Origin: an uncultured Bacteroidales bacterium | GTDB taxonomy: Bacteria; Bacteroidota; Bacteroidia; Bacteroidales; Bacteroidaceae | Direction: 5' to 3' | DNA length: 64,000 bases | Assembly (NCBI GenBank): GCA_902763865.1 | Contig: CACWTR010000004.1 | Span: 1-64,000 of the forward strand | Shown here: piece after piece, positions 1-64,000 of the stretch | Position numbering within the stretch: position 1 is the first letter of the stretch | Layout: every line of letters begins with the position of its first letter | The notes under the pieces: generated by a model | Told to the model about the DNA's origin: nothing | What the model saw: only the letters and a program-made list of their open reading frames with translations | The model's database searches: none | Made by a program: the position numbers and the translations under genes

Positions 1-786
1 CACCACCTTGCCGTCCTTGCTCAGCACGCGTCTTATTTTGCTTCGTGCATTGGCACGACCTTCCAACAGGAGGGGCTCGTCGCGCGGCAAGACCATTCCC
101 GTGGAATAAACAGGAGGCAAATGCAGCCCTCCGTAGTCGCCCGTGAGTGCCGAATAGACGGTCTTTGCCAGGATCTGTGCACCTTCGGGATTGGGATGCA
201 GGGCATCGGGGAAGAGGTCCGGACGACAGTGCAGCGGCGTGTAGAGGTCGATGAGTTGTGCTCCTGCGCCATGTGCCACCAGCTCGATGGCTTGCTGAAT
301 CTGTGCGTGCCAGTCGCGTGTGCCGCTTTGGAAGCGCGGATGGCGATGGAAGATGGGCGTCATCTTGCAGACCAGGATACGCGCCTCGGGGTTCGCCGTG
401 CGGAAGGAATCAATCAGGGCACGGTAGTTCGGGATGAATTCCTCCTTCCAGTCGGGCCAGTTGCGAGGGTCGGTGTCGTTCAGGCCAAGATGGATGACCA
501 CCCAGTCGGCCTTGAAGTCCAGCGCTTCGCGGAACTCCGGCAGATGGATGTAGGGACGATGCCCCTTATATAATAAGGTAGCACCGGAATGTCCGAAGTT
601 CTGTACCTCGTAGCCCTCGCCGAGCATTCTCTGCAGCTGTGCTGGGTAGCTGTCCCTCTCGCGGTCGGCAATGCCGTAGCCGTAGGTCACGCTGTTGCCT
701 ACGCAAGCAACCTTGACCCTTTGAGCTGCGAATGTTGCACAAACGCAAAGAGAGAAAATTGCAAATATGATACCTCCCTTTTTCAT
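1..786 (-). CDS. GDSL hydrolase / sialate O-acetylesterase fusion (3' end cut by window)
   Basis: Likely an exported esterase that removes O-acetyl groups from sialic acids before the lyase next to it acts. Reading leftwards from the ATG at 784-786, a signal peptide (MKKGGIIFAIFSLCVCATFA) is followed by an SGNH/GDSL domain: the nucleophile block is GNSVTYG (Asn in place of the usual Asp of GDS), then GLND and the DALHPN block carrying the Asp-His pair. After about residue 215 the chain turns into the start of a second domain (STGMVLPRDEPLLLEG), typical of the sialate O-acetylesterase family. The gene runs off the left edge, so only about 262 residues are visible. It begins 3 bases after the nanA stop, so the two are almost certainly co-transcribed. 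The two-domain reading rests on the first residues of the second domain. Confidence 0.8.
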   Translation of the reverse strand, partial: MKKGGIIFAIFSLCVCATFAAQRVKVACVGNSVTYGYGIADRERDSYPAQLQRMLGEGYEVQNFGHSGATLLYKGHRPYIHLPEFREALDFKADWVVIHLGLNDTDPRNWPDWKEEFIPNYRALIDSFRTANPEARILVCKMTPIFHRHPRFQSGTRDWHAQIQQAIELVAHGAGAQLIDLYTPLHCRPDLFPDALHPNPEGAQILAKTVYSALTGDYGGLHLPPVYSTGMVLPRDEPLLLEGRANARSKIRRVLSKDGKVV

Positions 787-789
787 CAC

Positions 790-1707
790 TTAAAACTCGT
801 TACAATGTTGGAAGAAGCCAATCTCGTCGAGTTCCTTGCGGAGTTGCTGTTCCTCCTCGGGGGTGACGTTCTGGAAAGGGGTACGGTTGGGGCCAAGGTC
901 GAGGCCGATGAGCTTCATGATGCGCTTACCGCCTACGATGTTGCCGCGGAAGTGACAGATGACGTTGATGACCTTCTGCGAGTAGTCCTGCAGCCTGCGT
1001 GCCGACTCCAAATCGCCTCGGTTCCAAGCCTCTATGATGCCGACAAGGTTCTTGCCGTTGTAGTTTGTCGTGCCTCCGATGCCGCCTCTTGCACCGCCCA
1101 TTGCCAGGCAGGGAAGGATGGTCTCGTCCTGTCCGTGGAGCATGTCGAACTTGCCGTCGGCGTAGAGGCGGCACTGGTTGTATTCGTAGAGGCTCTCGAA
1201 GGTATATTTGATGCCTGCAAAGTTCGGGATGCGTCCGTCAACGGCCTTCAGGAAATCCACCATAGGCAGGAAGGCACCGTTGAAGGCTGGGATGTGGTAG
1301 AAGTAGAAGGGCAGGGCGGGAGCTGCAGCGGCAATCTCCTCGCAGTACTTGACGAGCTCTTCGATGCGGCCAATCTTGGGGAATGGTGGTGCCATTGCTC
1401 CGATGCCCCAAGCACCAATCTTCTGAGCGTGTTCAGCCAGTTTCCTGCTCTCCCTGACACAGCAGCTGCCCACGTGCACGATGACCTTGAAGCCTTCGGG
1501 GGCTGCTGCCATCCAAGCCTCGGCCAGCTGCATGCGCTCCTCCGGGGTGAGCATGTAGCCTTCGCCGCTTGAGCCGTTGATGAATACTCCCTTCAGCCCG
1601 TTCTTTTGCAGCATCTTGGCGTATGCCGGGATGGGTTCAAGGTTCACGTCGCCATTCTCGTAAAAAGGCGTAAAGGGTGCGTCGATAAGTCCGATGATTT
1701 TCTCCAT
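790..1707 (-). CDS. nanA: N-acetylneuraminate lyase
   Basis: Class I aldolase that splits N-acetylneuraminate into N-acetylmannosamine and pyruvate in the cytoplasm. The 305-residue product matches the family length. It shows the substrate-carboxylate loop GSSGEG (45-50), the catalytic Tyr137 in YFYHIP and the Schiff-base Lys167 in AGIKYTF. I chose the ATG at 1705-1707 (MEKIIGLIDAPF); an in-frame ATG at 1761 would add 18 residues but lies inside the promoter box at 1759-1766. The neighbour downstream is a sialate O-acetylesterase, so together they process host or dietary sialic acid. Dihydrodipicolinate synthase is the main paralogue; the GSSGEG and YFYHIP motifs favour the sialic-acid enzyme. 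Confidence 0.92.
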   Translation of the reverse strand: MEKIIGLIDAPFTPFYENGDVNLEPIPAYAKMLQKNGLKGVFINGSSGEGYMLTPEERMQLAEAWMAAAPEGFKVIVHVGSCCVRESRKLAEHAQKIGAWGIGAMAPPFPKIGRIEELVKYCEEIAAAAPALPFYFYHIPAFNGAFLPMVDFLKAVDGRIPNFAGIKYTFESLYEYNQCRLYADGKFDMLHGQDETILPCLAMGGARGGIGGTTNYNGKNLVGIIEAWNRGDLESARRLQDYSQKVINVICHFRGNIVGGKRIMKLIGLDLGPNRTPFQNVTPEEEQQLRKELDEIGFFQHCNEF

Positions 1708-1758
1708 GATAATGTGTTTGTTGATGTTGTTAAAGTAGTTTTTGTCAGTTTTCAGAGG

Positions 1759-1766
1759 CAAAGGTA
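1759..1766 (-). promoter_or_regulatory. Bacteroidetes -7 box for nanA operon
   Basis: The minus strand reads TACCTTTG, matching the Bacteroidetes -7 consensus TAnnTTTG, about 50 bases before the nanA ATG. No clear TTTG box is seen 19-21 bases further upstream. Confidence 0.55.
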
Positions 1767-1829
1767 GCTAAAAAATTTCAATTGAGGATAATAATGATTT
1801 AGGAATTATGAATTATGAATAAAATGTCG

Positions 1830-1837
1830 TACCTTTG
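1830..1837 (+). promoter_or_regulatory. Bacteroidetes -7 box for purB
   Basis: TACCTTTG on the plus strand, followed by GCAG, 33 bases before the purB ATG. The upstream stretch is AT-rich (repeats of AATTATGAAT) without an obvious -33 TTTG. Confidence 0.6.
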
Positions 1838-1870
1838 CAGCCGTTTTCAGAATTCACATTATATTAAGCT

Positions 1871-3214
1871 ATGGAACTTGACAAGCTGACTGCCGTTTCG
1901 CCCATCGACGGACGATACAGAGGCAAGACAGAACCTTTGGCCGCCTACTTCTCGGAGTATGCCCTCATCCGCTATCGTGTTCGCGTGGAGGTGGAGTATT
2001 TCATCGCCCTCATCCATCTTCCCCTGCCGCAACTGCAGGGCATTCCCGCCAGCGATGAACAGCTTCGCGACATCTATCGCTATTTTACGGAACAGGACGC
2101 ACAGCGCGTAAAGGACATAGAAGCCGTTACGAACCACGACGTGAAGGCCGTCGAGTACTTCATCAAGGAGAAGTTCGATGCCATCGGCGGACTGGAACCC
2201 TACAAGGAGTTCATCCACTTCGGCCTGACAAGTCAGGATATTAACAACACAAGTGTGCCCCTCAGTATCAAGGAGGCTCTCGAAGAAGTCTATTATCCGC
2301 TGCTTGAAGAGCTGATTGCTCAACTCAAGACGTATGCCGACGAGTGGAAGAGCGTGCCGATGCTTGCCAAGACGCACGGCCAGCCGGCCAGCCCCACACG
2401 CCTCGGAAAGGAAGTCATGGTCTTCGTCTATCGTCTCCAGCGTCAGCTCGACATGCTCCGTGCCTGCCCCATTACGGCCAAGTTCGGCGGAGCAACGGGC
2501 AACTTCAACGCGCACCACGTGGCCTATCCGCAGTACGACTGGCGCGAGTTTGGCTGCCGCTTCGTCAGCGAGAGCCTTGGCTTGGAGCGCGAAGAATACA
2601 CGACGCAAATCAGCAACTACGATTGCCTCGGCGCAGTCTTCGATGCCATGAAGCGCATTAATACCATCATCATCGATCTGGACCGCGATTTCTGGCAATA
2701 CGTCTCGATGGAGTATTTCCGTCAGAAGATAAAAGCTGGCGAAGTCGGTTCCAGTGCTATGCCACACAAGGTAAACCCCATCGACTTCGAGAACTCGGAA
2801 GGCAACCTCGGCCTGGCCAATGCCATCCTGTCGCACCTCAGCCAGAAGCTGCCCATCAGCCGCCTGCAACGCGACCTTACGGACAGCACTGTGCTTCGCA
2901 ATGTCGGCGTCCCCGTCGGACACATGGTCATCAGCCTGCAAAGCACCCTGAAGGGATTGCGTAAGCTTGTGCTGAACGAAGAAGCCATTCGTCGCGACCT
3001 GGAAAGCTGCTGGGCTGTATGTGCAGAAGCCATTCAGACCATTCTGCGTCGCGAAGCCTACCCGCATCCATACGAAGCGCTCAAGGCACTCACCCGGACG
3101 GGCAAGGGCATCGACGAAGCAACCATCAAGAACTTTATCGAAGAACTCAACGTCAGCGAATCCGTGAAGGAAGAACTGCGTAATATAACTCCATACACTT
3201 ATACAGGAATTTAA
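1871..3214 (+). CDS. purB: Adenylosuccinate lyase
   Basis: Fumarase/aspartase superfamily enzyme acting twice in purine synthesis: SAICAR to AICAR plus fumarate, and adenylosuccinate to AMP plus fumarate. The 447-residue protein is full length. Conserved blocks are TNHD (87-90), HFGLTSQD (116-123), KTHGQPASPT (167-176) and the family signature SSAMPHKVNP (294-303) continuing into DFENSEGN. The start MELDKLTAVSPIDGRY matches the family N-terminus. purA, which makes its second substrate, lies about 38 kb away in the same window. The gene is followed after 13 bases by the pseudouridine synthase gene, so read-through is likely. Long open frames exist on the opposite strand but are shadows. Confidence 0.97.
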   Translation: MELDKLTAVSPIDGRYRGKTEPLAAYFSEYALIRYRVRVEVEYFIALIHLPLPQLQGIPASDEQLRDIYRYFTEQDAQRVKDIEAVTNHDVKAVEYFIKEKFDAIGGLEPYKEFIHFGLTSQDINNTSVPLSIKEALEEVYYPLLEELIAQLKTYADEWKSVPMLAKTHGQPASPTRLGKEVMVFVYRLQRQLDMLRACPITAKFGGATGNFNAHHVAYPQYDWREFGCRFVSESLGLEREEYTTQISNYDCLGAVFDAMKRINTIIIDLDRDFWQYVSMEYFRQKIKAGEVGSSAMPHKVNPIDFENSEGNLGLANAILSHLSQKLPISRLQRDLTDSTVLRNVGVPVGHMVISLQSTLKGLRKLVLNEEAIRRDLESCWAVCAEAIQTILRREAYPHPYEALKALTRTGKGIDEATIKNFIEELNVSESVKEELRNITPYTYTGI

Positions 3215-3227
3215 CACTTAAAAAGAA

Positions 3228-4466
3228 ATGATTAACGAAAGAGAAAGTTGGAGAGACAAATTCTCCGAGAACGAGAACGGAGGTCGCCGGGAGGGCTACC
3301 GTCCGCAGGGTAACAACGAAGGACACAACGGCGAAGGACGCCCCATGCGTCCGCGCTACAATCGTCCGTCGTACAGTGCTAATCCGAACAGGGAAGGCTA
3401 TCAGCCACGTCCTCGCTACAATCGCGAAGACGGCTATCAGCCCCGCCCAAGATACAATAATGACAATGGCGAGGGAAGCTATCAGCCGCGTCCTCGCTAC
3501 AACCGCGAAGGTGGCTACAATCGCGAGGGCGGCTATCAGCAGCGTGAAGGTGGCTACCATCGTGAAGGCGGTTATAATCGCGAGGGTGGCTACCAGCATC
3601 GCGAAGGCGGCTATCGTCCCCGCATTAACCGCGAAGGTTACGCTCCCAAGGGAGGTCCAAGGCCCCGACGCACGGCGGATTACAATCCTCATGCCAAGTA
3701 CAGCATGAAGAAGCAGATTGAGTACAAGGAGACACACATCGATCCGGACGCTCCCATCCGCCTCAACAAGTACCTGGCCAATGCAGGCATCTGCTCCCGT
3801 CGTGAAGCAGACGAGTTCATCGAGGCAGGAGTCGTGAAGGTCAACGGAGAGATTGTTACTGAACTTGGCACAAAGGTGAAGCGTTCAGACACTGTCCTCT
3901 TCCACGACCAGCTGGTCAGCATCGAGAAGAAAGTCTATATCCTCCTCAACAAGCCGAAGGATTACGTGACGACAAGCGATGACCCGCAGAACCGCAAAAC
4001 TGTCATGGACCTTGTCAAGGGAGCCTGTCGCGAACGCATCTATCCCGTTGGCCGACTTGACCGCAACACGACAGGTGTACTCCTGCTCACTAACGACGGT
4101 GAGCTGGCAACTAAGCTGACGCATCCGCAGTTCCTCAAGAAGAAAATCTATCATGTTTTCCTCGACAAGAACGTCACTGCCGCAGACATGCGCCAGATAG
4201 CCGAAGGCATCGAGCTGGAAGACGGCGAGATACATGCAGATGCCGTTGAATACGCCAGCGAGACAGACCGCAAGCAGGTGGGCATCGAGATTCACAGCGG
4301 ACGCAACCGAATCGTGCGCCGCATCTTCGAGCACCTCGGCTACAAAGTCATTCGCTTGGATCGCGTCTTCTTTGCAGGACTGACAAAGAAGAACGTACGC
4401 CGCGGCGACTGGCGCTTCCTGACCGAGAAGGAAGTCAACATGCTCCGCATGGGCGCGTTTGAGTAA
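3228..4466 (+). CDS. RsuA/RluB-family pseudouridine synthase with long Arg/Gly/Tyr repeat N-terminus
   Basis: Isomerises a uridine of ribosomal RNA to pseudouridine. Two parts are visible in 412 residues. Residues 1-165 are low-complexity and strongly basic, built from repeats such as REGGY, QPRPRYN and NREGGY. An S4 RNA-binding domain starts near 177 (IRLNKYLANAG), followed by the catalytic domain with GRLDRN (275-280, Asp278 the expected nucleophile) and TTGVLLLTNDG. RluB/RsuA enzymes of other phyla usually start close to the S4 domain, so the tail is extra; Arg/Gly tails often bind RNA or ribosomes, which is inference here. The repeats make this stretch prone to length change. It is not possible to tell RluB, RluE or RluF apart by eye. 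Confidence 0.9.
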   Translation: MINERESWRDKFSENENGGRREGYRPQGNNEGHNGEGRPMRPRYNRPSYSANPNREGYQPRPRYNREDGYQPRPRYNNDNGEGSYQPRPRYNREGGYNREGGYQQREGGYHREGGYNREGGYQHREGGYRPRINREGYAPKGGPRPRRTADYNPHAKYSMKKQIEYKETHIDPDAPIRLNKYLANAGICSRREADEFIEAGVVKVNGEIVTELGTKVKRSDTVLFHDQLVSIEKKVYILLNKPKDYVTTSDDPQNRKTVMDLVKGACRERIYPVGRLDRNTTGVLLLTNDGELATKLTHPQFLKKKIYHVFLDKNVTAADMRQIAEGIELEDGEIHADAVEYASETDRKQVGIEIHSGRNRIVRRIFEHLGYKVIRLDRVFFAGLTKKNVRRGDWRFLTEKEVNMLRMGAFE

Positions 4467-4502
4467 TCCATAATTCTCAATTCATAATACATAATTATAT
4501 CC

Positions 4503-5942
4503 ATGAAAAGAACAAAAGTAATCGACGCACTGAAGTGCACAGCATACGGTTCGGACATTTGCGTGAAAGGCTGGGTCCGTTCCAAGCGTGGCAGCAAGGG
4601 CATCTTCTTCATTGCCCTGAACGATGGCAGCACCATTAAGAACATCCAAATCGTCGGCGATGATGCCAAGTTCGACGAGGAAACCTTGAAGCGCATCACG
4701 ACGGGTGCCTGCCTTTCTGTCGAGGGTAAGCTCGTGGAGAGTCCTGCTGCGGGACAGGCCAGCGAGATACAGGCCACAGCCATCGAGATTCTGGGCGACT
4801 GCGACAACACCTATCCCCTCCAGAAGAAGGGAGCCAGCTGGGAATACCTCCGCACGGTGGCCCACCTGCGTCCCCGTACCAACACCTTCGGTGCCATCCT
4901 GCGCATCCGTCACAACATGGCGATGGCTATCCACACCTACTTCCACGAGCACGGCTACTTCTACTTCCACACGCCACTCATCACGGCAAGCGACTGCGAA
5001 GGTGCCGGCAACATGTTCCAGGTGACAACCAAGAACCTCTATGACCTGAAGAAGGACGAGCAGGGTAAAATTATCTACGACGACGACTTCTTTGGCGAGC
5101 AGACAAGCCTCACCGTCAGCGGACAGCTCGAAGGCGAGCTTGGTGCAACGGCCTTGGGTGCCATCTACACCTTCGGCCCCACCTTCCGTGCCGAGAACAG
5201 CAACACGCCCCGCCATCTGGCCGAGTTCTGGATGATTGAACCTGAGATTGCCTTCATGGACCAAGAAGAGTTGATGGACCTCGAGGAGGACTTCATCAAG
5301 TACTGTGTTCGCTGGGCTCTCGACAATTGCCAGGATGATTTGGAGTTCCTCAACAAGATGATAGACAAGGGACTCATCGAGCGCCTGCAGGGGGTGCTGA
5401 AGGAGGACTTCGTCCGTCTGCCCTATACCGAAGGCATCCGCATACTGCAGGAGGCCAAGCAGAACGGCAGGAAGTTCGAGTTCCCCTGCGAATGGGGCGA
5501 CGACCTTGCCAGCGAGCACGAGCGTTACCTCGTTGAGGAACACTTCAAGAAGCCCGTCATCATGACCGACTATCCGCGTTCCTTCAAGTCTTTCTACATG
5601 AAGCAGAATCAGGAGACTGCCGACGGCGGTTCCGTCGGTTACAAGGGAGCCATTGCCCCCGGGCCGACGATGCAGGGCACAGACGTGCTTTTCCCCTCAA
5701 TCGGTGAGATTATCGGCGGCAGCGTCCGCGAGGAGAGCTACGACAAGCTGATGGCAGAGGTGAAGCGTCGCGAGATGGATATGACACACCTGTGGTGGTA
5801 CCTCGACACCCGCAAGTACGGAAGTTGTCCGCATGCAGGGTTCGGCCTCGGCTTCGAGCGTCTCATCCTTTTCGTTACGGGAATGCAGAACATACGTGAC
5901 GTTATTCCCTTCCCCCGTACACCGAGAAACGCGGAGTTCTAA
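4503..5942 (+). CDS. asnS: Asparaginyl-tRNA synthetase
   Basis: Class IIb synthetase that charges tRNA-Asn. The 479-residue protein starts with an OB-fold anticodon-binding domain (about 15-110, [17 protein letters not shown]) and continues into the class II catalytic core: motif 2 [17 protein letters not shown] (about 230-246) and motif 3 GFGLGFERL near the C-terminus. The FWMIEPE stretch and overall pattern point to AsnRS rather than AspRS. It follows the pseudouridine synthase by 36 AT-rich bases and ends just before a strong terminator, so it closes the purB-side transcript. Confidence 0.97.
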
Positions 5943-5953
5943 ACCGTGCAACG

Positions 5954-5999
5954 AAAAAAAGCCTTCCAAGACCTCAAACGGACTTGGAAGGCTTTTTTT
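5954..5999. terminator. Bidirectional Rho-independent terminator between asnS and pheS
   Basis: Perfect 10-bp stem GCCTTCCAAG (5961-5970) / CTTGGAAGGC (5983-5992) with a 12-base loop, flanked by seven A on the left and seven T on the right, so it can stop transcription from both converging genes. Confidence 0.9.
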
Positions 6000-6020
6000 C
6001 GTTTGCGTAGGCCGGTTGTG

Positions 6021-7043
6021 TTATTTTGCGCTGACGAATTCGTCGAGGAAGCGGACATCGTTCTCGCTGAACATGCGCAAGTCCTTCACCTGATACTTCA
6101 GGTTTGTGATACGCTCGATGCCCATGCCGAAAGCATAGCCGGTGTAGATGCTGCTGTCGATGCCGTTGGCTTCAAGCACAGCGGGGTCAACCATTCCGCA
6201 GCCCAGTATCTCGAGCCATCCTGAGCCCTTGCACATGGAGCAGCCCTTGCCGCCGCAGATGGTGCAGCTGACGTCCATTTCAGCACTTGGTTCCGTGAAG
6301 GGGAAGTAGCTGGGGCGCAGACGTATTTTCGTGTCGGGACCGAACAGCTCTTGTGCAAACAGCAGCAGGACCTGCTTGAGGTCGGTGAAGCTGACGTTCT
6401 TGTCAACATAGAGCCCTTCAATCTGATGGAAGAAGCAATGTGCACGTGCACTGACGGCTTCGTTGCGATAGACGCGACCGGGGCAGAGGATGCGGATGGG
6501 GGGCTGGGTCTTCTCCATCACACGCGACTGGACGCTGCTGGTGTGCGAGCGCAGGATGATGTCGGGATGCGACTCGACGAAGAAGGTGTCCTGCATGTCG
6601 CGTGCCGGATGGTCGTCGGCAAAGTTCAGACTGCTATAGACATGCCAGTCGTCCTCCACTTCCGGACCTTCTGCCAAGGTGAAGCCCAGGCGACTGAAGA
6701 TATCGACGATTTCGTTCTTGACAATCGTGATGGGATGGCGCGAACCGAGGGCAATGGGGTAGGGCGTACGGGTGAGGTCGATGGAGGAAGAGCCTGCGGC
6801 GGTTGTCTCGCCTACGCTTTCCTTCAGGGTATTTATCTTTTCCTGGGCAAAGTTCTTCAGTTCGTTGATTCTCATGCCCAGCTCCTTCTTCAGGTCGGCA
6901 GGCACGCTTCTGAAGTCGTTCATCAGTTGTGAGATTTCACCCTTCTTGCTCAGATACTTGATGCGCAGGGCTTCTGCTTCCTGGGCATTCTTTGCCTGAA
7001 GCGAAGACAATTCCTGCATCAATTGGTTTATTCTTTCTATCAT
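6021..7043 (-). CDS. pheS: Phenylalanyl-tRNA synthetase alpha subunit
   Basis: Catalytic subunit of the (alpha-beta)2 enzyme that charges tRNA-Phe; pheT is not in this window. The 340-residue protein has an N-terminal coiled coil (about 1-85), then class II motif 1 (HPITIVKNEI), motif 2 (RVYRNEAVSARAHCFFHQIEG) and motif 3 (AFGMGIERI). Between motifs 2 and 3 lies a Cys cluster, CTICGGKGCSMCKGSGW, a possible zinc knuckle that I recall as usual in Bacteroidetes PheS. The gene stands alone with its own promoter box about 30 bases upstream and ends at the shared terminator. Confidence 0.97.
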   Translation of the reverse strand: MIERINQLMQELSSLQAKNAQEAEALRIKYLSKKGEISQLMNDFRSVPADLKKELGMRINELKNFAQEKINTLKESVGETTAAGSSSIDLTRTPYPIALGSRHPITIVKNEIVDIFSRLGFTLAEGPEVEDDWHVYSSLNFADDHPARDMQDTFFVESHPDIILRSHTSSVQSRVMEKTQPPIRILCPGRVYRNEAVSARAHCFFHQIEGLYVDKNVSFTDLKQVLLLFAQELFGPDTKIRLRPSYFPFTEPSAEMDVSCTICGGKGCSMCKGSGWLEILGCGMVDPAVLEANGIDSSIYTGYAFGMGIERITNLKYQVKDLRMFSENDVRFLDEFVSAK

Positions 7044-7072
7044 AATATGCTGTTCTAATCTGTTTTCGCGTG

Positions 7073-7080
7073 CAAAAGTA
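7073..7080 (-). promoter_or_regulatory. Bacteroidetes -7 box for pheS
   Basis: Minus strand TACTTTTG, 29 bases before the pheS ATG. No convincing -33 element. Confidence 0.55.
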
Positions 7081-7124
7081 CGAAATTATTCTTAATTCTT
7101 GACTCTTAATTCTTATTTTCTTTG

Positions 7125-7132
7125 TACCTTTG
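7125..7132 (+). promoter_or_regulatory. Bacteroidetes -7 box for the lipoprotein-murB pair
   Basis: TACCTTTG on the plus strand, 27 bases before the lipoprotein ATG; a TTG lies at 7099-7101, a slightly long spacing of 23. Confidence 0.55.
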
Positions 7133-7159
7133 CACGATTTTTAGCAGATAGATTGCAGA

Positions 7160-8020
7160 ATGGACATTAAGTGCAAGTTTTTTTTGGCGGCTTGTGTCCT
7201 CACGAGCGTGCTTTCGTGCGGAAAGATAGAGCAGCGGGCAGCTGACGTGGTGCACGACACGTGGTTTGAAGAAGACGTTCAAGCCGACACGCTTGCCGAG
7301 GAAGAAGAAGAGGAACTGGACATCATCGAGGAGGAGAGTCCTGCCCTGGACGGAGTCTTCAACGACTTCCTCTTTGCCTATCTCCACAGCAGCCGTCTCC
7401 GCCGCGAGCGCACGGCCAGGCCCCTCCGCCTGGAGCAAACGGACAGGCCGGCCAAGATACTCGAGGACTTCGACCCCGTGTTCGAGTTCGGTTTCCTTTC
7501 CGGCGAGTACTTCACTACGCTCTACGGCAATTCCCAGCAGATGCACGCCGATGACGAGGGAGAGCTGGAAGAGGATTCTATTGTCAGCCTGCAACGCATC
7601 AACCTCAACGACCGCACCATCCGCAACTTCCAGTTCCTGCGCAGCCAGGGACGATGGAGGCTCGACGTCGTGCGCGAGTCAACATTCGAGGATGACGACC
7701 TTTGCGACTACCTCAACTTCTATGCCCGTTTCTGCTCCGACAGCCTCTTCCAGATACAGTCGATAGCCGACCCGCTTCACGTTGTCATCCAAGGGTCCGA
7801 GGACGAGGAGGGAAGCATCGACGGCATCATCGATGCCGACCAGTGGCAGACGTTCTGCCCCGAAATGCCGGCTGGCATCATCTCCAACATAAAGAAAGGA
7901 CAGCACTATGGCGGCCACAGAATCCTGCTTCGCAAGAGCGGTCAGTCGAGTGGCTTGCAGGAGATATTTACGTTCACGCGCGAGAAGGGCGAGTGGCGCC
8001 TTACACGATATGAGAACTAA
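7160..8020 (+). CDS. Lipoprotein, probably DUF4348 family
   Basis: A 286-residue protein with a lipoprotein signal peptide; the lipobox VLSC places the lipidated Cys at residue 20. An acidic stretch (EEEEEELDIIEEE) follows near 50. The mature part has two similar segments, FNDFLFAYLHSS and YARFCSDSLFQIQSI, and WQTFCPEMPAG, a pattern I associate with DUF4348, a Bacteroidales family of unknown function. It overlaps the murB start by 11 bases, so the two are translationally coupled, suggesting but not proving a link to the cell envelope. No catalytic motif is seen. Confidence 0.7.
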   Translation: MDIKCKFFLAACVLTSVLSCGKIEQRAADVVHDTWFEEDVQADTLAEEEEEELDIIEEESPALDGVFNDFLFAYLHSSRLRRERTARPLRLEQTDRPAKILEDFDPVFEFGFLSGEYFTTLYGNSQQMHADDEGELEEDSIVSLQRINLNDRTIRNFQFLRSQGRWRLDVVRESTFEDDDLCDYLNFYARFCSDSLFQIQSIADPLHVVIQGSEDEEGSIDGIIDADQWQTFCPEMPAGIISNIKKGQHYGGHRILLRKSGQSSGLQEIFTFTREKGEWRLTRYEN

Positions 8021-9062
8021 AATCGACAATACATTCGGCATAGAGGCGGAAGCTCTTGCCTTCGTCTCGTACAGCTCCGAGGCAGCTTTGCGCGAGGAGC
8101 TTGTCCGTATCCATGAGCAGTATGCAGGCTTGCCAATCCTTCACGTCGGCTGCTGCAGCAACCTCCTTTTCCTTGACGACTTCGAAGGCATCGTTCTCCG
8201 GTCTGCCATCAAAGGCTTTCGCCTGACGGCAGAGACGGACGACGAAGTACTGGTAGAGGTCGGTTCCGGAGAGATTTGCGACGACTTTATTGCCGAGGCC
8301 ATAAGTCGCGGCTGGTACGGAATGGAGAACCTGTCGCTCATTCCCGGGCAGGTCGGAGCCGCTGCGGTGCAGAACATCGGAGCCTATGGCGTGGAGGCCT
8401 GCGACGTCATCGAAGAGGTCCGCGGAATCAGTCTGTCCGACGGACAGGAACGGACGTGGAAACGTGCCGACTGCGGCTACGGCTACCGCAAGAGCATCTT
8501 CAAGGAGGAACTTTGGTGCAAGTATGCCATTACCCGCGTCACGTTCCGTCTGAGCAAACACTTCGTGCCGAAACTCCAGTACGGCGGTCTCCTCAAGGCC
8601 GTCGGGCAGGCAGGACTCTCGGAAGGCTCAATCACAGCCGCACAGTTGCGCCAGGTCATCATTGACATCCGCCGAGCCAAGTTGCCAGACCCGTCCGTCA
8701 TGGGCAATGCTGGCAGTTTCTTCAAGAATCCCGTCGTTAGCACAGAGAAGGCAGGGCAGCTGCTCTCCGCTTTCCCGGACATGCCGCATTACCCTGCCGA
8801 AGGCGGCGGAACGAAACTTGCTGCCGGATGGCTGATTGAGCAGGCCGGCTGGAAAGGCAAGAGCCTTGGCCCCGCCGCAGTTCACGACCGTCAGGCTCTT
8901 GTCCTCGTCAACAAGGGCGGTGCCTCAGGCCGCGACGTCATGAAGCTTTGCAATGCCATCAGGAAAGACGTGGCTGACCGCTTCGGAATAGAGCTGGAGC
9001 CGGAAGTGAACGTGATAGGTTCGTTGCTTCATCGCGATGAAGCAATTGCTTCATCGCGATGA
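8010..9062 (+). CDS. murB: UDP-N-acetylenolpyruvoylglucosamine reductase with repeat-derived C-terminus
   Basis: FAD enzyme that reduces UDP-GlcNAc-enolpyruvate to UDP-MurNAc in peptidoglycan synthesis. The 350-residue product begins MRTKIDNTFGIEAEA at the ATG 8010; an ATG at 7908 in the same frame would sit inside the lipoprotein gene and is rejected. The FAD-binding half shows LHVGCCSNLLF and LIPGQVGAAAVQNIGAYG; the catalytic Ser is in GNAGSFFKNP and the Glu in ELEPEVN. Length fits the type I enzyme. The last 13 or so residues (SLLHRDEAIASSR) and the stop codon come from a palindromic repeat element at 9024-9111, so the native end after EPEVNVIG was replaced or extended by repeat insertion. 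Confidence 0.95.
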   Translation: MRTKIDNTFGIEAEALAFVSYSSEAALREELVRIHEQYAGLPILHVGCCSNLLFLDDFEGIVLRSAIKGFRLTAETDDEVLVEVGSGEICDDFIAEAISRGWYGMENLSLIPGQVGAAAVQNIGAYGVEACDVIEEVRGISLSDGQERTWKRADCGYGYRKSIFKEELWCKYAITRVTFRLSKHFVPKLQYGGLLKAVGQAGLSEGSITAAQLRQVIIDIRRAKLPDPSVMGNAGSFFKNPVVSTEKAGQLLSAFPDMPHYPAEGGGTKLAAGWLIEQAGWKGKSLGPAAVHDRQALVLVNKGGASGRDVMKLCNAIRKDVADRFGIELEPEVNVIGSLLHRDEAIASSR

Positions 9063-9111
9063 AGCAATTGCATCTACATGTACGTGCAATCACTCCATCG
9101 CGATGAAGCAA
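9024..9111 (+). repeat. 88-bp four-module palindromic element, copy A
   Basis: Four contiguous 22-bp modules: 9024-9045 and 9046-9067 are perfect palindromes (half-site TTGCTTCATCG), 9068-9089 has a TACATGTA core, and 9090-9111 starts TCAC instead of TTGC. The first two modules encode the end of MurB. Both flanks (GATAGGTTCG on the left, TCAACACGTCGCG on the right) match those of copy D at 59422. Confidence 0.9.
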
Positions 9112-9166
9112 TCAACACGTCGCGTCGCATCAAGCTCAGGAAACTTAAAAATTAAAAGGAAATACA

Positions 9167-9928
9167 ATGAAAGTCTCTTTTCTTGGAACAGGCACCAGCA
9201 TAGGAGTGCCGCAAATCGGTTGCAACTGCGAGGTCTGCACGAGCCGGGACCCGCGTGACCGTCGCCTGCGTGCATCGGCGCTCTTCGAGGAGGGCGATAC
9301 GCGCCTTCTGCTCGACTGCGGGCCTGACTTCCGCGAACAGATGCTACGCATCGGCATGTCCGAACCGCTGGATGCCGTGCTTATCACGCATGAACACTAT
9401 GACCACGTAGGCGGCATCGACGACCTGCGACCCTTCACCTTCGAGTCCGACCTGCCTCTGTATGCCGACGACTATGCCTGCAAGCACTTGCGGCAACGGC
9501 TTCCCTATTGCCTGGTGAACCACAGCTATCCGGGCATTCCCAAGCTCACCTTGCACGAAATAAAGGAAGGTGACCGCCTACAGTTCGGCCCGCTCCGGGT
9601 GACAGCCCTTCGCGTCATGCACGGCGAACTGCCCATCCTGGGGTACCGGATAGGCGATGTGGCCTATCTCACGGATATGACTGAGTTGCTTCCTTCTTCG
9701 CTGCCTTTGCTCGAGGGAATCAAGTTGCTCATCATCGGTGCCTTGCGCCATACGCCGCACAAGACGCATCAGACCGTGGAACACGCCATTGCCTTCAGTC
9801 GCAGCCTGGGCGTAGTGCCCACCTACTTCATCCACATGAGTCACCAGGTGGGCCTTCATGCCGTCGAGGAAGAACGGCTTCCCGAGGGCTTCCACTATGC
9901 CTACGACGGACTGGTGCTCGAGGTCTGA
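9167..9928 (+). CDS. PhnP-like metallo-beta-lactamase-fold hydrolase
   Basis: 253-residue MBL-fold phosphodiesterase. The N-terminus MKVSFLGTGTSIGVPQIGCNC, with Cys pair CNCEVC, and the metal motif THEHYDHVGG (HxHxDH) are characteristic of the PhnP/cyclic-phosphodiesterase branch. Further ligands are expected in VMHGELP and YLTDMTE, and the C-terminal His in YFIHMSHQVG. No phosphonate (phn) genes are nearby, so the substrate is open: cyclic phosphates or nucleotides are plausible. It lies 104 bases after murB, separated by repeat copy A, and ends 7 bases from the converging lipoprotein gene. Confidence 0.88.
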   Translation: MKVSFLGTGTSIGVPQIGCNCEVCTSRDPRDRRLRASALFEEGDTRLLLDCGPDFREQMLRIGMSEPLDAVLITHEHYDHVGGIDDLRPFTFESDLPLYADDYACKHLRQRLPYCLVNHSYPGIPKLTLHEIKEGDRLQFGPLRVTALRVMHGELPILGYRIGDVAYLTDMTELLPSSLPLLEGIKLLIIGALRHTPHKTHQTVEHAIAFSRSLGVVPTYFIHMSHQVGLHAVEEERLPEGFHYAYDGLVLEV

Positions 9929-9935
9929 GGCAACT

Positions 9936-10550
9936 TCAGTCTGATACGTTGAACAGGATGTTCCCGGCTGCACCGCCGTCGATGGAGTTGCTTTGGGGAA
10001 CGATGCGTCCGTTGAAGGAAGTGTTTTCTACGATGTTGCCGGTCTCGTAGATAACGCCGTGACCGCTATACATGTAGCGAGCCACGAAGGTTATCGTGTC
10101 GGGCTTGTTGCCGGCTTTCTGGCTTGTGTGTATGGCATTCGCAGGAATGAGAAGGCGACCTACAGGGTCGTCCGCCCCATCGACGTAGCCATCGTAGTTC
10201 GTATGCTGGCGGTATGAGTCCTTGACGTGAACGATGATGTCGTCCGTGGGGTCGTCGTTGTCCTTCGTGTCGAGCGTGTCATAGCAGACGGTCCAATAGT
10301 AGTCGGTTGCATTGATGAGACGTCCGCGAGTCTCCTGGTGGGCAGTGATGTGCACCGAATCGCCGGAAGCCAGCTCGATGGGCCTGCCGCTGATGTAGCC
10401 GGCATGCTGTACGTAGTTGGGATAGCTGCCCGTCTTGTAGGTAAAGCCTCGCCAGGTCGGGCAGTATGACTCGGTGTCCGTCTTGGAGCAGGACAGAAGG
10501 CTGAGCAGGACGATAAGACATGGGATAAGAGTAGAAAATAACTTGTGCAT
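9936..10550 (-). CDS. Small lipoprotein of unknown function
   Basis: 204 residues from the ATG at 10548-10550 (MHKLFSTLIP). A long hydrophobic signal ends in LSLLSC, with the lipidated Cys at residue 21, so the protein should be anchored on a membrane facing the periplasm or outside. The mature part contains many polar and aromatic residues and the segments VHITAHQETRGRL and VARYMYSGHGVIYETG; beta structure is likely. I do not recognise the family. It is the last gene of the nitroreductase-kdsC-maf run (32 bases after maf) and may simply be read through. Confidence 0.75.
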   Translation of the reverse strand: MHKLFSTLIPCLIVLLSLLSCSKTDTESYCPTWRGFTYKTGSYPNYVQHAGYISGRPIELASGDSVHITAHQETRGRLINATDYYWTVCYDTLDTKDNDDPTDDIIVHVKDSYRQHTNYDGYVDGADDPVGRLLIPANAIHTSQKAGNKPDTITFVARYMYSGHGVIYETGNIVENTSFNGRIVPQSNSIDGGAAGNILFNVSD

Positions 10551-10582
10551 AGTAGGTGATTGTGAATTGTGTGAGCAGCGGA

Positions 10583-11146
10583 TTAGATGTAGTTGAGTCT
10601 CTTCAGTTCGGTGTAGAGCCGCTGGACGGGGAGCCCCATCACGTTGAAATAGGAGCCCTCGATAGCGGTGACGCCGATGTAGCCTATCCATTCCTGAATG
10701 CCGTAGGCTCCGGCCTTGTCGAGCGGATGGTAGCAGGTGACGTAATGGTCAATCTCGGCATCGGTGAGATGGGCAAAGGTGACTTGAGAGACGGACGCAA
10801 AGGAGTGCTGTGCGGAGCTTGTGGTTAGCGTGACACCGGTGACGACCTGGTGCGTCTTGCCCGAGAGCTTGCGGAGCATCCGCCTTGCCTCAGCCTCGTC
10901 AGCGGGCTTGCCGAGCACTTCGCCGTCGAGCCATACGATGGTGTCGGCGGTGATGAGCAACTCGTCGGCCCCAATCGTGTAGGCGGCAGCCTTCTCTCGG
11001 CTGATGTACTGTGGAATCTCCTCCATCGGCAACCCGTCGGGATAAGACTCGTCAAGCCCCGGCAGTGTACGCACTTCGTACTGAAGGCCGAGCCCGGAGA
11101 GGAGTTCCCTGCGCCGGGGAGAATTGCTTGCAAGAATAATGTTCAT
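10583..11146 (-). CDS. maf: Maf-family nucleotide pyrophosphatase
   Basis: Cytoplasmic house-cleaning enzyme that hydrolyses non-canonical or methylated nucleoside triphosphates (dTTP/UTP or m7GTP type). 187 residues with the family start IILASNSPRRRELLSGLG and the metal/catalytic block ITADTIVWLDGEVLGKP; QEWIGYIGVTAIEGSYFNVMGLP near the C-terminus is also typical. It lies 4 bases after the KdsC-like gene in one operon. The sequence alone does not settle which nucleotide is preferred. Confidence 0.93.
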   Translation of the reverse strand: MNIILASNSPRRRELLSGLGLQYEVRTLPGLDESYPDGLPMEEIPQYISREKAAAYTIGADELLITADTIVWLDGEVLGKPADEAEARRMLRKLSGKTHQVVTGVTLTTSSAQHSFASVSQVTFAHLTDAEIDHYVTCYHPLDKAGAYGIQEWIGYIGVTAIEGSYFNVMGLPVQRLYTELKRLNYI

Positions 11147-11150
11147 TCCC

Positions 11151-11669
11151 TTACCAACTGAATGCTTCCTTGTTTGCCATCCACTTCCCTTGAGCCTTCA
11201 GGACCTGTTCTATGACGTCGCGGGCACAGCCCTGTCCGCCGTCGATATGGCTGATGTAGGTGCTGATGTCCCTTATCTCCGGAGCAGCGTCGCGGGGGCA
11301 GCAAGGCAGACCTGCCATCTGCATGACCTCGTAGTCGGGGATGTCGTCGCCCATGTATAGCACCTCGTCGGGAGAAAGCTCGTAGGCATCGAGCAGCTTC
11401 TGCATGCTGTCCGTCTTGACGGAACTGCCCAGGAATACGTCCCGGATGCCGAGCCCTTCGTAACGGCGACGGATGGCCTCGTCGCGGGCACCGGTGATGA
11501 TAGCCACGTGGAGCCCTTCGGTAACGGCAAGGCGCAGCGCATAGCCGTCCTTCGTGTTCAGCGAGCGCATGAGCACGCCATCGTTGTTCATCTGGATAGT
11601 CTCAGCACTGAGCACACCATCGACATCGAAGACGAGGGCTCTGATTTTTCGTAGGTCGTAGTTTATCAT
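11151..11669 (-). CDS. KdsC-like HAD phosphatase (KDO-8-phosphate phosphatase)
   Basis: 172-residue C0-type HAD phosphatase, length typical for KdsC, which makes KDO for lipopolysaccharide. Motif I is FDVDGVL (Asp15 nucleophile, Asp17), motif II lies in VAIITGARD, the motif III Lys is in GSSVKTDSM, and motif IV is MGDDIPDYEVM. The lack of a cap domain fits tetrameric KdsC enzymes. It sits between nitroreductase (4 bases upstream) and maf (4 bases downstream). A sialic-acid or heptose phosphatase of the same fold is possible; the short size and GARD/GDDIPD motifs favour KdsC. Confidence 0.85.
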   Translation of the reverse strand: MINYDLRKIRALVFDVDGVLSAETIQMNNDGVLMRSLNTKDGYALRLAVTEGLHVAIITGARDEAIRRRYEGLGIRDVFLGSSVKTDSMQKLLDAYELSPDEVLYMGDDIPDYEVMQMAGLPCCPRDAAPEIRDISTYISHIDGGQGCARDVIEQVLKAQGKWMANKEAFSW

Positions 11670-11673
11670 AGCA

Positions 11674-12195
11674 TCAGCAGTATGTCACGTTATCCCATTT
11701 CAGACGGTCCTCGTTCTGAGGCTTACGTTCCATTCCCTTGTGGCCGACGGCAATCATGCAGACAGCTCTCAGCGGGTCGGAAATGCCGAGCAGGGCTTTG
11801 ACTATCTCTTCCGTAGGGCGACCGTTGGCAGCTTGTCTCTCGCGCACCTGTATCCAGCACGCTCCCAGCCCCATGTCCTCTGCCTGAAGCAGAATGTGAG
11901 TGGCTGCTACGGAGGCATCCTCTATCCAGACATCGCTGACGGACGGGTCTGCCAGCACGACGATAGCCAGCGGAGCCCCCGCCAGGAAGTCGGAACCAAC
12001 CTGCTTGCTCTGGCTCAGGGCAGCGAGCTTCTCCTTGTCCTCCACCACGATGAACTGGTAGCTGTGCAGGCCTTTGCTGCTCGGAGCAATCAAGCCTGCC
12101 CGAAGCAAAAGCCGGATTTCGTCACTGCTCAGCTGTTCGTCCGTAAATTGACGCATGCTGCGTCTCGTCTTAATTAATTCACTGAAGTCTTTCAT
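11674..12195 (-). CDS. Nitroreductase-family flavoprotein
   Basis: 173-residue FMN-dependent NAD(P)H oxidoreductase of the nitroreductase fold. The start FSELIKTRRSMRQFTDEQL holds the FMN phosphate-binding Arg residues, followed by LIAPSSKGLHSYQFIVVED and GLGACWIQVRER (flavin contact). Family members reduce nitro compounds or quinones; the physiological substrate cannot be read from sequence. It is the first gene of the operon with KdsC, Maf and the lipoprotein, with a good promoter 20-50 bases upstream. Confidence 0.88.
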   Translation of the reverse strand: MKDFSELIKTRRSMRQFTDEQLSSDEIRLLLRAGLIAPSSKGLHSYQFIVVEDKEKLAALSQSKQVGSDFLAGAPLAIVVLADPSVSDVWIEDASVAATHILLQAEDMGLGACWIQVRERQAANGRPTEEIVKALLGISDPLRAVCMIAVGHKGMERKPQNEDRLKWDNVTYC

Positions 12196-12215
12196 TCGAT
12201 ACTCTTTTTGCGATG

Positions 12216-12245
12216 CAAAAGTACGACATTTAATTCAGAATTCAA
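12216..12245 (-). promoter_or_regulatory. Bacteroidetes promoter for the nitroreductase operon
   Basis: Minus strand -7 box TACTTTTG (12223-12216) and TTG (12245-12243) with 19 bases between; start codon about 20 bases downstream. Confidence 0.7.
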
Positions 12246-12270
12246 AATTAAACGAATCAAAATACAAAGA

Positions 12271-12305
12271 AGCCGCCCGAGTGTGTACTCGTGCGGCTCG
12301 TTTTT
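12271..12305. terminator. Hairpin after the FadL-type gene
   Basis: Twelve-base stem AGCCGCCCGAGT (12271-12282) / ACTCGTGCGGCT (12287-12298) with one mismatch and a GTGT loop. Thymine runs follow on both strands (CGTTTTTCTT to the right; TTCTTTGTATTTTG leftwards). It lies downstream of the minus-strand porin gene. Confidence 0.75.
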
Positions 12306-12333
12306 CTTCTTCCAGCCGAAAGACGGAAACCTA

Positions 12334-13791
12334 TCAGATGTGGAGGTTCAGGCCGATGCCGAAGGTGTGGTTCTTGCGCTCGTAGTGGTCGGTCTTGAAT
12401 AAGTTCGGAGCCACCTCTGTCGTGACGTCGCGGCTGTTGTAGAAAGTGCACATGTAGCCGAGGTCGATGTCGAAACGCTTCGTGACGTGGAAGCGTACGC
12501 CGGCACCCACCATGTGGTTCGAAAGGTTGAACGAGAGGTCGCTCATGAACTTATCCTCCAGACCGTAGCGGGTATGTTCCCAGGAAGCGGACACTGTGAC
12601 AAGCTTACATACGTCGTATTCTGCGCCCAGCAGGAATTCGTGGGTGTTGTTCTTGACGTACTCTTGCTTGCCAACCCACTTCTGGGCGTCCTTGTCGAAG
12701 ACCTCAGCCTTCTTCGAGTTCTTGTCGAAGAACTGGTGGTAGGCTGCACAGATGCGTACCTTTTCGATGGGAGCATATTGTACGCCTATGGCCAGAAGGG
12801 CGGGCACATCCTCACGAACCTTCTTGCCGTCCTCGAACTGAGAAAGAACGGAGGATGCGGCAGCGCGTACCTCATCTTTGGCGATATTGATTTCACTTTT
12901 ATTCTTCAGGTTGATTTTAGTGCGGAACTCGTATTTGGCCGATACGTTCCACTGGTTGTTTATCTTCCAGTCGATGCCGATGATGGGAGTGACACCAAAG
13001 GCTGTCTGGTCGCAGTTGAGCTCAATGCCATAGTCGTTGAGAGGTATCGTGTTCTCAGTCCCGGCTAATGCGTACTTGATAGACGGATTGACAGCACCGT
13101 TGTAGTTGTTCGTTGCGTAGATGCCACGTATGCCTACATAGGCGGCTAAGTTATCTGTGAACTTATAGGTGCCGCCCAGCTGAAGGCCGAAGTTGTAGGA
13201 ACGTCCCTTCATGAAACTGTTGAGCGTGTAACCCTTGTACTGACCTGTGGCAGCAAGTGCTGAGGCTGTGTTCGCATCCATGCCCTTAGCTATAAGGCCG
13301 GCAGTCAGCATGGGAGGCAATACACCAGGAACCATTTTCTCGAGGGTGCCTGCGTATGCAGCTTCGAAAGAGCCGAGTCCCTTGTCGAACTCACATTTAC
13401 CGCCGCCGCCGCTGACAGCGAAGTGAGCCGAGATGCTCCACTTCTCGCGGTTGAAGGAGACGGTGAACGAGGGAATGATGGGAGCAGTGGCTCTACCCTC
13501 AAAACGGTGCGTTGCTTCTGGGTTGTCGATATTCTTTGTAAAGAGAGGAAAGGTGGTTTCGATGTTGCGTTGCTGAAAGGCTGTCTGGGAGTTCAGGCTC
13601 AGGTGCCATCCCCTGGAGAGGAATGCTCCGCCAGCTGGGTTGGCGTAGATGCTGGTGATGTCGATTTTGCCTTCCTGGGCGAAGTTGCGCACGAAGGCAG
13701 CGTTCTGGTTGGTGTTGGTCAGGAGACCACCGGCAAAGGCGTTGCTTGCAGCAACAAGAATTGCCATTAAACTTAGAGCTTTTTTCATCAT
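12334..13791 (-). CDS. OmpP1/FadL/TodX-family outer membrane transport protein
   Basis: 485-residue outer membrane beta-barrel with a signal peptide (MMKKALSLMAILVAASNAFA). The mature start GGLLTNTNQNAAFVRNFAQE and ITSIYANPAGGAFLSRGWHLSL match the FadL N-terminal plug (the NPAG region). Many alternating beta strands end in a C-terminal aromatic/hydrophobic strand (FGIGLNLHI). FadL relatives carry hydrophobic compounds such as long-chain fatty acids across the outer membrane. The first two codons are both ATG, so translation may start at 13791 or 13788. It has its own promoter and a hairpin after the stop, so it is probably monocistronic. Confidence 0.88.
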   Translation of the reverse strand: MMKKALSLMAILVAASNAFAGGLLTNTNQNAAFVRNFAQEGKIDITSIYANPAGGAFLSRGWHLSLNSQTAFQQRNIETTFPLFTKNIDNPEATHRFEGRATAPIIPSFTVSFNREKWSISAHFAVSGGGGKCEFDKGLGSFEAAYAGTLEKMVPGVLPPMLTAGLIAKGMDANTASALAATGQYKGYTLNSFMKGRSYNFGLQLGGTYKFTDNLAAYVGIRGIYATNNYNGAVNPSIKYALAGTENTIPLNDYGIELNCDQTAFGVTPIIGIDWKINNQWNVSAKYEFRTKINLKNKSEINIAKDEVRAAASSVLSQFEDGKKVREDVPALLAIGVQYAPIEKVRICAAYHQFFDKNSKKAEVFDKDAQKWVGKQEYVKNNTHEFLLGAEYDVCKLVTVSASWEHTRYGLEDKFMSDLSFNLSNHMVGAGVRFHVTKRFDIDLGYMCTFYNSRDVTTEVAPNLFKTDHYERKNHTFGIGLNLHI

Positions 13792-13819
13792 TTAACTAAA
13801 ATTTGGTTAAAATCGGTTG

Positions 13820-13850
13820 CAAAGGTAACACTATTCTACCTTTTGTGCAA
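13820..13850 (-). promoter_or_regulatory. Bacteroidetes promoter for the FadL-type gene
   Basis: Minus strand -7 box TACCTTTG (13827-13820) and TTG (13850-13848), spacing 20. The start codon is 28 bases downstream. Confidence 0.7.
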
Positions 13851-13896
13851 GTTTTTCAAAAGAAAATGCACACAAAACCCATAGTTTGTGCAAGGT

Positions 13897-15204
13897 TCAA
13901 CGCTCTGCAATGGCGTAGATTGTCTTTTGTCCTTTAATCTTTAGTCCTTTGATGCGGTTAAGGAGGTCGCGGGAAACGGCTCGTTCAACGGCCACATAGG
14001 ACCAGTTGGGCAGGACGTCGATTCTGCCGATCTGGTTGCTTTCGAGTCCGCCCTGCTTTGTGAGGAAGCCCAGAACGTCGCCGCGGCTGATCTTGTCCTT
14101 CTTGCCTTTACCTATATATAATGTAACCCAAAGAGGCTTGGAGGGCAGGGGCGCGTTGTCCGGCAGGCGGGTCGCGGTTGCTTCGTCGGGAAGGTAATCG
14201 GGCAGGCTTTCCTCGGGGCTGAGGATGAAGTAGGCGGCACCTGTGGCATCCCAGCGGGCTGTCCGTCCGTTGCGATGGGTGCAGGCTTCTTCATTGAGGG
14301 GCAGGTGATAGTGGATGATGTTATCGACTGCTGAGATGTCGAGGCCGCGGGAAGCGAGGTCGGTGCTGACCATGATGTTGGACGAGCCGTTGATGAAGCG
14401 GTAGAGGGCCCGTTCACGGTCGCGTTGCTCCATGCCGCCGTGGTAGATGTCGGCCATGATGCCGTGTGACGTGAGGAAGCTCGATACGCGTTCCGCGCTT
14501 TCCCGGTAGCCTACGAAGACGAGGCTCTTCTGCGTGCCAAGCGAGCAGAGCAGACGGTAGAGCGTCCGAAGTTTGTCTTTCTCGGGCGAGCGGACGAGGC
14601 GCAGGCTGATGCGGTCGTCAGTTTCTTCATCAAGGAAGTTGAGCCTGACGTAGTTTTCTTTGCCGAGGAACGAGGGGATGTCCTCGCTGTCTGTGGCTGA
14701 GAGGAGGATGCGCTGCTGCAGGTGGGGCAGGAGAGAGAGTATGTCGTGCATCTGCTCGCGGAAGCCCAGCTCGAGGGATTTGTCGAACTCGTCGATGATG
14801 AGTGTCCTGACGTCTTCTGCCGCGAGGTTGCCTTTCTGCAGGTGGTCGAGCAGTCGGCCAGGCGTTGCTGCCACGAGATGCGGACGGAGTCCTCGCAGCT
14901 GCTGATGTTCCTCCATAGCCGGCCTGCCGCCGTAGCAAGCGGCCACTCGCAGCTGGGAGCAGAGCCTGCGGGCTACGTCGGCTGTCTGGATGGCAAGTTC
15001 CCGCGAGGGGACAATGACGAGGGCCTGGAGCTTGTCGGCCTTCTCGTCGAGCTTCTGGAGCAGTGGCAACAGATAGGCGAGCGTCTTGCCGGTGCCGGTA
15101 GGACTTAGCAGGACGACGGACGCGCCCTTGCGTGCCACGGCGAGCGTGTCCTGCTGCATGGCGTTGAGGTCGGAGATGCCGAGCTTGCTCAGTTCGTAGT
15201 TCAT
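13897..15204 (-). CDS. DEAD-box RNA helicase with DbpA C-terminal domain
   Basis: ATP-dependent RNA helicase likely acting in large-subunit ribosome assembly. From the ATG at 15202-15204 (MNYELSKLGISDLN) the protein has 435 residues; a longer open frame upstream overlaps the antiporter gene and is spurious. Visible motifs: Q-motif GISDLNAMQQ, motif I SPTGTGKT, motif II DEFD in place of DEAD, motif III SAT, motif V STDLASRGLDI, motif VI HRNGRTAR. The last 75 residues (LYIGKGKKDKISRGDVLGFL) resemble the DbpA RNA-binding domain that recognises 23S rRNA hairpin 92. DEFD is a common variant in such helicases. Confidence 0.9.
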   Translation of the reverse strand: MNYELSKLGISDLNAMQQDTLAVARKGASVVLLSPTGTGKTLAYLLPLLQKLDEKADKLQALVIVPSRELAIQTADVARRLCSQLRVAACYGGRPAMEEHQQLRGLRPHLVAATPGRLLDHLQKGNLAAEDVRTLIIDEFDKSLELGFREQMHDILSLLPHLQQRILLSATDSEDIPSFLGKENYVRLNFLDEETDDRISLRLVRSPEKDKLRTLYRLLCSLGTQKSLVFVGYRESAERVSSFLTSHGIMADIYHGGMEQRDRERALYRFINGSSNIMVSTDLASRGLDISAVDNIIHYHLPLNEEACTHRNGRTARWDATGAAYFILSPEESLPDYLPDEATATRLPDNAPLPSKPLWVTLYIGKGKKDKISRGDVLGFLTKQGGLESNQIGRIDVLPNWSYVAVERAVSRDLLNRIKGLKIKGQKTIYAIAER

Positions 15205-15269
15205 ATTATATAATAATGTGTGGAGACCTTTTCCTTCTCCAATGGGGAGGGGCGGGCGGAGGCGAGGCT

Positions 15270-16670
15270 TTATCTGAGGAAATAATCTACGAGGAAATAG
15301 ACGCCGAGTGCTGCGAACCAGCCGAGCAGGACCTTGAAGGTGATGTGCTTGAAATACCACCAGATGCTCACGTCTTCCGACTTCATCAGGGCATATCCGG
15401 CTGTGTTGCCGATGGGCAGAAGCAGGCCGCCTACGCAGCCGCTCAGGGCGATGAGGTGCCAGTACTGTCCGTTCTCGACGAAGCTGCGCATGTAGTCCGT
15501 CATTCCGGGTGTGTCGGCATCGAGGACGGGATAGATGGAGATTCCGCTGATGACGAGGGCCACGTTGTCCATGACGGAGCTGACGAATCCCATTGCGAGC
15601 GACAGGAAGTAGATGTTGTGGATGTTCCGGTCGCACCATACGGCTACGCTGTTCATGGCTCCCACCTCGATGAGGATATCCACGCAGAGTCCTACGCCGA
15701 GGAAGAACATGATGGTCTGCAACACCTCGTATTGCAGGCTCCGGTTCGTGCGTGGCGTGAGTGGCTGGTCAGAGAGGATGCGTTTGCGGTTGATGATTTC
15801 GTTCACCACCCACAGCACTCCGAGCACGCACAGCGCTCCGAGGAAGGGGGGCAGGCTGGTCAGCCTGTAGAACGTCGGCACGAACCATAGTCCGCCCATG
15901 CCCAGGAAGAGCATCAGGATTTGTTGCCATAGCTTCACGTCGGCATCGTCGCCGCGGTAGAGCACGCTGCTGCGCTTCAGGTCGAGGTGGGCGGGCAGCA
16001 TCCTGCCGATGAGGTACGTGGGGATGATGGTGGCGAACAGGGCTGGCAGGACGAGGGCTGAGGTGTAGTTCGTCGGGGTGACGGCGCCGCGCGTCCAGAT
16101 GAGCAGCGAGGTGACATCGCCTATGACCGTGAAGCAGCCGCCGCAGTTGGCGGCAATGACGATGATGGTGCCCAGCAGCATCCGCTGCCGGTGATTGACG
16201 ACAAGCTGGTTCATCACCATCAGCATTACGACTGCCGACGTCAGGTTGTCCAGGTTGGCACTGAGTCCGAAGCTACAGAGGGCCAGCATCCAGACGGTCA
16301 CCCACGTGTTGCGCGAGCGGCAGAGCTTCGTCACCAGATCGAAGCAGCCGTTGCCGGCCAGCACATCCACAATAGCCATCGTAGCCAGCAGGTACATGAC
16401 GATGCTGGTGAGCTGCGCCACGTGTCCGGCAAAGACGTTCTGGCGGATGTACTCGTTGACGGCCTTGATGCTGTAGTCCTCGCTGCCGAGGAACTCCTGG
16501 AAACCGGCATCGTGGAGCTTCTCGATGTAGTATGGCCCCACACAGACGTACAGGACCCATCCCAACACTCCGCAGAAGAGGGCAACGGTGGCCTTGTTTA
16601 TGCGCGTGATGTGTTCCGTGCAGATAAGCAGGTACCCAATCAGCATCAGAGTGACAATGGCGATGGTCAT
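15270..16670 (-). CDS. nhaD: NhaD-type sodium:proton antiporter
   Basis: 466-residue inner-membrane protein with about 11-12 hydrophobic segments. The pattern of the IT superfamily is visible: SFGLSANLDNLTSAVVMLM with the conserved NLDNLT, and the repeat SSVMDNVALVISGI in the second half, matching the two inverted ion-binding halves of NhaD. It exports sodium (or lithium) in exchange for protons. It has a promoter 20 bases upstream, shared in a divergent region with the gene at 16766. The helicase gene follows after 65 bases and may be read from the same transcript. Confidence 0.9.
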   Translation of the reverse strand: MTIAIVTLMLIGYLLICTEHITRINKATVALFCGVLGWVLYVCVGPYYIEKLHDAGFQEFLGSEDYSIKAVNEYIRQNVFAGHVAQLTSIVMYLLATMAIVDVLAGNGCFDLVTKLCRSRNTWVTVWMLALCSFGLSANLDNLTSAVVMLMVMNQLVVNHRQRMLLGTIIVIAANCGGCFTVIGDVTSLLIWTRGAVTPTNYTSALVLPALFATIIPTYLIGRMLPAHLDLKRSSVLYRGDDADVKLWQQILMLFLGMGGLWFVPTFYRLTSLPPFLGALCVLGVLWVVNEIINRKRILSDQPLTPRTNRSLQYEVLQTIMFFLGVGLCVDILIEVGAMNSVAVWCDRNIHNIYFLSLAMGFVSSVMDNVALVISGISIYPVLDADTPGMTDYMRSFVENGQYWHLIALSGCVGGLLLPIGNTAGYALMKSEDVSIWWYFKHITFKVLLGWFAALGVYFLVDYFLR

Positions 16671-16689
16671 GTTCCTTGGTTTTTGTTTG

Positions 16690-16721
16690 CAAAGTTAGTT
16701 AAAAAACATCAAAACCGCAAA
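16690..16721 (-). promoter_or_regulatory. Bacteroidetes promoter for nhaD
   Basis: Minus strand -7 box TAACTTTG (16697-16690) and -33 TTTG (16721-16718), spacing 20. Confidence 0.75.
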
Positions 16722-16728
16722 CATTTCA

Positions 16729-16758
16729 TTGTCATTTCTCGCAAAAACCTTAATTTTG
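16729..16758 (+). promoter_or_regulatory. Bacteroidetes promoter for the secreted protein gene at 16766
   Basis: TTG at 16729-16731 and TAATTTTG at 16751-16758, spacing 19. The -7 box ends only 7 bases before the ATG, so the leader would be nearly absent. It lies back to back with the nhaD promoter. Confidence 0.6.
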
Positions 16759-16765
16759 TGGCGCA

Positions 16766-17299
16766 ATGAAGAGAATTATCGTCATATTCCTGATTCTTGC
16801 CTTGGGCACCACGCTCCGTGTCCGGGCGCAAAAGGTGGAGACATTGGTCGGGGACGCATGGGCAGAGATTCCGGCCCTCCAGACGCAAAGCGAGTTGAAA
16901 CCGGGCTGGAAGATAGTGGATTACCAGATGAAGAGCAAGCTGATACACTACCTGTCGGGAGGGCGTGCCACGCAGCTGGCGGACGGTGACCGCCCCGCCT
17001 TCCGCATCACTCCGGGCGAGGAGGAAGTCCTGGTGGATTACGTCGTCATCCGCCTGAAAGCCGCCAAGTACTACCGCAAGATACCGAAGGCCCGACTGAT
17101 GGACAACGACTATATGCGCCTCGAACCCAGTCATTTCGACATCAAGGCTGAAAACGATGCTTTCATCTGTCGTCCCCTTCAGCCCTTCAAGGCGGGAGAG
17201 TATATTCTGGTCAGCCTGTCGCAGTCCCCCATCGGTGAGCTCCAGGACCTGCTCGTCTATCCGTTCTCCGTCATACAGGACGCGAGCCGTCGGCCATAA
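16766..17299 (+). CDS. Exported protein of unknown function ending in a tandem repeat
   Basis: 177 residues with a cleavable signal peptide (MKRIIVIFLILALGTTLRVRAQ). The mature part, LVGDAWAEIPALQTQSELKPGW to YPFSVIQDASRRP, is about 155 residues of mixed beta-like sequence without a motif I know. No membrane segment beyond the signal. The stop codon TAA lies inside the first unit of the 22-bp tandem repeat (17283-17458), so the last five residues are repeat-encoded and the original C-terminus may have been altered by the repeat. It stands alone between the antiporter and the repeat/transposase patch. Confidence 0.7.
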   Translation: MKRIIVIFLILALGTTLRVRAQKVETLVGDAWAEIPALQTQSELKPGWKIVDYQMKSKLIHYLSGGRATQLADGDRPAFRITPGEEEVLVDYVVIRLKAAKYYRKIPKARLMDNDYMRLEPSHFDIKAENDAFICRPLQPFKAGEYILVSLSQSPIGELQDLLVYPFSVIQDASRRP

Positions 17300-17458
17300 G
17301 CTCACGAGTCATCGGCCATAAGCTCACGAGCCGTTGGCCATAAGCTCACGAGTCATCGGCCATAAGCTCACGAGCCGTCGGCCATAAGCTCACGAGTCGT
17401 TGGCCATAAGGACGTGAGTCATCGGCCATAAGCTCACGAGTCGTTGACCATAAGGACA
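17283..17458. repeat. 22-bp tandem repeat, eight units
   Basis: Eight direct units of exactly 22 bp with core CGGCCATAAGCTCA. Units alternate between two variants at the left (CGAGCCGT and CGAGTCAT); the last three diverge, two of them ending GGACG or GGACA. It begins within the last codons of the preceding gene. There are no unique spacers, so it is not a CRISPR array. Confidence 0.95.
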
Positions 17459-17636
17459 AAGTTGCATTCGTTGCATCATGAATTTCCTCGAGTTCACGAT
17501 AAATTAAAATGATTATCCGCAATTGTACCACCATTCATTAGCTTTCGTAACTGCCCTGAAAGGGCTGTAAGCTTATAGCCCAGGGCATCGCCCTGGGTAA
17601 TTGGGATGGAGGCATCCGCCCTAAAAGGGCAAAAGC
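17300..17636. other. Gene-free stretch: tandem repeat and left REP repeat
   Basis: Holds the rest of the 22-bp tandem repeat, about 90 AT-rich bases with no visible gene, and the left REP-like repeat of the transposase locus. An open frame on the minus strand through the repeats translates to repeated LMADDS and is not a gene. Confidence 0.8.
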
Positions 17637-17640
17637 TCAG
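17553..17640 (+). repeat. REP-like repeat, left copy
   Basis: Palindromes GCCCTGAAAGGGC (17553-17565), CCCAGGGCATCGCCCTGGG (17579-17597) and GCCCTAAAAGGGC (17618-17630), ending AAAAGCTCAG. The transposase stop codon (TGA, minus strand, 17639-17637) lies inside the copy. Confidence 0.85.
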
Positions 17641-18092
17641 TCTGCAAATATATACCGCTCGTCATATTCGACGTTGTACAATTTCAAAAACTGAATATAT
17701 TCATCGTGGAACGTCACCTTTTTATGATGTTCAACTTGATTTGAAACGTAGGCAACCGTCTTGTCAACTACCGACTGGCTAACTGAAAACGCAGCATAGC
17801 CACCTTGCCATGCAAAGCGGCTATATCCATCATCGACCGTCTTTATCCATCTGCTGCTGTTGCGTTTCACTTCTTCGATGAGATGTGCTACATTCTCATT
17901 TTTCGACAACAGGCAAACAATATGTATATGGTCACCAACACCACCAACACGAATCACTTGGCAACCCGTGGAGTTGACCAACTGACCGACATAGCTATGT
18001 ACGCGGTCTATGTGTTCGCTGGCTATTTGCGGACCTGTGGCCTTTACATGGAAGATGATGTGCAGATATATTTTGCAAAGAGATTGTGGCAT
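17637..18092 (-). CDS. REP-associated tyrosine transposase (Y1/HUH, IS200-like)
   Basis: 151-residue single-strand DNA transposase of the IS200/REP-associated family. It shows the HUH metal motif in GDHIHIVC (His55, His57) and the expected catalytic Tyr115 in AYVSNQVEHH. The segment FAWQGGYAAFSVSQS is a hallmark of REP-associated transposases as opposed to IS200 TnpA. Length is complete for the family and no frameshift is seen, so the enzyme could be active. Its start lies 17 bases from the inverted REP block and its stop touches the left repeat. Such enzymes are usually domesticated single-copy genes that spread short palindromes around the chromosome. Confidence 0.9.
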   Translation of the reverse strand: MPQSLCKIYLHIIFHVKATGPQIASEHIDRVHSYVGQLVNSTGCQVIRVGGVGDHIHIVCLLSKNENVAHLIEEVKRNSSRWIKTVDDGYSRFAWQGGYAAFSVSQSVVDKTVAYVSNQVEHHKKVTFHDEYIQFLKLYNVEYDERYIFAD

Positions 18093-18108
18093 ATTTTTGT
18101 TTGCTTTT

Positions 18109-18190
18109 GCCCCTTCGGGGCGTTTGTTATTGTCCTGGTGCAGACCCCAGGGCGATGCCCTGGGCTATGCGGTTTTTGCCCCTTCGGGGC
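18109..18190 (-). repeat. REP-like block, inverted copy
   Basis: Two identical palindromes GCCCCTTCGGGGC (18109-18121 and 18178-18190) bracket CCCAGGGCGATGCCCTGGG (18146-18164), the reverse-orientation counterpart of the outer copies. Confidence 0.85.
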
Positions 18191-18293
18191 GTTGCCTGGC
18201 ACATGCGATTAATCAGGTCGAGAGTGCGAACACTCCACATCTCGCGCGATGCTTTTCTAATTTCAATGATTGACTTCCGATTGTCCGGCAGAC

Positions 18294-18382
18294 GGCCTGA
18301 AAGGGCCAACAGGCACACAGCCCAGGGCAACGCCCTGGGTGATTGAGTCGGAGGCATCCGCCCAGAAAGGGCAAAAGCTCAG
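18294..18382 (+). repeat. REP-like repeat, right copy
   Basis: GGCCTGAAAGGGCC (18294-18307), CCCAGGGCAACGCCCTGGG (18321-18339), then GGAGGCATCCGCCC and AAAGGGCAAAAGCTCAG, closely matching the left copy in the same orientation. Confidence 0.85.
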
Positions 18383-18613
18383 TTACTTTATTGTCCATGC
18401 TGTAACACGTTAAAGAATTCCTTGATGTTACTTGTATATAATGCCTACAAATTTACAAATAATTCTTCAGACGAGAAAGGAATTAAGCATATTTGTACAT
18501 CTATATAATATGTAGCTGCGCCACGAGCCATGATTTCTCTCGTATTCTATTCGATTCGGAGCGGTTTGTTTATATATTTTGTCACGAAAGGCATGTAATT
18601 CCCGAAAATTAGC

Positions 18614-18621
18614 TAACTTTG
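18614..18621 (+). promoter_or_regulatory. Bacteroidetes -7 box for the amidase gene
   Basis: TAACTTTG, 29 bases before the ATG at 18651; no good -33 box. Confidence 0.55.
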
Positions 18622-18650
18622 CACTCGAAACAGTTCATTAGGACAAAGAA

Positions 18651-19403
18651 ATGAAGATACGATACATTGCCTCCATTCTGCTGATGCTTTGGTGCGTGAC
18701 GGCACTGCCGTTCACACTCGTCATCGATGCCGGCCACGGAGGAAAAGACCCCGGAGCACAGAGCGGGAAAGCCAAGGAAAAGAACATCAACCTGGCCGTA
18801 GCCCTGGCCTTCGGGAAACTGGTGGAGCAGAACTGTCCCGACGTGAAGGTGGTCTATACGCGCAAGACGGATGTCTTCGTCGAACTGAACGAGCGTGCCA
18901 ACATCGCAAACCGCGCCAAAGCCGACCTCTTCGTCAGCATCCACACGAACTCGACGGCTGCAAAGGTGGGGCCGCGCGGGGCAGAGACCTATACGCTCGG
19001 TATGCACCGCGCTGCCGACAATCTGGCTGTCGCCAAACGCGAGAACTCGGTAATCACCCTCGAGAACGACTACGAAGAGAAGTACGAAGGCTTCGACCCC
19101 AATTCGAGCGAGAGCTACATCATCTTCGAGCTGATGCAGGACCGCAACATGGCAAGCAGCGTAAAGCTGGCCGGCCTCATCCAGAAACAGTTCCGCAACC
19201 ATGCTGGACGAGTCGATAAGGGCGTACACCAGGCCGGATTCCTCGTGCTGCGCGCCACGAGCATGCCCAGCGTACTCGTCGAGCTCGGCTACATCAACAA
19301 TCCCTCCGAGGCGACCTACCTCACCTCCTCTGCCGGAGTGAGCGCCCTCGCCAAGAGCATCTACAATGCCTTCGTGGCATATAAAAAGGATACAAAAAGG
19401 TAA
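18651..19403 (+). CDS. N-acetylmuramoyl-L-alanine amidase (AmiC type)
   Basis: Zinc amidase that cuts the stem peptide from peptidoglycan in the periplasm, needed for daughter-cell separation. 250 residues with a signal peptide (first about 20 residues), then the amidase_3 domain: DAGHGGKDPGA (His29), the Glu in KEKNINLAVAL, SIHTNS, and the catalytic Glu in LVELGYINN. There is no SPOR, LysM or AMIN domain, so it would depend on partners for targeting. The MCE-family gene follows 14 bases later, probably in the same transcript, an envelope-related pairing. Confidence 0.93.
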   Translation: MKIRYIASILLMLWCVTALPFTLVIDAGHGGKDPGAQSGKAKEKNINLAVALAFGKLVEQNCPDVKVVYTRKTDVFVELNERANIANRAKADLFVSIHTNSTAAKVGPRGAETYTLGMHRAADNLAVAKRENSVITLENDYEEKYEGFDPNSSESYIIFELMQDRNMASSVKLAGLIQKQFRNHAGRVDKGVHQAGFLVLRATSMPSVLVELGYINNPSEATYLTSSAGVSALAKSIYNAFVAYKKDTKR

Positions 19404-19417
19404 AAAAACAGTTCAAG

Positions 19418-20302
19418 GTGAAAACAGAAGTAAAAATCGGATTGGTAGGAGTGATAGCCCTCATCGCCCTCTTCATGGGCATGAACTTCCTGAAGGGTAT
19501 GGACATCTTCCATCCCAGCGCAAAGTACTATATTACGTTCAGCAACACAAAGGGGCTGGCAAAGAGCAGTTCCGTCTTTGCCGACGGCTTTAAGGTCGGC
19601 ATCGTCAGCAATATCCACTTCGACTACAACCATCCGGGAAAGGTGGTCGTCGAGATCAGTACCGACAAGGGCCTGCGCATCCCCAAGGGCAGCACGGCAC
19701 AGCTGGACGAGGCGTTGCTTGGCGGTTGCACCCTGAACATGTTGCTCGCCACCAACCTGCGCGAGGCTTTCCATCCGGGCGACACCATCCCCGGAAACGA
19801 TGTCAGCGGACTCATGGCAAAGGTGGGCGGCATGGTGCCACAGCTGGAAGAAGTCGTGGCAAAGGTCGATACACTGGTCGCTACGCTCAACCTCCTGCTC
19901 TCGAATCCCGCGCTGCCCCTCATCATCGAGAATGTACATGAAGTGACGGAAAACCTGAACCACAGCAGCGAGCAACTGAATCATCTGCTCCGGAACGACA
20001 TCCCGCAGCTGACCGGCACCTTCACACAAGCAGGCAAGAACGTCACGCAGCTGACCGACAAGATGAACCAGCTCGACCTGCAGGCCACACTCGACAGCGT
20101 GAACCAGACCATCAGCAGCGTGCATGCCATGATGGAACAGATACAGAGTCCGGAAGGCACGCTTGGCAAGCTGATGTCCGATCCTGAACTCTACAATAAT
20201 TTGAACCATACGGTGCAGAGTGCAGACAGCCTCGTCACCGACCTAAAGGCTCATCCGAAGCGCTACGTCCACTTCTCCGTCTTCGGCAAACGCGACAAGT
20301 AG
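19418..20302 (+). CDS. MlaD/MCE-family lipid transport protein
   Basis: 294-residue periplasmic protein anchored by one N-terminal helix (KIGLVGVIALIALFMGMNFL). The MCE domain follows (about 35-115; YYITFSNTKGLAKSSSVFADGFKVGIV), and the rest is helical with repeated amphipathic segments (LEEVVAKVDTLVATLN, LNHSSEQLNHLL), as in MCE proteins that form a hexameric ring with a helical tube. It probably moves phospholipids between membranes. The start codon is GTG at 19418. MlaE/MlaF permease and ATPase genes are not adjacent, so the partners must be elsewhere. It ends 16 bases from the converging symporter gene. Confidence 0.88.
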   Translation: MKTEVKIGLVGVIALIALFMGMNFLKGMDIFHPSAKYYITFSNTKGLAKSSSVFADGFKVGIVSNIHFDYNHPGKVVVEISTDKGLRIPKGSTAQLDEALLGGCTLNMLLATNLREAFHPGDTIPGNDVSGLMAKVGGMVPQLEEVVAKVDTLVATLNLLLSNPALPLIIENVHEVTENLNHSSEQLNHLLRNDIPQLTGTFTQAGKNVTQLTDKMNQLDLQATLDSVNQTISSVHAMMEQIQSPEGTLGKLMSDPELYNNLNHTVQSADSLVTDLKAHPKRYVHFSVFGKRDK

Positions 20303-20318
20303 GGAAGCGCTGCTTTCC

Positions 20319-26871
<6,553 letters not shown>

Positions 26872-26872
26872 T

Positions 26873-27892
26873 TTAGTTTTTTGTTAGTCGTTTCAACGTC
26901 AGCAGAGTGATTTCCGGCGTGGCTCCGATGCGCCAGGGAAGAGTGCCGCCCAGCCCGATGTTGACATAGAGGTGCCGGGAACCTTCCGTATAGAGTCCGT
27001 CGCATTCGGGATAAATCCACTTGGATGGCGTGAAGCCCAGGATGCGCATCTGCATGGCATGTGTGTGTCCGCTGAGTGTCAGGGGGATGTTGGTCCGGGG
27101 TAGTATTTCTTTGCGCCACTGCGACGGGTCGTGCGTCAGCAGGATGCAGAAGGTGTGTTCGTCGTCAATGCCTGCCATCGTCTTGCCGATGTCTCCGCGT
27201 TGCACCACGGGATGTGCCCCTACGCTCTGGTTCTCGCAGCCGAGGATGGCAATGGAGTCGTTTCCGCGACGAATGAATGCCGATTCGTTGAGCAAGACTG
27301 TCCAGCCCAGCTCCTCACGCTCCATCCTGACCAGTTCCGCAACGGCTTCCGTCCGTTGGCGAGGCGAGAGGGAACGGCTGTAGGGCAGATAGTCGTGGTT
27401 GCCCAGGACGGCATAGACGCGTCCGGGTTCCTTGGCGTGCAAGCCTCTGAGGATTGCCGCGAAGGGTTTCAGCTCGTCGGGACTCATTGAGACAAGGTCG
27501 CCGGTGAAGAAGATGATGTCCGGCTCGAGGGCATTGATTTCGTCGATGCGTTCTTGCAATTGCCTTTCGTGTCCTGCCCACCCGTCCAGGTGGAGGTCGG
27601 AGATGTGGACGATGCGCAGCCCGTCGAAGGATGGCGGCAGGGATTCAAAGGCAATCTGTACGGGCTTCACCTCGTGACGGAACCGCCCGTATATGTTGCC
27701 GAAACAGACAAGGACAACCCAAAGCACGACGAGCCCGAGGGCGACGAGTCCGTAGGGACGGTAGGCGACGTGCAGGGGCAGGACAAGGCTCGACAGCTTT
27801 GCTAATATATATATAATGTGTGGCAGCAGTGCGAGCATTGCACCAATGACGACTATGGCTATTATCAGGATTGTCATGTTCTTGCGGGGCAT
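26873..27892 (-). CDS. Membrane-anchored metallophosphoesterase
   Basis: 339-residue calcineurin-fold phosphatase. Two or three N-terminal membrane helices (about 5-75) precede the catalytic domain, which shows all metal-binding blocks: DLHLDGW (Asp, His), TGDLVS (Asp), GNHDY (Asn, His) and SGHTHAMQMR (two His). This matches YaeI/YkuE-like enzymes, which act on lipids or phosphodiesters near the membrane. MPRKNMTILII is one start; the internal MTILII at 27877 is equally possible. It lies inside a glycosidase operon (19 bases after the lipoprotein, 1 base before the GH2 gene), an unusual neighbour for sugar degradation. Confidence 0.88.
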   Translation of the reverse strand: MPRKNMTILIIAIVVIGAMLALLPHIIYILAKLSSLVLPLHVAYRPYGLVALGLVVLWVVLVCFGNIYGRFRHEVKPVQIAFESLPPSFDGLRIVHISDLHLDGWAGHERQLQERIDEINALEPDIIFFTGDLVSMSPDELKPFAAILRGLHAKEPGRVYAVLGNHDYLPYSRSLSPRQRTEAVAELVRMEREELGWTVLLNESAFIRRGNDSIAILGCENQSVGAHPVVQRGDIGKTMAGIDDEHTFCILLTHDPSQWRKEILPRTNIPLTLSGHTHAMQMRILGFTPSKWIYPECDGLYTEGSRHLYVNIGLGGTLPWRIGATPEITLLTLKRLTKN

Positions 27893-27911
27893 TGCGTGGT
27901 CGTTCCTTTGC

Positions 27912-28844
27912 TTAGAGTTTTACGGCAGGCCATCCGAAGTCTTTGTAGTAGCCGACGTTGAGCCCTTTGCTGCTTATGTACTGGCGCAGTTGTTCCTGGC
28001 GGACGGCTTCGCTGACGTCCTGATTGGAGTGCATGTACTGGTAGAGATCGTAGTGTTGTCCGAAGATGCGCTTGGCGCTTGCCTCGTAGCCCGCCCCGTC
28101 TGTTGTCTGCTCGAATTCTGTCACGACGTAAGAGCCGTCCTTCTTGTTCAGGGTCATGCGTCCGGAGTGGTTGCCGCCGGAAACGGTGACGAGTGTGTCG
28201 CCCGAGATGTTGTACCAGAAGATCCAGAAGTCGCCCCACACGTTTGCCGGAAGGGACTCTCTCTCGTCCTCGGCCACCATCATCAGGGACGGTATGCAGA
28301 GCTCGCCTTGCAGGTATCCGCTTCCGATTTCCTTCACGAGATAGTCGCTGACGGCATTGCGGACAGCCTGTTCGTCGCGGTTCAGGGCGATGTGGCGGAT
28401 GCAGTCCGCTTTGTGGCCGTCAAAGTCGGACATCAGCCACTGTCCGCCTACCTTCTCCATGCAGAGAAGGTGCTCTTCCGCTTCGTCTTCTTGGGCGATG
28501 GACCCGTCTTCCCATGCTTGCTGCACCCGGATGGTTGCCTGGGCGTGTGTCCGGTCCGTCTGTTCCACGCTTACGACTTCATAAACGGGTATCGTCCCTG
28601 CGTTGCCGGTCACGAAGTAATGGAGCCATTCGTGGTCCATCGCCTCGAGCTCGGGCAGACGGTTGAACATCGTGTCGAGGACGGCGTAGAAGTCTTCCGT
28701 CATGTATGGTCTCGACTCTTCGCGCAGGACGTGGTCGGGAACATATCGGCACAGTTCTGCCGCGCGCTCGCGCAGCATTTCTTCATTGTTGCCGCAGGAG
28801 GCCAGCAGCAGCAATGTCAGTGTGTAGCTAAGGAATCTTCTCAT
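27912..28844 (-). CDS. Lipoprotein of unknown function
   Basis: 310-residue lipoprotein; the signal ends in LLLASC with the lipidated Cys at residue 17. The mature part has two similar-looking halves, a possible NTF2-like or DUF3828-type fold around EWLHYFVTGNAGTIPVYEVVSVEQ, and DFWIFWYNISGDTLVTVSGGNHSGRM near 210-235. I do not recognise the family with confidence. It opens the second part of the carbohydrate cluster, after repeat copy B, and precedes the phosphoesterase by 19 bases. No catalytic residues are evident. Confidence 0.7.
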   Translation of the reverse strand: MRRFLSYTLTLLLLASCGNNEEMLRERAAELCRYVPDHVLREESRPYMTEDFYAVLDTMFNRLPELEAMDHEWLHYFVTGNAGTIPVYEVVSVEQTDRTHAQATIRVQQAWEDGSIAQEDEAEEHLLCMEKVGGQWLMSDFDGHKADCIRHIALNRDEQAVRNAVSDYLVKEIGSGYLQGELCIPSLMMVAEDERESLPANVWGDFWIFWYNISGDTLVTVSGGNHSGRMTLNKKDGSYVVTEFEQTTDGAGYEASAKRIFGQHYDLYQYMHSNQDVSEAVRQEQLRQYISSKGLNVGYYKDFGWPAVKL

Positions 28845-28899
28845 GTGTGTTCTTCTCGTTGTTGAAGTTTGGTGGGGCTATGTGAAACATGATGTGTCC

Positions 28900-28987
28900 G
28901 TTGCTTCATCGTGAACAAGCAATTGCACATACATGTATGTGCAATTGCATCTACATGTATGTGCAATTGCTCCATCGCGATGAAGCA
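28900..28987 (+). repeat. 88-bp four-module palindromic element, copy B
   Basis: Four contiguous 22-bp modules: imperfect TTGCTTCATCG type (GTGAACAAGC right half), perfect palindrome with half-site TTGCACATACA, a TTGCATCTACA variant, and TTGCTCCATCG type. It lies between the GH2 gene at 29007 and the lipoprotein at 28844, both on the minus strand. Confidence 0.9.
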
Positions 28988-29006
28988 ATGAACCCGACGT
29001 GGGGAC

Positions 29007-31220
29007 TCATAGCTTGACATGCGCTGTCTTCAGTCCTTTGCCTTGAACCGTGACGGTTACTCGTCCCTTCCCTCCGGTGCTCCTGACGACCAGAAGGGCT
29101 CGTCCCTTCCAGGCCTTGTGGCTTGCATCAGAGTAGCGGTCGCAGTCCTTGATGTCGGCATTGCCGAAGGCGGCAAGGACGGCGGGGCCGCTGACGGAGG
29201 CAGTCAGCTCGTTGTCGGCAGTAGGATTCAGCGTGCCCTTGGCGTCGGTCAGTTCCACGGTAATGAACGCCAGGTCCTGACCATCGGCTTTTAGCGCCGT
29301 GCGGTCTGCCTTGAGGCGGATAGTACGTGCCGGCCCTGCGGTTTGCAGGGTGACAGCTTCCTGGCCTCCCTCCGCGCGAAGCGTACCGGGCTGATAGGGT
29401 AGGGTGAAGGTAGCCATGCATTTGGCCGTTTCTTTCTCGCCGATGAGTTGGTCGTTGAGGTAGAGACGTACCCGCGGATAATGCGAATAGACTTCGACTT
29501 CGATGTCCTTGCCTTCATGCCCGGGCCAGTTCCAGCTCTCGAAGGTGGGCCACGTGCTCCACATCGTCGTCTTTACGGTTCCGTAGAAGCCGTCCGGCTC
29601 GCGCACTGCCATGTAGAGGTGTTCGCCCTCCTTGTTCCAAAGCATCGAGCGGTAGTGGCTTACTGGTTTGCGCTGTCCGATGAGGTCGATGTCGCCGCAA
29701 TAGGAAGCGTGCCAGGGGAACAGGAGATTCACCCAATGCTCGTTTGGCACGTCGCCCTCGTAGTAGTAGCGTCCGATGCCCGACTCGCCGAGATAGTCGA
29801 TGGCGGTCCACACGAAGTCACCAATGACCCAAGGCTCACTCGCCACCTTCTGGTAGTTGTTCCATGCATCGCGGGGAAAGCTTTCGGTCTGCATCATCAC
29901 GCGTTCCGGCACGCGCTCGTGGTCGCCCTGCGACTTGTGGATCATGTAGTTGTAGCCCACTATGTCGTGCTCGGCAGCCAGCGGGTCGTAGATGTCCCAA
30001 TCCTGGTCCCAGGCACAGAGAGCCGAGGTGACAGGACGGTGTTGCGGGTCGAGCTGACGGCAGAGCTTGCTCAGCCTGTGGGCAGTTCTCACCACCTCGA
30101 TCTTCTTTCGCTCGATGACTTCGTTACCTGTTGACCAGCAGAAGATGCTGGGATGGTTGCGGTCTCGCAGCACCATTGCCTTGAGGTCCTCTTCCCACCA
30201 TTGGTCGAAGAGCACAGAGTAGTCGAAGTCGTTCTTCTTCTCGCGCCATCCGTCGAATGCCTCGTCGATGACCAGCAGGCCCAGCTCGTCGCATGCACGC
30301 AAGAAAGTCTCCGAGGGCGGGTTGTGCGAGGTGCGGACAGCATTGAAGCCAGCCTCCTTCAGCAGCCGGACGCGCCGGAACTCGGCAGCATCAAAGGCCG
30401 CTGCACCCAGGATGCTGTTGTCGTGGTGCACACAGCCTCCGTTGAGCACGATGGGCTTGCCGTTCAGGAGCAGTCCCTTCGCGGCAGAGTACTCGATGGT
30501 TCGTATGCCATAGGTCACAGGCACGGTATCGCCCTCTGCCTCTATCGTTGCGTGGTAGAGGTAGGGGTCGTCGGGCGACCACAGGTGAGGTTGGCTCACG
30601 TCGATGTGTTTGGATACGGTCCTGCGCGAGCCGTCGGCCTGTATCACGTCGGCCTGTATCTCGACGTTGTGGATGTCGGGAGTGGTGACGTTGACGCTCC
30701 ACTCGTCGATATAGCTTTTCCCTGTCGTCAGCAGCCAGACGTGACGATATATGCCCGAGCCGCTGTACCAACGGCAATTCTTCTGCTGCGAATTATCTAC
30801 GGAAACCTCCACAATGTTGTTGCCAGCCTTGGCGTAGGGCGTGATGTTCACGAAGAACGGGGTGTAGCCATACGGATGTCCGCCGGCCTTATGTCCGTTG
30901 ACATATACCTCGGCATTCATATAGACGCCCTCGAAGTAGAGGCGAAGCGTCTTCTCCCTGGCCTCCGAGTCATCCAGCCGGAACTCCTTCCTGTACCAAC
31001 CCTTTCCGGTAGGCAGGTATGCACCGTCGTTGCCGGCAGGTGCCTCCTTGTCGAAGTCGCCCTCTATGCTCCAGTCATGGGGCAGGTTCACTGTCTGCCA
31101 CTGAATGCTGTCACGTGAAAAACTCCAGTCGCTGTCGAACAGCTGCTTTCTCTCCGGCGTGGCCGCCATCATGCAGCCCATGCCTGTCAGGGCTGCAACA
31201 AAAAGAATCATGCGTCGCAT
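29007..31220 (-). CDS. GH2 family glycosidase, exported
   Basis: 737-residue GH2 enzyme from the ATG at 31218-31220 (MRRMILFVAALTG), with a signal peptide; an ATG at 31262 would overlap the preceding gene. Sugar-binding domain about 25-170, Ig-like about 175-265, TIM barrel about 270-540, then a C-terminal DUF4982/Ig-like part. The acid/base is Glu367 in WSTGNEVIER; the nucleophile is probably Glu446 in MMQTESFP; FVWTAIDYLGESG closes the barrel. Substrate may be beta-galactoside or beta-glucuronide-like; the sequence alone does not decide. It begins 7 bases after the DUF1349 gene. Confidence 0.92.
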   Translation of the reverse strand: MRRMILFVAALTGMGCMMAATPERKQLFDSDWSFSRDSIQWQTVNLPHDWSIEGDFDKEAPAGNDGAYLPTGKGWYRKEFRLDDSEAREKTLRLYFEGVYMNAEVYVNGHKAGGHPYGYTPFFVNITPYAKAGNNIVEVSVDNSQQKNCRWYSGSGIYRHVWLLTTGKSYIDEWSVNVTTPDIHNVEIQADVIQADGSRRTVSKHIDVSQPHLWSPDDPYLYHATIEAEGDTVPVTYGIRTIEYSAAKGLLLNGKPIVLNGGCVHHDNSILGAAAFDAAEFRRVRLLKEAGFNAVRTSHNPPSETFLRACDELGLLVIDEAFDGWREKKNDFDYSVLFDQWWEEDLKAMVLRDRNHPSIFCWSTGNEVIERKKIEVVRTAHRLSKLCRQLDPQHRPVTSALCAWDQDWDIYDPLAAEHDIVGYNYMIHKSQGDHERVPERVMMQTESFPRDAWNNYQKVASEPWVIGDFVWTAIDYLGESGIGRYYYEGDVPNEHWVNLLFPWHASYCGDIDLIGQRKPVSHYRSMLWNKEGEHLYMAVREPDGFYGTVKTTMWSTWPTFESWNWPGHEGKDIEVEVYSHYPRVRLYLNDQLIGEKETAKCMATFTLPYQPGTLRAEGGQEAVTLQTAGPARTIRLKADRTALKADGQDLAFITVELTDAKGTLNPTADNELTASVSGPAVLAAFGNADIKDCDRYSDASHKAWKGRALLVVRSTGGKGRVTVTVQGKGLKTAHVKL

Positions 31221-31227
31221 ATCTGTT

Positions 31228-31962
31228 TTATTCCTTATCTGGTTGCTGTCCGTTGTGGGCAAGCCACATGCATTCTGTTATCTTCATGTCGGAAAAGACG
31301 GCAGTGAAGGACGATTCCTCAGGCGAGCAGGCGTAGATGCCGAAACTGATTTCGCCTGCTCCGGCATGCATGTGGCAAATACGCATCTGGCTGAAGTTCT
31401 CGCCATCGGCAGAGCACTCGATGCAGTAGTCGTCCTGTCGGCGCGAGAAGCGATACCACATAGTCTTGACATCGGCAGGGATGGCAGTGGTAGCCCAGTC
31501 AGAGTAGCCATTGTTGGTGGCGACGCTGCCGAGGTGCTGGAAGTTGTCGTTCTCGTATTCGACAGAACCCTTCAGCCAGTTCTCGCTGTCAAGGTACATT
31601 ACGATGCCGCACTGGTCGAAGCGGTGATGGCTGCCGGTGAAGTCGGTCTTGACCACGAAGCTGAAGAACTTCTCGCTGGTCTTCATTTGCAGGACAGGTG
31701 CGTTGTCGTTCTGGAAATGGTAGTAGGTACGTTGCCACAAGTCCGTGTGTGGAGCGGTCGTAATGCGGATGGTGTCGTCTTTCATCTCGCATGCCGCAGG
31801 CTCCCTTGTCCATTGCAGGTCATCGAAGTTGATGCGGCCTCCATTCGAGAGGGCCGTCTTGACATCGTCCGAAGTTGGGGTGTTTTGTTCTTTAGCTTCC
31901 TGCTGGCAAGCTGAGAGCATGCCGAGGAAAAGCAGGTAGAGACAGGTTTTTGTCAGTTTCAT
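31228..31962 (-). CDS. DUF1349 lipoprotein (concanavalin/LamG-like fold)
   Basis: 244-residue lipoprotein with lipobox MLSAC (Cys19). The mature part has DUF1349 features: FSFVVKTDFTGSHHRFDQCGIVMYLDSENWLKGSVEYEN and WYRFSRRQDDYCIECSADGENF, a beta-jelly-roll expected to bind carbohydrate. It is the first gene of the minus-strand glycan cluster and is read from the promoter at 32025-32056. It could hold substrate at the surface for the co-expressed GH2 enzymes, which is inference. Confidence 0.88.
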   Translation of the reverse strand: MKLTKTCLYLLFLGMLSACQQEAKEQNTPTSDDVKTALSNGGRINFDDLQWTREPAACEMKDDTIRITTAPHTDLWQRTYYHFQNDNAPVLQMKTSEKFFSFVVKTDFTGSHHRFDQCGIVMYLDSENWLKGSVEYENDNFQHLGSVATNNGYSDWATTAIPADVKTMWYRFSRRQDDYCIECSADGENFSQMRICHMHAGAGEISFGIYACSPEESSFTAVFSDMKITECMWLAHNGQQPDKE

Positions 31963-32024
31963 GAATTATGTTTTATTGGTTAGTTTCGTGTGGTTTTGGC
32001 AGCAGAAAGCGTGCAAATCCATTA

Positions 32025-32056
32025 CAAAGTTATGTATAACTCCCTTCTGGGCCAAA
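32025..32056 (-). promoter_or_regulatory. Bacteroidetes promoter for the glycan-degradation cluster
   Basis: Minus strand -7 box TAACTTTG (32032-32025) and -33 TTTG (32056-32053), spacing 20, about 63 bases before the DUF1349 ATG. Confidence 0.75.
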
Positions 32057-32145
32057 TTTCCTGACTTAAAATCTTCTGTTTATTGCCTAAATTGAATAAA
32101 TTTGCTCTTTTTGCGGCACATTACAATTTATTCCGAGGCAAAGAA

Positions 32146-32176
32146 TTTGATTGCTGAGATAAAAATGGTAAATTTG
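32146..32176 (+). promoter_or_regulatory. Bacteroidetes promoter for the HD-domain gene
   Basis: TTTG (32146-32149) and TAAATTTG (32169-32176), spacing 19. It places the start codon at 32213 and excludes the upstream ATGs at 32102 and 32165 of the same frame. Confidence 0.75.
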
Positions 32177-32212
32177 CATTGCCGTTGTGAGACAGCAGCG
32201 GACATATCTGAT

Positions 32213-32896
32213 ATGATGAAAACACACTATACGGACATCAATCCGGAACTCCGCGTCTATGTGGAGGAAAACATCATTCCCCGTTACGATGAATTCGACA
32301 AGGCTCACCGGCGCGAACACGTGGCAATGGTCATCAGCCAAAGTCTGGATTTGGTTGTGCAGACGGGAACGGACCCCGACATGGCGTATGCCGTTGCCGC
32401 ATATCACGATACGGGGTTGTGCGAAGGCCGCGAACATCACCACGAGGCATCGGCACGGATTCTGAGGGCCGACCCGAACCTGCGGCGCTGGTTTACAGAG
32501 GAGCAGATAGACATCATGGCGGATGCTGCCGAGGACCATCGTGCCTCGTCTGACCGCGAACCGCGTAGCATCTACGGAAAAATCGTGGCCGAGGCGGACC
32601 GATTTATCGATGCCGACACAGTCATCTGCCGAACCATTCAGTTCGGCCTCGACCATTCTCCTGTTCCCGGTCCCGACACGTCGCCCGAAGCAACCCGAGA
32701 AGCGCACTACAGGCGGACGTTGTCGCACCTCCGCGAAAAGTACGGTCGGGGCGGATACTTGCGTTTGTGGTTCGAGGACTCGCCTAATGCCCGTCGCCTC
32801 CGTCACTTGCAGGACATCATCGATGACGAGGCGCACCTGCGCCAACTATTCAATCATTATTATAATATAATGTATAAGGAAAATGAGAAAGATTGA
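32213..32896 (+). CDS. HD-domain metal-dependent hydrolase
   Basis: 227 residues from the ATG at 32213 (or 32216). The HD phosphohydrolase motif is visible: His in KAHRREHVAMV, the HD pair in AAYHDTGL, His75-77 in EHHHEASARIL, and an Asp in EADRFIDAD. HD proteins of this size hydrolyse nucleotides or other phosphoesters in the cytoplasm; the substrate is unknown. The gene overlaps the start of the CotH-like gene by 14 bases. Its last residues (NHYYNIMYKENEKD) come from a very AT-rich stretch that resembles the leader sequence of other genes here. Confidence 0.85.
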   Translation: MMKTHYTDINPELRVYVEENIIPRYDEFDKAHRREHVAMVISQSLDLVVQTGTDPDMAYAVAAYHDTGLCEGREHHHEASARILRADPNLRRWFTEEQIDIMADAAEDHRASSDREPRSIYGKIVAEADRFIDADTVICRTIQFGLDHSPVPGPDTSPEATREAHYRRTLSHLREKYGRGGYLRLWFEDSPNARRLRHLQDIIDDEAHLRQLFNHYYNIMYKENEKD

Positions 32897-35567
32897 TTTC
32901 GGCAGACTGCTCCTGATGGCTTTCCTTTGCTCAGTTCTTCCCTTGCAAGGCCTTCACGCAGAAAAGCTGGAAAGGAAGCTGGGGGGCACAGTGATTGGTT
33001 CAGACGCCAATTCGCGTTCCTGGACAGGATTGGACTTAGGCTCTCCTCATGTCATCATCCGCGTAGGATGGTGTCGCAAGGACGACTCCGGCAGCACCGT
33101 CCTGGGGTTGTTTGAAGGGTCCAATCGCGAAGACTTCATGGATGCCATCCCACTTTACATGATAACACAGGAGGGTGCGACGGGTCAGTTCACGTATGCC
33201 GACGTGCCGGTCACTCGCGGCTTCCGATATGTCCGCTGGTGTGCACCCGCAGGCTCCGACAGCAGTGTTGCCGAGGTGGAGTTCTACGGCTATGCAGGTG
33301 CGGGCAACGACGGCAGGTTCTATCAGCTGACGAACCTGCCCACGCTGTCCTACCACACCTATAGCGGACAGGAGCCATACGACAAGGTGCACGAACTGGA
33401 ATCCGAGATGTGCATCATCTATGACGGCGGAACCCGCCTGCAGGAATACCCGATACTGGTCCGGGAACGCGGAAACGGCTCCCGCTATGAGCTTTTCAAG
33501 AAGCGTCCCTATCGCGTGAAGTTCAACGACGGCAAGTCTCACTACATGCTCAAGGACTCTCCGCTGCAGAGCAAGGCCAAGGCGAAGAAGTGGACTCTTA
33601 TCCCAAATTGGCGCGAAAAGACCCTGATGCGCAACAACATTGCCTTCGAGATGAGCCGGCGGCTTGGCCTCAGCTATACGCCCTGGATTCAAAACGTAGA
33701 TGTCATCGTGAACGGCGAATACAAGGGCAACTATCAGTTGTGCGACCAGGTGACGGTTGACCCGAACCGCGTTGACATTACTGACATGCAGTCCGGCGAC
33801 GTTGATGCCTTGAGCATCACCGGCGGTTATCTGCTGGAGATCACCGGTCCGGGAGAGACTTATCATTTCTATTCGACACGGGGCAACATCCCTGTCGATG
33901 TCAAGTCGCCGGACGATGACGACATCGTTTCCGCGCAGTTCTCTTACATCCGCGATGCCTTCAACGACATGGAGGCCCGCCTGTGGGCTTCCAACTACAA
34001 GCATCCCGAGAAGGGCTACCGCAGCAGGCTCGACCTGGAGAGTTTCCTTCGTCTCTTCCTCGTCGGCGAATTTGCGGGGAACAACGATGCAATGTGGAGC
34101 ATCTACCTCTACAAGGAGCGCGGCGACGACCTGTTTCGTTTCGGTCCCGTCTGGGACTTCGACTTGTCGATGGACAACGACCAGCGCACCTATCCGGCCA
34201 ACGGGAAACCGGACTGGCTTTACAACTATGGCGCCGCCGTCACGGGCATTCGCGACTTCGTGAGCCGCATCCTTTCCGACCCCTATGCTGTCGAGACGCT
34301 CAAGAGCATCTGGGGCGACATGCGCGAGAGCGGCGCCTTCAGCCAGGACAGTCTTTGGGCTTTCGTCGATAGCTTGGGTGTCGTGCTCGACGAGTCGCAG
34401 AAGCTGAACTTCACCCGATGGGACAACCTGGGCAAGTTCCTTACGCTGCAGCAGTTTGCGCCCGGCACGTACCAGGGCGAGCTCGACATCGTCAAGAACT
34501 ACCTGGCGGAACGCATCAAGTGGATAGACAAGAAGCTGGGCTACAAGGATTACGACGATGTCAATCCGGAGGACACGTTGTTCGTCATCAGTTCGCCGGA
34601 GGACCTCCTGGCCTTCCAGCGTGCCGTCAACGACCAGAACCTATCCGCCCTGAACGCACGTCTGGAGGCTGACCTCGACCTGAGCGCCGTCAGCCCCCAA
34701 CTGGAGCCTATCGGCACGACGCAGATTCCCTATACGGGCTGCTTCGAGGGCGGCGGTCACACCATCTCGGGCCTGACGATGTCCTATTCCACCAACTATG
34801 TTGGACTCTTCGGCGTCGTCAGCGGCGGAGCCGTCATCCGCAATTTTGTGCTCGACGAAACGTGTTCCATCAAGGGCAATTCCTACGTCGGCATCATCGG
34901 AGGTTCGAATGGCGGCGGTACTGTCACGATGGAATGCCTGGGCAACGAAGGCTCCGTAGTAGCTATGGAACGTAATGCCGGCGGCATCTTCGGCTGCAAC
35001 ATGCGGGCATCCGCCACGCCCATCTTCCTCAACTGCTACGTGACAGGGCCGGTGAAGGGAGCGCGGGAAAGCGGCCAGATTACCGGCTATGCGGGTAACG
35101 GACAGGCCTACAACTGCTATGCCAGCGGCACGGTGGAGGGTGTCTATTACCAGGACATGAGCGATGCGATGCTACGCGGCAAGCCGACGTCGTCGAACTG
35201 CTATTCCATCTATCCCGACAGGAATGCCACGCAGGTCGATGAGAGTCAGGTGTCGGGCGGTGAGCTATGCTACTTGCTCAACGAACCGGATGCGGACGCG
35301 CCCGTCTGGTTCCAGACGCTCGGACAGGACAGCCATCCCGTCCTGGATGCCACTCACGGCAAGGTGCTGCTTGCGTCCGACGGCAGCTACACGAATGACG
35401 ACATCGATTTCCTTGCTGCTCCTTTCCTCGCGGACAACTTCGAGGCCTATTCCCTTTCGGGTGTCCGGCTGAACGGTGCCCGCCAGCAGTGGCCGACAGG
35501 CTTGGGGAAGGGCATACGGATTCTCCGCTCCCGCGACGGCAGAAGCCGCAAGGTGCTGATGCGTTAG
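32883..35567 (+). CDS. Secreted CotH-kinase-family protein
   Basis: 894-residue exported protein (signal peptide about 26 residues). Residues 30-140 look like a discoidin-type beta domain (WTGLDLGSPHVIIRVGWC). CotH-like protein kinase fold follows (about 155-550): VRERGNGSRYELFKKRPYRVKF, WTLIPNWREKTLMRNNIAFEMS, VNGEYKGNYQLCDQV and PVWDFDLSMDND. Residues 600-800 are a beta-rich region with GLUG-like repeats (CFEGGGHTISGLTM). The C-terminus (YSLSGVRLNGARQQ) resembles a degenerate Bacteroidetes sorting tail. The role is unclear; CotH proteins phosphorylate spore-coat proteins in Bacillus, whereas Bacteroidetes members are surface proteins of unknown target. Confidence 0.85.
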   Translation: MRKIDFGRLLLMAFLCSVLPLQGLHAEKLERKLGGTVIGSDANSRSWTGLDLGSPHVIIRVGWCRKDDSGSTVLGLFEGSNREDFMDAIPLYMITQEGATGQFTYADVPVTRGFRYVRWCAPAGSDSSVAEVEFYGYAGAGNDGRFYQLTNLPTLSYHTYSGQEPYDKVHELESEMCIIYDGGTRLQEYPILVRERGNGSRYELFKKRPYRVKFNDGKSHYMLKDSPLQSKAKAKKWTLIPNWREKTLMRNNIAFEMSRRLGLSYTPWIQNVDVIVNGEYKGNYQLCDQVTVDPNRVDITDMQSGDVDALSITGGYLLEITGPGETYHFYSTRGNIPVDVKSPDDDDIVSAQFSYIRDAFNDMEARLWASNYKHPEKGYRSRLDLESFLRLFLVGEFAGNNDAMWSIYLYKERGDDLFRFGPVWDFDLSMDNDQRTYPANGKPDWLYNYGAAVTGIRDFVSRILSDPYAVETLKSIWGDMRESGAFSQDSLWAFVDSLGVVLDESQKLNFTRWDNLGKFLTLQQFAPGTYQGELDIVKNYLAERIKWIDKKLGYKDYDDVNPEDTLFVISSPEDLLAFQRAVNDQNLSALNARLEADLDLSAVSPQLEPIGTTQIPYTGCFEGGGHTISGLTMSYSTNYVGLFGVVSGGAVIRNFVLDETCSIKGNSYVGIIGGSNGGGTVTMECLGNEGSVVAMERNAGGIFGCNMRASATPIFLNCYVTGPVKGARESGQITGYAGNGQAYNCYASGTVEGVYYQDMSDAMLRGKPTSSNCYSIYPDRNATQVDESQVSGGELCYLLNEPDADAPVWFQTLGQDSHPVLDATHGKVLLASDGSYTNDDIDFLAAPFLADNFEAYSLSGVRLNGARQQWPTGLGKGIRILRSRDGRSRKVLMR

Positions 35568-35584
35568 TGGCGTTGGTGCCCCTC

Positions 35585-36202
35585 CTACAGCTGTTCCTCG
35601 ATGGGCTTTTCCAGGTCGGCGGGGTCAACGGTGGGCTCGAAGCGTGACACCACCTCGCCCTTCCTGTTCACCAGGAACTTCGTGAAGTTCCACTTGATGT
35701 CGGGCTTAGAGGCATAGGCAGAGTCGGCTTTCGAGAGCATGTTGTCCAGCAGCTGCGAGAGAGGATGCTCGGGTGCGAAACCGGCAAATCCGGCTTGGCC
35801 TTCCAGCCACTTGTAGATGGGGTGTGCATTCTCGCCGTTGACTTCTATCTTGGACATCAGCGGGAAGGTGACACCGTGATTCAGCCGGCAGAACTCCTCA
35901 ATCTCGCTGTCGGTGCCGGGCTCCTGGTGACCGAACTGGTCGCAGGGGAAACCAATGATGACCAGTCCGCGGTCCTTGTATTTCTGGTAGAGCGCTTCCA
36001 GCCCGTCGTACTGCGGGGTGAAGCCACACTTCGATGCGGTGTTGACGATGAGAAGCACTTTGCCCTTGTAGTCGGCGAAGTTCACTTCCACTCCCTTGTT
36101 CGAGAGTGCAGTGTAGTCGTAGATGGTACTCATGTTGTTTTTGTTACAGGATGAAAGGCAGACGATTGCTGCCAGGATTGATAATAGGATGTTTCGTCTC
36201 AT
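35585..36202 (-). CDS. Glutathione peroxidase-family lipoprotein
   Basis: 205-residue thiol peroxidase of the GPx fold with a lipoprotein signal (LSSC, Cys19), so it is likely periplasmic. The peroxidatic Cys59 lies in VNTASKCGFTPQY; GFPCDQFGHQEPG and WNFTKFLVNRKG complete the family motifs (Gln and Trp of the catalytic triad). Cys replaces selenocysteine, and the second Cys in GFPCDQF may be the resolving residue used with thioredoxin. It converges on the CotH gene with a 17-base gap and has a good promoter upstream. Confidence 0.93.
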   Translation of the reverse strand: MRRNILLSILAAIVCLSSCNKNNMSTIYDYTALSNKGVEVNFADYKGKVLLIVNTASKCGFTPQYDGLEALYQKYKDRGLVIIGFPCDQFGHQEPGTDSEIEEFCRLNHGVTFPLMSKIEVNGENAHPIYKWLEGQAGFAGFAPEHPLSQLLDNMLSKADSAYASKPDIKWNFTKFLVNRKGEVVSRFEPTVDPADLEKPIEEQL

Positions 36203-36241
36203 AGGTTATTCTCTTTGTGTATTATGCGTTGCTTCCGCATG

Positions 36242-36272
36242 CAAATGTACGAATAATATGGTAAAGTACAAA
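36242..36272 (-). promoter_or_regulatory. Bacteroidetes promoter for the peroxidase gene
   Basis: Minus strand -7 box TACATTTG (36249-36242) and -33 TTTG (36272-36269), spacing 19. Confidence 0.75.
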
Positions 36273-36357
36273 GAAACACACAGTTTTTTGCTCGCAATGC
36301 TGTCGTTTTCAGCTGAGGACGTCACGAACCGGAAGCGCACACGACGCGTTGTGTCCG

Positions 36358-36445
36358 TTGCTTCATCGTGAATAAGCAATTGCACATACATGTATGTGCA
36401 ATTGCATCTACATGTATGTGCAATCACTCCATCGCGATGAAGCAA
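36358..36445 (+). repeat. 88-bp four-module palindromic element, copy C
   Basis: Same four-module order as copy B: TTGCTTCATCG type, perfect TTGCACATACA palindrome, TTGCATCTACA variant, and a final module starting TCACTCCATCG as in copies A and D. The left flank GTGTCCG is shared with copy B. Confidence 0.9.
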
Positions 36446-36560
36446 CCAATAGGACGCGTGCCTCATCCGGAATCCAAACGTGCGAGCATGTCTTTGCACG
36501 TGGCAGCAGGAGCGCCTCAAAACTTTTTTCAGTATTATCAGCTCTGCACGCCCGAATTAT

Positions 36561-36591
36561 TTTGCAGTTTGGATTTATTTGTATATCTTTG
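36561..36591 (+). promoter_or_regulatory. Bacteroidetes promoter for the GMP synthase subunit gene
   Basis: TTTG (36561-36564) and TATCTTTG (36584-36591), spacing 19; start codon about 40 bases downstream. Confidence 0.75.
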
Positions 36592-36631
36592 CAGGCAGAA
36601 TATCATTCAACCCTTAATACATCATTATTCT

Positions 36632-37615
36632 ATGGCAACAGGTAATGTAAGGCCGGAATCGATGGAGCGCATCACGACTCCTGCTCTGGCACAGAAGTTC
36701 ATCGAGGAACAGATTAAAGAGCTCCGTGCTCAGATAGGCGACGGAAAGGTGCTGCTGGCCCTGTCGGGCGGTGTCGATTCGTCGGTAGTGGCAGCCCTGC
36801 TCATCAAGGCAGTGGGCAAGCAGCTCGTGTCGGTACATGTCAACCACGGCCTGCTCCGCAAAGGCGAGCCGGAACAAGTGGTGCGCGTCTTCCGCGACGA
36901 ATTGGATGCCAACCTGGTGTACGTCGATGCCTCGGACCGTTTTCTCGACAAGCTGGCCGGCGTGGCCGATCCCGAGCAGAAGCGCAAAATCATCGGTGCC
37001 GAATTCATTCGCGTGTTTGAGGAAGAAGCCCGCAAACTCTCCGGAATCAGCTTCCTGGCTCAAGGCACAATCTATCCCGACATCGTCGAGAGCGGCCCCG
37101 TGAAGAGTCACCACAACGTCGGCGGCCTGCCCGATGACCTTCAGTTCGAGCTGGTGGAGCCCATCAAGCTTCTCTACAAGGACGAGGTGCGCGTCGTAGG
37201 CAAGGAACTTGGCCTGCCCGACAATATGGTGTATCGTCAGCCCTTCCCCGGACCCGGCCTGGGCGTCCGCTGCACCGGTGCCATCACGCGCGACCGTCTG
37301 GAGGCCCTGCGCGAGAGCGACGCCATCTTGCGCGAAGAGTTTGCCAAGAACGGACTCGAAGGCAAGGTATGGCAGTACTTCACCATCGTGCCCGACTACA
37401 AATCGACTGGCGTGAAGGAGAACAAGCGCAGCTGGGACTGGCCCGTCATCATCCGCGCCGTCAACACACGCGATGCCATGACTGCCACCATCGAGGAGAT
37501 TCCCTATCCGCTGCTGCATCATATCACGCAGCGCATCGTCAGCGAAGTGCCCGGAGTGAACCGCGTGCTCTACGACCTGACACCAAAGCCAACAGGCACC
37601 ATCGAGTGGGAGTAG
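36632..37615 (+). CDS. GMP synthase ATP-pyrophosphatase subunit (no glutaminase domain)
   Basis: Adenylates XMP and aminates it to GMP. 327 residues start at ATG 36632 ([14 protein letters not shown]). Only the C-terminal half of a standard GuaA is present: PP-loop SGGVDSS (45-51), the adenylation domain ([37 protein letters not shown]) and the dimerisation domain ([12 protein letters not shown] to [11 protein letters not shown]). The class I glutaminase domain of about 190 residues is absent and no glutaminase gene lies nearby. Either a separate glutaminase subunit exists, as in archaea, or free ammonia is used. A second, full-length guaA elsewhere in the genome is possible. The symporter gene follows by 4 bases. 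Confidence 0.9.
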
Positions 37616-37619
37616 CACT

Positions 37620-38774
37620 ATGGCAAAGATTCCCTTCCTGGCCCGAATCGTCATAGCCATCGCGCTGGGCATCGCACTGGGCTTCGTCATGCCCGGTGCG
37701 GTGATTCGCGGCTTCAACACCTTCAACGGCATCTTCAATCAGCTGCTGGGGTTCCTCGTGCCGCTGATCATCCTCGGCTTCGTCACCTCAGCCATTGCCG
37801 AGCTCGGTCGCGGGGCAGGCAAGATGCTGGCTCTGACAGCCGCCATCGCATACTGCGGCACAGTACTCTCCGGACTGTTTGCCTACGGGTGCAGCACCAC
37901 GTTGTTCCCATCCTTCATCGGCGAAGTGGGGACGGCAGGACTGAGTGAAAGTGGGACAAGCTTTCCGCCATTCTTCACCATCGCGATTCCACCCCTCATG
38001 GGCGTGATGACTGCGCTGGTCACCTCGTTCCTGCTTGGGCTGGGCATTGCGGCTTTCGATGCCAGGACGCTCCAACAAGTGTTCTTCGAGTTCAAGGATA
38101 TCGTCACGCTGGCCATCTCGAAAGTCATCCTGCCGCTGTTGCCCGTCTATATCTTCGGTCTCTTCCTCGACATGACGGCAGTCGGAAGCATCGGGCGGGT
38201 GATGGGTTCATTCCTGATTATCATTGCCATCATCTTTGCCATGACAGCCGTACTGCTCGTCCTGCAATACTGCGTGGCGGGAGCCGTCGTGCACCGCAAT
38301 CCCTTCCGCCTGCTGGCAAGAATGATGCCGGCATACTTCACGGCGCTGGGCACAGCATCCTCGGCAGCCACGATTCCCGTTACCTTGCAGCAAACCATCC
38401 GGAACGGTGTCTCGCCGGAAGTGGCCGGATTCACCATCCCGCTTTGTGCCACCATCCACATGTCGGGTTCAATGCTCAAGATAACCTCATGCGCTGTTGC
38501 CCTGATGCTGATGCAAGGCATTCCATTCGACTTCCCTCTGATGCTGGGATTCGTTATGATGCTTGGCATCACGATGGTGGCCGCCCCCGGAGTGCCCGGA
38601 GGTTCCATCATGGCCGCCCTCGGAGTCCTCGACGGCATCCTGGGATTCACCTCGCAACAGCAGGCCATGATGATAACGCTCTACATCGCAATGGACTCGT
38701 TTGGCACGGCATGCAACGTGACGGGAGACGGAGCCATCGCCCTGATAATCGATAAAATAAAGAATAGGAGGTAA
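37620..38774 (+). CDS. Dicarboxylate/amino acid:cation symporter (DAACS family)
   Basis: 384-residue inner-membrane carrier with 8 membrane helices and two re-entrant hairpins expected. Visible motifs: GFVMPGAVIRG at the N-terminus, the serine-rich hairpin GTASSAATIPVTLQ, CATIHMSGSMLKI in place of the NMDGT motif, and the second hairpin PGVPGGSIMAALGVL. The family imports glutamate, aspartate, serine/threonine or C4-dicarboxylates with sodium or protons. It lies 4 bases after the GMP synthase subunit; an amino-acid supply role would fit but is inference. Confidence 0.88.
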   Translation: MAKIPFLARIVIAIALGIALGFVMPGAVIRGFNTFNGIFNQLLGFLVPLIILGFVTSAIAELGRGAGKMLALTAAIAYCGTVLSGLFAYGCSTTLFPSFIGEVGTAGLSESGTSFPPFFTIAIPPLMGVMTALVTSFLLGLGIAAFDARTLQQVFFEFKDIVTLAISKVILPLLPVYIFGLFLDMTAVGSIGRVMGSFLIIIAIIFAMTAVLLVLQYCVAGAVVHRNPFRLLARMMPAYFTALGTASSAATIPVTLQQTIRNGVSPEVAGFTIPLCATIHMSGSMLKITSCAVALMLMQGIPFDFPLMLGFVMMLGITMVAAPGVPGGSIMAALGVLDGILGFTSQQQAMMITLYIAMDSFGTACNVTGDGAIALIIDKIKNRR

Positions 38775-38830
38775 AGCTTCGGAAGAAGCCATGCGACTGG
38801 CATCCGGACGAGAGAAAACAAACGGAAACA

Positions 38831-39934
38831 ATGGACAGGAACGAGCAAATCATACGTACCAGCTACGTCGGCGTGGCGGCAAACGTACTGCTGGCTGCAT
38901 TCAAGGCTACGGTAGGCTTGGCTGCCAGTTCGGTAGCCATCGTGATGGATGCCGTGAACAACTTGACTGACGTGCTCTCTTCGGTTATCACCATCGTAGG
39001 CACAAAACTGTCGGAACGTCCGGCTGACCACGAGCATCCCTTTGGTCACGGACGCATAGAGTACTTCAGTGCCATCATCATTGCCATCATTGTCCTGATG
39101 GCAGGCGTAGGCTCGTTGGTGGAGTCTGTGAGAAAAATCGTTCACCCCACCGAACCGCACTACACCAATGCGACGCTGACGGTCATCATCGTAGCCATCG
39201 GTGTGAAGCTGCTCCTGGGGCACTACGTGAAAAGGACAGGCGAAAGGCTGAAGAGCGACGCCCTCATCGCAAGCGGAGCAGATGCCCTGTTCGATGCTGT
39301 CGTCACGCTTGCCACACTCATCTCTGCCGGCATCATGATGCTCTGGAACGTCAACCTCGACGGCATCTTCGGCACGCTCATCTCGCTGGTTATCCTGAAG
39401 GCTGGCTATGAGATGCTCTCTTCGCCCATCAACGAACTCCTGGGCAGTCGCATCTCTTCGGAGTTCGTGGCACAATTGAAGAATGAAGTAATGAGCTTCA
39501 AGGACGTGCACGGCGTGTTCGACATCATCATGAACAGTTATGGCCCCGACACCATCATCGGGTCGCTCCACGTCAACGTGCCCGACACGATGTCTGCCCG
39601 CGAGATTCATCGCCTCACGCGCAGCATCTCGTCCCATATTTACAACAAGTTTCACGTCATCCTCACCGTTGGTATCTATGCCATCAATACCGACACCAAG
39701 GGGACCGGCAGGTTGCAACACGAAGTCATGGACTTTGCTGCCAATCATGCCGACGTGATGCAAGTGCACGGATTCTTCTATTACCCCGAGCACAACCTTA
39801 TCACTATTGACGTCGTGCCCGAAGAGACTGTAAAGGACGGACAGAGATTTGCTGATACGATGGAGGCTGACTTGAAACAACGGTTCCCCGACTACAATTT
39901 CTCCATCATCGTGGACCATAACTACAGCGAGTAG
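38831..39934 (+). CDS. Cation diffusion facilitator family transporter
   Basis: 367-residue CDF protein that exports divalent metals (Zn, Fe, Mn or Co) against protons. Six membrane helices are followed by a cytoplasmic ferredoxin-like domain (about 210-300) and a further C-terminal segment. Metal-site residues are in MDAVNNLTDVLSS (Asp40, Asn43, Asn44, Asp47) on helix 2 and SGADALFDAVV on helix 5; HPFGHGRIEY is the conserved loop. The length exceeds E. coli YiiP by about 65 residues because of a second C-terminal repeat-like domain (LQHEVMDFAANHADVMQ). The metal cannot be assigned by eye. Confidence 0.92.
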   Translation: MDRNEQIIRTSYVGVAANVLLAAFKATVGLAASSVAIVMDAVNNLTDVLSSVITIVGTKLSERPADHEHPFGHGRIEYFSAIIIAIIVLMAGVGSLVESVRKIVHPTEPHYTNATLTVIIVAIGVKLLLGHYVKRTGERLKSDALIASGADALFDAVVTLATLISAGIMMLWNVNLDGIFGTLISLVILKAGYEMLSSPINELLGSRISSEFVAQLKNEVMSFKDVHGVFDIIMNSYGPDTIIGSLHVNVPDTMSAREIHRLTRSISSHIYNKFHVILTVGIYAINTDTKGTGRLQHEVMDFAANHADVMQVHGFFYYPEHNLITIDVVPEETVKDGQRFADTMEADLKQRFPDYNFSIIVDHNYSE

Positions 39935-39990
39935 CCGCCTTGTCCTTGAAGAAGAGGACACGTCAGTTGCTCCCCCTTGAGTAACGTAGT

Positions 39991-40779
39991 TCAAATCAAG
40001 CCGAAATGACGGAGAGCCTCGGCGATGCCGTCGTCATCAATGCTGGCCGTCACGTAGTCGGCTACTTGCTTCAGTGGTTCGATGGCATTGCCCATCGCTA
40101 TGCCGATGCCGGCCTGCAAAATCATCGACGTATCGTTGCCGCCGTCGCCGAAAGCAATGGTGCGCTCCGCGTCGAACCCCTCGTGTCGCGCCATCGCAAG
40201 GATGCCCTTGCCTTTGTCTGCGCCCTTGGCCGTGAAATCCGTGAACTCAGGATGCCACCGACCCGAAATGCAGTGCGGCATGCGGGCCAGAAGTTTCGTT
40301 TCGTATTCAGCAGGGAAAAAGGGCGTCAGCTGCAAGATGTCCTGTTCCATGACCTTATTCAATGGCGCAATGACATCGAAATCCTTTACTGCCAGTGTTT
40401 GCCGGAACATGCGGTTCACGTCGCCTTTGGGGTCGAGCACAGCCACATCGCGTCGCCCTACGACGACAAGGCCGTAGCCTTTCGTCTGTGCATCCTCCAG
40501 GCATGTCAGGACGTCCTGTCGCGGTATGGGCTGACAGTTCACCAACTCATCGCCGACGTAGCACAACGCGCCGTTGGTAGTGATGTAGCCGTCGATGAGG
40601 TGCTCAATGGCTCCCAGGTTCGTGATGATGAGAGGCGGACGGCCCGTGGCGATATAGACCCGGGAGCCGTTCTCCTTTGCTTGCGTCAATGCTTGAACGG
40701 CAGACGAAGGTATCTCATGGGTCTTGAAGCTGACCAATGTGCCGTCGATGTCGAAGAACAAAGCGTAAGGTTGTGCCAT
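39991..40779 (-). CDS. Cof-type HAD phosphatase
   Basis: 262-residue sugar-phosphatase-like HAD hydrolase with a C2B cap. Motif I FFDIDGTLV (Asp10, Asp12), motif II IATGRPP, the motif III Lys near GADKGKGILA and motif IV FGDGGNDTSMI are all present. Relatives dephosphorylate sugar phosphates, FMN or pyridoxal phosphate. It is the last gene of the fur-purA-TPR run (20 bases after the TPR gene). Confidence 0.92.
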   Translation of the reverse strand: MAQPYALFFDIDGTLVSFKTHEIPSSAVQALTQAKENGSRVYIATGRPPLIITNLGAIEHLIDGYITTNGALCYVGDELVNCQPIPRQDVLTCLEDAQTKGYGLVVVGRRDVAVLDPKGDVNRMFRQTLAVKDFDVIAPLNKVMEQDILQLTPFFPAEYETKLLARMPHCISGRWHPEFTDFTAKGADKGKGILAMARHEGFDAERTIAFGDGGNDTSMILQAGIGIAMGNAIEPLKQVADYVTASIDDDGIAEALRHFGLI

Positions 40780-40799
40780 GATGATGATTTAGCGTTAGT

Positions 40800-41648
40800 T
40801 CAGCGCGTCTTCTCAAGGATGGAGGCGACGTGACTGCCGCTGGCTCCCAGGCTGATGGCTGTACGGCAGTCCTGACCGGCCAGACGCTTCTTCTTCATTG
40901 CAAGGTAGAGCGAAGCACGTGTGAGGTAACATTCGGGATTGTCCGGCTCGCACTCAATGGCTCTTTCCACGTCTTGTATCGCTCTTTCATACTCGCGGCG
41001 CTGCTCATAGAGGCCACAGCGGGCCAAGTAGTGTCGGGCATGAGTGGGATACAGCTGGATGAGGGCGTCGAGTTGCTCCATAGCCTCGCGCGGACGACCG
41101 TCCTTGCTGTTCAGAATAGCCAGCCCCAGCCTTGCATCCTCATGCATCGGGTTGACCTTGAGCAGATGGTCGTAATCGGTTCGTGCCTCGCGATTGCGAC
41201 GTTGCCCGGAATAGATGAAGGCGCGGAAGAAAAGCGCTTCCTCGTTGTCGGGATCTGTGGCAAGTAGCTTGTCGTAGTCGAGTAGGGCACGTTCCGGATT
41301 GTTCATCATGAGATGAAGGGAAGCACGGCCCAACAACAGGCCGGCAAGCGAGATTGGATGTTTGGCCGCAGCAGGCTGTGGCTTGACGAGGGCAATGCCT
41401 TTCGTGTATGCGTCAAGGGCCTGAGAGTTCTGACCGCCGCGCTGATAGATTTCGCCCAGGTATTGATAGAGGACAGCATTCGACTCCCTTTCCGGGTCAA
41501 GCTGGATGGTCTGTTGAATCAGTTTCTCCGCTTTCGACAAGGAGTCGGCAGCAAGTGCTTCAATCACCAGCTTCACGTTGCGTTCATAGACCTGAGCATA
41601 GCCGGGGAGAAACGTGAAAAGTGAAAAGAGGAGAAGAAACCGTTTCAT
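40800..41648 (-). CDS. Exported TPR-repeat protein
   Basis: 282 residues with a signal peptide (MKRFLLLFSLFTFLPGYAQ) followed by about six TPR units, e.g. NAVLYQYLGEIYQRGGQNSQALDAYTKG, DNEEALFFRAFIYSGQ, HARHYLARCGLYEQRREYERAI and NPECYLTRASLYLAMKKK. It is probably a periplasmic scaffold; no enzymatic domain. It is located 8 bases after purA and 20 before the HAD gene. Confidence 0.85.
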   Translation of the reverse strand: MKRFLLLFSLFTFLPGYAQVYERNVKLVIEALAADSLSKAEKLIQQTIQLDPERESNAVLYQYLGEIYQRGGQNSQALDAYTKGIALVKPQPAAAKHPISLAGLLLGRASLHLMMNNPERALLDYDKLLATDPDNEEALFFRAFIYSGQRRNREARTDYDHLLKVNPMHEDARLGLAILNSKDGRPREAMEQLDALIQLYPTHARHYLARCGLYEQRREYERAIQDVERAIECEPDNPECYLTRASLYLAMKKKRLAGQDCRTAISLGASGSHVASILEKTR

Positions 41649-41656
41649 CTTTCCGC

Positions 41657-42925
41657 TTACAGCTGTATGGTCTGCGCTCTGTCCGGTCCGACACTGACGA
41701 TGGTAATGGGCGTGGCTGTTGCCTTCTCGATGTATGCAATGTAGTTGCAGAGCTCCTGCGGGAACTGACTTTTGCTGGTCATTGCCGTCAGGTCAGTTTT
41801 CCATCCCGGCAATGTCTCATAGACGGCTTCCCAGCCTTCAGTGTCGTAGGGCATCTGGTCTGTTGTGACACCGTTCTTGGTGTAGTGGGTACAAACTTTG
41901 ATTTCAGCAAAATCATCGAGCACGTCGCTTTTCATCATGATGAGCTGTGTGACGCCATTGATCATGATGGCATAGCGTAGGGCCACAAGGTCGAGCCATC
42001 CGCAGCGGCGGTTGCGCCCCGTCACGGCACCATATTCGTGGCCTATCTCGCGAATTTTGTCGCCTGTCTCATCGAAGAGCTCAACGGGGAAAGGACCGCT
42101 GCCGACACGTGTGGAGTAAGCCTTGAAGATGCCGAACACCTCGCCGATAGCGTTGGGAGCGACGCCCAAACCGGTGCAGACGCCTCCACTCACCGTGTTG
42201 GAGGACGAGACGAAGGGGTAGGTGCCGTGGTCAATGTCGAGCATCGTGCCCTGAGCGCCCTCTGCCAGCACGTTCTTGCCTTCGCGAAGCATCTGACCGA
42301 GCTCAATCTCCGTATCGGTCAATGGGAACTGACGCATGTACTCTATGCCTTCCATCCAGAGCTGCTCCTCGGCAGTGATGTCGTAGTCTGTGTAGCCAAG
42401 GTCGCGAAGAATCCTTTCGTGACGAGACTTGAGTGTGTTGTACTTCTCCTGGAAGTTCTCGAGGATGTCGCCCACACGCAACCCTGTCCTGCTGGCCTTT
42501 TCGCTATAAGTCGGGCCGATGCCTTTTCCCGTTGTGCCGACTTTATTCTTGCCTTTGGCCGCTTCGTGGGCGCGGTCCAGAACGCGATGAGTGGGCAGGA
42601 TAAGGTGGGCACGCTTGCTGATGTGAAGACGGCTCTTGAGGTCGTAGCCAGCTTCTTCCAGTTCGCGGGCTTCCTGCATGAAGAGGTCCGGGGCAATGAC
42701 ACATCCGTTGCCGATGATGTTGAGCTTGCCTTCGTCGAAGATGCCGCTCGGGATGCTGCGAAGGACAAACTTCTTTCCTTCGAAGATGATGGTATGTCCG
42801 GCATTCGGACCGCCTGCAAAGCGAGCTACTACGTCATATCTCGGTGTGAATACATCTACAACCTTTCCTTTTCCTTCGTCTCCGAAGACGATGCCAAGCA
42901 GGGCATCCACTTTACCTTTTGCCAT
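41657..42925 (-). CDS. purA: Adenylosuccinate synthetase
   Basis: GTP-dependent enzyme joining IMP and aspartate in AMP synthesis. 422 residues with the P-loop GDEGKGK (15-21), GGPNAGHT (IMP and GTP contacts), GTTGKGIGPTYSEKASR, EGAQGTMLDIDHGTYPFVSS and RNRRCGWLDLVALR. Its product is the substrate of PurB, encoded at the left of the window. It sits 20 bases after the fur gene and 8 before the TPR gene; the Fur-purA pairing suggests that control of this operon may be linked to metal or redox state. Confidence 0.97.
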   Translation of the reverse strand: MAKGKVDALLGIVFGDEGKGKVVDVFTPRYDVVARFAGGPNAGHTIIFEGKKFVLRSIPSGIFDEGKLNIIGNGCVIAPDLFMQEARELEEAGYDLKSRLHISKRAHLILPTHRVLDRAHEAAKGKNKVGTTGKGIGPTYSEKASRTGLRVGDILENFQEKYNTLKSRHERILRDLGYTDYDITAEEQLWMEGIEYMRQFPLTDTEIELGQMLREGKNVLAEGAQGTMLDIDHGTYPFVSSSNTVSGGVCTGLGVAPNAIGEVFGIFKAYSTRVGSGPFPVELFDETGDKIREIGHEYGAVTGRNRRCGWLDLVALRYAIMINGVTQLIMMKSDVLDDFAEIKVCTHYTKNGVTTDQMPYDTEGWEAVYETLPGWKTDLTAMTSKSQFPQELCNYIAYIEKATATPITIVSVGPDRAQTIQL

Positions 42926-42945
42926 ATATTTATACTAATGTTCGG

Positions 42946-43488
42946 TTAACTTTTCTTCTTTTCTTTCTTGTTTTTTCTCGCTTCCTGTCGGTTCCTGGCC
43001 TGACACTTCCTGCAAAGGCCGTGCATATAGACCAGCTTCTGTTCGATGCTGAAATAACGCACGTGCAGATTCTGCAAAGCCAGGCGTGCTGTTCCGGTAG
43101 AGACACGTGTAATCGTGTTGCACTGGTGGCAGATGACGTAGGCTTTGGGTAGCGAGTCGGTCTGCATCTCGAAGTGGGCCGCGGTTGCCAGCGGGTGCTT
43201 GATTGCCAACCCTGCTTCGCAAAGCAGTTCCATCGTGTTGAAGAGCGTGGCTCTGCTGACCTGGAACTCGCCGTGTTGTTGCATTTGCGTCATGAGCTCG
43301 TCAATTGTGAAGATGCTTCCGGACATGTTCGCCACGCGCAGCACCTCGTAGCGCTCCGGTGTCTTGCGCATGGCTTTGCTTTCCATGTATTGTGTCAGAC
43401 GGTCGCGCATCGCGGCGAAAGTCAGGCTTTGCCGTGCAAGGGCATCCTTGTTCCTCTCGGGTGTAGGCTGAATAGGTTTCTTGTCCAT
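42946..43488 (-). CDS. Fur-family transcriptional regulator
   Basis: 180 residues from the ATG at 43486-43488 (MDKKPIQPTPERNK). The winged-helix DNA-binding part (about 25-110; RKTPERYEVLRVANMSGSIFTIDELM, VSRATLFNTMELLCEAG) is followed by a dimer domain with the zinc motifs CHQC and CRKC. The C-terminal tail is Lys-rich (KKEKKKS). Fur, Zur and PerR types cannot be told apart. The promoter box lies only 9 bases upstream of this ATG, so either the mRNA is leaderless or translation starts at the internal Met at about 43410. First gene of the fur-purA-TPR-HAD operon. Confidence 0.88.
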   Translation of the reverse strand: MDKKPIQPTPERNKDALARQSLTFAAMRDRLTQYMESKAMRKTPERYEVLRVANMSGSIFTIDELMTQMQQHGEFQVSRATLFNTMELLCEAGLAIKHPLATAAHFEMQTDSLPKAYVICHQCNTITRVSTGTARLALQNLHVRYFSIEQKLVYMHGLCRKCQARNRQEARKNKKEKKKS

Positions 43489-43497
43489 ACCAAAGTG

Positions 43498-43505
43498 CAA
43501 AGATA
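43498..43505 (-). promoter_or_regulatory. Bacteroidetes -7 box for fur-purA operon
   Basis: Minus strand TATCTTTG, 9 bases before the chosen ATG; no -33 TTG at normal spacing. Confidence 0.5.
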
Positions 43506-43540
43506 CGAATAAATTTGTGATTTAAGCGCAGGAATGCAGA

Positions 43541-44095
43541 TTATTTTGCTTTGAGCGCATCTTTCAGTATCTGAATGGCTTTTCTGAGATGCAGATTGGC
43601 ATTTGCCTGCATGCTGGAAACAAGTTCGCCAATGGTTGCTTTCTCTGCTTCGCTTATGTGCTTGCCGCGAACAATAAGATGTCGTAGGGTGAGACATGCG
43701 CATGTGGCGGGAAGTGTTCCCCCCCCTGTGAGCCATGCCAGGCTTGTCTCCTTCGCATGGGGCGTTTCAGGCAACAAGAGCATGGCCATGACCTGTGCTT
43801 CTTCAGCGGTCAGCATTGTTTGTGCCCATGCATTTGCTGTTTCCTGAGCGAAGGAGTCGGGAGGCATGAGCATGATGGCCAGCAGTCGGGTCTCGCGGAT
43901 GTCCTGTTCCCAGAGCCGGCAGGCAAGGTCGGCATCCCTGGGAAACTCTTCTGCTATGGAGCGAAGGCGGGGTAGTTCCACTCCGAAGATGAGATGGAAG
44001 GGCATTCCTGCTTCCCGCATTCGGGCTGAAAGGATTCCGTTCATGCCGGCACGCAGTTCCTTCTTTATCTCTCTATCCACATCCTGAATGTTCAT
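43541..44095 (-). CDS. AlkD-like HEAT-repeat protein (DNA alkylation repair family)
   Basis: 184 residues of helical repeats. The start MNGILSARMREAGMPFHLIFGVELPRLRSIAEEF and ETRLLAIMLM resemble AlkD/AlkC DNA glycosylases, in which HEAT repeats wrap alkylated DNA. It is shorter than typical AlkD (about 230) and I could not place the catalytic Trp/Asp/Arg with certainty. It is the last gene of its operon and starts within the DPP III stop (ATGA, 44092-44095). Confidence 0.72.
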   Translation of the reverse strand: MNIQDVDREIKKELRAGMNGILSARMREAGMPFHLIFGVELPRLRSIAEEFPRDADLACRLWEQDIRETRLLAIMLMPPDSFAQETANAWAQTMLTAEEAQVMAMLLLPETPHAKETSLAWLTGGGTLPATCACLTLRHLIVRGKHISEAEKATIGELVSSMQANANLHLRKAIQILKDALKAK

Positions 44096-46029
44096 AGTGT
44101 ATTGTAGTCTGTACTGTAGCGCAGCATCTGTTCTTCGTAGGTTTCTTCGTAGGAAATGCTGACATCGATGATGTTGCCTTCTTCGTTGCGAACCAGCTTG
44201 CAGCGGGGGTTGATGAAGCCTTTGTAGGGAGCTAAGTCGAGGCGTTCATAGCGCTGTCGAATCTCGTGGTGGAGGCGGGCGTCGAGTTTGATGCCATATT
44301 CTTCGACGAGGTGCCGTGCGCTTTCGTAGTCGCCTTCGCTCTTGATGCGTTGTACCTCGGCCAACAATTCTCCGAAGGCCTGCCGCAGCATCTGATAGTT
44401 GTCGATGCAGACGTAGTGCTTGCCGTCTCTCTGAACTATCCTGACAGCCTCGGGATAGTTTGCAAGTGTCCAGCGGCAGATGAGTGCGCGGTTCCTCATG
44501 TGGGCTTCTTCTATCTGACAGCCTTCTTCGATGCGGACCATCTGCGTCAGAAGTCCGTTCATGAGGTAGCTGTAGTATTGCGAACGATATGCTTCGTCAT
44601 TGGGGAGCAAGCCAAGCTCGACGAGCTTCGGGTCGGCAATGTAGTAGAGTCCGAAGAGGTCGGCCCGGGCTTCTTCAAGTGTGCTTCCGTAGGCACGCAG
44701 GGCATCGGCATCCACTCCCGGCAGCAGTTGGCCGCTTCCGTGTCCAAGGCATTCGTGCAGGTCGGTGTGCAGGTCGTCGCAGATGTCGGCATAGAGTCCG
44801 AGCATTTCGCGTGTCTCGTTGTCGATGACGAACTCTTCTCTCATCCCGCTGCCTTTGGCCGCTTCGTTGTAGGCACGTGTCAGGTTGGCTATTGTCACGC
44901 TTTTGCTGCCATGTTCAGCTCTTATCCAGTTGCTGTTGGGCAGGTTGATGCCGATGGCACTGCTGGGGTAGAGGTCGCCGCCCAGCATGGCAGCACTGAT
45001 GACCTTTGCACTCACGCCTTTGCAGGTTTTCTTCTTAAAACGGGCATCTACAGGCGAGTGGTTCTCAAACCATTGTGCATTGTCGCTTAAAGCCTTGGCC
45101 CGATGGGTTGCCTCCTGGTCAATGATGTTGACGTAGCCTTCCCAACTTGCTTTCAGGCCGAGAGGGTCGCCATAGACTTCGGTGAATCCGTTGGTGAAGT
45201 CCACCTCTCCGCGAGTCTCTTCCACCCACAGGATGGCGTACTCGTCGAAAGTTCTCAGGTTGCCTGTCTGATAGAATTCGACGAGTTTGTCGATGACGGC
45301 TTTCTGTCTGTCGTTCTCGGCGTAGTCGCGTGCCTTGCACAGCATTTCGCAAATGTGGTCGATGGCCGGTCCGTAGAGCCCTTGGCTTCGCCACACGTTC
45401 TCATAGAGACAGCCGTCGGCCTTGCGTTCCAGTCGGCTGTTCAGTCCGAGCATCGGAGGCCTGAGCGGGTCGGCATCGGCCTTGAGCTTGGCATAGAAAG
45501 CTTCTGCTTCGGGCTGGGTGATGCCTTCGGCGTAGTAGTTACAGGAGGATGTGAGCAGGAGGTCTTCTCCGTTTGCCTGATTGACGCGCTTCGGCATCAC
45601 GTCGGGATTGAAAATCACCTCAGCCAGTTCCGCAGCGAGGTCTTCTTTCGTCTCGTCTTGGTGAAGCGGGAGAAGCGAGGCATCCAACTTGCTGACCTCA
45701 GTCAGGAAGAAGTCGCGGCTGAAGCCCGGCTCGAACTTCAGGTAGCTGTAGTGATGGTGAATGCCATTGGCGAACCAGACTCTTTTGAGGTAGAGGACGA
45801 AAGCCTGCCAGTCCTGCTGTTCTTGCTGTCCGGCGTAGTGCCGGAAGATGGCTTCCAGGGTCTTTCGCAGCCTCAGTCCGTGGCGGCAGTTCTGGTCCCA
45901 GAGGATGTCCCGTCCCCAGAGTGCGGCTTCGGCCAGATAATAGACGAGCAGTTTCTGCCTGAGCGTCAGGGCGGCGAAGCCCGGGACTTCGTAGCGCAAC
46001 AGTTGGATGTCGGCGAAGCGATCTGTCAT
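44092..46029 (-). CDS. Dipeptidyl peptidase III (M49 family)
   Basis: Zinc aminopeptidase that removes dipeptides from oligopeptide N-termini. 645 residues; no signal peptide, so cytoplasmic. The metal motif is HECLGH (425-430) and the third ligand Glu453 in EEARADLF, 28 residues downstream as in Bacteroides thetaiotaomicron DPP III rather than the longer spacing of the human enzyme. The upper lobe and substrate-binding segment SSAIGINLPNSNWIRAEHGSKSV are present. The gene overlaps both neighbours with ATGA junctions. Confidence 0.95.
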   Translation of the reverse strand: MTDRFADIQLLRYEVPGFAALTLRQKLLVYYLAEAALWGRDILWDQNCRHGLRLRKTLEAIFRHYAGQQEQQDWQAFVLYLKRVWFANGIHHHYSYLKFEPGFSRDFFLTEVSKLDASLLPLHQDETKEDLAAELAEVIFNPDVMPKRVNQANGEDLLLTSSCNYYAEGITQPEAEAFYAKLKADADPLRPPMLGLNSRLERKADGCLYENVWRSQGLYGPAIDHICEMLCKARDYAENDRQKAVIDKLVEFYQTGNLRTFDEYAILWVEETRGEVDFTNGFTEVYGDPLGLKASWEGYVNIIDQEATHRAKALSDNAQWFENHSPVDARFKKKTCKGVSAKVISAAMLGGDLYPSSAIGINLPNSNWIRAEHGSKSVTIANLTRAYNEAAKGSGMREEFVIDNETREMLGLYADICDDLHTDLHECLGHGSGQLLPGVDADALRAYGSTLEEARADLFGLYYIADPKLVELGLLPNDEAYRSQYYSYLMNGLLTQMVRIEEGCQIEEAHMRNRALICRWTLANYPEAVRIVQRDGKHYVCIDNYQMLRQAFGELLAEVQRIKSEGDYESARHLVEEYGIKLDARLHHEIRQRYERLDLAPYKGFINPRCKLVRNEEGNIIDVSISYEETYEEQMLRYSTDYNTL

Positions 46030-46535
46030 TTCTTTGCTTTCCTTGGTTTAGGTCCTCTTTTCTTTGCCTTTGTCTTTTTTGTTTTTTTCTTTGCGACAGC
46101 CTTGGTATCGGCGGCTGGTGTTCCGTACTTCAGCCTGTATTCTCTCGGTGTTATCCCGCACACCCGGTAGAATGTAGCATAGAAGCTCTGCCGGGTGGAG
46201 AAACCGGTGTTGACGGCAATGTCTTCCATCGTCATGTTGTTGAAACCGCTGTCCTGCAGCATGTACCTTGCTTCGTGGATGCGCATTTCGCCGACGAGCT
46301 GGGAGTAGTTCTGCTGGAAGCGCAGGCTGACGACGGCACTGATGTGTCGGGAGTTGACGCCAAGGTCTTCGGCAAGTCGCTTGGCAGAATAGTTCGGGTC
46401 GCGATACTTCTGCTCAATCATCAGTTTTGCAATGATCTTTCTTGCAATGTCTTCTACGAACTCCGGCGCAACGGAGGTTCTGTAGGAAAGTGTCTTGGTC
46501 TTGTCTTTCTTTTCTGTAATGTTGTACTTAGCCAT
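46026..46535 (-). CDS. AraC-type HTH regulator with lysine-rich tail
   Basis: 169 residues. Two helix-turn-helix units of the AraC type occupy about 45-140 (YSAKRLAEDLGVNSRHISAVV and DIAVNTGFSTRQSFYATFYRVCGITPREYR). There is no sugar-binding or receiver domain, only a 40-residue N-terminal helix. The C-terminal 35 residues are nearly all Lys, Ala, Thr and Arg (KKKTKKTKAKKRGPKPRKAKK), a histone-like or AT-hook-like tail (RGPKP). It overlaps DPP III by 4 bases and lies 16 bases after the GDPD gene. Confidence 0.88.
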   Translation of the reverse strand: MAKYNITEKKDKTKTLSYRTSVAPEFVEDIARKIIAKLMIEQKYRDPNYSAKRLAEDLGVNSRHISAVVSLRFQQNYSQLVGEMRIHEARYMLQDSGFNNMTMEDIAVNTGFSTRQSFYATFYRVCGITPREYRLKYGTPAADTKAVAKKKTKKTKAKKRGPKPRKAKK

Positions 46536-46551
46536 ATAATAATATAATATG

Positions 46552-47316
46552 TCAGTTGTTTTTGTTAATCCTGATTAGCGTTTCAGGGTCGTTGGTCGTT
46601 ATGATGTCTATGCCGGGCATGTTGGCAAAGCGGGTAAGTGCTTCCTCCCCGTCCACTGTCCAGACGTTGACTTCCAGGCCGAGCTTCTTCGCCTGCTGTG
46701 CCCAGTCGGGATGGTTGTCGAAGACCTTCGTGTTGTAGTCGATGCCCGTCCAGCCCAGCTCTTTCACCTGCTGCGGTGAGAGGTCGCCGTTCAGGTATGC
46801 CACCTTTGCTTCCGGTGCAAGTTCGTGAACGCGCTTGCAGACGTGCTTGCTGAAGGAGATGTAGTCTGTCCTGTCGGCCAGCCCAAGCATGTTGATGAGT
46901 TCGACGGCCACTTCCGAGATACGGGCGTCGCGCTGTGCATTGCGGTGCGGCTTTATCTCGAATATCAGCCTGCAACTGCTCCATCGCAGTGTTTCCATGA
47001 GATATTGCTGCAGGGTGGGGATAAACTCGCCGTTCTTCAGGCGGATGTTCATCAGGGTGGCATAGGTCGTGTCTTCGATGCGGATGCCTTCGACGGTTGC
47101 GTCGTGGAATACGACAGGCACTCCGTCGGCAGTGAGCCAGACGTCGAACTCACTGCCCCAGCATCCGGCTTCTGCCGCTTTCTGGAACGAAGCGATGGAA
47201 TTCTGTGCGCTTCCGTCTGTCTTCCAATAGCCGCGGTGTGCCACGACGTGGGGTTGGGCGAAAGCGGCGAGCGTTACGAGAGAGAGGAGTAATAAAAAGT
47301 ATCTTTGCATCATCAT
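46552..47316 (-). CDS. Exported glycerophosphodiester phosphodiesterase
   Basis: Hydrolyses glycerophosphodiesters from phospholipids to glycerol-3-phosphate and an alcohol. Start at one of three consecutive ATGs (47316, 47313, 47310) giving MMMQRYFLLLLSLVTLAAFA, a signal peptide, so the enzyme is periplasmic. The GDPD barrel shows VVAHRGYW (His), GSEFDVWLTADGVPVVFHD (Glu-x-Asp and His) and IFEIKPH. Length 254. It heads an operon with the AraC-type regulator, DPP III and the AlkD-like gene. Confidence 0.9.
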   Translation of the reverse strand: MMMQRYFLLLLSLVTLAAFAQPHVVAHRGYWKTDGSAQNSIASFQKAAEAGCWGSEFDVWLTADGVPVVFHDATVEGIRIEDTTYATLMNIRLKNGEFIPTLQQYLMETLRWSSCRLIFEIKPHRNAQRDARISEVAVELINMLGLADRTDYISFSKHVCKRVHELAPEAKVAYLNGDLSPQQVKELGWTGIDYNTKVFDNHPDWAQQAKKLGLEVNVWTVDGEEALTRFANMPGIDIITTNDPETLIRINKNN

Positions 47317-47333
47317 TTGGTTTTTATATGATG

Positions 47334-47341
47334 CAAAGATA
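47334..47341 (-). promoter_or_regulatory. Bacteroidetes -7 box for the GDPD operon
   Basis: Minus strand TATCTTTG, 17 bases before the first ATG; no clear -33 box. Confidence 0.55.
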
Positions 47342-47468
47342 CGAAAATTTTGCGATATATTGTTACATTTAGGCCTTCTTTTTTCTCTTTCCTGCAATTC
47401 GGGTAACAAATATGCACAGGATGAAGGTCAGGACGCAGGCCCATGTGTTTGTTGCTGGCGAGAAATTG

Positions 47469-48059
47469 TCATCCTACCAGGCTGAATTGCCTCTGCACGA
47501 TGAGCTTTCGCAGGTTGATGAGGGCATAGCGCATGCGGCCAAGTGCGGTGTTGATGCTGACCCCCGTCTGCTGGGCAATCTCCTTGAAGGAGAGGTCGTC
47601 GTAGAAACGCATTATGACGACTTCGCGCTGTGAGGCCGGCAGATAGTTGAGCAGGCGTCGGATGTCGTCGCGTCTCTGGAGGTCGATTATTTCGTCCTCG
47701 CGCGTGGCCTGGCTCAGGCTGAGGCTGTTGAGGGCTTTTGGCTTCACCTGGCTTTCGCGTACGGTGCAGCTCGTTTCGCTCTCACGGCTCTTATCGACGA
47801 TAAGGTTATGGGCGATGCGCATCAGCCAGGCGCTGAACTTTCCGCTCGTCTGGTATTTGTGGCTGCGTATGGCAATGATGGCTCGCTGGAATGTGTCCTG
47901 GAAGAAGTCGTTGGCTACGTCGTTGTCCTTGACCAGAAACAATATATAGGAATAGAGATATCCCTGGTGACGGGCGAGCAGAATGTCAAATGCACTATCG
48001 TTGCCTTCTTCGTACAAACGTACCAACTCATGGTCGGTCATTGCAGATAAATTGTTCAT
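47469..48059 (-). CDS. ECF-type RNA polymerase sigma factor
   Basis: 196-residue sigma-70 family protein. Region 2 spans about 20-95 (DILLARHQGYLYSYILFLVKDNDVANDFFQDTFQRAI, FSAWLMRIAHNLIVDKSR) and region 4 about 128-185 (RRLLNYLPASQREVVIMRFYDDLSFKEIAQQTGVSINTALGRMRYAL). No anti-sigma gene is adjacent on either side, so control may be at the level of expression. Start MNNLSAMTDHEL; a second Met at residue 7 is possible. It is transcribed away from mazG. Confidence 0.92.
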   Translation of the reverse strand: MNNLSAMTDHELVRLYEEGNDSAFDILLARHQGYLYSYILFLVKDNDVANDFFQDTFQRAIIAIRSHKYQTSGKFSAWLMRIAHNLIVDKSRESETSCTVRESQVKPKALNSLSLSQATREDEIIDLQRRDDIRRLLNYLPASQREVVIMRFYDDLSFKEIAQQTGVSINTALGRMRYALINLRKLIVQRQFSLVG

Positions 48060-48141
48060 TACGTCTCAAAGTATGGTTTTGGAGTAATGTTTTCCTATAG
48101 GCAAGACGGATTTAAGTGTTAATAAATGTGTTTTGACGATG

Positions 48142-48172
48142 CAAAGCTATGGCTTTATTTTCTTTCTTGCAA
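48142..48172 (-). promoter_or_regulatory. Bacteroidetes promoter for the sigma factor gene
   Basis: Minus strand -7 box TAGCTTTG (48149-48142) and TTG (48172-48170), spacing 20; leader about 80 bases. Confidence 0.65.
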
Positions 48173-48244
48173 GTATTTCTCCTGTTTTTTTGAAGATTTG
48201 TGCCAATTTTGTCCCGAAACCAAGACTTTTTTAACGAAAATGTG

Positions 48245-48252
48245 TAATTTTG
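48245..48252 (+). promoter_or_regulatory. Bacteroidetes -7 box for mazG
   Basis: TAATTTTG on the plus strand, 29 bases before the mazG ATG; no -33 TTG at the right spacing. Confidence 0.5.
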
Positions 48253-48281
48253 TAAATCCTAAACAGTAATAGCAAACAGTA

Positions 48282-49082
48282 ATGGCAAATACAAGAGAAG
48301 AGAAACTGCAGGCTTTCGGGCGACTGCTTGACGTCATGGACGAACTGCGCGAGAAATGCCCCTGGGACCATAAGCAGACCAACGAGAGTCTGCGGCCCAA
48401 CACGATAGAAGAGACATTCGAACTGTGCGAAGCGATTCTCAAGGACGATGTCCCCAACATTGAAAAGGAGCTGGGCGACGTGCTGCTTCACATCGTCTTC
48501 TACGCAAAGATAGCCAGCGAGAAGGGACAGTTCGACATCGCCGACGTGTGCAACAAGCTCTGCGACAAGCTCATCTTCCGTCACCCTCACGTCTATGGCG
48601 ATGCCGTAGCGCGGACGGCGGGCGAGGTCGTACAGTCGTGGGAACAAATCAAGCAGAAGGAGAAGGACGGCAACAAGACGGTCCTCGGCGGAGTGCCGAA
48701 TGCCCTCCCGTCGCTCATCAAGGCATACCGCATTCAGGACAAGGCACGGGCCGTGGGCTTCGACTGGGAGAAGAAGGAGGATGTGTGGGACAAAGTACGA
48801 GAAGAAATGGACGAACTGCAGGCTGAACTTGCATCGGAAGACAACATCGAGAGGCAGACAGCCGAATATGGCGACTTCCTCTTCAGCCTGATTAACGCGG
48901 CAAGACTCTATCACATCAATCCCGACAACGCCCTCGAGCATACCAACCAGAAGTTTATACGCCGCTTCAACTACGTGGAGCAGAAGGCAAAAGAAATGAA
49001 CCTGCAACTGAAGGACATGACGTTGGCCCAGATGGATGCTCTCTGGGAGGAAGCAAAAGGAGAGGAGCGACGTTCTCTCTGA
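48282..49082 (+). CDS. mazG: Nucleoside triphosphate pyrophosphohydrolase
   Basis: Two-domain MazG of 266 residues, hydrolysing NTPs and dNTPs to monophosphates plus pyrophosphate. The first MazG domain holds LREKCPWDHKQTNESLRPNTIEETFELCEAI and ELGDVLLHIVFYAK (the EExxE and EGDxxD-type metal sites); the second domain begins near 165 with EEMDELQAEL and GDFLFSLINAARL. Two domains fit the E. coli-like enzyme that lowers ppGpp in stress. It is monocistronic, followed by the palindrome array. Confidence 0.95.
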   Translation: MANTREEKLQAFGRLLDVMDELREKCPWDHKQTNESLRPNTIEETFELCEAILKDDVPNIEKELGDVLLHIVFYAKIASEKGQFDIADVCNKLCDKLIFRHPHVYGDAVARTAGEVVQSWEQIKQKEKDGNKTVLGGVPNALPSLIKAYRIQDKARAVGFDWEKKEDVWDKVREEMDELQAELASEDNIERQTAEYGDFLFSLINAARLYHINPDNALEHTNQKFIRRFNYVEQKAKEMNLQLKDMTLAQMDALWEEAKGEERRSL

Positions 49083-49121
49083 TTTCAGCATCCAAAATCC
49101 TTCCCGACGTGTCATAAAACT

Positions 49122-49203
49122 ATTTTCACGTCATGAAAATCTATTTTCATGACGTGAAAATTAATTTTCAAAGCGTGAAAATTGATTTTCAAGCTTTGAA
49201 AAT
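49122..49203. repeat. Array of four 19-bp palindromes at 21-bp period
   Basis: Units at 49122-49140, 49143-49161, 49164-49182 and 49185-49203, each ATTTTCA-N5-TGAAAAT and separated by exactly two bases (CT, TA, TG). Units 1 and 2 differ in their cores, CGTCA and TGACG, and are reverse complements of each other; units 3 and 4 have AAGCG and AGCTT. It lies 40 bases after mazG in a convergent intergenic region. Confidence 0.9.
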
Positions 49204-49271
49204 AACTTTTAATCGCGTTGTTTAGGGTTTGGGAAAGCGTTGACTCGGCTTTTATCTGCAAGCCAGGGGAT

Positions 49272-49315
49272 AAAACTAAGAGAGCAGACAACCATTCACA
49301 AGGTCATCTGCTCTC
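49272..49315 (-). terminator. Terminator of the sigma-cassette operon
   Basis: On the minus strand the 9-bp stem GAGAGCAGA / TCTGCTCTC (49315-49307 and 49288-49280), with an 18-base loop, is followed by TTAGTTTTATC. Confidence 0.65.
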
Positions 49316-49352
49316 CTACTGAAACATTCTTTTTACCTTAAAGCTTTATGTC

Positions 49353-49826
49353 TTACTTAGGTCTTTGGCCCTCTTGGGGGCGGTTCTGCCTGTCGTGGCC
49401 GAACTCTTCCAGCATTTTCCTGTGGAAGACGTCCTCGGCACACATGGCCTTATATACCTTCTGCGGCGATACTGCGTTGCACATCTTCTTGTAGTAAGCA
49501 ACTTCCAGTTGTGCCATCTCTACGCCGAGGTCCTTTATCCTCTGTATGGTGTTGGCATAGTCCTGTTCGTCGGTGTTTTCTGTCGGTGCTTTCTTCTTGA
49601 GCCTGTAGATGCTGCGTTGCAGCTGTCGCTGCTTGCCTTTCATCTCGTGGTAGATGGGGTAGAAGGCTTGCGCTTCTTCGGGAGTGAAGCCTGCCTGGCT
49701 CGTGACAAAGTTTTCCAGCTTTGCCTTGAACTCCTCGGGGTCGAACTTGCCGCGCCTGTGCTGTTGAGCCAAGGCGCAGCAAACCGGGACGAGGATGCCT
49801 AATGCAAATAAAATACCTTTCTTCAT
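49353..49826 (-). CDS. Exported CpxP/Spy-like helical protein
   Basis: 157 residues from ATG 49826 (MKKGILFALGILVPVCCALAQ), preceded by a possible earlier ATG at 49832. After the signal peptide the protein is charged and helical: FKAKLENFVTSQAGFTPEEAQAFYPIYHEMKGKQRQLQRSIYRLKKK, resembling the LTxxQ-type helical hairpin of periplasmic sensors and chaperones of the CpxP/Spy type seen next to Bacteroidetes sigma factors. A Cys pair (MCNA, AMCAED) is present. Third gene of the sigma/membrane/periplasmic cassette, 11 bases after the membrane gene. Confidence 0.75.
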   Translation of the reverse strand: MKKGILFALGILVPVCCALAQQHRRGKFDPEEFKAKLENFVTSQAGFTPEEAQAFYPIYHEMKGKQRQLQRSIYRLKKKAPTENTDEQDYANTIQRIKDLGVEMAQLEVAYYKKMCNAVSPQKVYKAMCAEDVFHRKMLEEFGHDRQNRPQEGQRPK

Positions 49827-49837
49827 ATCCAATCTTT

Positions 49838-50173
49838 TTACTCTGCTTCTGTCAGATACGAGGCGATGCTCATATTGTCTATCATCGAGTAGTCCAATGC
49901 ATCTTCGATGTACTGGGTGTCCTCCGTTTCGGCAATCTGATTGTTCATTTTGCTCTCAAAGAGTATTCCTCCGCCTGCGACACAACCGGCCAGAAGTGCT
50001 GCTGCGGCCCACCGCCACAGCATCTTGCGGCGCTTCTTTCTTGCTATGCGGTCCCTCACTCTTCCGCCCAGCTTCTCAAAGTAGCCTTCGGGTACGGTGA
50101 AGTGATTCTCGCGGTCGAAGCGGGAAAGAAGCCTTGCTTCCAGTTCTTCTGTGTTATAGTTGTTCTTGTTCAT
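49838..50173 (-). CDS. Single-pass membrane protein, probable anti-sigma or regulator
   Basis: 111 residues with a cytoplasmic N-terminal part (about 1-50; EELEARLLSRFDRENHFTVPEGYFEKL), a basic stretch (RDRIARKKRRK), one membrane helix (about 52-73; WRWAAAALLAGCVAGGGILF) and an acidic periplasmic tail. I recognise no zinc anti-sigma (HxxxCxxC) motif, but the topology and the position between an ECF sigma gene and a periplasmic sensor-like gene make an anti-sigma role likely. It lies 32 bases after the sigma gene. Confidence 0.72.
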   Translation of the reverse strand: MNKNNYNTEELEARLLSRFDRENHFTVPEGYFEKLGGRVRDRIARKKRRKMLWRWAAAALLAGCVAGGGILFESKMNNQIAETEDTQYIEDALDYSMIDNMSIASYLTEAE

Positions 50174-50205
50174 TTACCTATTTGATGTTTATTTGTGTAA
50201 AAGGT

Positions 50206-50745
50206 TTAATCGAGATTCTCAAAATAATCGAAAATTTTTTTCACTGCATGGTGATAGGATGCTTTGAGTGCTCCGATGCTGGTGCCAAGCATGTCGCTCA
50301 TGTCCTCGTACTTCATCTCTTCAAAGTACTTGAGGTTGAAGACGGTTCGCTGCTTGTCGGGCAGCGTGCTGATGGCTTCCTGGAACTGTCGCTGCACTTC
50401 GTCGCCGTCGAAATAGCTGTCGCCCTCCAGCATGTCGGCCACGCTTCCTTCCGGCATGTCGAGGCTGAGGTTCTGCTTCTTCTTGGTCAGATGGTTGAGC
50501 GACTCGTTGATGGCAATACGGAAGAGCCAGGTCTGCAGCCGTGATTCTTGCCGGAAGGAGTCGATGGCGCTCCAGGCTTTGATGAATGTGTTCTGCAGCA
50601 CGTCGTCGGCATCGTCGTGGGAAAGCACCATGCGGCGAATCTGCCAGTAGAGGGGCTCCTGGTATTCGCGCACGAGTCGTGTGAAGGCCGCATCCTTGGT
50701 GGACGGGTCCTGCAATTGCCTGATGAGTGCTTTCTCGTCTGTCAT
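50206..50745 (-). CDS. ECF-type RNA polymerase sigma factor
   Basis: 179 residues; region 2 about 22-90 (REYQEPLYWQIRRMVLSHDDADDVLQNTFIKAW, LQTWLFRIAINESLNHL) and region 4 about 125-175 (TLPDKQRTVFNLKYFEEMKYEDMSDMLGTSIGALKASYHHAV). First gene of a three-gene cassette with a membrane protein and an exported CpxP-like protein, the usual make-up of an envelope-stress sigma system. No promoter of the standard type was seen within 150 bases. Confidence 0.92.
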   Translation of the reverse strand: MTDEKALIRQLQDPSTKDAAFTRLVREYQEPLYWQIRRMVLSHDDADDVLQNTFIKAWSAIDSFRQESRLQTWLFRIAINESLNHLTKKKQNLSLDMPEGSVADMLEGDSYFDGDEVQRQFQEAISTLPDKQRTVFNLKYFEEMKYEDMSDMLGTSIGALKASYHHAVKKIFDYFENLD

Positions 50746-50816
50746 TACATTATCTTTGACTGCAACAATCCGCTTTGGTTTAATCGGGGATGGAGATTAT
50801 GGCTAATGATGAGGTG

Positions 50817-50869
50817 AAAAAGAATAGGGATTAAAGACCGGAGCTGTAATCCTTAATCTTTAATCCCTA
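50817..50869 (-). terminator. Terminator of the sorting-domain gene
   Basis: Perfect 13-bp stem TAGGGATTAAAGA / TCTTTAATCCCTA (50825-50837 and 50857-50869) with a 19-base loop; on the minus strand it is followed by TTCTTTTT. Confidence 0.8.
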
Positions 50870-50899
50870 AACTTTATTCTGCTATAATTTCTTTTCTTG

Positions 50900-51202
50900 C
50901 TACTGTAGTGATATCTTTCGAACTATCTTGCCGACCTTGATGAGGTAGCATCCTTTGTTCAGGTTCAGGGCAAAGGAGATGTCGTTGCTGTCGATGCGGA
51001 TGGTTGCCACTTTTGCACCGGTCAGGTTGAAGATTTCCATCACCTCGCCGTTAGCTCCCACGATGTGCACGTTCTCCCCGTTGATGGTGAGTGTGATGCC
51101 GGACACGGGTGTCTCTATGCCGTCGCGCTCCGTCTCAGCCTGCACGGAAAGGGGGGCAAAAGCTATTGCGAAAGTGAATAATATGATGTATATCTTCTTC
51201 AT
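50900..51202 (-). CDS. Minimal exported protein made of a signal peptide and a T9SS-type sorting domain
   Basis: 100 residues from the ATG at 51200-51202; an ATG at 51223 lies in the promoter box and is rejected. A signal peptide (MKKIYIILFTFAIAFAPLSVQA) is followed by about 75 residues that match the type A sorting domain of the Bacteroidetes type IX secretion system: a beta sandwich with EIFNLTGAKVATIRI and LNKGCYLIKVGKIVRKISLQ. No cargo domain is present. It may be a remnant of a longer gene, a small surface protein or a decoy; no such function is established. Confidence 0.75.
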   Translation of the reverse strand: MKKIYIILFTFAIAFAPLSVQAETERDGIETPVSGITLTINGENVHIVGANGEVMEIFNLTGAKVATIRIDSNDISFALNLNKGCYLIKVGKIVRKISLQ

Positions 51203-51220
51203 CCTTGATAGATTTCGTTG

Positions 51221-51251
51221 CAAAATTACACTTTTTATTTGTCTCTTGCAA
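51221..51251 (-). promoter_or_regulatory. Bacteroidetes promoter for the sorting-domain gene
   Basis: Minus strand -7 box TAATTTTG (51228-51221) and TTG (51251-51249), spacing 20; start codon 19 bases downstream. Confidence 0.7.
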
Positions 51252-51354
51252 GGATTTTAGTCTAAAAAATGCTTAAATCTATGCAGAATGCCTCAAATTT
51301 GTGCCGCTCGACACGAAACATAGCCGTCGGGAAGCGGCAAAAGCCATCGTTCCG

Positions 51355-52164
51355 CTACTCTTTTTGCCAGACACGCACATAGTCGATTTCCATCGTCAGC
51401 GGCAGTGCCGTCTCATCGACTCCCGCATAGCCTCCCCAATCGCCTCCCCAGGCCACGTTGAGGATGGGGTAGAAGGCTTTGTCGAAGGGCCAGGTGTCGG
51501 GATTGCCTTGACGGTCGTTGGGGAAGAAGAGCTACTCGGTGCCGTCAACGTAGGTGCGGATGTAGTCCTCGGTCCATTCCAGGGAATAGACGTGGAAGCC
51601 GTCTTCTGCTCCGGCACAGGTCATGCTGTGGGTCTTCTGCGTCTTGGCGGGATGGTTGTAGGCCGTGCAGTGGATGCTGCTGGAGACGATGTTTGCATCC
51701 ACGCCCACTTCCTCCATGATGTCTATCTCGCCACAAGCCGGCCACCTGCCGCCGCCGACGGGCATCATCCACCATGCCGGCCACGTGCCCTTTCCCTTTG
51801 GCAGCTTGATGCGTGCCTCGACATATCCGTATCTGAAGCCGACGGAGCGGTTCCCGTAGAGACGTCCGCTGTATATCTTGTCGCCTTCCCTGAACGTATG
51901 GATTCTCAGCTTGCCCTTCTTGCAGTCTGCTACCTTCCTGCCCAGGGGACTCTTCTCCTTGACGTAGGTCTGCAATTCGTGGTTGACCCATCCGGCCCGC
52001 GCCTCTTGGAAGGTCCAGCGGCTGGAGTCGATCTTGGAAGACGAGAATTCGTCGTTCCAAACCAGTTCGTAGCCGGGCAAGGGGCAGGAGTCGATTTTCC
52101 TGCCTTGCGCCATGAAGGGTAGGGAGCAGAGCAGCAGGATGATGATGCGTCTTGTGTAGTCCAT
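51355..52164 (-). pseudogene. GH16 beta-glucanase interrupted by an in-frame TAG
   Basis: A secreted glycoside hydrolase family 16 gene of 269 codons before the final stop. The signal peptide (MDYTRRIIILLLCSLPFMAQG) leads to the jelly roll: LVWNDEFSSSKID, WTFQEARAGWVNHELQTY, and the catalytic GEIDIMEEVG with the ExDxxE residues. After YVDGTE an in-frame TAG (51534-51532) appears, yet the same frame continues with LFFPNDRQGNPDTWPFDK, ILNVAWGGDWGG and MEIDYVRVWQKE, the normal GH16 end, to a TAG at 51355. A Tyr codon at this place is usual, so a single base change explains it. The truncated 210-residue product lacks the last strands and is probably inactive. Confidence 0.85.
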
Positions 52165-52197
52165 ATTCTGAATGCTTTAGGGGGTAAAAGTGTTGTC

Positions 52198-53301
52198 TCA
52201 GCTCTTCAAGCCTACAATCTGCGTAGGCGGCAGCTGGGCTTTCCTCCGGTCCGTCTCTGTGACGACTCGGGCAGCAAGCTGCAGGAAGGCCTGACCGTTG
52301 ATGCTGGCCGGGTCGGTGGCAGAGGGAACACCGCTGTCACCACTCTCGCAGATGTCCTGAACGAGGGGTATCTGTGCCAGGAGCGGGAGTTGCATCTCTT
52401 CTGCCAGTTCCTTGACGCCCTCCTGTCCGAAGAGATAATAGCGCTCGTCGGGGTGGCGGGCAGGCGTGAACCAGGCCATGTTCTCGACCAGTCCCAGGAT
52501 GGGGACGCCCACTTTCTCGTTCCGGTACATGTCAATGCCTTTGCGGGCATCGGCCAGCGCCACCTGCTGCGGCGTGCTGACGATGACGGCTCCCGTGATA
52601 GGAATAGTCTGGACAAGGGTCAGGTGGATGTCGGACGTGCCGGGCGGGGTGTCGAGTATAAAGTAGTCGAGCTCCCCCCAGTCGGCATCGCCAATGAGCT
52701 GCTTGAGGGCATTGGAGGCCATTCCGCCGCGCCACATGATGCCTTGCTCGGGATTCACGAAGAAGCCGATGCTCAACATCTTGACGCCATACTTCTCTTC
52801 CGGAATAATGAGGTCGCGACCATCAACGTTCTTGCTGTAGGGCCTGGCATCTTCCATTTGGAACATCTTAGGCACGGAGGGCCCGAAGATGTCGCAGTCG
52901 AGCAGTCCGACTCGCATACCCAGCCGCGCCAGAGCAACGGCGAGGTTGACGGCCACGGTGCTCTTGCCCACACCGCCCTTGCCGCTGGAGACGGCAATGA
53001 TGTTGCTGACGCCCGGCAACAGGTCTGGCAGGTCCGGACGAGGTGCCTGGAGGGTGCGCGTCTTGATTTCCACTTCGGCATCCTTGCTGGCATAGGCATG
53101 GATGGCAGCCTCGGCTGCTTTCACCACGCTGCGCATGAAGGGGTCGGTAGGTTTGTCGAAGACAAGTGTGAAGCTGACGCTGAGGCCGGCAATGCGTATG
53201 TCGTCATCTACCATCTGCATCTCCACGATGTTCTTGCCCGTTCCGGGATAGCGGACCGTGGCAAGAGCATCGAGGATGAGTTTAGGATATAGAGCTGTCA
53301 T
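52198..53301 (-). CDS. Mrp/ApbC-type iron-sulfur cluster carrier ATPase
   Basis: 367-residue P-loop ATPase that carries or transfers Fe-S clusters. The N-terminal 80 residues are a MIP18/DUF59 domain (VRYPGTGKNIVEMQMVDD); the ATPase has the deviant Walker A GKGGVGKST (from 107), GLLDCDIFGPSVPKMF, DTPPGTSDIHLTL and PQQVALADARKGIDM. The CxxC pair expected in family members is not evident in my reading (the chain has VENMAWFTP where VENMSxFxCP is common), so cluster binding may differ. It starts 18 bases after the M13 gene. Confidence 0.92.
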   Translation of the reverse strand: MTALYPKLILDALATVRYPGTGKNIVEMQMVDDDIRIAGLSVSFTLVFDKPTDPFMRSVVKAAEAAIHAYASKDAEVEIKTRTLQAPRPDLPDLLPGVSNIIAVSSGKGGVGKSTVAVNLAVALARLGMRVGLLDCDIFGPSVPKMFQMEDARPYSKNVDGRDLIIPEEKYGVKMLSIGFFVNPEQGIMWRGGMASNALKQLIGDADWGELDYFILDTPPGTSDIHLTLVQTIPITGAVIVSTPQQVALADARKGIDMYRNEKVGVPILGLVENMAWFTPARHPDERYYLFGQEGVKELAEEMQLPLLAQIPLVQDICESGDSGVPSATDPASINGQAFLQLAARVVTETDRRKAQLPPTQIVGLKS

Positions 53302-53319
53302 GATGAGAGAATGTGTGCC

Positions 53320-55374
53320 TTACCAGATTGTTACTCGTTCTTCAACAGGGATGAACATGGGGTCAGCCTCGGTGATGCCGAAAGCATCGTACCAGGCATC
53401 GATGTGCGGCATCTGACCGTTCACGCGCCACATGCCCAGCTGGTGCGGGTCGCTCTTGACGCGCTTCTGAATCTCCTCGTCGCGGATGTTCTGCCCCCAG
53501 ACGTTGGCATAGGCCAGGAAGAAGCGCTGCTCGGGAGTAAAGCCGTCCACGACGGGCAGCGGATGCTGTGCCGTAGCGTTCTTGAAGGCTTGGAAGGCGA
53601 CCATCAGTCCTCCGTGGTCTGCCATGTTCTCGCCGAGGGTGAGGGAACCGTTGGCATGCAGGCCAGGCAGCACCTCGATGCTGTCGTGGAAGGCACGCAT
53701 CACCTGTATGCGCTCTTCGAAGCGTTTCGTGTCTTCCTCGCTCCACCATGTGACGAGGTTGCCCGTCTTGTCGTACTTGCTGCCTTGATCGTCGAAGCCG
53801 TGGGTCATCTCATGTCCGATGACCACGCCGATGGCTCCGTAGTTGAATGCATCGTCGGCACTCATGTCGAAGAAGGGCGGCTGCAGAATGCCTGCGGGGA
53901 AACAGATTTCGTTGGTCGTGGGGTTGTAGTAGGCATTGACCGTCTGCGGCGTCATGTACCACTCGTCGCGGTCAACAGGCTTGTTGAACTTGGTCCTGAC
54001 CATGTCCTTCAGTTCCCATTCGCCTACGGCAAGCATGTTGTTCAGGTAGTTGTCGCCAATCTCGAGGTCGCTGTAGTCCTTCCACTTGTTGGGATAACCC
54101 ACCTTGACGTAGAAGGCATCGAGCTTCTCGCGTGCCACCTTCTTTGTCTCGTCGCTCATCCAGTCCTGCACGTCGATGCGCTCTCCGAGGGCCACTTGCA
54201 GGTTCTTGATGAGTTTCTCCATGCGAGCCTTTGCTTCTGGCGGGAAGTACTTTGCGACATAAAGCTGTCCGAGAGCTTCGCCCAGGCCGCCTTCGACGGC
54301 AGCAACGGCACGCTTCCAGCGGGGACGATCCTCCTGTTTGCCGCTCATCACCTTGCCGTAGAAGCCGAAGTTGAGGGCGCGGCTCTCGTCGTCGATGAAG
54401 GACGAAACCATATCGATGGCATGCCAGAGATAGAGGTTCTGCAGTGCTTCGGGTGTCTCTTCCTTCAGGACTTTCTCCACTTCATGAATGGCGAGAGGCT
54501 GGCCGAGGCATACTTCCTTCACGCCTTCCATACCGAGGTTCTGGAAGAAGCCATCCCAATCGATGCCGGGGAACTGCTCTTTCAACTCGGCGTAGGAAAG
54601 CTTGTTGTAGTTGGCCTCAGGGTCGCGCAGCTCGGTGCGGCTCTTGCTGGCCACGGCAATGCGAGTCTCGATGCGCAGGACATCCTGACTGATGCGCAGG
54701 GCATCCTTTTCGGAAAAACCAGAGTGCAGGCAAAGGTCGGAGATGTACTTCTGATAGGCTGTGCGAATTTCCTGCGTCCTTGGGTCGTTGTCAACGTAAT
54801 AGTCCTTCTGGCCGAGTGTCAGACCACCTTGAACGATGTTCACGAGGTTGTTCTTGGAGTCCTTCTCGTCGGCACCGATATACATGGCGAAGAGTCCGGG
54901 GACGCCTTGCCTCTGCATGCGAGGCCAGACCTCATCGAGCCAGTTCTTGGTGATTTCGGGTGAGCACTGGTAGCCGTCGCAGAGCAGGAAGCCTTCCAGT
55001 GCACCCCAGTAGTGCTCGTTGAGGTTCACGCTGTCCATAGCACTGTTGTAGAGGTCGGCAATCTTCTGAGCAATGGAGCCTTTCTCGTTCTGTTGTGCTG
55101 CCACGCTATCGATGAGTGAGCGCAGGCGCTTGTTGTTGTCTTCCTGCAGCTGGTCGAAGGAACCGAAGCGGCTGTACTCAGCCGTCAGGGGATGAGCCTT
55201 TTGCCAACCGCCGGTTGCATACATGTAGAAGTCCGTGCCGGGCCGGTAGGTGGAGTCGAGGTTTGCAAGGTCAATGCCGGAACTCTGCTGATTGCTTCCC
55301 GGCGTGCAGGCAGCAGCCAATGCTGTCAGGGCGAAGGCTGCCAAGAGGTGATTTGTAGTCATAAGCTTATACAT
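53320..55374 (-). CDS. M13-family metallopeptidase lipoprotein (PepO-like)
   Basis: 684-residue neprilysin-type zinc endopeptidase anchored by lipidation: the signal ends LAAAC (Cys23). Start is the ATG at 55372-55374 (MYKLMTTNHLLAA) or the Met at residue 5. The metal motif is GHEMTHGFDD (His521-Glu-Met-Thr-His525); the third ligand Glu lies in GENMADHGG, and the C-terminal WRVNGQMPHIDAWYDAF with the substrate Arg is present. It degrades oligopeptides at the cell surface or periplasm. It lies 7 bases after the ABC-F gene and 18 before mrp. Confidence 0.95.
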   Translation of the reverse strand: MYKLMTTNHLLAAFALTALAAACTPGSNQQSSGIDLANLDSTYRPGTDFYMYATGGWQKAHPLTAEYSRFGSFDQLQEDNNKRLRSLIDSVAAQQNEKGSIAQKIADLYNSAMDSVNLNEHYWGALEGFLLCDGYQCSPEITKNWLDEVWPRMQRQGVPGLFAMYIGADEKDSKNNLVNIVQGGLTLGQKDYYVDNDPRTQEIRTAYQKYISDLCLHSGFSEKDALRISQDVLRIETRIAVASKSRTELRDPEANYNKLSYAELKEQFPGIDWDGFFQNLGMEGVKEVCLGQPLAIHEVEKVLKEETPEALQNLYLWHAIDMVSSFIDDESRALNFGFYGKVMSGKQEDRPRWKRAVAAVEGGLGEALGQLYVAKYFPPEAKARMEKLIKNLQVALGERIDVQDWMSDETKKVAREKLDAFYVKVGYPNKWKDYSDLEIGDNYLNNMLAVGEWELKDMVRTKFNKPVDRDEWYMTPQTVNAYYNPTTNEICFPAGILQPPFFDMSADDAFNYGAIGVVIGHEMTHGFDDQGSKYDKTGNLVTWWSEEDTKRFEERIQVMRAFHDSIEVLPGLHANGSLTLGENMADHGGLMVAFQAFKNATAQHPLPVVDGFTPEQRFFLAYANVWGQNIRDEEIQKRVKSDPHQLGMWRVNGQMPHIDAWYDAFGITEADPMFIPVEERVTIW

Positions 55375-55381
55375 TATTATA

Positions 55382-57280
55382 TTATATATATTTTTCCCAT
55401 TCTTCTTCAGCTTGCTTGAGCTGTGTTTTCAGTCGGCCATGTTTTTCGTAGAGCGTCACGTCCTGACTGCCTTCCGGTGTTGACATCTGCTCTTCGAGGA
55501 TGCGGATGGCAGCTTCGAGCTGTGTCACCTTCTCCTCAGCTTCCTGCAGAGCCTTCTCGCGCTTCTTCTGTTCGCGGGCCAGTGCTTTCTGTTCGGCATA
55601 AAGGAGCCCTCCTCCAACCTCTGCCCGAGGAGGGAGGCTTTCGCGGCGGTTCTCCCCTCTGCGCGGAGAGGGGTCCGTGGTGTGGCTATTCAGGTACTCG
55701 TAGATGCCGCCGAGGTGCTCTCGCACTTTACCACCACCGAATTCATAAACCTTTGTGACGAGGCCATCGAGGAACTCGCGGTCGTGGCTCACGACGATGA
55801 CGGTGCCGTCGAAGTCACGTATGGCAGCCTTGAGCACGTCCTTCGAGCGCATGTCGAGATGGTTGGTCGGCTCGTCGAGGATAAGGCAGTTCACCGGTTC
55901 GAGCAGGAGTTTTATCATTGCCAGTCGCGTCCGCTCGCCTCCGGAAAGGAACTTCACCTTCTTGTCTCCGGCTTCACCTCCGAACATGAATGCCCCGAGG
56001 ATGTCGCGGATTCTGAGGCGGATGTCGCCCCGTGCCACACGGTCGATGGTGTCGAAGACAGTCAGTTCCCCGTCGAGCATCTGTGCCTGGTTCTGTGCGA
56101 AGTAACCGATCTGCACGTTGTGGCCCACTTTTAGTTCGCCGTCGAAAGGTATTTCGCCCATGATGCACTTGACGAGTGTTGTCTTACCCTCGCCGTTCCG
56201 TCCGACGAATGCGACCTTTTCGCCTCGCCTGATGGTGAGGTTCACACCTTTGAAGATGCAGTGGTCGCCGTAAGCCTTGCTTACTTCGTTGCAGATGACG
56301 GGGAAGTCACCGCTCCGCATCGAGCACGTGAACTTGAGGTTCAGGGCACTGTTATCGACCTCATCCACTTCGATGGGTACAATCTTTTCCAACTGGCGTA
56401 TTTTCTGCTGGACTTGTATGGCTTTTGTTGCCTGATAGCGGAATCGTTCTATGAACGCCTTTGCATCGGCTATCTCCCTTTGCTGGTTCTCGAGGGCCCT
56501 GAGCTGCTGTTCGCGCCGCTCGGCATGAAGGGTGACGTACTCGTCGTACTTGACTTTGTAGTCGTAGATGCGTCCGCAGGATATTTCTATTGTCCGGTTT
56601 GTTACGTTGTTTATGAATGCCCGGTCGTGGCTGACCAGCACTACGGCAGCGGCACGTGTGGAGAGGAAGTTCTCGAGCCACTGTATGCTTTCTATGTCGA
56701 GATGGTTGGTGGGCTCGTCGAGCAGCAGCACGTCGGGGTGCTGGAGCAGGAGCTTTGCCAGTTCGATGCGCATGCGCCAGCCTCCGCTGAATTCGCTCGT
56801 GGGGCGGTCAAGGTCTTCCCGCTTGAAGCCAAGTCCCTGCAGGGTACGCTCCAGCTCTGCCTGATAGTTCATGCCTCCCATCATCTGTAGTCTTTCGCTC
56901 TGATGGCTGAAGCGCTCCACGAGTTGCATGTATGCTTCGCTTTCATAGTCCGTTCTTTCCGAGAGCTGTGCATTGATGTCTTTCAGCTCGTCCTCCATCT
57001 CGGTGATATGTTCGAAGGCTCGTTCTGCTTCTTCCCTGACGGTTCGCTCGTCGGTGAGCTTCATGACCTGTGGCAGGTAGGCGATGACGGTGTCGCGCGG
57101 GACGCTGACGGTGCCGGCTGTAGGCTGTTGCAGTCCTGCTATGATTTTCAGCATCGTGCTCTTGCCGGCACCGTTCTTGCCGACCAGCGCGATGCGGTCG
57201 TGGTTGTTTATCACGTAGCTGATGTCCGTGAAGAGTGGTTTGGCACTGAATTCAACGCTTAGGTTGTCGATTGATATCAT
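55382..57280 (-). CDS. ABC-F family ATPase with in-frame repeat insertion
   Basis: 632-residue cytoplasmic ABC-F protein: two ATPase modules without membrane segments, working on the ribosome. Module 1 has GKNGAGKST (36-44), SGGWRMRIELAKLL and LLLDEPTNHLD; module 2 has GRNGEGKTT, SGGERTRLAMIKLL and LILDEPTNHLD. The linker carries the PtIM-like helices (about 240-300). After about 530 comes a stretch DPSPRRGENRRESLPPRAEV rich in Arg and Pro, encoded by two hairpin palindromes (55608-55673), then a coiled-coil end (KALAREQKKREKALQEAEEKV). The insertion looks like a repeat landing in the frame. Starts 76 bases after the ProX-like gene. Confidence 0.93.
   Translation of the reverse strand: MISIDNLSVEFSAKPLFTDISYVINNHDRIALVGKNGAGKSTMLKIIAGLQQPTAGTVSVPRDTVIAYLPQVMKLTDERTVREEAERAFEHITEMEDELKDINAQLSERTDYESEAYMQLVERFSHQSERLQMMGGMNYQAELERTLQGLGFKREDLDRPTSEFSGGWRMRIELAKLLLQHPDVLLLDEPTNHLDIESIQWLENFLSTRAAAVVLVSHDRAFINNVTNRTIEISCGRIYDYKVKYDEYVTLHAERREQQLRALENQQREIADAKAFIERFRYQATKAIQVQQKIRQLEKIVPIEVDEVDNSALNLKFTCSMRSGDFPVICNEVSKAYGDHCIFKGVNLTIRRGEKVAFVGRNGEGKTTLVKCIMGEIPFDGELKVGHNVQIGYFAQNQAQMLDGELTVFDTIDRVARGDIRLRIRDILGAFMFGGEAGDKKVKFLSGGERTRLAMIKLLLEPVNCLILDEPTNHLDMRSKDVLKAAIRDFDGTVIVVSHDREFLDGLVTKVYEFGGGKVREHLGGIYEYLNSHTTDPSPRRGENRRESLPPRAEVGGGLLYAEQKALAREQKKREKALQEAEEKVTQLEAAIRILEEQMSTPEGSQDVTLYEKHGRLKTQLKQAEEEWEKYI
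55608..55673. repeat. Palindromic insertion inside the ABC-F gene
   Basis: Two hairpins: CCTCCTC (55608-55614) / GAGGAGG (55627-55633) and CCCCTCT (55654-55660) / AGAGGGG (55667-55673). GC-rich and purine/pyrimidine-biased, unlike the flanking codons; it adds about 25 residues in frame. Confidence 0.65.
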
Positions 57281-57356
57281 AGTGTGAGCCGCTAAAGTTG
57301 TTCGGCTTTCTTCTTATTATATATAATGTGTATGTTGTTTCCGCGTGGAATGCTTC

Positions 57357-57908
57357 TCAATAGAGTTGAATGTATTCGTAGGTGTTGCCGACGGCAGAGA
57401 GGTATCGCTCGAAGTCGTCGAGGGCGATGACGACTGTGCCGCGGCAGTCGTTGGGGTGGAAGGATAGTGTCTTCCTGCTCGGGTCGGGGTAGTTGCTGTC
57501 GTCCAGAAGTGCTGCATCGAGGAAGAGGTGGACGTGGTGCTCCTGGTCGTTGATGAGTCCGAAGGGAGAGACGCTTCCGGGCTCGAGTCCGAGGTATTTC
57601 ATCATCCTTTCGGGCGAGGCGAAGGAGAGTTTGCCGCACGACGGTTTGCCTTGCGCCTGGAGTGCTTGCTTGAGCCGTGCTTCGAGGTCGTGGATGTCGA
57701 GGTCGTGGTCGCAGTGGAAGCAGACGAGATAGTGCTGGTTGCCCTTGTGGTTGCGCATGAAGATGTTCTTGCAGTGGACGGAGCCGTCATCCTTCCACCA
57801 TCGCTTGGCCTCCTCGATGGTCTTGCCTTCGGGATGGTTGTAGCAGGAGAAGGGTATGCCGTGTTCCTTGAGGTAGTTCAATACTTTGTCTTGTCTCTCT
57901 GTAGTCAT
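57357..57908 (-). CDS. ProX/YbaK-type aminoacyl-tRNA editing protein
   Basis: 183 residues from ATG 57908 (MTTERQDKVLNYL); an earlier ATG at 57962 lies in the DUF721 gene. The YbaK fold is seen in HPEGKTIEEAKRWWKDDGSVHCKNIFMRNHKGNQHYLV, LEPGSVSPFGLINDQEHHVHLFLDAALL and SFHPNDCRGTVVIALDDFERYL. The CKNIFMRN and SVSPFGLIND blocks resemble PrdX/ProXp-ala, which clears Ala-tRNA-Pro; the substrate tRNA is inference. Operon member, 16 bases after DUF721. Confidence 0.88.
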   Translation of the reverse strand: MTTERQDKVLNYLKEHGIPFSCYNHPEGKTIEEAKRWWKDDGSVHCKNIFMRNHKGNQHYLVCFHCDHDLDIHDLEARLKQALQAQGKPSCGKLSFASPERMMKYLGLEPGSVSPFGLINDQEHHVHLFLDAALLDDSNYPDPSRKTLSFHPNDCRGTVVIALDDFERYLSAVGNTYEYIQLY

Positions 57909-57924
57909 GTCTTGGTGAGGTTGC

Positions 57925-58215
57925 TTAGTGGAAATTGACATCGCTGATGACGTATGAGCCAACGCTGTCGTTGAGTTTCTTCGCGATACGCTTGTGTTCC
58001 ATCATGAGGTTCTGCCTGAGGGGTGCACTGGCCAGCCTGACGTGCAGCTGTCCGTCGCGGACATAGACCTGTCGGGTGTAGCGGTTGATGGTTTCGCCCA
58101 TGACTTCCGCCCATGCCTGGGTGATGCGGTACTCCAGCAAGGGTGTCTCGAGTCCTTCCTTACGCAGGAATGCCAGCAGGACGTCGCGCATCGGTTGTAC
58201 CTTGGTGTAAATCAT
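57925..58215 (-). CDS. DUF721 protein (DciA-like)
   Basis: 96 residues: MRDVLLAFLRKEGLETPLLEYRITQAWAEVMGETINRYTRQVYVRDGQLHVRL then ASAPLRQNLMMEHKRIAKKLN. This is the DUF721 pattern (helix, W-x-x-V-G, KH-like fold) related to DciA, the loader of the replicative helicase in many bacteria. The overlap with recF (ATGA at 58212-58215) and its position next to a DNA repair gene support a role in DNA replication. The short length is usual in Bacteroidetes. Confidence 0.85.
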   Translation of the reverse strand: MIYTKVQPMRDVLLAFLRKEGLETPLLEYRITQAWAEVMGETINRYTRQVYVRDGQLHVRLASAPLRQNLMMEHKRIAKKLNDSVGSYVISDVNFH

Positions 58216-59309
58216 GAGCTGATGCCTCCCTTCTCCACGATGAATATCTTGCTGTCGCTTCCCGTCGAGGCCAGGATGCCGTCGAGGTGGTCGCGGTTCG
58301 TGTCGGTGATGAAGATTTGCCCGAAGCGGTCTCCGCCCACCAGTTTCACGATTTGTTCCACTCGCTCTGCATCGAGCTTGTCGAAGATGTCGTCGAGCAG
58401 GAGCAGGGGAGTCGTGCGTGAGCCAGTTCTGCAGAGGAAGTCGAACTGGGCCATCTTCAGGGCAATCAGGAATGTTTTGCTTTGTCCCTGCGAGCCTTCG
58501 CGACGTACGGGATAGCCGTTCTGCATCATCTCGAGGTCGTCTTTGTGTATGCCGTGTAGGGTGTAGCCGACGGCTCGGTCCTTGAAGCGCTGGCCGGTGA
58601 GCTGTTCGAGCAGCGGTCCGCGTTGCAGGTGCGAGACGTAGTGCAGTTCGACTTCTTCGTTGCCTGCGGAGATGCGGTTGTAGAACTGCTGGAAGATGGG
58701 GATGAGTTCGGAGATGTATTCACTGCGCTTGCGGAAGATGTACTCCCCTTCGCGCGACATCTGTTCCTCGAAGATGCGGAAGACTTCTGGGTCCGGTTCC
58801 TCGTCCTGCTTCAGCATGACGTTGCGTTGTTGCAGGGCTTTGTTGTAGCGTATCAGCGAGTCCGTGTAGGCGGGGTCGTATTGGCAGATGACCATGTCGA
58901 TGAAGCGTCGCCGCTCCTCGCTGCCGCCCGTCACCAGAATCTGGTCGGCAGGCGACACCATGACGAGGGGAATCAGCCCGATGTGTTCCGAGATGCGGCG
59001 GTAGGCTTTCTTGCCCCGCCTCACCACCTTCTTCTGTCCTGTCTTCAGCCCGATGTGGATGTCTTCGGGGGTGCCGTCCTCGTGCTCGTAGAGACCTTGC
59101 AGGGACATGAACTCACTTCCATGCCTTACGCACAGATGGTCGATGCTGCTGCTGTAGCTGCGGCAAAAGCTCAGGAAGTGGATGGCATCCAGGACGTTTG
59201 TCTTTCCCTGCCCATTCCCGCCGATGAAGCAGTTCAGCTTCGCAGAGAAGTGTAGCTCGGCCTCCGAAATGTTCTTGTAATTGAATATGGTTAGGTCTGT
59301 CAGTCTCAT
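58212..59309 (-). CDS. recF: DNA replication and repair protein RecF
   Basis: 365-residue SMC-like ATPase that helps load RecA at gaps. Start chosen at ATG 59307-59309 (MRLTDLTIFNYKNI), since an ATG at 59330 lies upstream of the promoter box. Walker A GGNGQGKT (30-37) follows the FYKN-type start; the signature QGQSKTFLIALKMAQ, Walker B PLLLLDDIFDKLD and FITDTNRDHLDG are present. The promoter box ends 8 bases before the ATG, so the mRNA may be leaderless. It opens a run of seven closely spaced genes down to the GH16 gene. Confidence 0.95.
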   Translation of the reverse strand: MRLTDLTIFNYKNISEAELHFSAKLNCFIGGNGQGKTNVLDAIHFLSFCRSYSSSIDHLCVRHGSEFMSLQGLYEHEDGTPEDIHIGLKTGQKKVVRRGKKAYRRISEHIGLIPLVMVSPADQILVTGGSEERRRFIDMVICQYDPAYTDSLIRYNKALQQRNVMLKQDEEPDPEVFRIFEEQMSREGEYIFRKRSEYISELIPIFQQFYNRISAGNEEVELHYVSHLQRGPLLEQLTGQRFKDRAVGYTLHGIHKDDLEMMQNGYPVRREGSQGQSKTFLIALKMAQFDFLCRTGSRTTPLLLLDDIFDKLDAERVEQIVKLVGGDRFGQIFITDTNRDHLDGILASTGSDSKIFIVEKGGISS

Positions 59310-59317
59310 TTCAGCTG

Positions 59318-59348
59318 CAAAAGTACACAAAAACGCACAAAACTCAAA
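59318..59348 (-). promoter_or_regulatory. Bacteroidetes promoter for recF cluster
   Basis: Minus strand -7 box TACTTTTG (59325-59318) and -33 TTTG (59348-59345), spacing 19, 8 bases from the recF ATG. Confidence 0.75.
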
Positions 59349-59421
59349 GGAAATCGTCCTTTTTATTTAGAGTTTGAGGGCTTGAAGAAGTTATTCGCCC
59401 CGGCACGTCGCGTCGTGTTGA

Positions 59422-59509
59422 TTGCTTCATCGCGATGGAGTGATTGCACATACATGTAGATGCAATTGCACATACATGTAGATGCAATTGCTTATTCGCG
59501 ATGAAGCAA
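59422..59509 (-). repeat. 88-bp four-module palindromic element, copy D
   Basis: In reverse orientation the order is TTGCTTCATCG type (GCGAATAAGC right half), two TTGCATCTACA modules and the TCACTCCATCG type module. The flanks GATAGGTTCG and TCAACACGACGCG match copy A almost exactly. Confidence 0.9.
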
Positions 59510-59674
59510 CGAACCTATCGTGGGGCAGGTGGCTTTTCGTTGCATGCCGTCACCCCGTCTGCCCGCCGAGCCGGAAAGCACTCCGTTTCCCGCGTTCCGA
59601 GTGCTTGGCAGTCGCCACAGGCAGCGGCTTTTTCGATAAAACGGCAACATTAGGAACATTTTGGAATTAATAAT

Positions 59675-59705
59675 TTTGTATTTTGAATTAATAATCGTAC
59701 ATTTG
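59675..59705 (+). promoter_or_regulatory. Bacteroidetes promoter for the TPR-ribH genes
   Basis: TTTG (59675-59678) and TACATTTG (59698-59705), spacing 19; ATG 28 bases downstream. Confidence 0.8.
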
Positions 59706-59733
59706 CACACAAATTCAATAAATAAATACAAAA

Positions 59734-60405
59734 ATGTCTAAGAAAAAAGCTAAGAATCAGGTAAACGAGTTCGACGAAACTCTTGCAGCCTCCAAATCAT
59801 TCTTCGAGAAGAACAAGAACGCAATTCTCTATGGCGGATGTGCACTGCTCACGGCCATCATCGCAGCACTGCTCATCCATCAGTTCTACATCACCCCGCG
59901 CAACAACCGTGCCAACGAGAGCATCTTTGCCGCAGAGCAGGCTTTCATGGACGGTAGCTACGAAAAGGCCCTCAACGGCGACGGCGAGAACATGGGCTTC
60001 CTTGCTGTCATCGACGAATTCGGAAGCACTAAGGCCGGCAACATCGCCTGCCTCTATGCTGCCAAGTGCTACGCTGCCACTGAGAAGTATCAGGAAGCTA
60101 TCGACATGCTCGACAAGTTCGACGCTTGCGGCGACGCTATGATCAGCCCCGCAGCCATAGCTCTCAAGGGCAACTGCTATGCCGAACTCGGAGAGAACGA
60201 AAAGGCCGCAGACCTGCTCCTGAAGGCTGCCAAGGAAGCCGACAACAACACCGTCAGCCCCTTGTGTCTGCTGCAAGCCGGACAGATTTACGTCTCTCTC
60301 GGACAGAAGGATAAGGCCCTCGACTGCTACAATCAGATTAAGTCGAAGTATCAGCAGAGCAACATCTACTACGAGATTGACAAGTACATCGAACAGGCAC
60401 AGTAA
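59734..60405 (+). CDS. TPR-repeat membrane protein
   Basis: 223 residues. A basic N-terminus and one membrane helix (about 31-51; [23 protein letters not shown]) anchor four or so TPR units ([75 protein letters not shown]). The layout recalls YfgM/BamD-like periplasmic TPR proteins linked to the secretion machinery. It lies 29 bases before ribH, an arrangement I recall from other Bacteroidales. Confidence 0.85.
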
Positions 60406-60434
60406 GTGTCGTCCCCAAAAGAGCGTTCTGTCCT

Positions 60435-60917
60435 ATGGCTTCATCCCTGCATAATCTCTCCGACTACGACATCAATTCCGTGCCCGATGCTACCGGCATG
60501 CGTGTAGGCATCGTAGTCAGCGAATGGAACGACAAGATAACCGGAGCCCTGCTGGAAGGTGCCTGCCAGACACTCATCAAGCATGGAGTGCGCGAAGAAG
60601 ACATCAAGGTGAAGCTCGTTCCGGGCAGCTTCGAACTCGTCTATGGTGCCTCACGGCTCGTCAACTCCGGTCTGGTGGATGCCGTTATCGCCATCGGATG
60701 CGTCATTCGCGGCGATACCCCCCACTTCGACTACATCTGCCAGGGTGCCACGCAGGGCCTGGCCGACCTGAACAGGGAAGGGCGTGTGCCGGTCATCTAC
60801 GGCCTGCTCACGTGCAACACCCTCGAGCAGGCACAGGAGCGGTGCGGCGGCATGCTCGGCAACAAAGGCGACGAATGTGCCATCACAGCCATCAAGATGG
60901 TCAAGGGCTGGGAGTAA
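60435..60917 (+). CDS. ribH: 6,7-dimethyl-8-ribityllumazine synthase
   Basis: Penultimate enzyme of riboflavin synthesis, condensing the pyrimidinedione with dihydroxybutanone phosphate. 160 residues with [26 protein letters not shown] and [18 protein letters not shown] (catalytic His in TPHFDY), and the end [21 protein letters not shown]. Forms icosahedral or pentameric shells in relatives. No other rib genes are in the window. A terminator follows after about 40 bases. Confidence 0.96.
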
Positions 60918-60955
60918 ACGGACATACAACGCTTCGTTACACCACACACATACAT

Positions 60956-60990
60956 AAGGGGGCACTTCATTCGAGGCGCTCCTTTATTAT
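60956..60990 (+). terminator. Terminator after ribH
   Basis: Stem GGGGCACTTC (60959-60968) / GAGGCGCTCC (60973-60982) with an ATTC loop, one mismatch and two wobble pairs, followed by TTTATTAT. Confidence 0.65.
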
Positions 60991-61041
60991 AAAGAGAACA
61001 TCATACGTACATTATACTACACAAGAACAATCACCACAGAA

Positions 61042-61893
61042 ATGTTGAGAATAGCCGTACAGTCGAAGGGACGCCTCTTCGAGGACACGATGGCCCTGCT
61101 TGCCGAAGCAGGCATCAAAGTAAGCAGCAGCAAACGAACCCTGCTCGTCCAGAGCAGCAACTTCCCCATTGAAGTGCTCTATCTGCGCGACGACGACATA
61201 CCGCAAAGCGTGGCGAGCGGCGTTGCAGACCTCGGCATAGTCGGACAGAATGAGTTCGAGGAGAGGGCAGAGGATGCCCGGGTAGTCCGTCCGCTGGGCT
61301 TCAGCAAGTGCCGACTCTCGCTGGCCGTGCCCAAGGGGTGTGGCTACGACGGCATCAAGTGGTTCGAGGGGAAGAAGATAGCCACAAGCTATCCCGCCAT
61401 CTTGCGCCGCTTCATGCAGGAGCAGCACATCTCGGCAGACATACATGTCATCACCGGAAGCGTCGAGATAAGTCCGGGCATCGGACTGGCCGACGCCATC
61501 TTCGACATCGTTAGCAGCGGCTCGACACTCGTCAGCAATAACCTTGTCGAAGTCGAGACCGTCATGAAGAGCGAAGCACTCCTTATCGCCAACAAAGACT
61601 TGACCGACGAGAAGCAGGCCGTTCTCGACGAGCTGCTGTTCCGCATCGAAGCTGTCAAGGCTGCCGAGGACAAGAAGTACGTCCTCATGAACGTACCCAC
61701 CAGTCGCCTCTCGGACGTAGTGGCCGTCCTGCCCGGCGTGAAGAGCCCCACCGTCATGCCCCTTGCCACCGAAGGCTGGAGCAGTGTGCACACCGTTATC
61801 GAAGAGAAACGCTTCTGGGAAATCATCCGCGAGCTGAAGCTTCTCGGTGCTGAAGGCATCCTCGTCGTGCCCATCGAGAAGATGATACCGTAG
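61042..61893 (+). CDS. hisG: ATP phosphoribosyltransferase (long form)
   Basis: First step of histidine synthesis, joining ATP and PRPP. 283 residues: domains I-II hold LRIAVQSKGRLFEDTMALL, GVADLGIVGQNEFEE and the PRPP loop DAIFDIVSSGSTLVSNNL; the C-terminal 75 residues (KYVLMNVPTSRLSDVVAVLPG) are the ACT-like regulatory domain, so it is the long form, which binds histidine for feedback inhibition and needs no HisZ. Followed by hisD after 29 bases. No attenuator-like run of His codons was found upstream. Confidence 0.97.
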   Translation: MLRIAVQSKGRLFEDTMALLAEAGIKVSSSKRTLLVQSSNFPIEVLYLRDDDIPQSVASGVADLGIVGQNEFEERAEDARVVRPLGFSKCRLSLAVPKGCGYDGIKWFEGKKIATSYPAILRRFMQEQHISADIHVITGSVEISPGIGLADAIFDIVSSGSTLVSNNLVEVETVMKSEALLIANKDLTDEKQAVLDELLFRIEAVKAAEDKKYVLMNVPTSRLSDVVAVLPGVKSPTVMPLATEGWSSVHTVIEEKRFWEIIRELKLLGAEGILVVPIEKMIP

Positions 61894-61922
61894 GCGAATA
61901 AGAAGAAACAACATCACTGAAC

Positions 61923-63209
61923 ATGAACACATACAAGTATCCTACAGCCCGGGAGCTGGACGTACTGTTGCGCCGTCCTGTCCGCGACGCATCCGAGCTC
62001 AATGCCACGGTCTCTGCCGTCCTGAGCGACGTGAAGGAGCGCGGGGATGCTGCCGTGCGCGACTACGAGGAACGCTTCGACAAGGTGCAGCTCCAGGACC
62101 TGGCCGTCACCGAAGCCGAGATGCAAGAGGCCGAGAAGCTCGTCAGCGAAGAATTGAAGGAAGCCATCCGCCTGGCACATGCCAACATTGAGCGCTTCCA
62201 TGCAGCCCAGCGCTTCGAAGGCGAACACATACAGGTGACGGAAGGAGTGGAGTGCTGGCAGAAAGCCGTTGCCATCGAGCGTGTTGGCCTCTACATACCC
62301 GGCGGCACAGCTCCCCTCTTCAGCACCGTCCTCATGCTTGCCACTCCAGCCAAGATAGCGGGCTGCAAGGATATCGTTCTCTGCACACCGCCCGCCCGCG
62401 ACGGCAGCGTCAATCCTGCCATCCTTGTGGCTGCCCGCACAGCTGGCGTCAGCCGCATCTACAAGATAGGAGGCGTGCAGGCCATCGGCGCGATGGCTTA
62501 CGGAACGGAGAGCGTGCCCAAGGTGTATAAAATCTTCGGGCCGGGCAATCAGTTCGTCATGTGCGCCAAGCAGCAGGTCAGCCTCCACGACGTTGCCATC
62601 GACATGCCAGCCGGCCCAAGTGAAGTAGCTGTGCTGGCCGACGAGACAAGCAATCCGGCTTTCGTGGCTGCCGACTTGCTCAGCCAGGCAGAACACGGAC
62701 CGGACAGCCAGGTGCTGCTCGTCTGCAAGGACGCTGAGACAGCCCGCAAGGTAGAGGACGAAGTCAACCGCCAGTTGGCTCTGCTTCCGCGAAAGGACAT
62801 TGCAACCCGCGCGCTGGAACACAGCAAGGCCATCGTCGTGCACGACGACGATGAGATGATGGACATCTCGAACCGCTATGCCCCAGAACACCTCATCATC
62901 GAAACGGCCAACTACATGGAACTTGCAGCCCGGGTGGTCAATGCAGGCAGTGTCTTCCTCGGACCGCTCACGCCGGAAAGTGCCGGCGACTATGCCAGCG
63001 GCACCAACCACACGCTGCCCACCAACGGTTACGCCGTTGCATACAGCGGAGTCAACCTCGACAGCTTCTGCCGCAAGATAACCTTCCAGCACATCAGTCC
63101 TCAGGGCATTCAGGCCATAGGTCGCGCCGTTGAGCTCATGGCCGAAGCGGAAGGACTGGATGCTCACCGCAACGCTATGTCCCTGCGGTTAGGAGCCGTA
63201 GCCCTCTGA
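61923..63209 (+). CDS. hisD: Histidinol dehydrogenase
   Basis: Zinc- and NAD-dependent enzyme making the last two oxidations of histidine synthesis. 428 residues: ERVGLYIPGGTAPLFSTVLM, FGPGNQFV, DMPAGPSEVAVLADE, DLLSQAEHGPDSQV (metal ligands Gln, His), RYAPEHLII (catalytic Glu-His) and GTNHTLPT. The start MNTYKYPTARELDVL is clear. hisC follows 46 bases later. Confidence 0.97.
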   Translation: MNTYKYPTARELDVLLRRPVRDASELNATVSAVLSDVKERGDAAVRDYEERFDKVQLQDLAVTEAEMQEAEKLVSEELKEAIRLAHANIERFHAAQRFEGEHIQVTEGVECWQKAVAIERVGLYIPGGTAPLFSTVLMLATPAKIAGCKDIVLCTPPARDGSVNPAILVAARTAGVSRIYKIGGVQAIGAMAYGTESVPKVYKIFGPGNQFVMCAKQQVSLHDVAIDMPAGPSEVAVLADETSNPAFVAADLLSQAEHGPDSQVLLVCKDAETARKVEDEVNRQLALLPRKDIATRALEHSKAIVVHDDDEMMDISNRYAPEHLIIETANYMELAARVVNAGSVFLGPLTPESAGDYASGTNHTLPTNGYAVAYSGVNLDSFCRKITFQHISPQGIQAIGRAVELMAEAEGLDAHRNAMSLRLGAVAL

Positions 63210-63255
63210 CCGGAATCCCTAACCCCCCAACGTCTCATCTCAAACTCCACATACA

Positions 63256-64000
63256 ATGAACTTTGATTTAGACAATCTTGTTCGCCCGAACATTCAGGCC
63301 CTGGAACCTTACAGCTGTGCCCGCGACGAATTCAAGGGCATGGAAGCACACGTCTTCCTCGATGCCAACGAGAATCCGTACAACGACCCGGTAAACCGTT
63401 ACCCGGACCCCTTGCAGGAGAAGCTGAAGGCTCGCCTCGCTCCCATCAAGCAGGTGCGTCCGTCGCAGATATTCCTCGGCAACGGCAGCGACGAAGCCAT
63501 CGACCTTGTCTATCGCATCTTCTGTCGTCCCGGCCAGGACAACGTCGTTGCCATCGCTCCGACCTACGGCATGTACCGCGTCTGTGCCGACATCAACGAT
63601 GTGGAGTACCGCAGTGTGCCGCTCTCCGAGGACTGGATGTTCGACCCGAAAGCTCTGCTCGCTGCCACAGACGCCAACACGAAGGTCATTTGGATATGTT
63701 CGCCTAACAATCCTACAGGCAACGACTTCCCGCGCGAAGCGATTCACGAGGTGCTGACCTCCTTCTGCGGCATCGTGGTCATCGACGAAGCCTACTCCGA
63801 CTTCTCGACCAATCAGCCCTTCCGCACCCTCCTCGACAGCTATCCCAACCTCATTGTGCTCAACACCTTCAGCAAGGCTTGGGCCTCGGCAGCAATCCGC
63901 CTGGGGATGGCCTTTGCCAGTGAGGACATCATCGCGCTCTTCAACAAAGTGAAATACCCCTATAACGTGAATCTGCTCACTCAGGAAAAGGCCCTTGCGC
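63256..64000 (+). CDS. hisC: Histidinol-phosphate aminotransferase (3' end cut by window)
   Basis: PLP enzyme converting imidazole-acetol phosphate to histidinol phosphate. 248 residues are visible of about 345. Fold type I motifs: [52 protein letters not shown] and the PLP Lys207 in [14 protein letters not shown]. The gene runs off the right edge; hisB or other his genes probably follow. Confidence 0.95.

Follow-up and report, generated by a model that had tools for sequence, protein, structure and literature searches.

Dispersed palindromic arrays with a 22-bp phase in an uncultured Bacteroidales bacterium: candidate sites of chromosome organisation

The genome of an uncultured Bacteroidales bacterium carries 60 dispersed arrays of 22-bp modules joined end to end, with a constant phase, a conserved frame, flanks that fade in phase and a minimum distance between neighbours. 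We tentatively favour the reading that these arrays are selected assembly sites for an oligomeric DNA-binding protein, with one dimer per 22 bp and probably with a function in organising the chromosome, and that recombination homogenises their cores. The initial annotation of a 64-kb window of this genome (the whole stretch analysed, 64,000 nucleotides) had described four copies of four contiguous 22-mers without spacer (88 bp each). All four are present (Table 1); the positions given for A, C and D were correct, and B lies one base to the right of where it had been placed. The outer modules were said always to carry the core TCGCGA, but in B and C the one on the left has TCGTGA. Array A overlaps the 3' end of a MurB-like reading frame (8010-9062), the stop codon of which is inside the array.

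Table 1. Arrays and flanking modules in the window. Flank assignments (F1-F3) are taken from the family, F2-F3 being beyond test in any single copy.
Feature	Position	Strand	Remarks
Array A	9024..9111	+	Four modules: two TCGCGA, one TACATGTA, right end TCACTCCATCGCGATGAAGCAA
Array B	28901..28988	+	Four modules: left core TCGTGA, two TACATGTA, right TCGCGA
Array C	36358..36445	+	Four modules; divergent glutathione-peroxidase-like gene and GMP-synthase C-domain gene on either side
Array D	59422..59509	-	Four modules; divergent SMC/RecF-like N-domain gene and TPR gene on either side
A left flank	8958..9023	.	Degenerate in-phase F1-F3; family property
A right flank	9112..9177	.	Degenerate in-phase F1-F3; family property
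B left flank	28835..28900	.	Degenerate in-phase F1-F3; family property
B right flank	28989..29054	.	Degenerate in-phase F1-F3; family property
C left flank	36292..36357	.	Degenerate in-phase F1-F3; family property
C right flank	36446..36511	.	Degenerate in-phase F1-F3; family property
D flank	59356..59421	.	Degenerate in-phase F1-F3; family property
D flank	59510..59575	.	Degenerate in-phase F1-F3; family property

Copy number and module structure

The expectation of many copies per genome was borne out by a search of all 2.91 Mb, in which 53 of the 60 arrays have three modules (66 bp) and 7 have four; the window holds four of these seven, its 88-bp arrays being a local departure from the usual length. 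The 14-base half-site TCGCGATGAAGCAA occurs in the genome 77 times in forward and 64 times in reverse orientation, and its reversed control not once. A profile search of the window (110 columns, E≤1) returned 16 matches, all within the four arrays and their flanks. The centre of the module reads WCRYGW, and chains of at least four exact WCRYGW among seven places with a period of 22 were found at 228 start positions, located at 48 of the 60 arrays and at one tandem repeat; periods of 20, 21, 23 and 24 gave no such chains, nor did one shuffle per period. In 440 kb, the arrays score 72-117 bits and nothing falls in the range from 22 to 72 bits; in ~0.28 Mb, no 22-mer outside the arrays agreed with a module template at ≥17 of 22 positions. 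A 22-bp tandem repeat at 17283-17454 of the window also has a WCRYGW core, which may be due to chance, as there are 22 phases to choose from. A CRISPR is ruled out, as the initial annotation had it, by the contiguity of the modules, with no unique spacers between repeats. An Rfam scan of five loci outside the window gave 66 matches at E≤1, all of them to miRNA models and below gathering score.

Flanks, copying of the core and matching of the arms

In three species, degenerate modules extend outward in phase on both sides of the array and fade, with 11-16 bits of information in F1, 1.6-4.3 in F2, 0.9-2.5 in F3, 0.2-1.0 in F4 and 0.0-1.0 in F5, the upper values for F4 and F5 stemming from the smallest sample (G120). 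The flanks had been described as shared in pairs, with a copied unit larger than 88 bp. No long homology was found; fragments of the degenerate flanking module are common to most copies, and it is the core itself that is copied, as nine arrays with an identical 66-bp core are on average 50-51% alike in F1 and 26% alike in the left F2-F3. The polarity of the core does not depend on that of the flanks (13 versus 11 in the two most frequent flank classes among 52 arrays). Seven arrays contain TACATGTA modules only, and longer flanks are common to four of these.

Copying of the core with sharp edges and independent polarity is what would be seen under the main rival to the binding model, a mobile palindromic element of the REP/MITE kind with its transposase in trans, in which the 66-bp core would be mobile, the flanks a target preference and the minimum spacing of the arrays a target immunity exerted by transposase-binding sites. 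The strong variation in array copy number between species would also suit such an element, as would a weak direct-repeat signal in this genome, G000 (P=0.025). We nonetheless consider it unlikely. There is no consistent direct repeat that would mark a target site duplication, the signal being lacking in G111 (P=0.095) and G120 (P=0.565), and F1, with up to 16 bits on each side, carries more information than random targets would. Insertion into an empty F1-F1 palindrome was rejected: in ~0.28 Mb, the sole non-junction site with two or fewer mismatches in 18 is L144:747, directly beside an array, and allowing three adds a few scattered sites, little more than the 2 hits in shuffled sequence. The lack of module-like 22-mers outside the arrays also argues against mobility. 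The small mobile element of the initial annotation is partly supported, by nine identical cores in unrelated flanks, but positions often recur between species.

A further argument against mobility is that the frame is more conserved than the flanks. In 21 close orthologous array pairs, 1001 of 1008 frame positions are identical, compared to 702 of 924 positions in F1, 274 of 378 in the three-base spacers inside the half-sites and 3416 of 3840 on flank sides, which were chosen for 80% identity. At orthologous places (38 pairs, ungapped), F2-F4 are 0.60-0.61 alike versus 0.58 for DNA further out, a difference too small to indicate selection on the outer modules. Copying between arrays, instead of selection acting on each site, could account for part of the frame identity.

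Module sequences differ between species, and the proposed exchange of modules is supported. The first module (M1) is the reverse complement of the third (M3) in 57 of 171 arrays, where 22.9 are expected and 2000 shuffles gave a maximum of 36. Exact reverse complementarity of the outer modules is seen in 39 of 52 arrays of G111, as against 13.7 expected, and none of these 52 arrays has a self-complementary middle module. Such matching, together with single-strand folds of six arrays in which the two array ends pair (z-scores of -7.3 to -11.7), would be consistent with a structural element acting as one long hairpin whose stem is formed by the outer modules and whose loop by the middle one, in the form of a cruciform, single-stranded DNA or possibly RNA. 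This is decidedly improbable, as M1 and M3 are reverse complements no more often than by chance in G000 (4 of 52, 4.0 expected), none of 180 arrays is a perfect 66-bp palindrome, and template switching without function can also yield matched arms. A hairpin that includes the flanks was rejected, since no covariation of the flanking arms was found in five sets tested, and in G000 the arms avoid complementarity within one copy (longest inverted flank match 4.17 versus 5.07 ± 0.23 permuted); avoidance is weaker in G111 (4.15 versus 4.59) and absent in G120 (4.30 versus 4.34). As to the terminal inverted repeats of a MITE, the consensus gives core and F1 a dyad symmetry, but single copies in G000 show the avoidance just described. 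The chain of RNA hairpins proposed initially is weakly supported, as the six folds pair array ends instead of forming a chain, and 23 of the 60 copies lie between divergent genes, where read-through transcription is not expected, a point that also weighs against the single long hairpin.

Spacing, gene context and recurrence of position

The smallest of 29 inter-array gaps, from 16 contigs with two or more arrays, is 7457 bp, a value reached by none of 5000 random placements. Full censuses gave spacing P values of 0.004 for 361 kb of G000 and 0.0005 for 79 kb of G111, on contigs picked after the spacing had been seen, and the arrays were >5 kb apart wherever a full census was taken.

The placement of copies at gene edges holds genome-wide: with genes called by a home-made gene caller, none of the 60 arrays lies inside a called gene and 2 overlap a gene's 3' end. 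Palindromic sites in intergenic DNA, in 23 divergent versus 7 convergent contexts and in some species at recurring positions upstream of the same genes, would suit the operators of a transcription factor regulon. This is very improbable, as 63 of 72 start-codon distances are at least 100 bp, and in tandem contexts 20 of 26 arrays lie closer to the stop codon of the upstream gene (median 46 bp) than to the start codon of the downstream one (168 bp). No function is shared among 112 neighbour genes (the most frequent Pfam family matches 3 of them, the same number as among 112 control genes), and a minimum spacing would not be expected of a regulon.

Across 189 arrays from 20 genomes, 49 pairs in 23 groups occupy the same position in different species, with ~9.5 pairs expected from a crude count of 1500 intergenic places. 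The recurrence is mainly within one clade, with 6 same-position pairs between G005 and G111 (11 and 52 loci) and 5 between G026 and G111 (9 and 52 loci). For G000 it is at most weak: there are 2 pairs with G111 (2.1 expected) and 4 with G120 (0.8 expected), two of these four resting on alignments of ≤60 aa. Random positioning was rejected for the one clade, though not for G000, when more genomes reversed the apparent non-conservation of a first comparison. A search for empty sites in named genomes by way of the 894-aa neighbour of B and C found no synteny at the 12 loci checked of 78, and one array among the 78 loci. A scan of viral contigs with one 16-mer gave four stretches, none with an array within the 200 bases read.

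A profile search of the genus matched 63 of 139 genomes, so that in the other 76 either the array system is dispensable or the profile misses the arrays. In an order-wide sample, 5 of 393 genomes matched, strongly only in this genome.

Known systems and a possible role

Tn7 and Mu ends carry 22-bp transposase sites and confer target immunity with exclusion on the kilobase scale. The arrays share the 22-bp units and the kilobase-scale exclusion, but outer ends with a sharp edge and convincing target duplications were not seen at them. BOX elements of pneumococcus are likewise mosaics of small modules, with a variable number of central copies; they are not known to be phased by helical turns, and both modules and fold differ from those of the arrays. 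The centromere sites parC/ParR and parS/ParB are tandem or palindromic and cooperatively bound, and the dispersed matS, SBS and Noc sites organise the chromosome. We know of no centromere or chromosome-organising site with at least 60 three-module arrays with variable spacers.

As extragenic palindromic repeats of 22 bp in 60 arrays, the modules are of REP type (20-40 bp, high copy). REP, BIME and REPIN sequences with RAYT are, as far as the accessible part of the source describes them, similarly short palindromes in tens of intergenic copies with species-specific versions (PMC3733652); unlike these, the arrays have a fixed 22-bp phase, three or four modules, recurring positions and a minimum spacing. 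They also lack the foot tag, an unpaired GTAG or CGTC within 4 bases of either core foot being found in 0 of 60. RAYT does not track the arrays, which counts further against mobility: in a transposon gene search that covered Y1 transposases, homologues were found in 16 of the 63 genomes of the genus that bear arrays and in 12 of the other 76, single gene absences being uncertain in these incomplete genomes. Five of the ten array-richest genomes have one (G034, G111, G120, G026 and G145) and five do not (G019, G171, G176, G005 and G150), so that a link in some species is conceivable. The Y1 transposase gene in the window (17637-18092) was rejected as mobiliser, as it is flanked by other palindromes, judged by eye.

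Two repeats of related bacteria are also comparable, as described in the accessible text of their sources. The BrickBuilt MITE of Porphyromonas gingivalis, also of the Bacteroidales and always intergenic, consists of spacerless tandem units, each 23 nt or about two turns of the helix long, with a leader and tail that may be likened to the flanks of the arrays (PMC4596501). Its units are direct repeats in variable number, with 19 copies of the element in one strain and terminal repeats like those of IS5-family elements (PMC4596501), whereas the arrays are near-palindromic 22-mers fixed at three or four, with no IS5-like ends seen. PINSR, a 188-bp repeat of Prevotella intermedia and P. nigrescens, resembles the arrays in being intergenic (177-184 copies), lineage-limited and at positions of which about three quarters are common to strains; it has no terminal inverted repeats, and a modular 22-bp structure is not described for it in that text, the comparison being by description only (PMC4755523). 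A literature survey, with most subscription journals outside it, found no description of these 22-bp-phased arrays. To our knowledge, no site or repeat family combines dyad symmetry, a 22-bp phase, recurring positions, an exclusion distance and a three-base code.

Of the three roles initially proposed, that of protein-binding sites in an array has the strongest support, from the phased flank modules, frame conservation, recurring positions and spacing; the arrays present multiple phased sites in a constrained frame, as a cooperative binding site does. The array would serve for the assembly of a nucleoprotein complex with dyad symmetry, in which one dimer of a putative sequence-specific protein sits on each module, 22 bp being about two turns of the helix. 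The junction GCAATTGC and the centre WCRYGW alternate every 11 bp and would so present the conserved places on one side of the helix, with the three bases between them free of protein contact. Binding may begin on the three strong modules and spread in phase over the weaker ones on both sides, giving a footprint that may reach some 200 bp. The cores are homogenised within a genome, probably through recombination among arrays and from arm to arm of a single array, while selection would hold the frame. Phase, frame, fading flanks, core homogenisation, spacing and the recurrence of positions in one clade are thus observed, and the protein with its dimeric binding, contacts and spreading, like the chromosomal role, is inferred. 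The mirror-matched outer modules of G111 are not required by simple protein binding, and with species-specific module sequences the specificity of the putative protein would have to drift too. Since the 60 arrays stand at unrelated intergenic places, >5 kb apart in the full censuses, their likely role would be in chromosome organisation (tethering, domain borders or loading of a complex), not in control of one pathway. A genus-specific chromosome-organising system, with tens to more than 100 dispersed, dyad-symmetric, 22-bp-phased arrays per genome at recurring positions with several-kilobase exclusion, and a fast-changing, mirror-copied three-base code in a near-invariant frame, is possible but doubtful.

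Dispersed palindromic repeats are often dismissed as selfish debris. The kept frame, the places that recur across the species of one clade and the mutual distance make these arrays a good candidate for a functional layer in the organisation of the chromosome of ruminant gut bacteria that has apparently gone undescribed, and they offer a ready bait for a putative binding protein. The triplets, which change while the frame around them stays frozen and which match between the arms of one array, would allow gene conversion over short ranges or template switching to be measured directly. If the arrays are instead mobile with target immunity, this would be a novel mode of spreading for such repeats.

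Module structure and inventory of the arrays

The initial annotation had described four dispersed 88-bp copies in the window, each made of four contiguous 22-bp palindromic modules; all four are present as described, except that copy B lies one base away from its original placement (Table). Genome searches with one half-site and two arrays found 60 such arrays in G000, the genome that holds the window (2,911,041 bases in 75 contigs, 84% complete); flanks of at most 2 kb were taken along with the 56 that lie beyond the window, and all 60 were parsed. The period is exactly 22 bp in every one, with three modules in 53 arrays and four in seven. As the window holds four of these seven, the 88-bp length is local. 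The most frequent core is a single 66-bp sequence, identical at nine G000 loci, and seven arrays consist exclusively of TACATGTA modules. The G000 list is nearly complete, since a two-mismatch junction-pair pattern was counted 71 times against ~67 expected from it, and once in the reversed control. A search profile built from 44 arrays of four species matched the window at arrays A-D only, and a simple matrix from the same alignment recovered exactly the known arrays over 361 kb of contiguous G000 sequence and 79 kb of G111, a second genome of the genus, with no scores between 22 and 72 bits.

Table. Coordinates of arrays and associated features.
Feature	Location	Strand	Remark
Array A	window 9024-9111	plus	
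Array B	window 28901-28988	plus	
Array C	window 36358-36445	plus	
Array D	window 59422-59509	minus	
Tandem repeat, WCRYGW core	window 17283-17454		22-bp exact, 7.8 copies, unit CCATAAGCTCACGAGYCRTYGG; near Y1 transposase gene
WCRYGW chain at tandem repeat	window 17214-17521		
Y1 (IS200-like) transposase gene, RAYT-like	window 17637-18092	minus	
AT-rich tandem repeat, ~21 bp	window 49111-49203		
AT-rich tandem repeat, ~21 bp	window 59656-59704		close to array D
G000 array overlapping a gene	L111:2001-2066		
G111 array in inverted repeat	L320 (G111:C5:1-1600)		contig start

The module consensus is TTGC-N3-x-WCRYGW-x-N3-GCAA, where the N3 triplets are three-base spacers inside the half-sites, and modules meet at the junction GCAATTGC; junction and module centre thus form two small palindromes that alternate every 11 bp. 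The core flanks on both sides are modules too: the first flank module (F1) has the same centre as the core modules and ends in TT followed by two variable bases, and the centre recurs weakly, in phase, in F2 and F3. From F1 outward to F5, flank information is 15.9, 1.7, 0.9, 0.2 and 0.0 bits in G000 (105 flanks), 11.1, 4.3, 2.5, 0.9 and 0.4 bits in G111 (72 flanks), and 14.2, 1.6, 1.5, 1.0 and 1.0 bits in G120 (26 flanks, a small sample in which the last values are uncertain). WCRYGW chains of period 22 (four exact among seven places) coincide with 48 of the 60 arrays, plus a single tandem repeat, and none were found at periods of 20, 21, 23 or 24. The 22-bp tandem repeat near the transposase gene, distinct from the arrays, is possibly a chance likeness, or a direct-repeat cousin of the arrays.

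Gene context and spacing

None of the 60 arrays lies inside a gene called by our own simple codon-score gene caller. Array A and the L111 array each reach 39 bp into a called gene at its 3' end, with the stop codon inside the array; the gene ending in array A is MurB-like. The arrays occupy 26 tandem, 23 divergent and 7 convergent intervals, with four at contig ends or lacking a called gene on one side; judged by the window's own intervals of at least 90 bp (16 tandem, 7 divergent, 1 convergent), no class is clearly enriched. In tandem intervals the upstream stop is the nearer for 20 of 26 arrays. Across the 16 contigs with at least two arrays, the 29 gaps have a minimum of 7457 bp, reached by none of 5000 random sets (median minimum 550 bp); evenness beyond this minimum is not above random (P=0.16, 29 gaps). 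In complete censuses, the 17 G000 arrays lie no closer than 7457 bp (P=0.004) and the 10 G111 arrays no closer than 5215 bp (P=0.0005), both P values being optimistic because the contigs were picked after the spacing was known. No recurrent Pfam family was found among 112 neighbour proteins, some of them cut at locus ends; the top family reached 3 of 112, as in the control proteins (112 of 117 available). A classical regulon would explain neither these neighbour genes nor the spacing.

Distribution, conservation and copying

Of 139 genus genomes, 63 have a profile match at E<=0.001, G000 counted in. An even sample of the order gave matches in 5 of 393 genomes, strong in G000 and weak in four others that by eye look like other tandem repeats or chance (370 bases of each examined). 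Both scans applied strict filters and scored limited candidates per genome, so that weak members may have escaped them, and the copy numbers are lower bounds. A protein search led to 78 named loci, and one of these has an array (L214, JAFXZK010000011.1, from a sheep-rumen MAG of the Bacteroidaceae). Module versions are species-specific: TCGCGA and TACATGTA in G000, TACATGTA in the G111 arrays examined, and TCATGA in nearly all of the G120 arrays examined. Unlike the main class, four TACATGTA-only G000 arrays (L107, L126, L143, L093) have common longer asymmetric flanks, approximately CTTCGTGCGGCGCACAGCG on one side and CAACAAACACAACGTGGAGTATTGAA on the other. The array-bearing segment common to L121 (G000:C20) and L035 (G045:C17) is 94% identical, against 64-77% in those genomes' other aligned stretches of at least 100 bases, and looks as if horizontally transferred; the G045 array contains a run of N. 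The long perfect inverted repeat around the L320 array is perhaps an assembly artefact.

Relative to homologous genes, 49 same-place pairs (offset difference <=100 bp) were found among 189 arrays of 20 genomes, where ~9.5 were expected on a crude estimate assuming 1500 intergenic places; the pairs fall into 23 groups and so lack independence, and for some the alignment behind them is short. It is the TACATGTA clade that holds the excess (G005-G111, 6 pairs against 0.38 expected; G026-G111, 5 against 0.31), and recurrence is weak for G000 (G111, 2 with 2.08 expected; G120, 4 with 0.84; G026, 2 with 0.36; G005, 1 with 0.44). In 21 close pairs, some of which have loci in common with one another, identity was 1001/1008 in the frame (the fixed module positions), 3416/3840 in aligned flanks (biased upward, as only sides with >=0.80 ungapped identity were taken), 702/924 in F1 and 274/378 in N3 triplets. 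Triplets were identical at 118/162 positions in the nine close pairs with both flank sides >=0.80; in one pair the flanks are 99-100% identical, yet 3 of 18 triplet positions differ, and in another with flanks 90-98% identical none do. These counts indicate that the frame is strongly kept, via selection or partly inter-array copying, while triplets change freely. Identities in a wider set of 38 pairs (core 0.835, F1 0.639, F2-F4 0.60-0.61, beyond 0.578) do not support constraint beyond F1. The orthologous arrays L154 and L158 (G015, G003), ~11 bp upstream of the ATG of a gene that by eye is CTP synthase-like, show the same triplet change in two half-sites, in parallel.

The first core module is the reverse complement of the third in 39 of 52 G111 arrays (13.7 expected; at most 21 in any of 2000 shuffles), in 57 of 171 arrays from genomes with at least two (22.9 expected; shuffle maximum 36), and in 4 of 52 G000 arrays against 4.0 expected. 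Leaving out the 9 arrays of G026, the halves of the middle module have a common triplet in 0/52 arrays in G111, 0/20 in G120, 1/16 in G019, 0/11 in G005, 1/20 in pooled small samples and 29/52 in G000. Of 180 three-module arrays, not one forms a perfect 66-bp palindrome, and flanking arms avoid matching each other in G000, weakly in G111 and not in G120; it thus seems that long perfect palindromes are excluded. Mirror copying between arms is consistent with template switching. A hairpin function would account for the matched arms of some species, but would leave the flanks, the divergent contexts and the G000 arrays unexplained. Arrays with identical cores have flanks that are 50-51% identical in F1 and 26% in left F2-F3, which fits inter-array recombination or core movement. 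A mobile element with target immunity would account for such core copying and for the spacing, but less well for the kept frame and positions.

Known repeats and a possible role

The nearest described repeats found in the same order are BrickBuilt (PMC4596501) and PINSR (PMC4755523); both differ from the arrays, PINSR going by its published description. According to PMC3733652, REP elements carry GTAG or CGTC tags and are often linked to RAYT transposases; these tags are missing from all 60 G000 arrays. Within the genus, 16 of the 63 genomes with arrays and 12 of the 76 others have RAYT homologues, as do 5 of the 10 array-richest. The window's Y1 transposase, matched in 28 of 139 genus genomes, is encoded between its own, different palindromes, by eye of types GCCCTGAAAGGGC and CCCAGGGC...GCCCTGGG. 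Further systems for comparison with the arrays are BOX, parC/parS, matS, SBS, Tn7 and Mu.

Given their phase, in-phase flanks that fade outward, frame constraint, recurring positions and exclusion distance, the arrays are best read as multi-site assembly points of a putative oligomeric DNA-binding protein; from the observed sequence pattern and its evolution we infer such a protein, which would bind the arrays and may have a chromosomal role.
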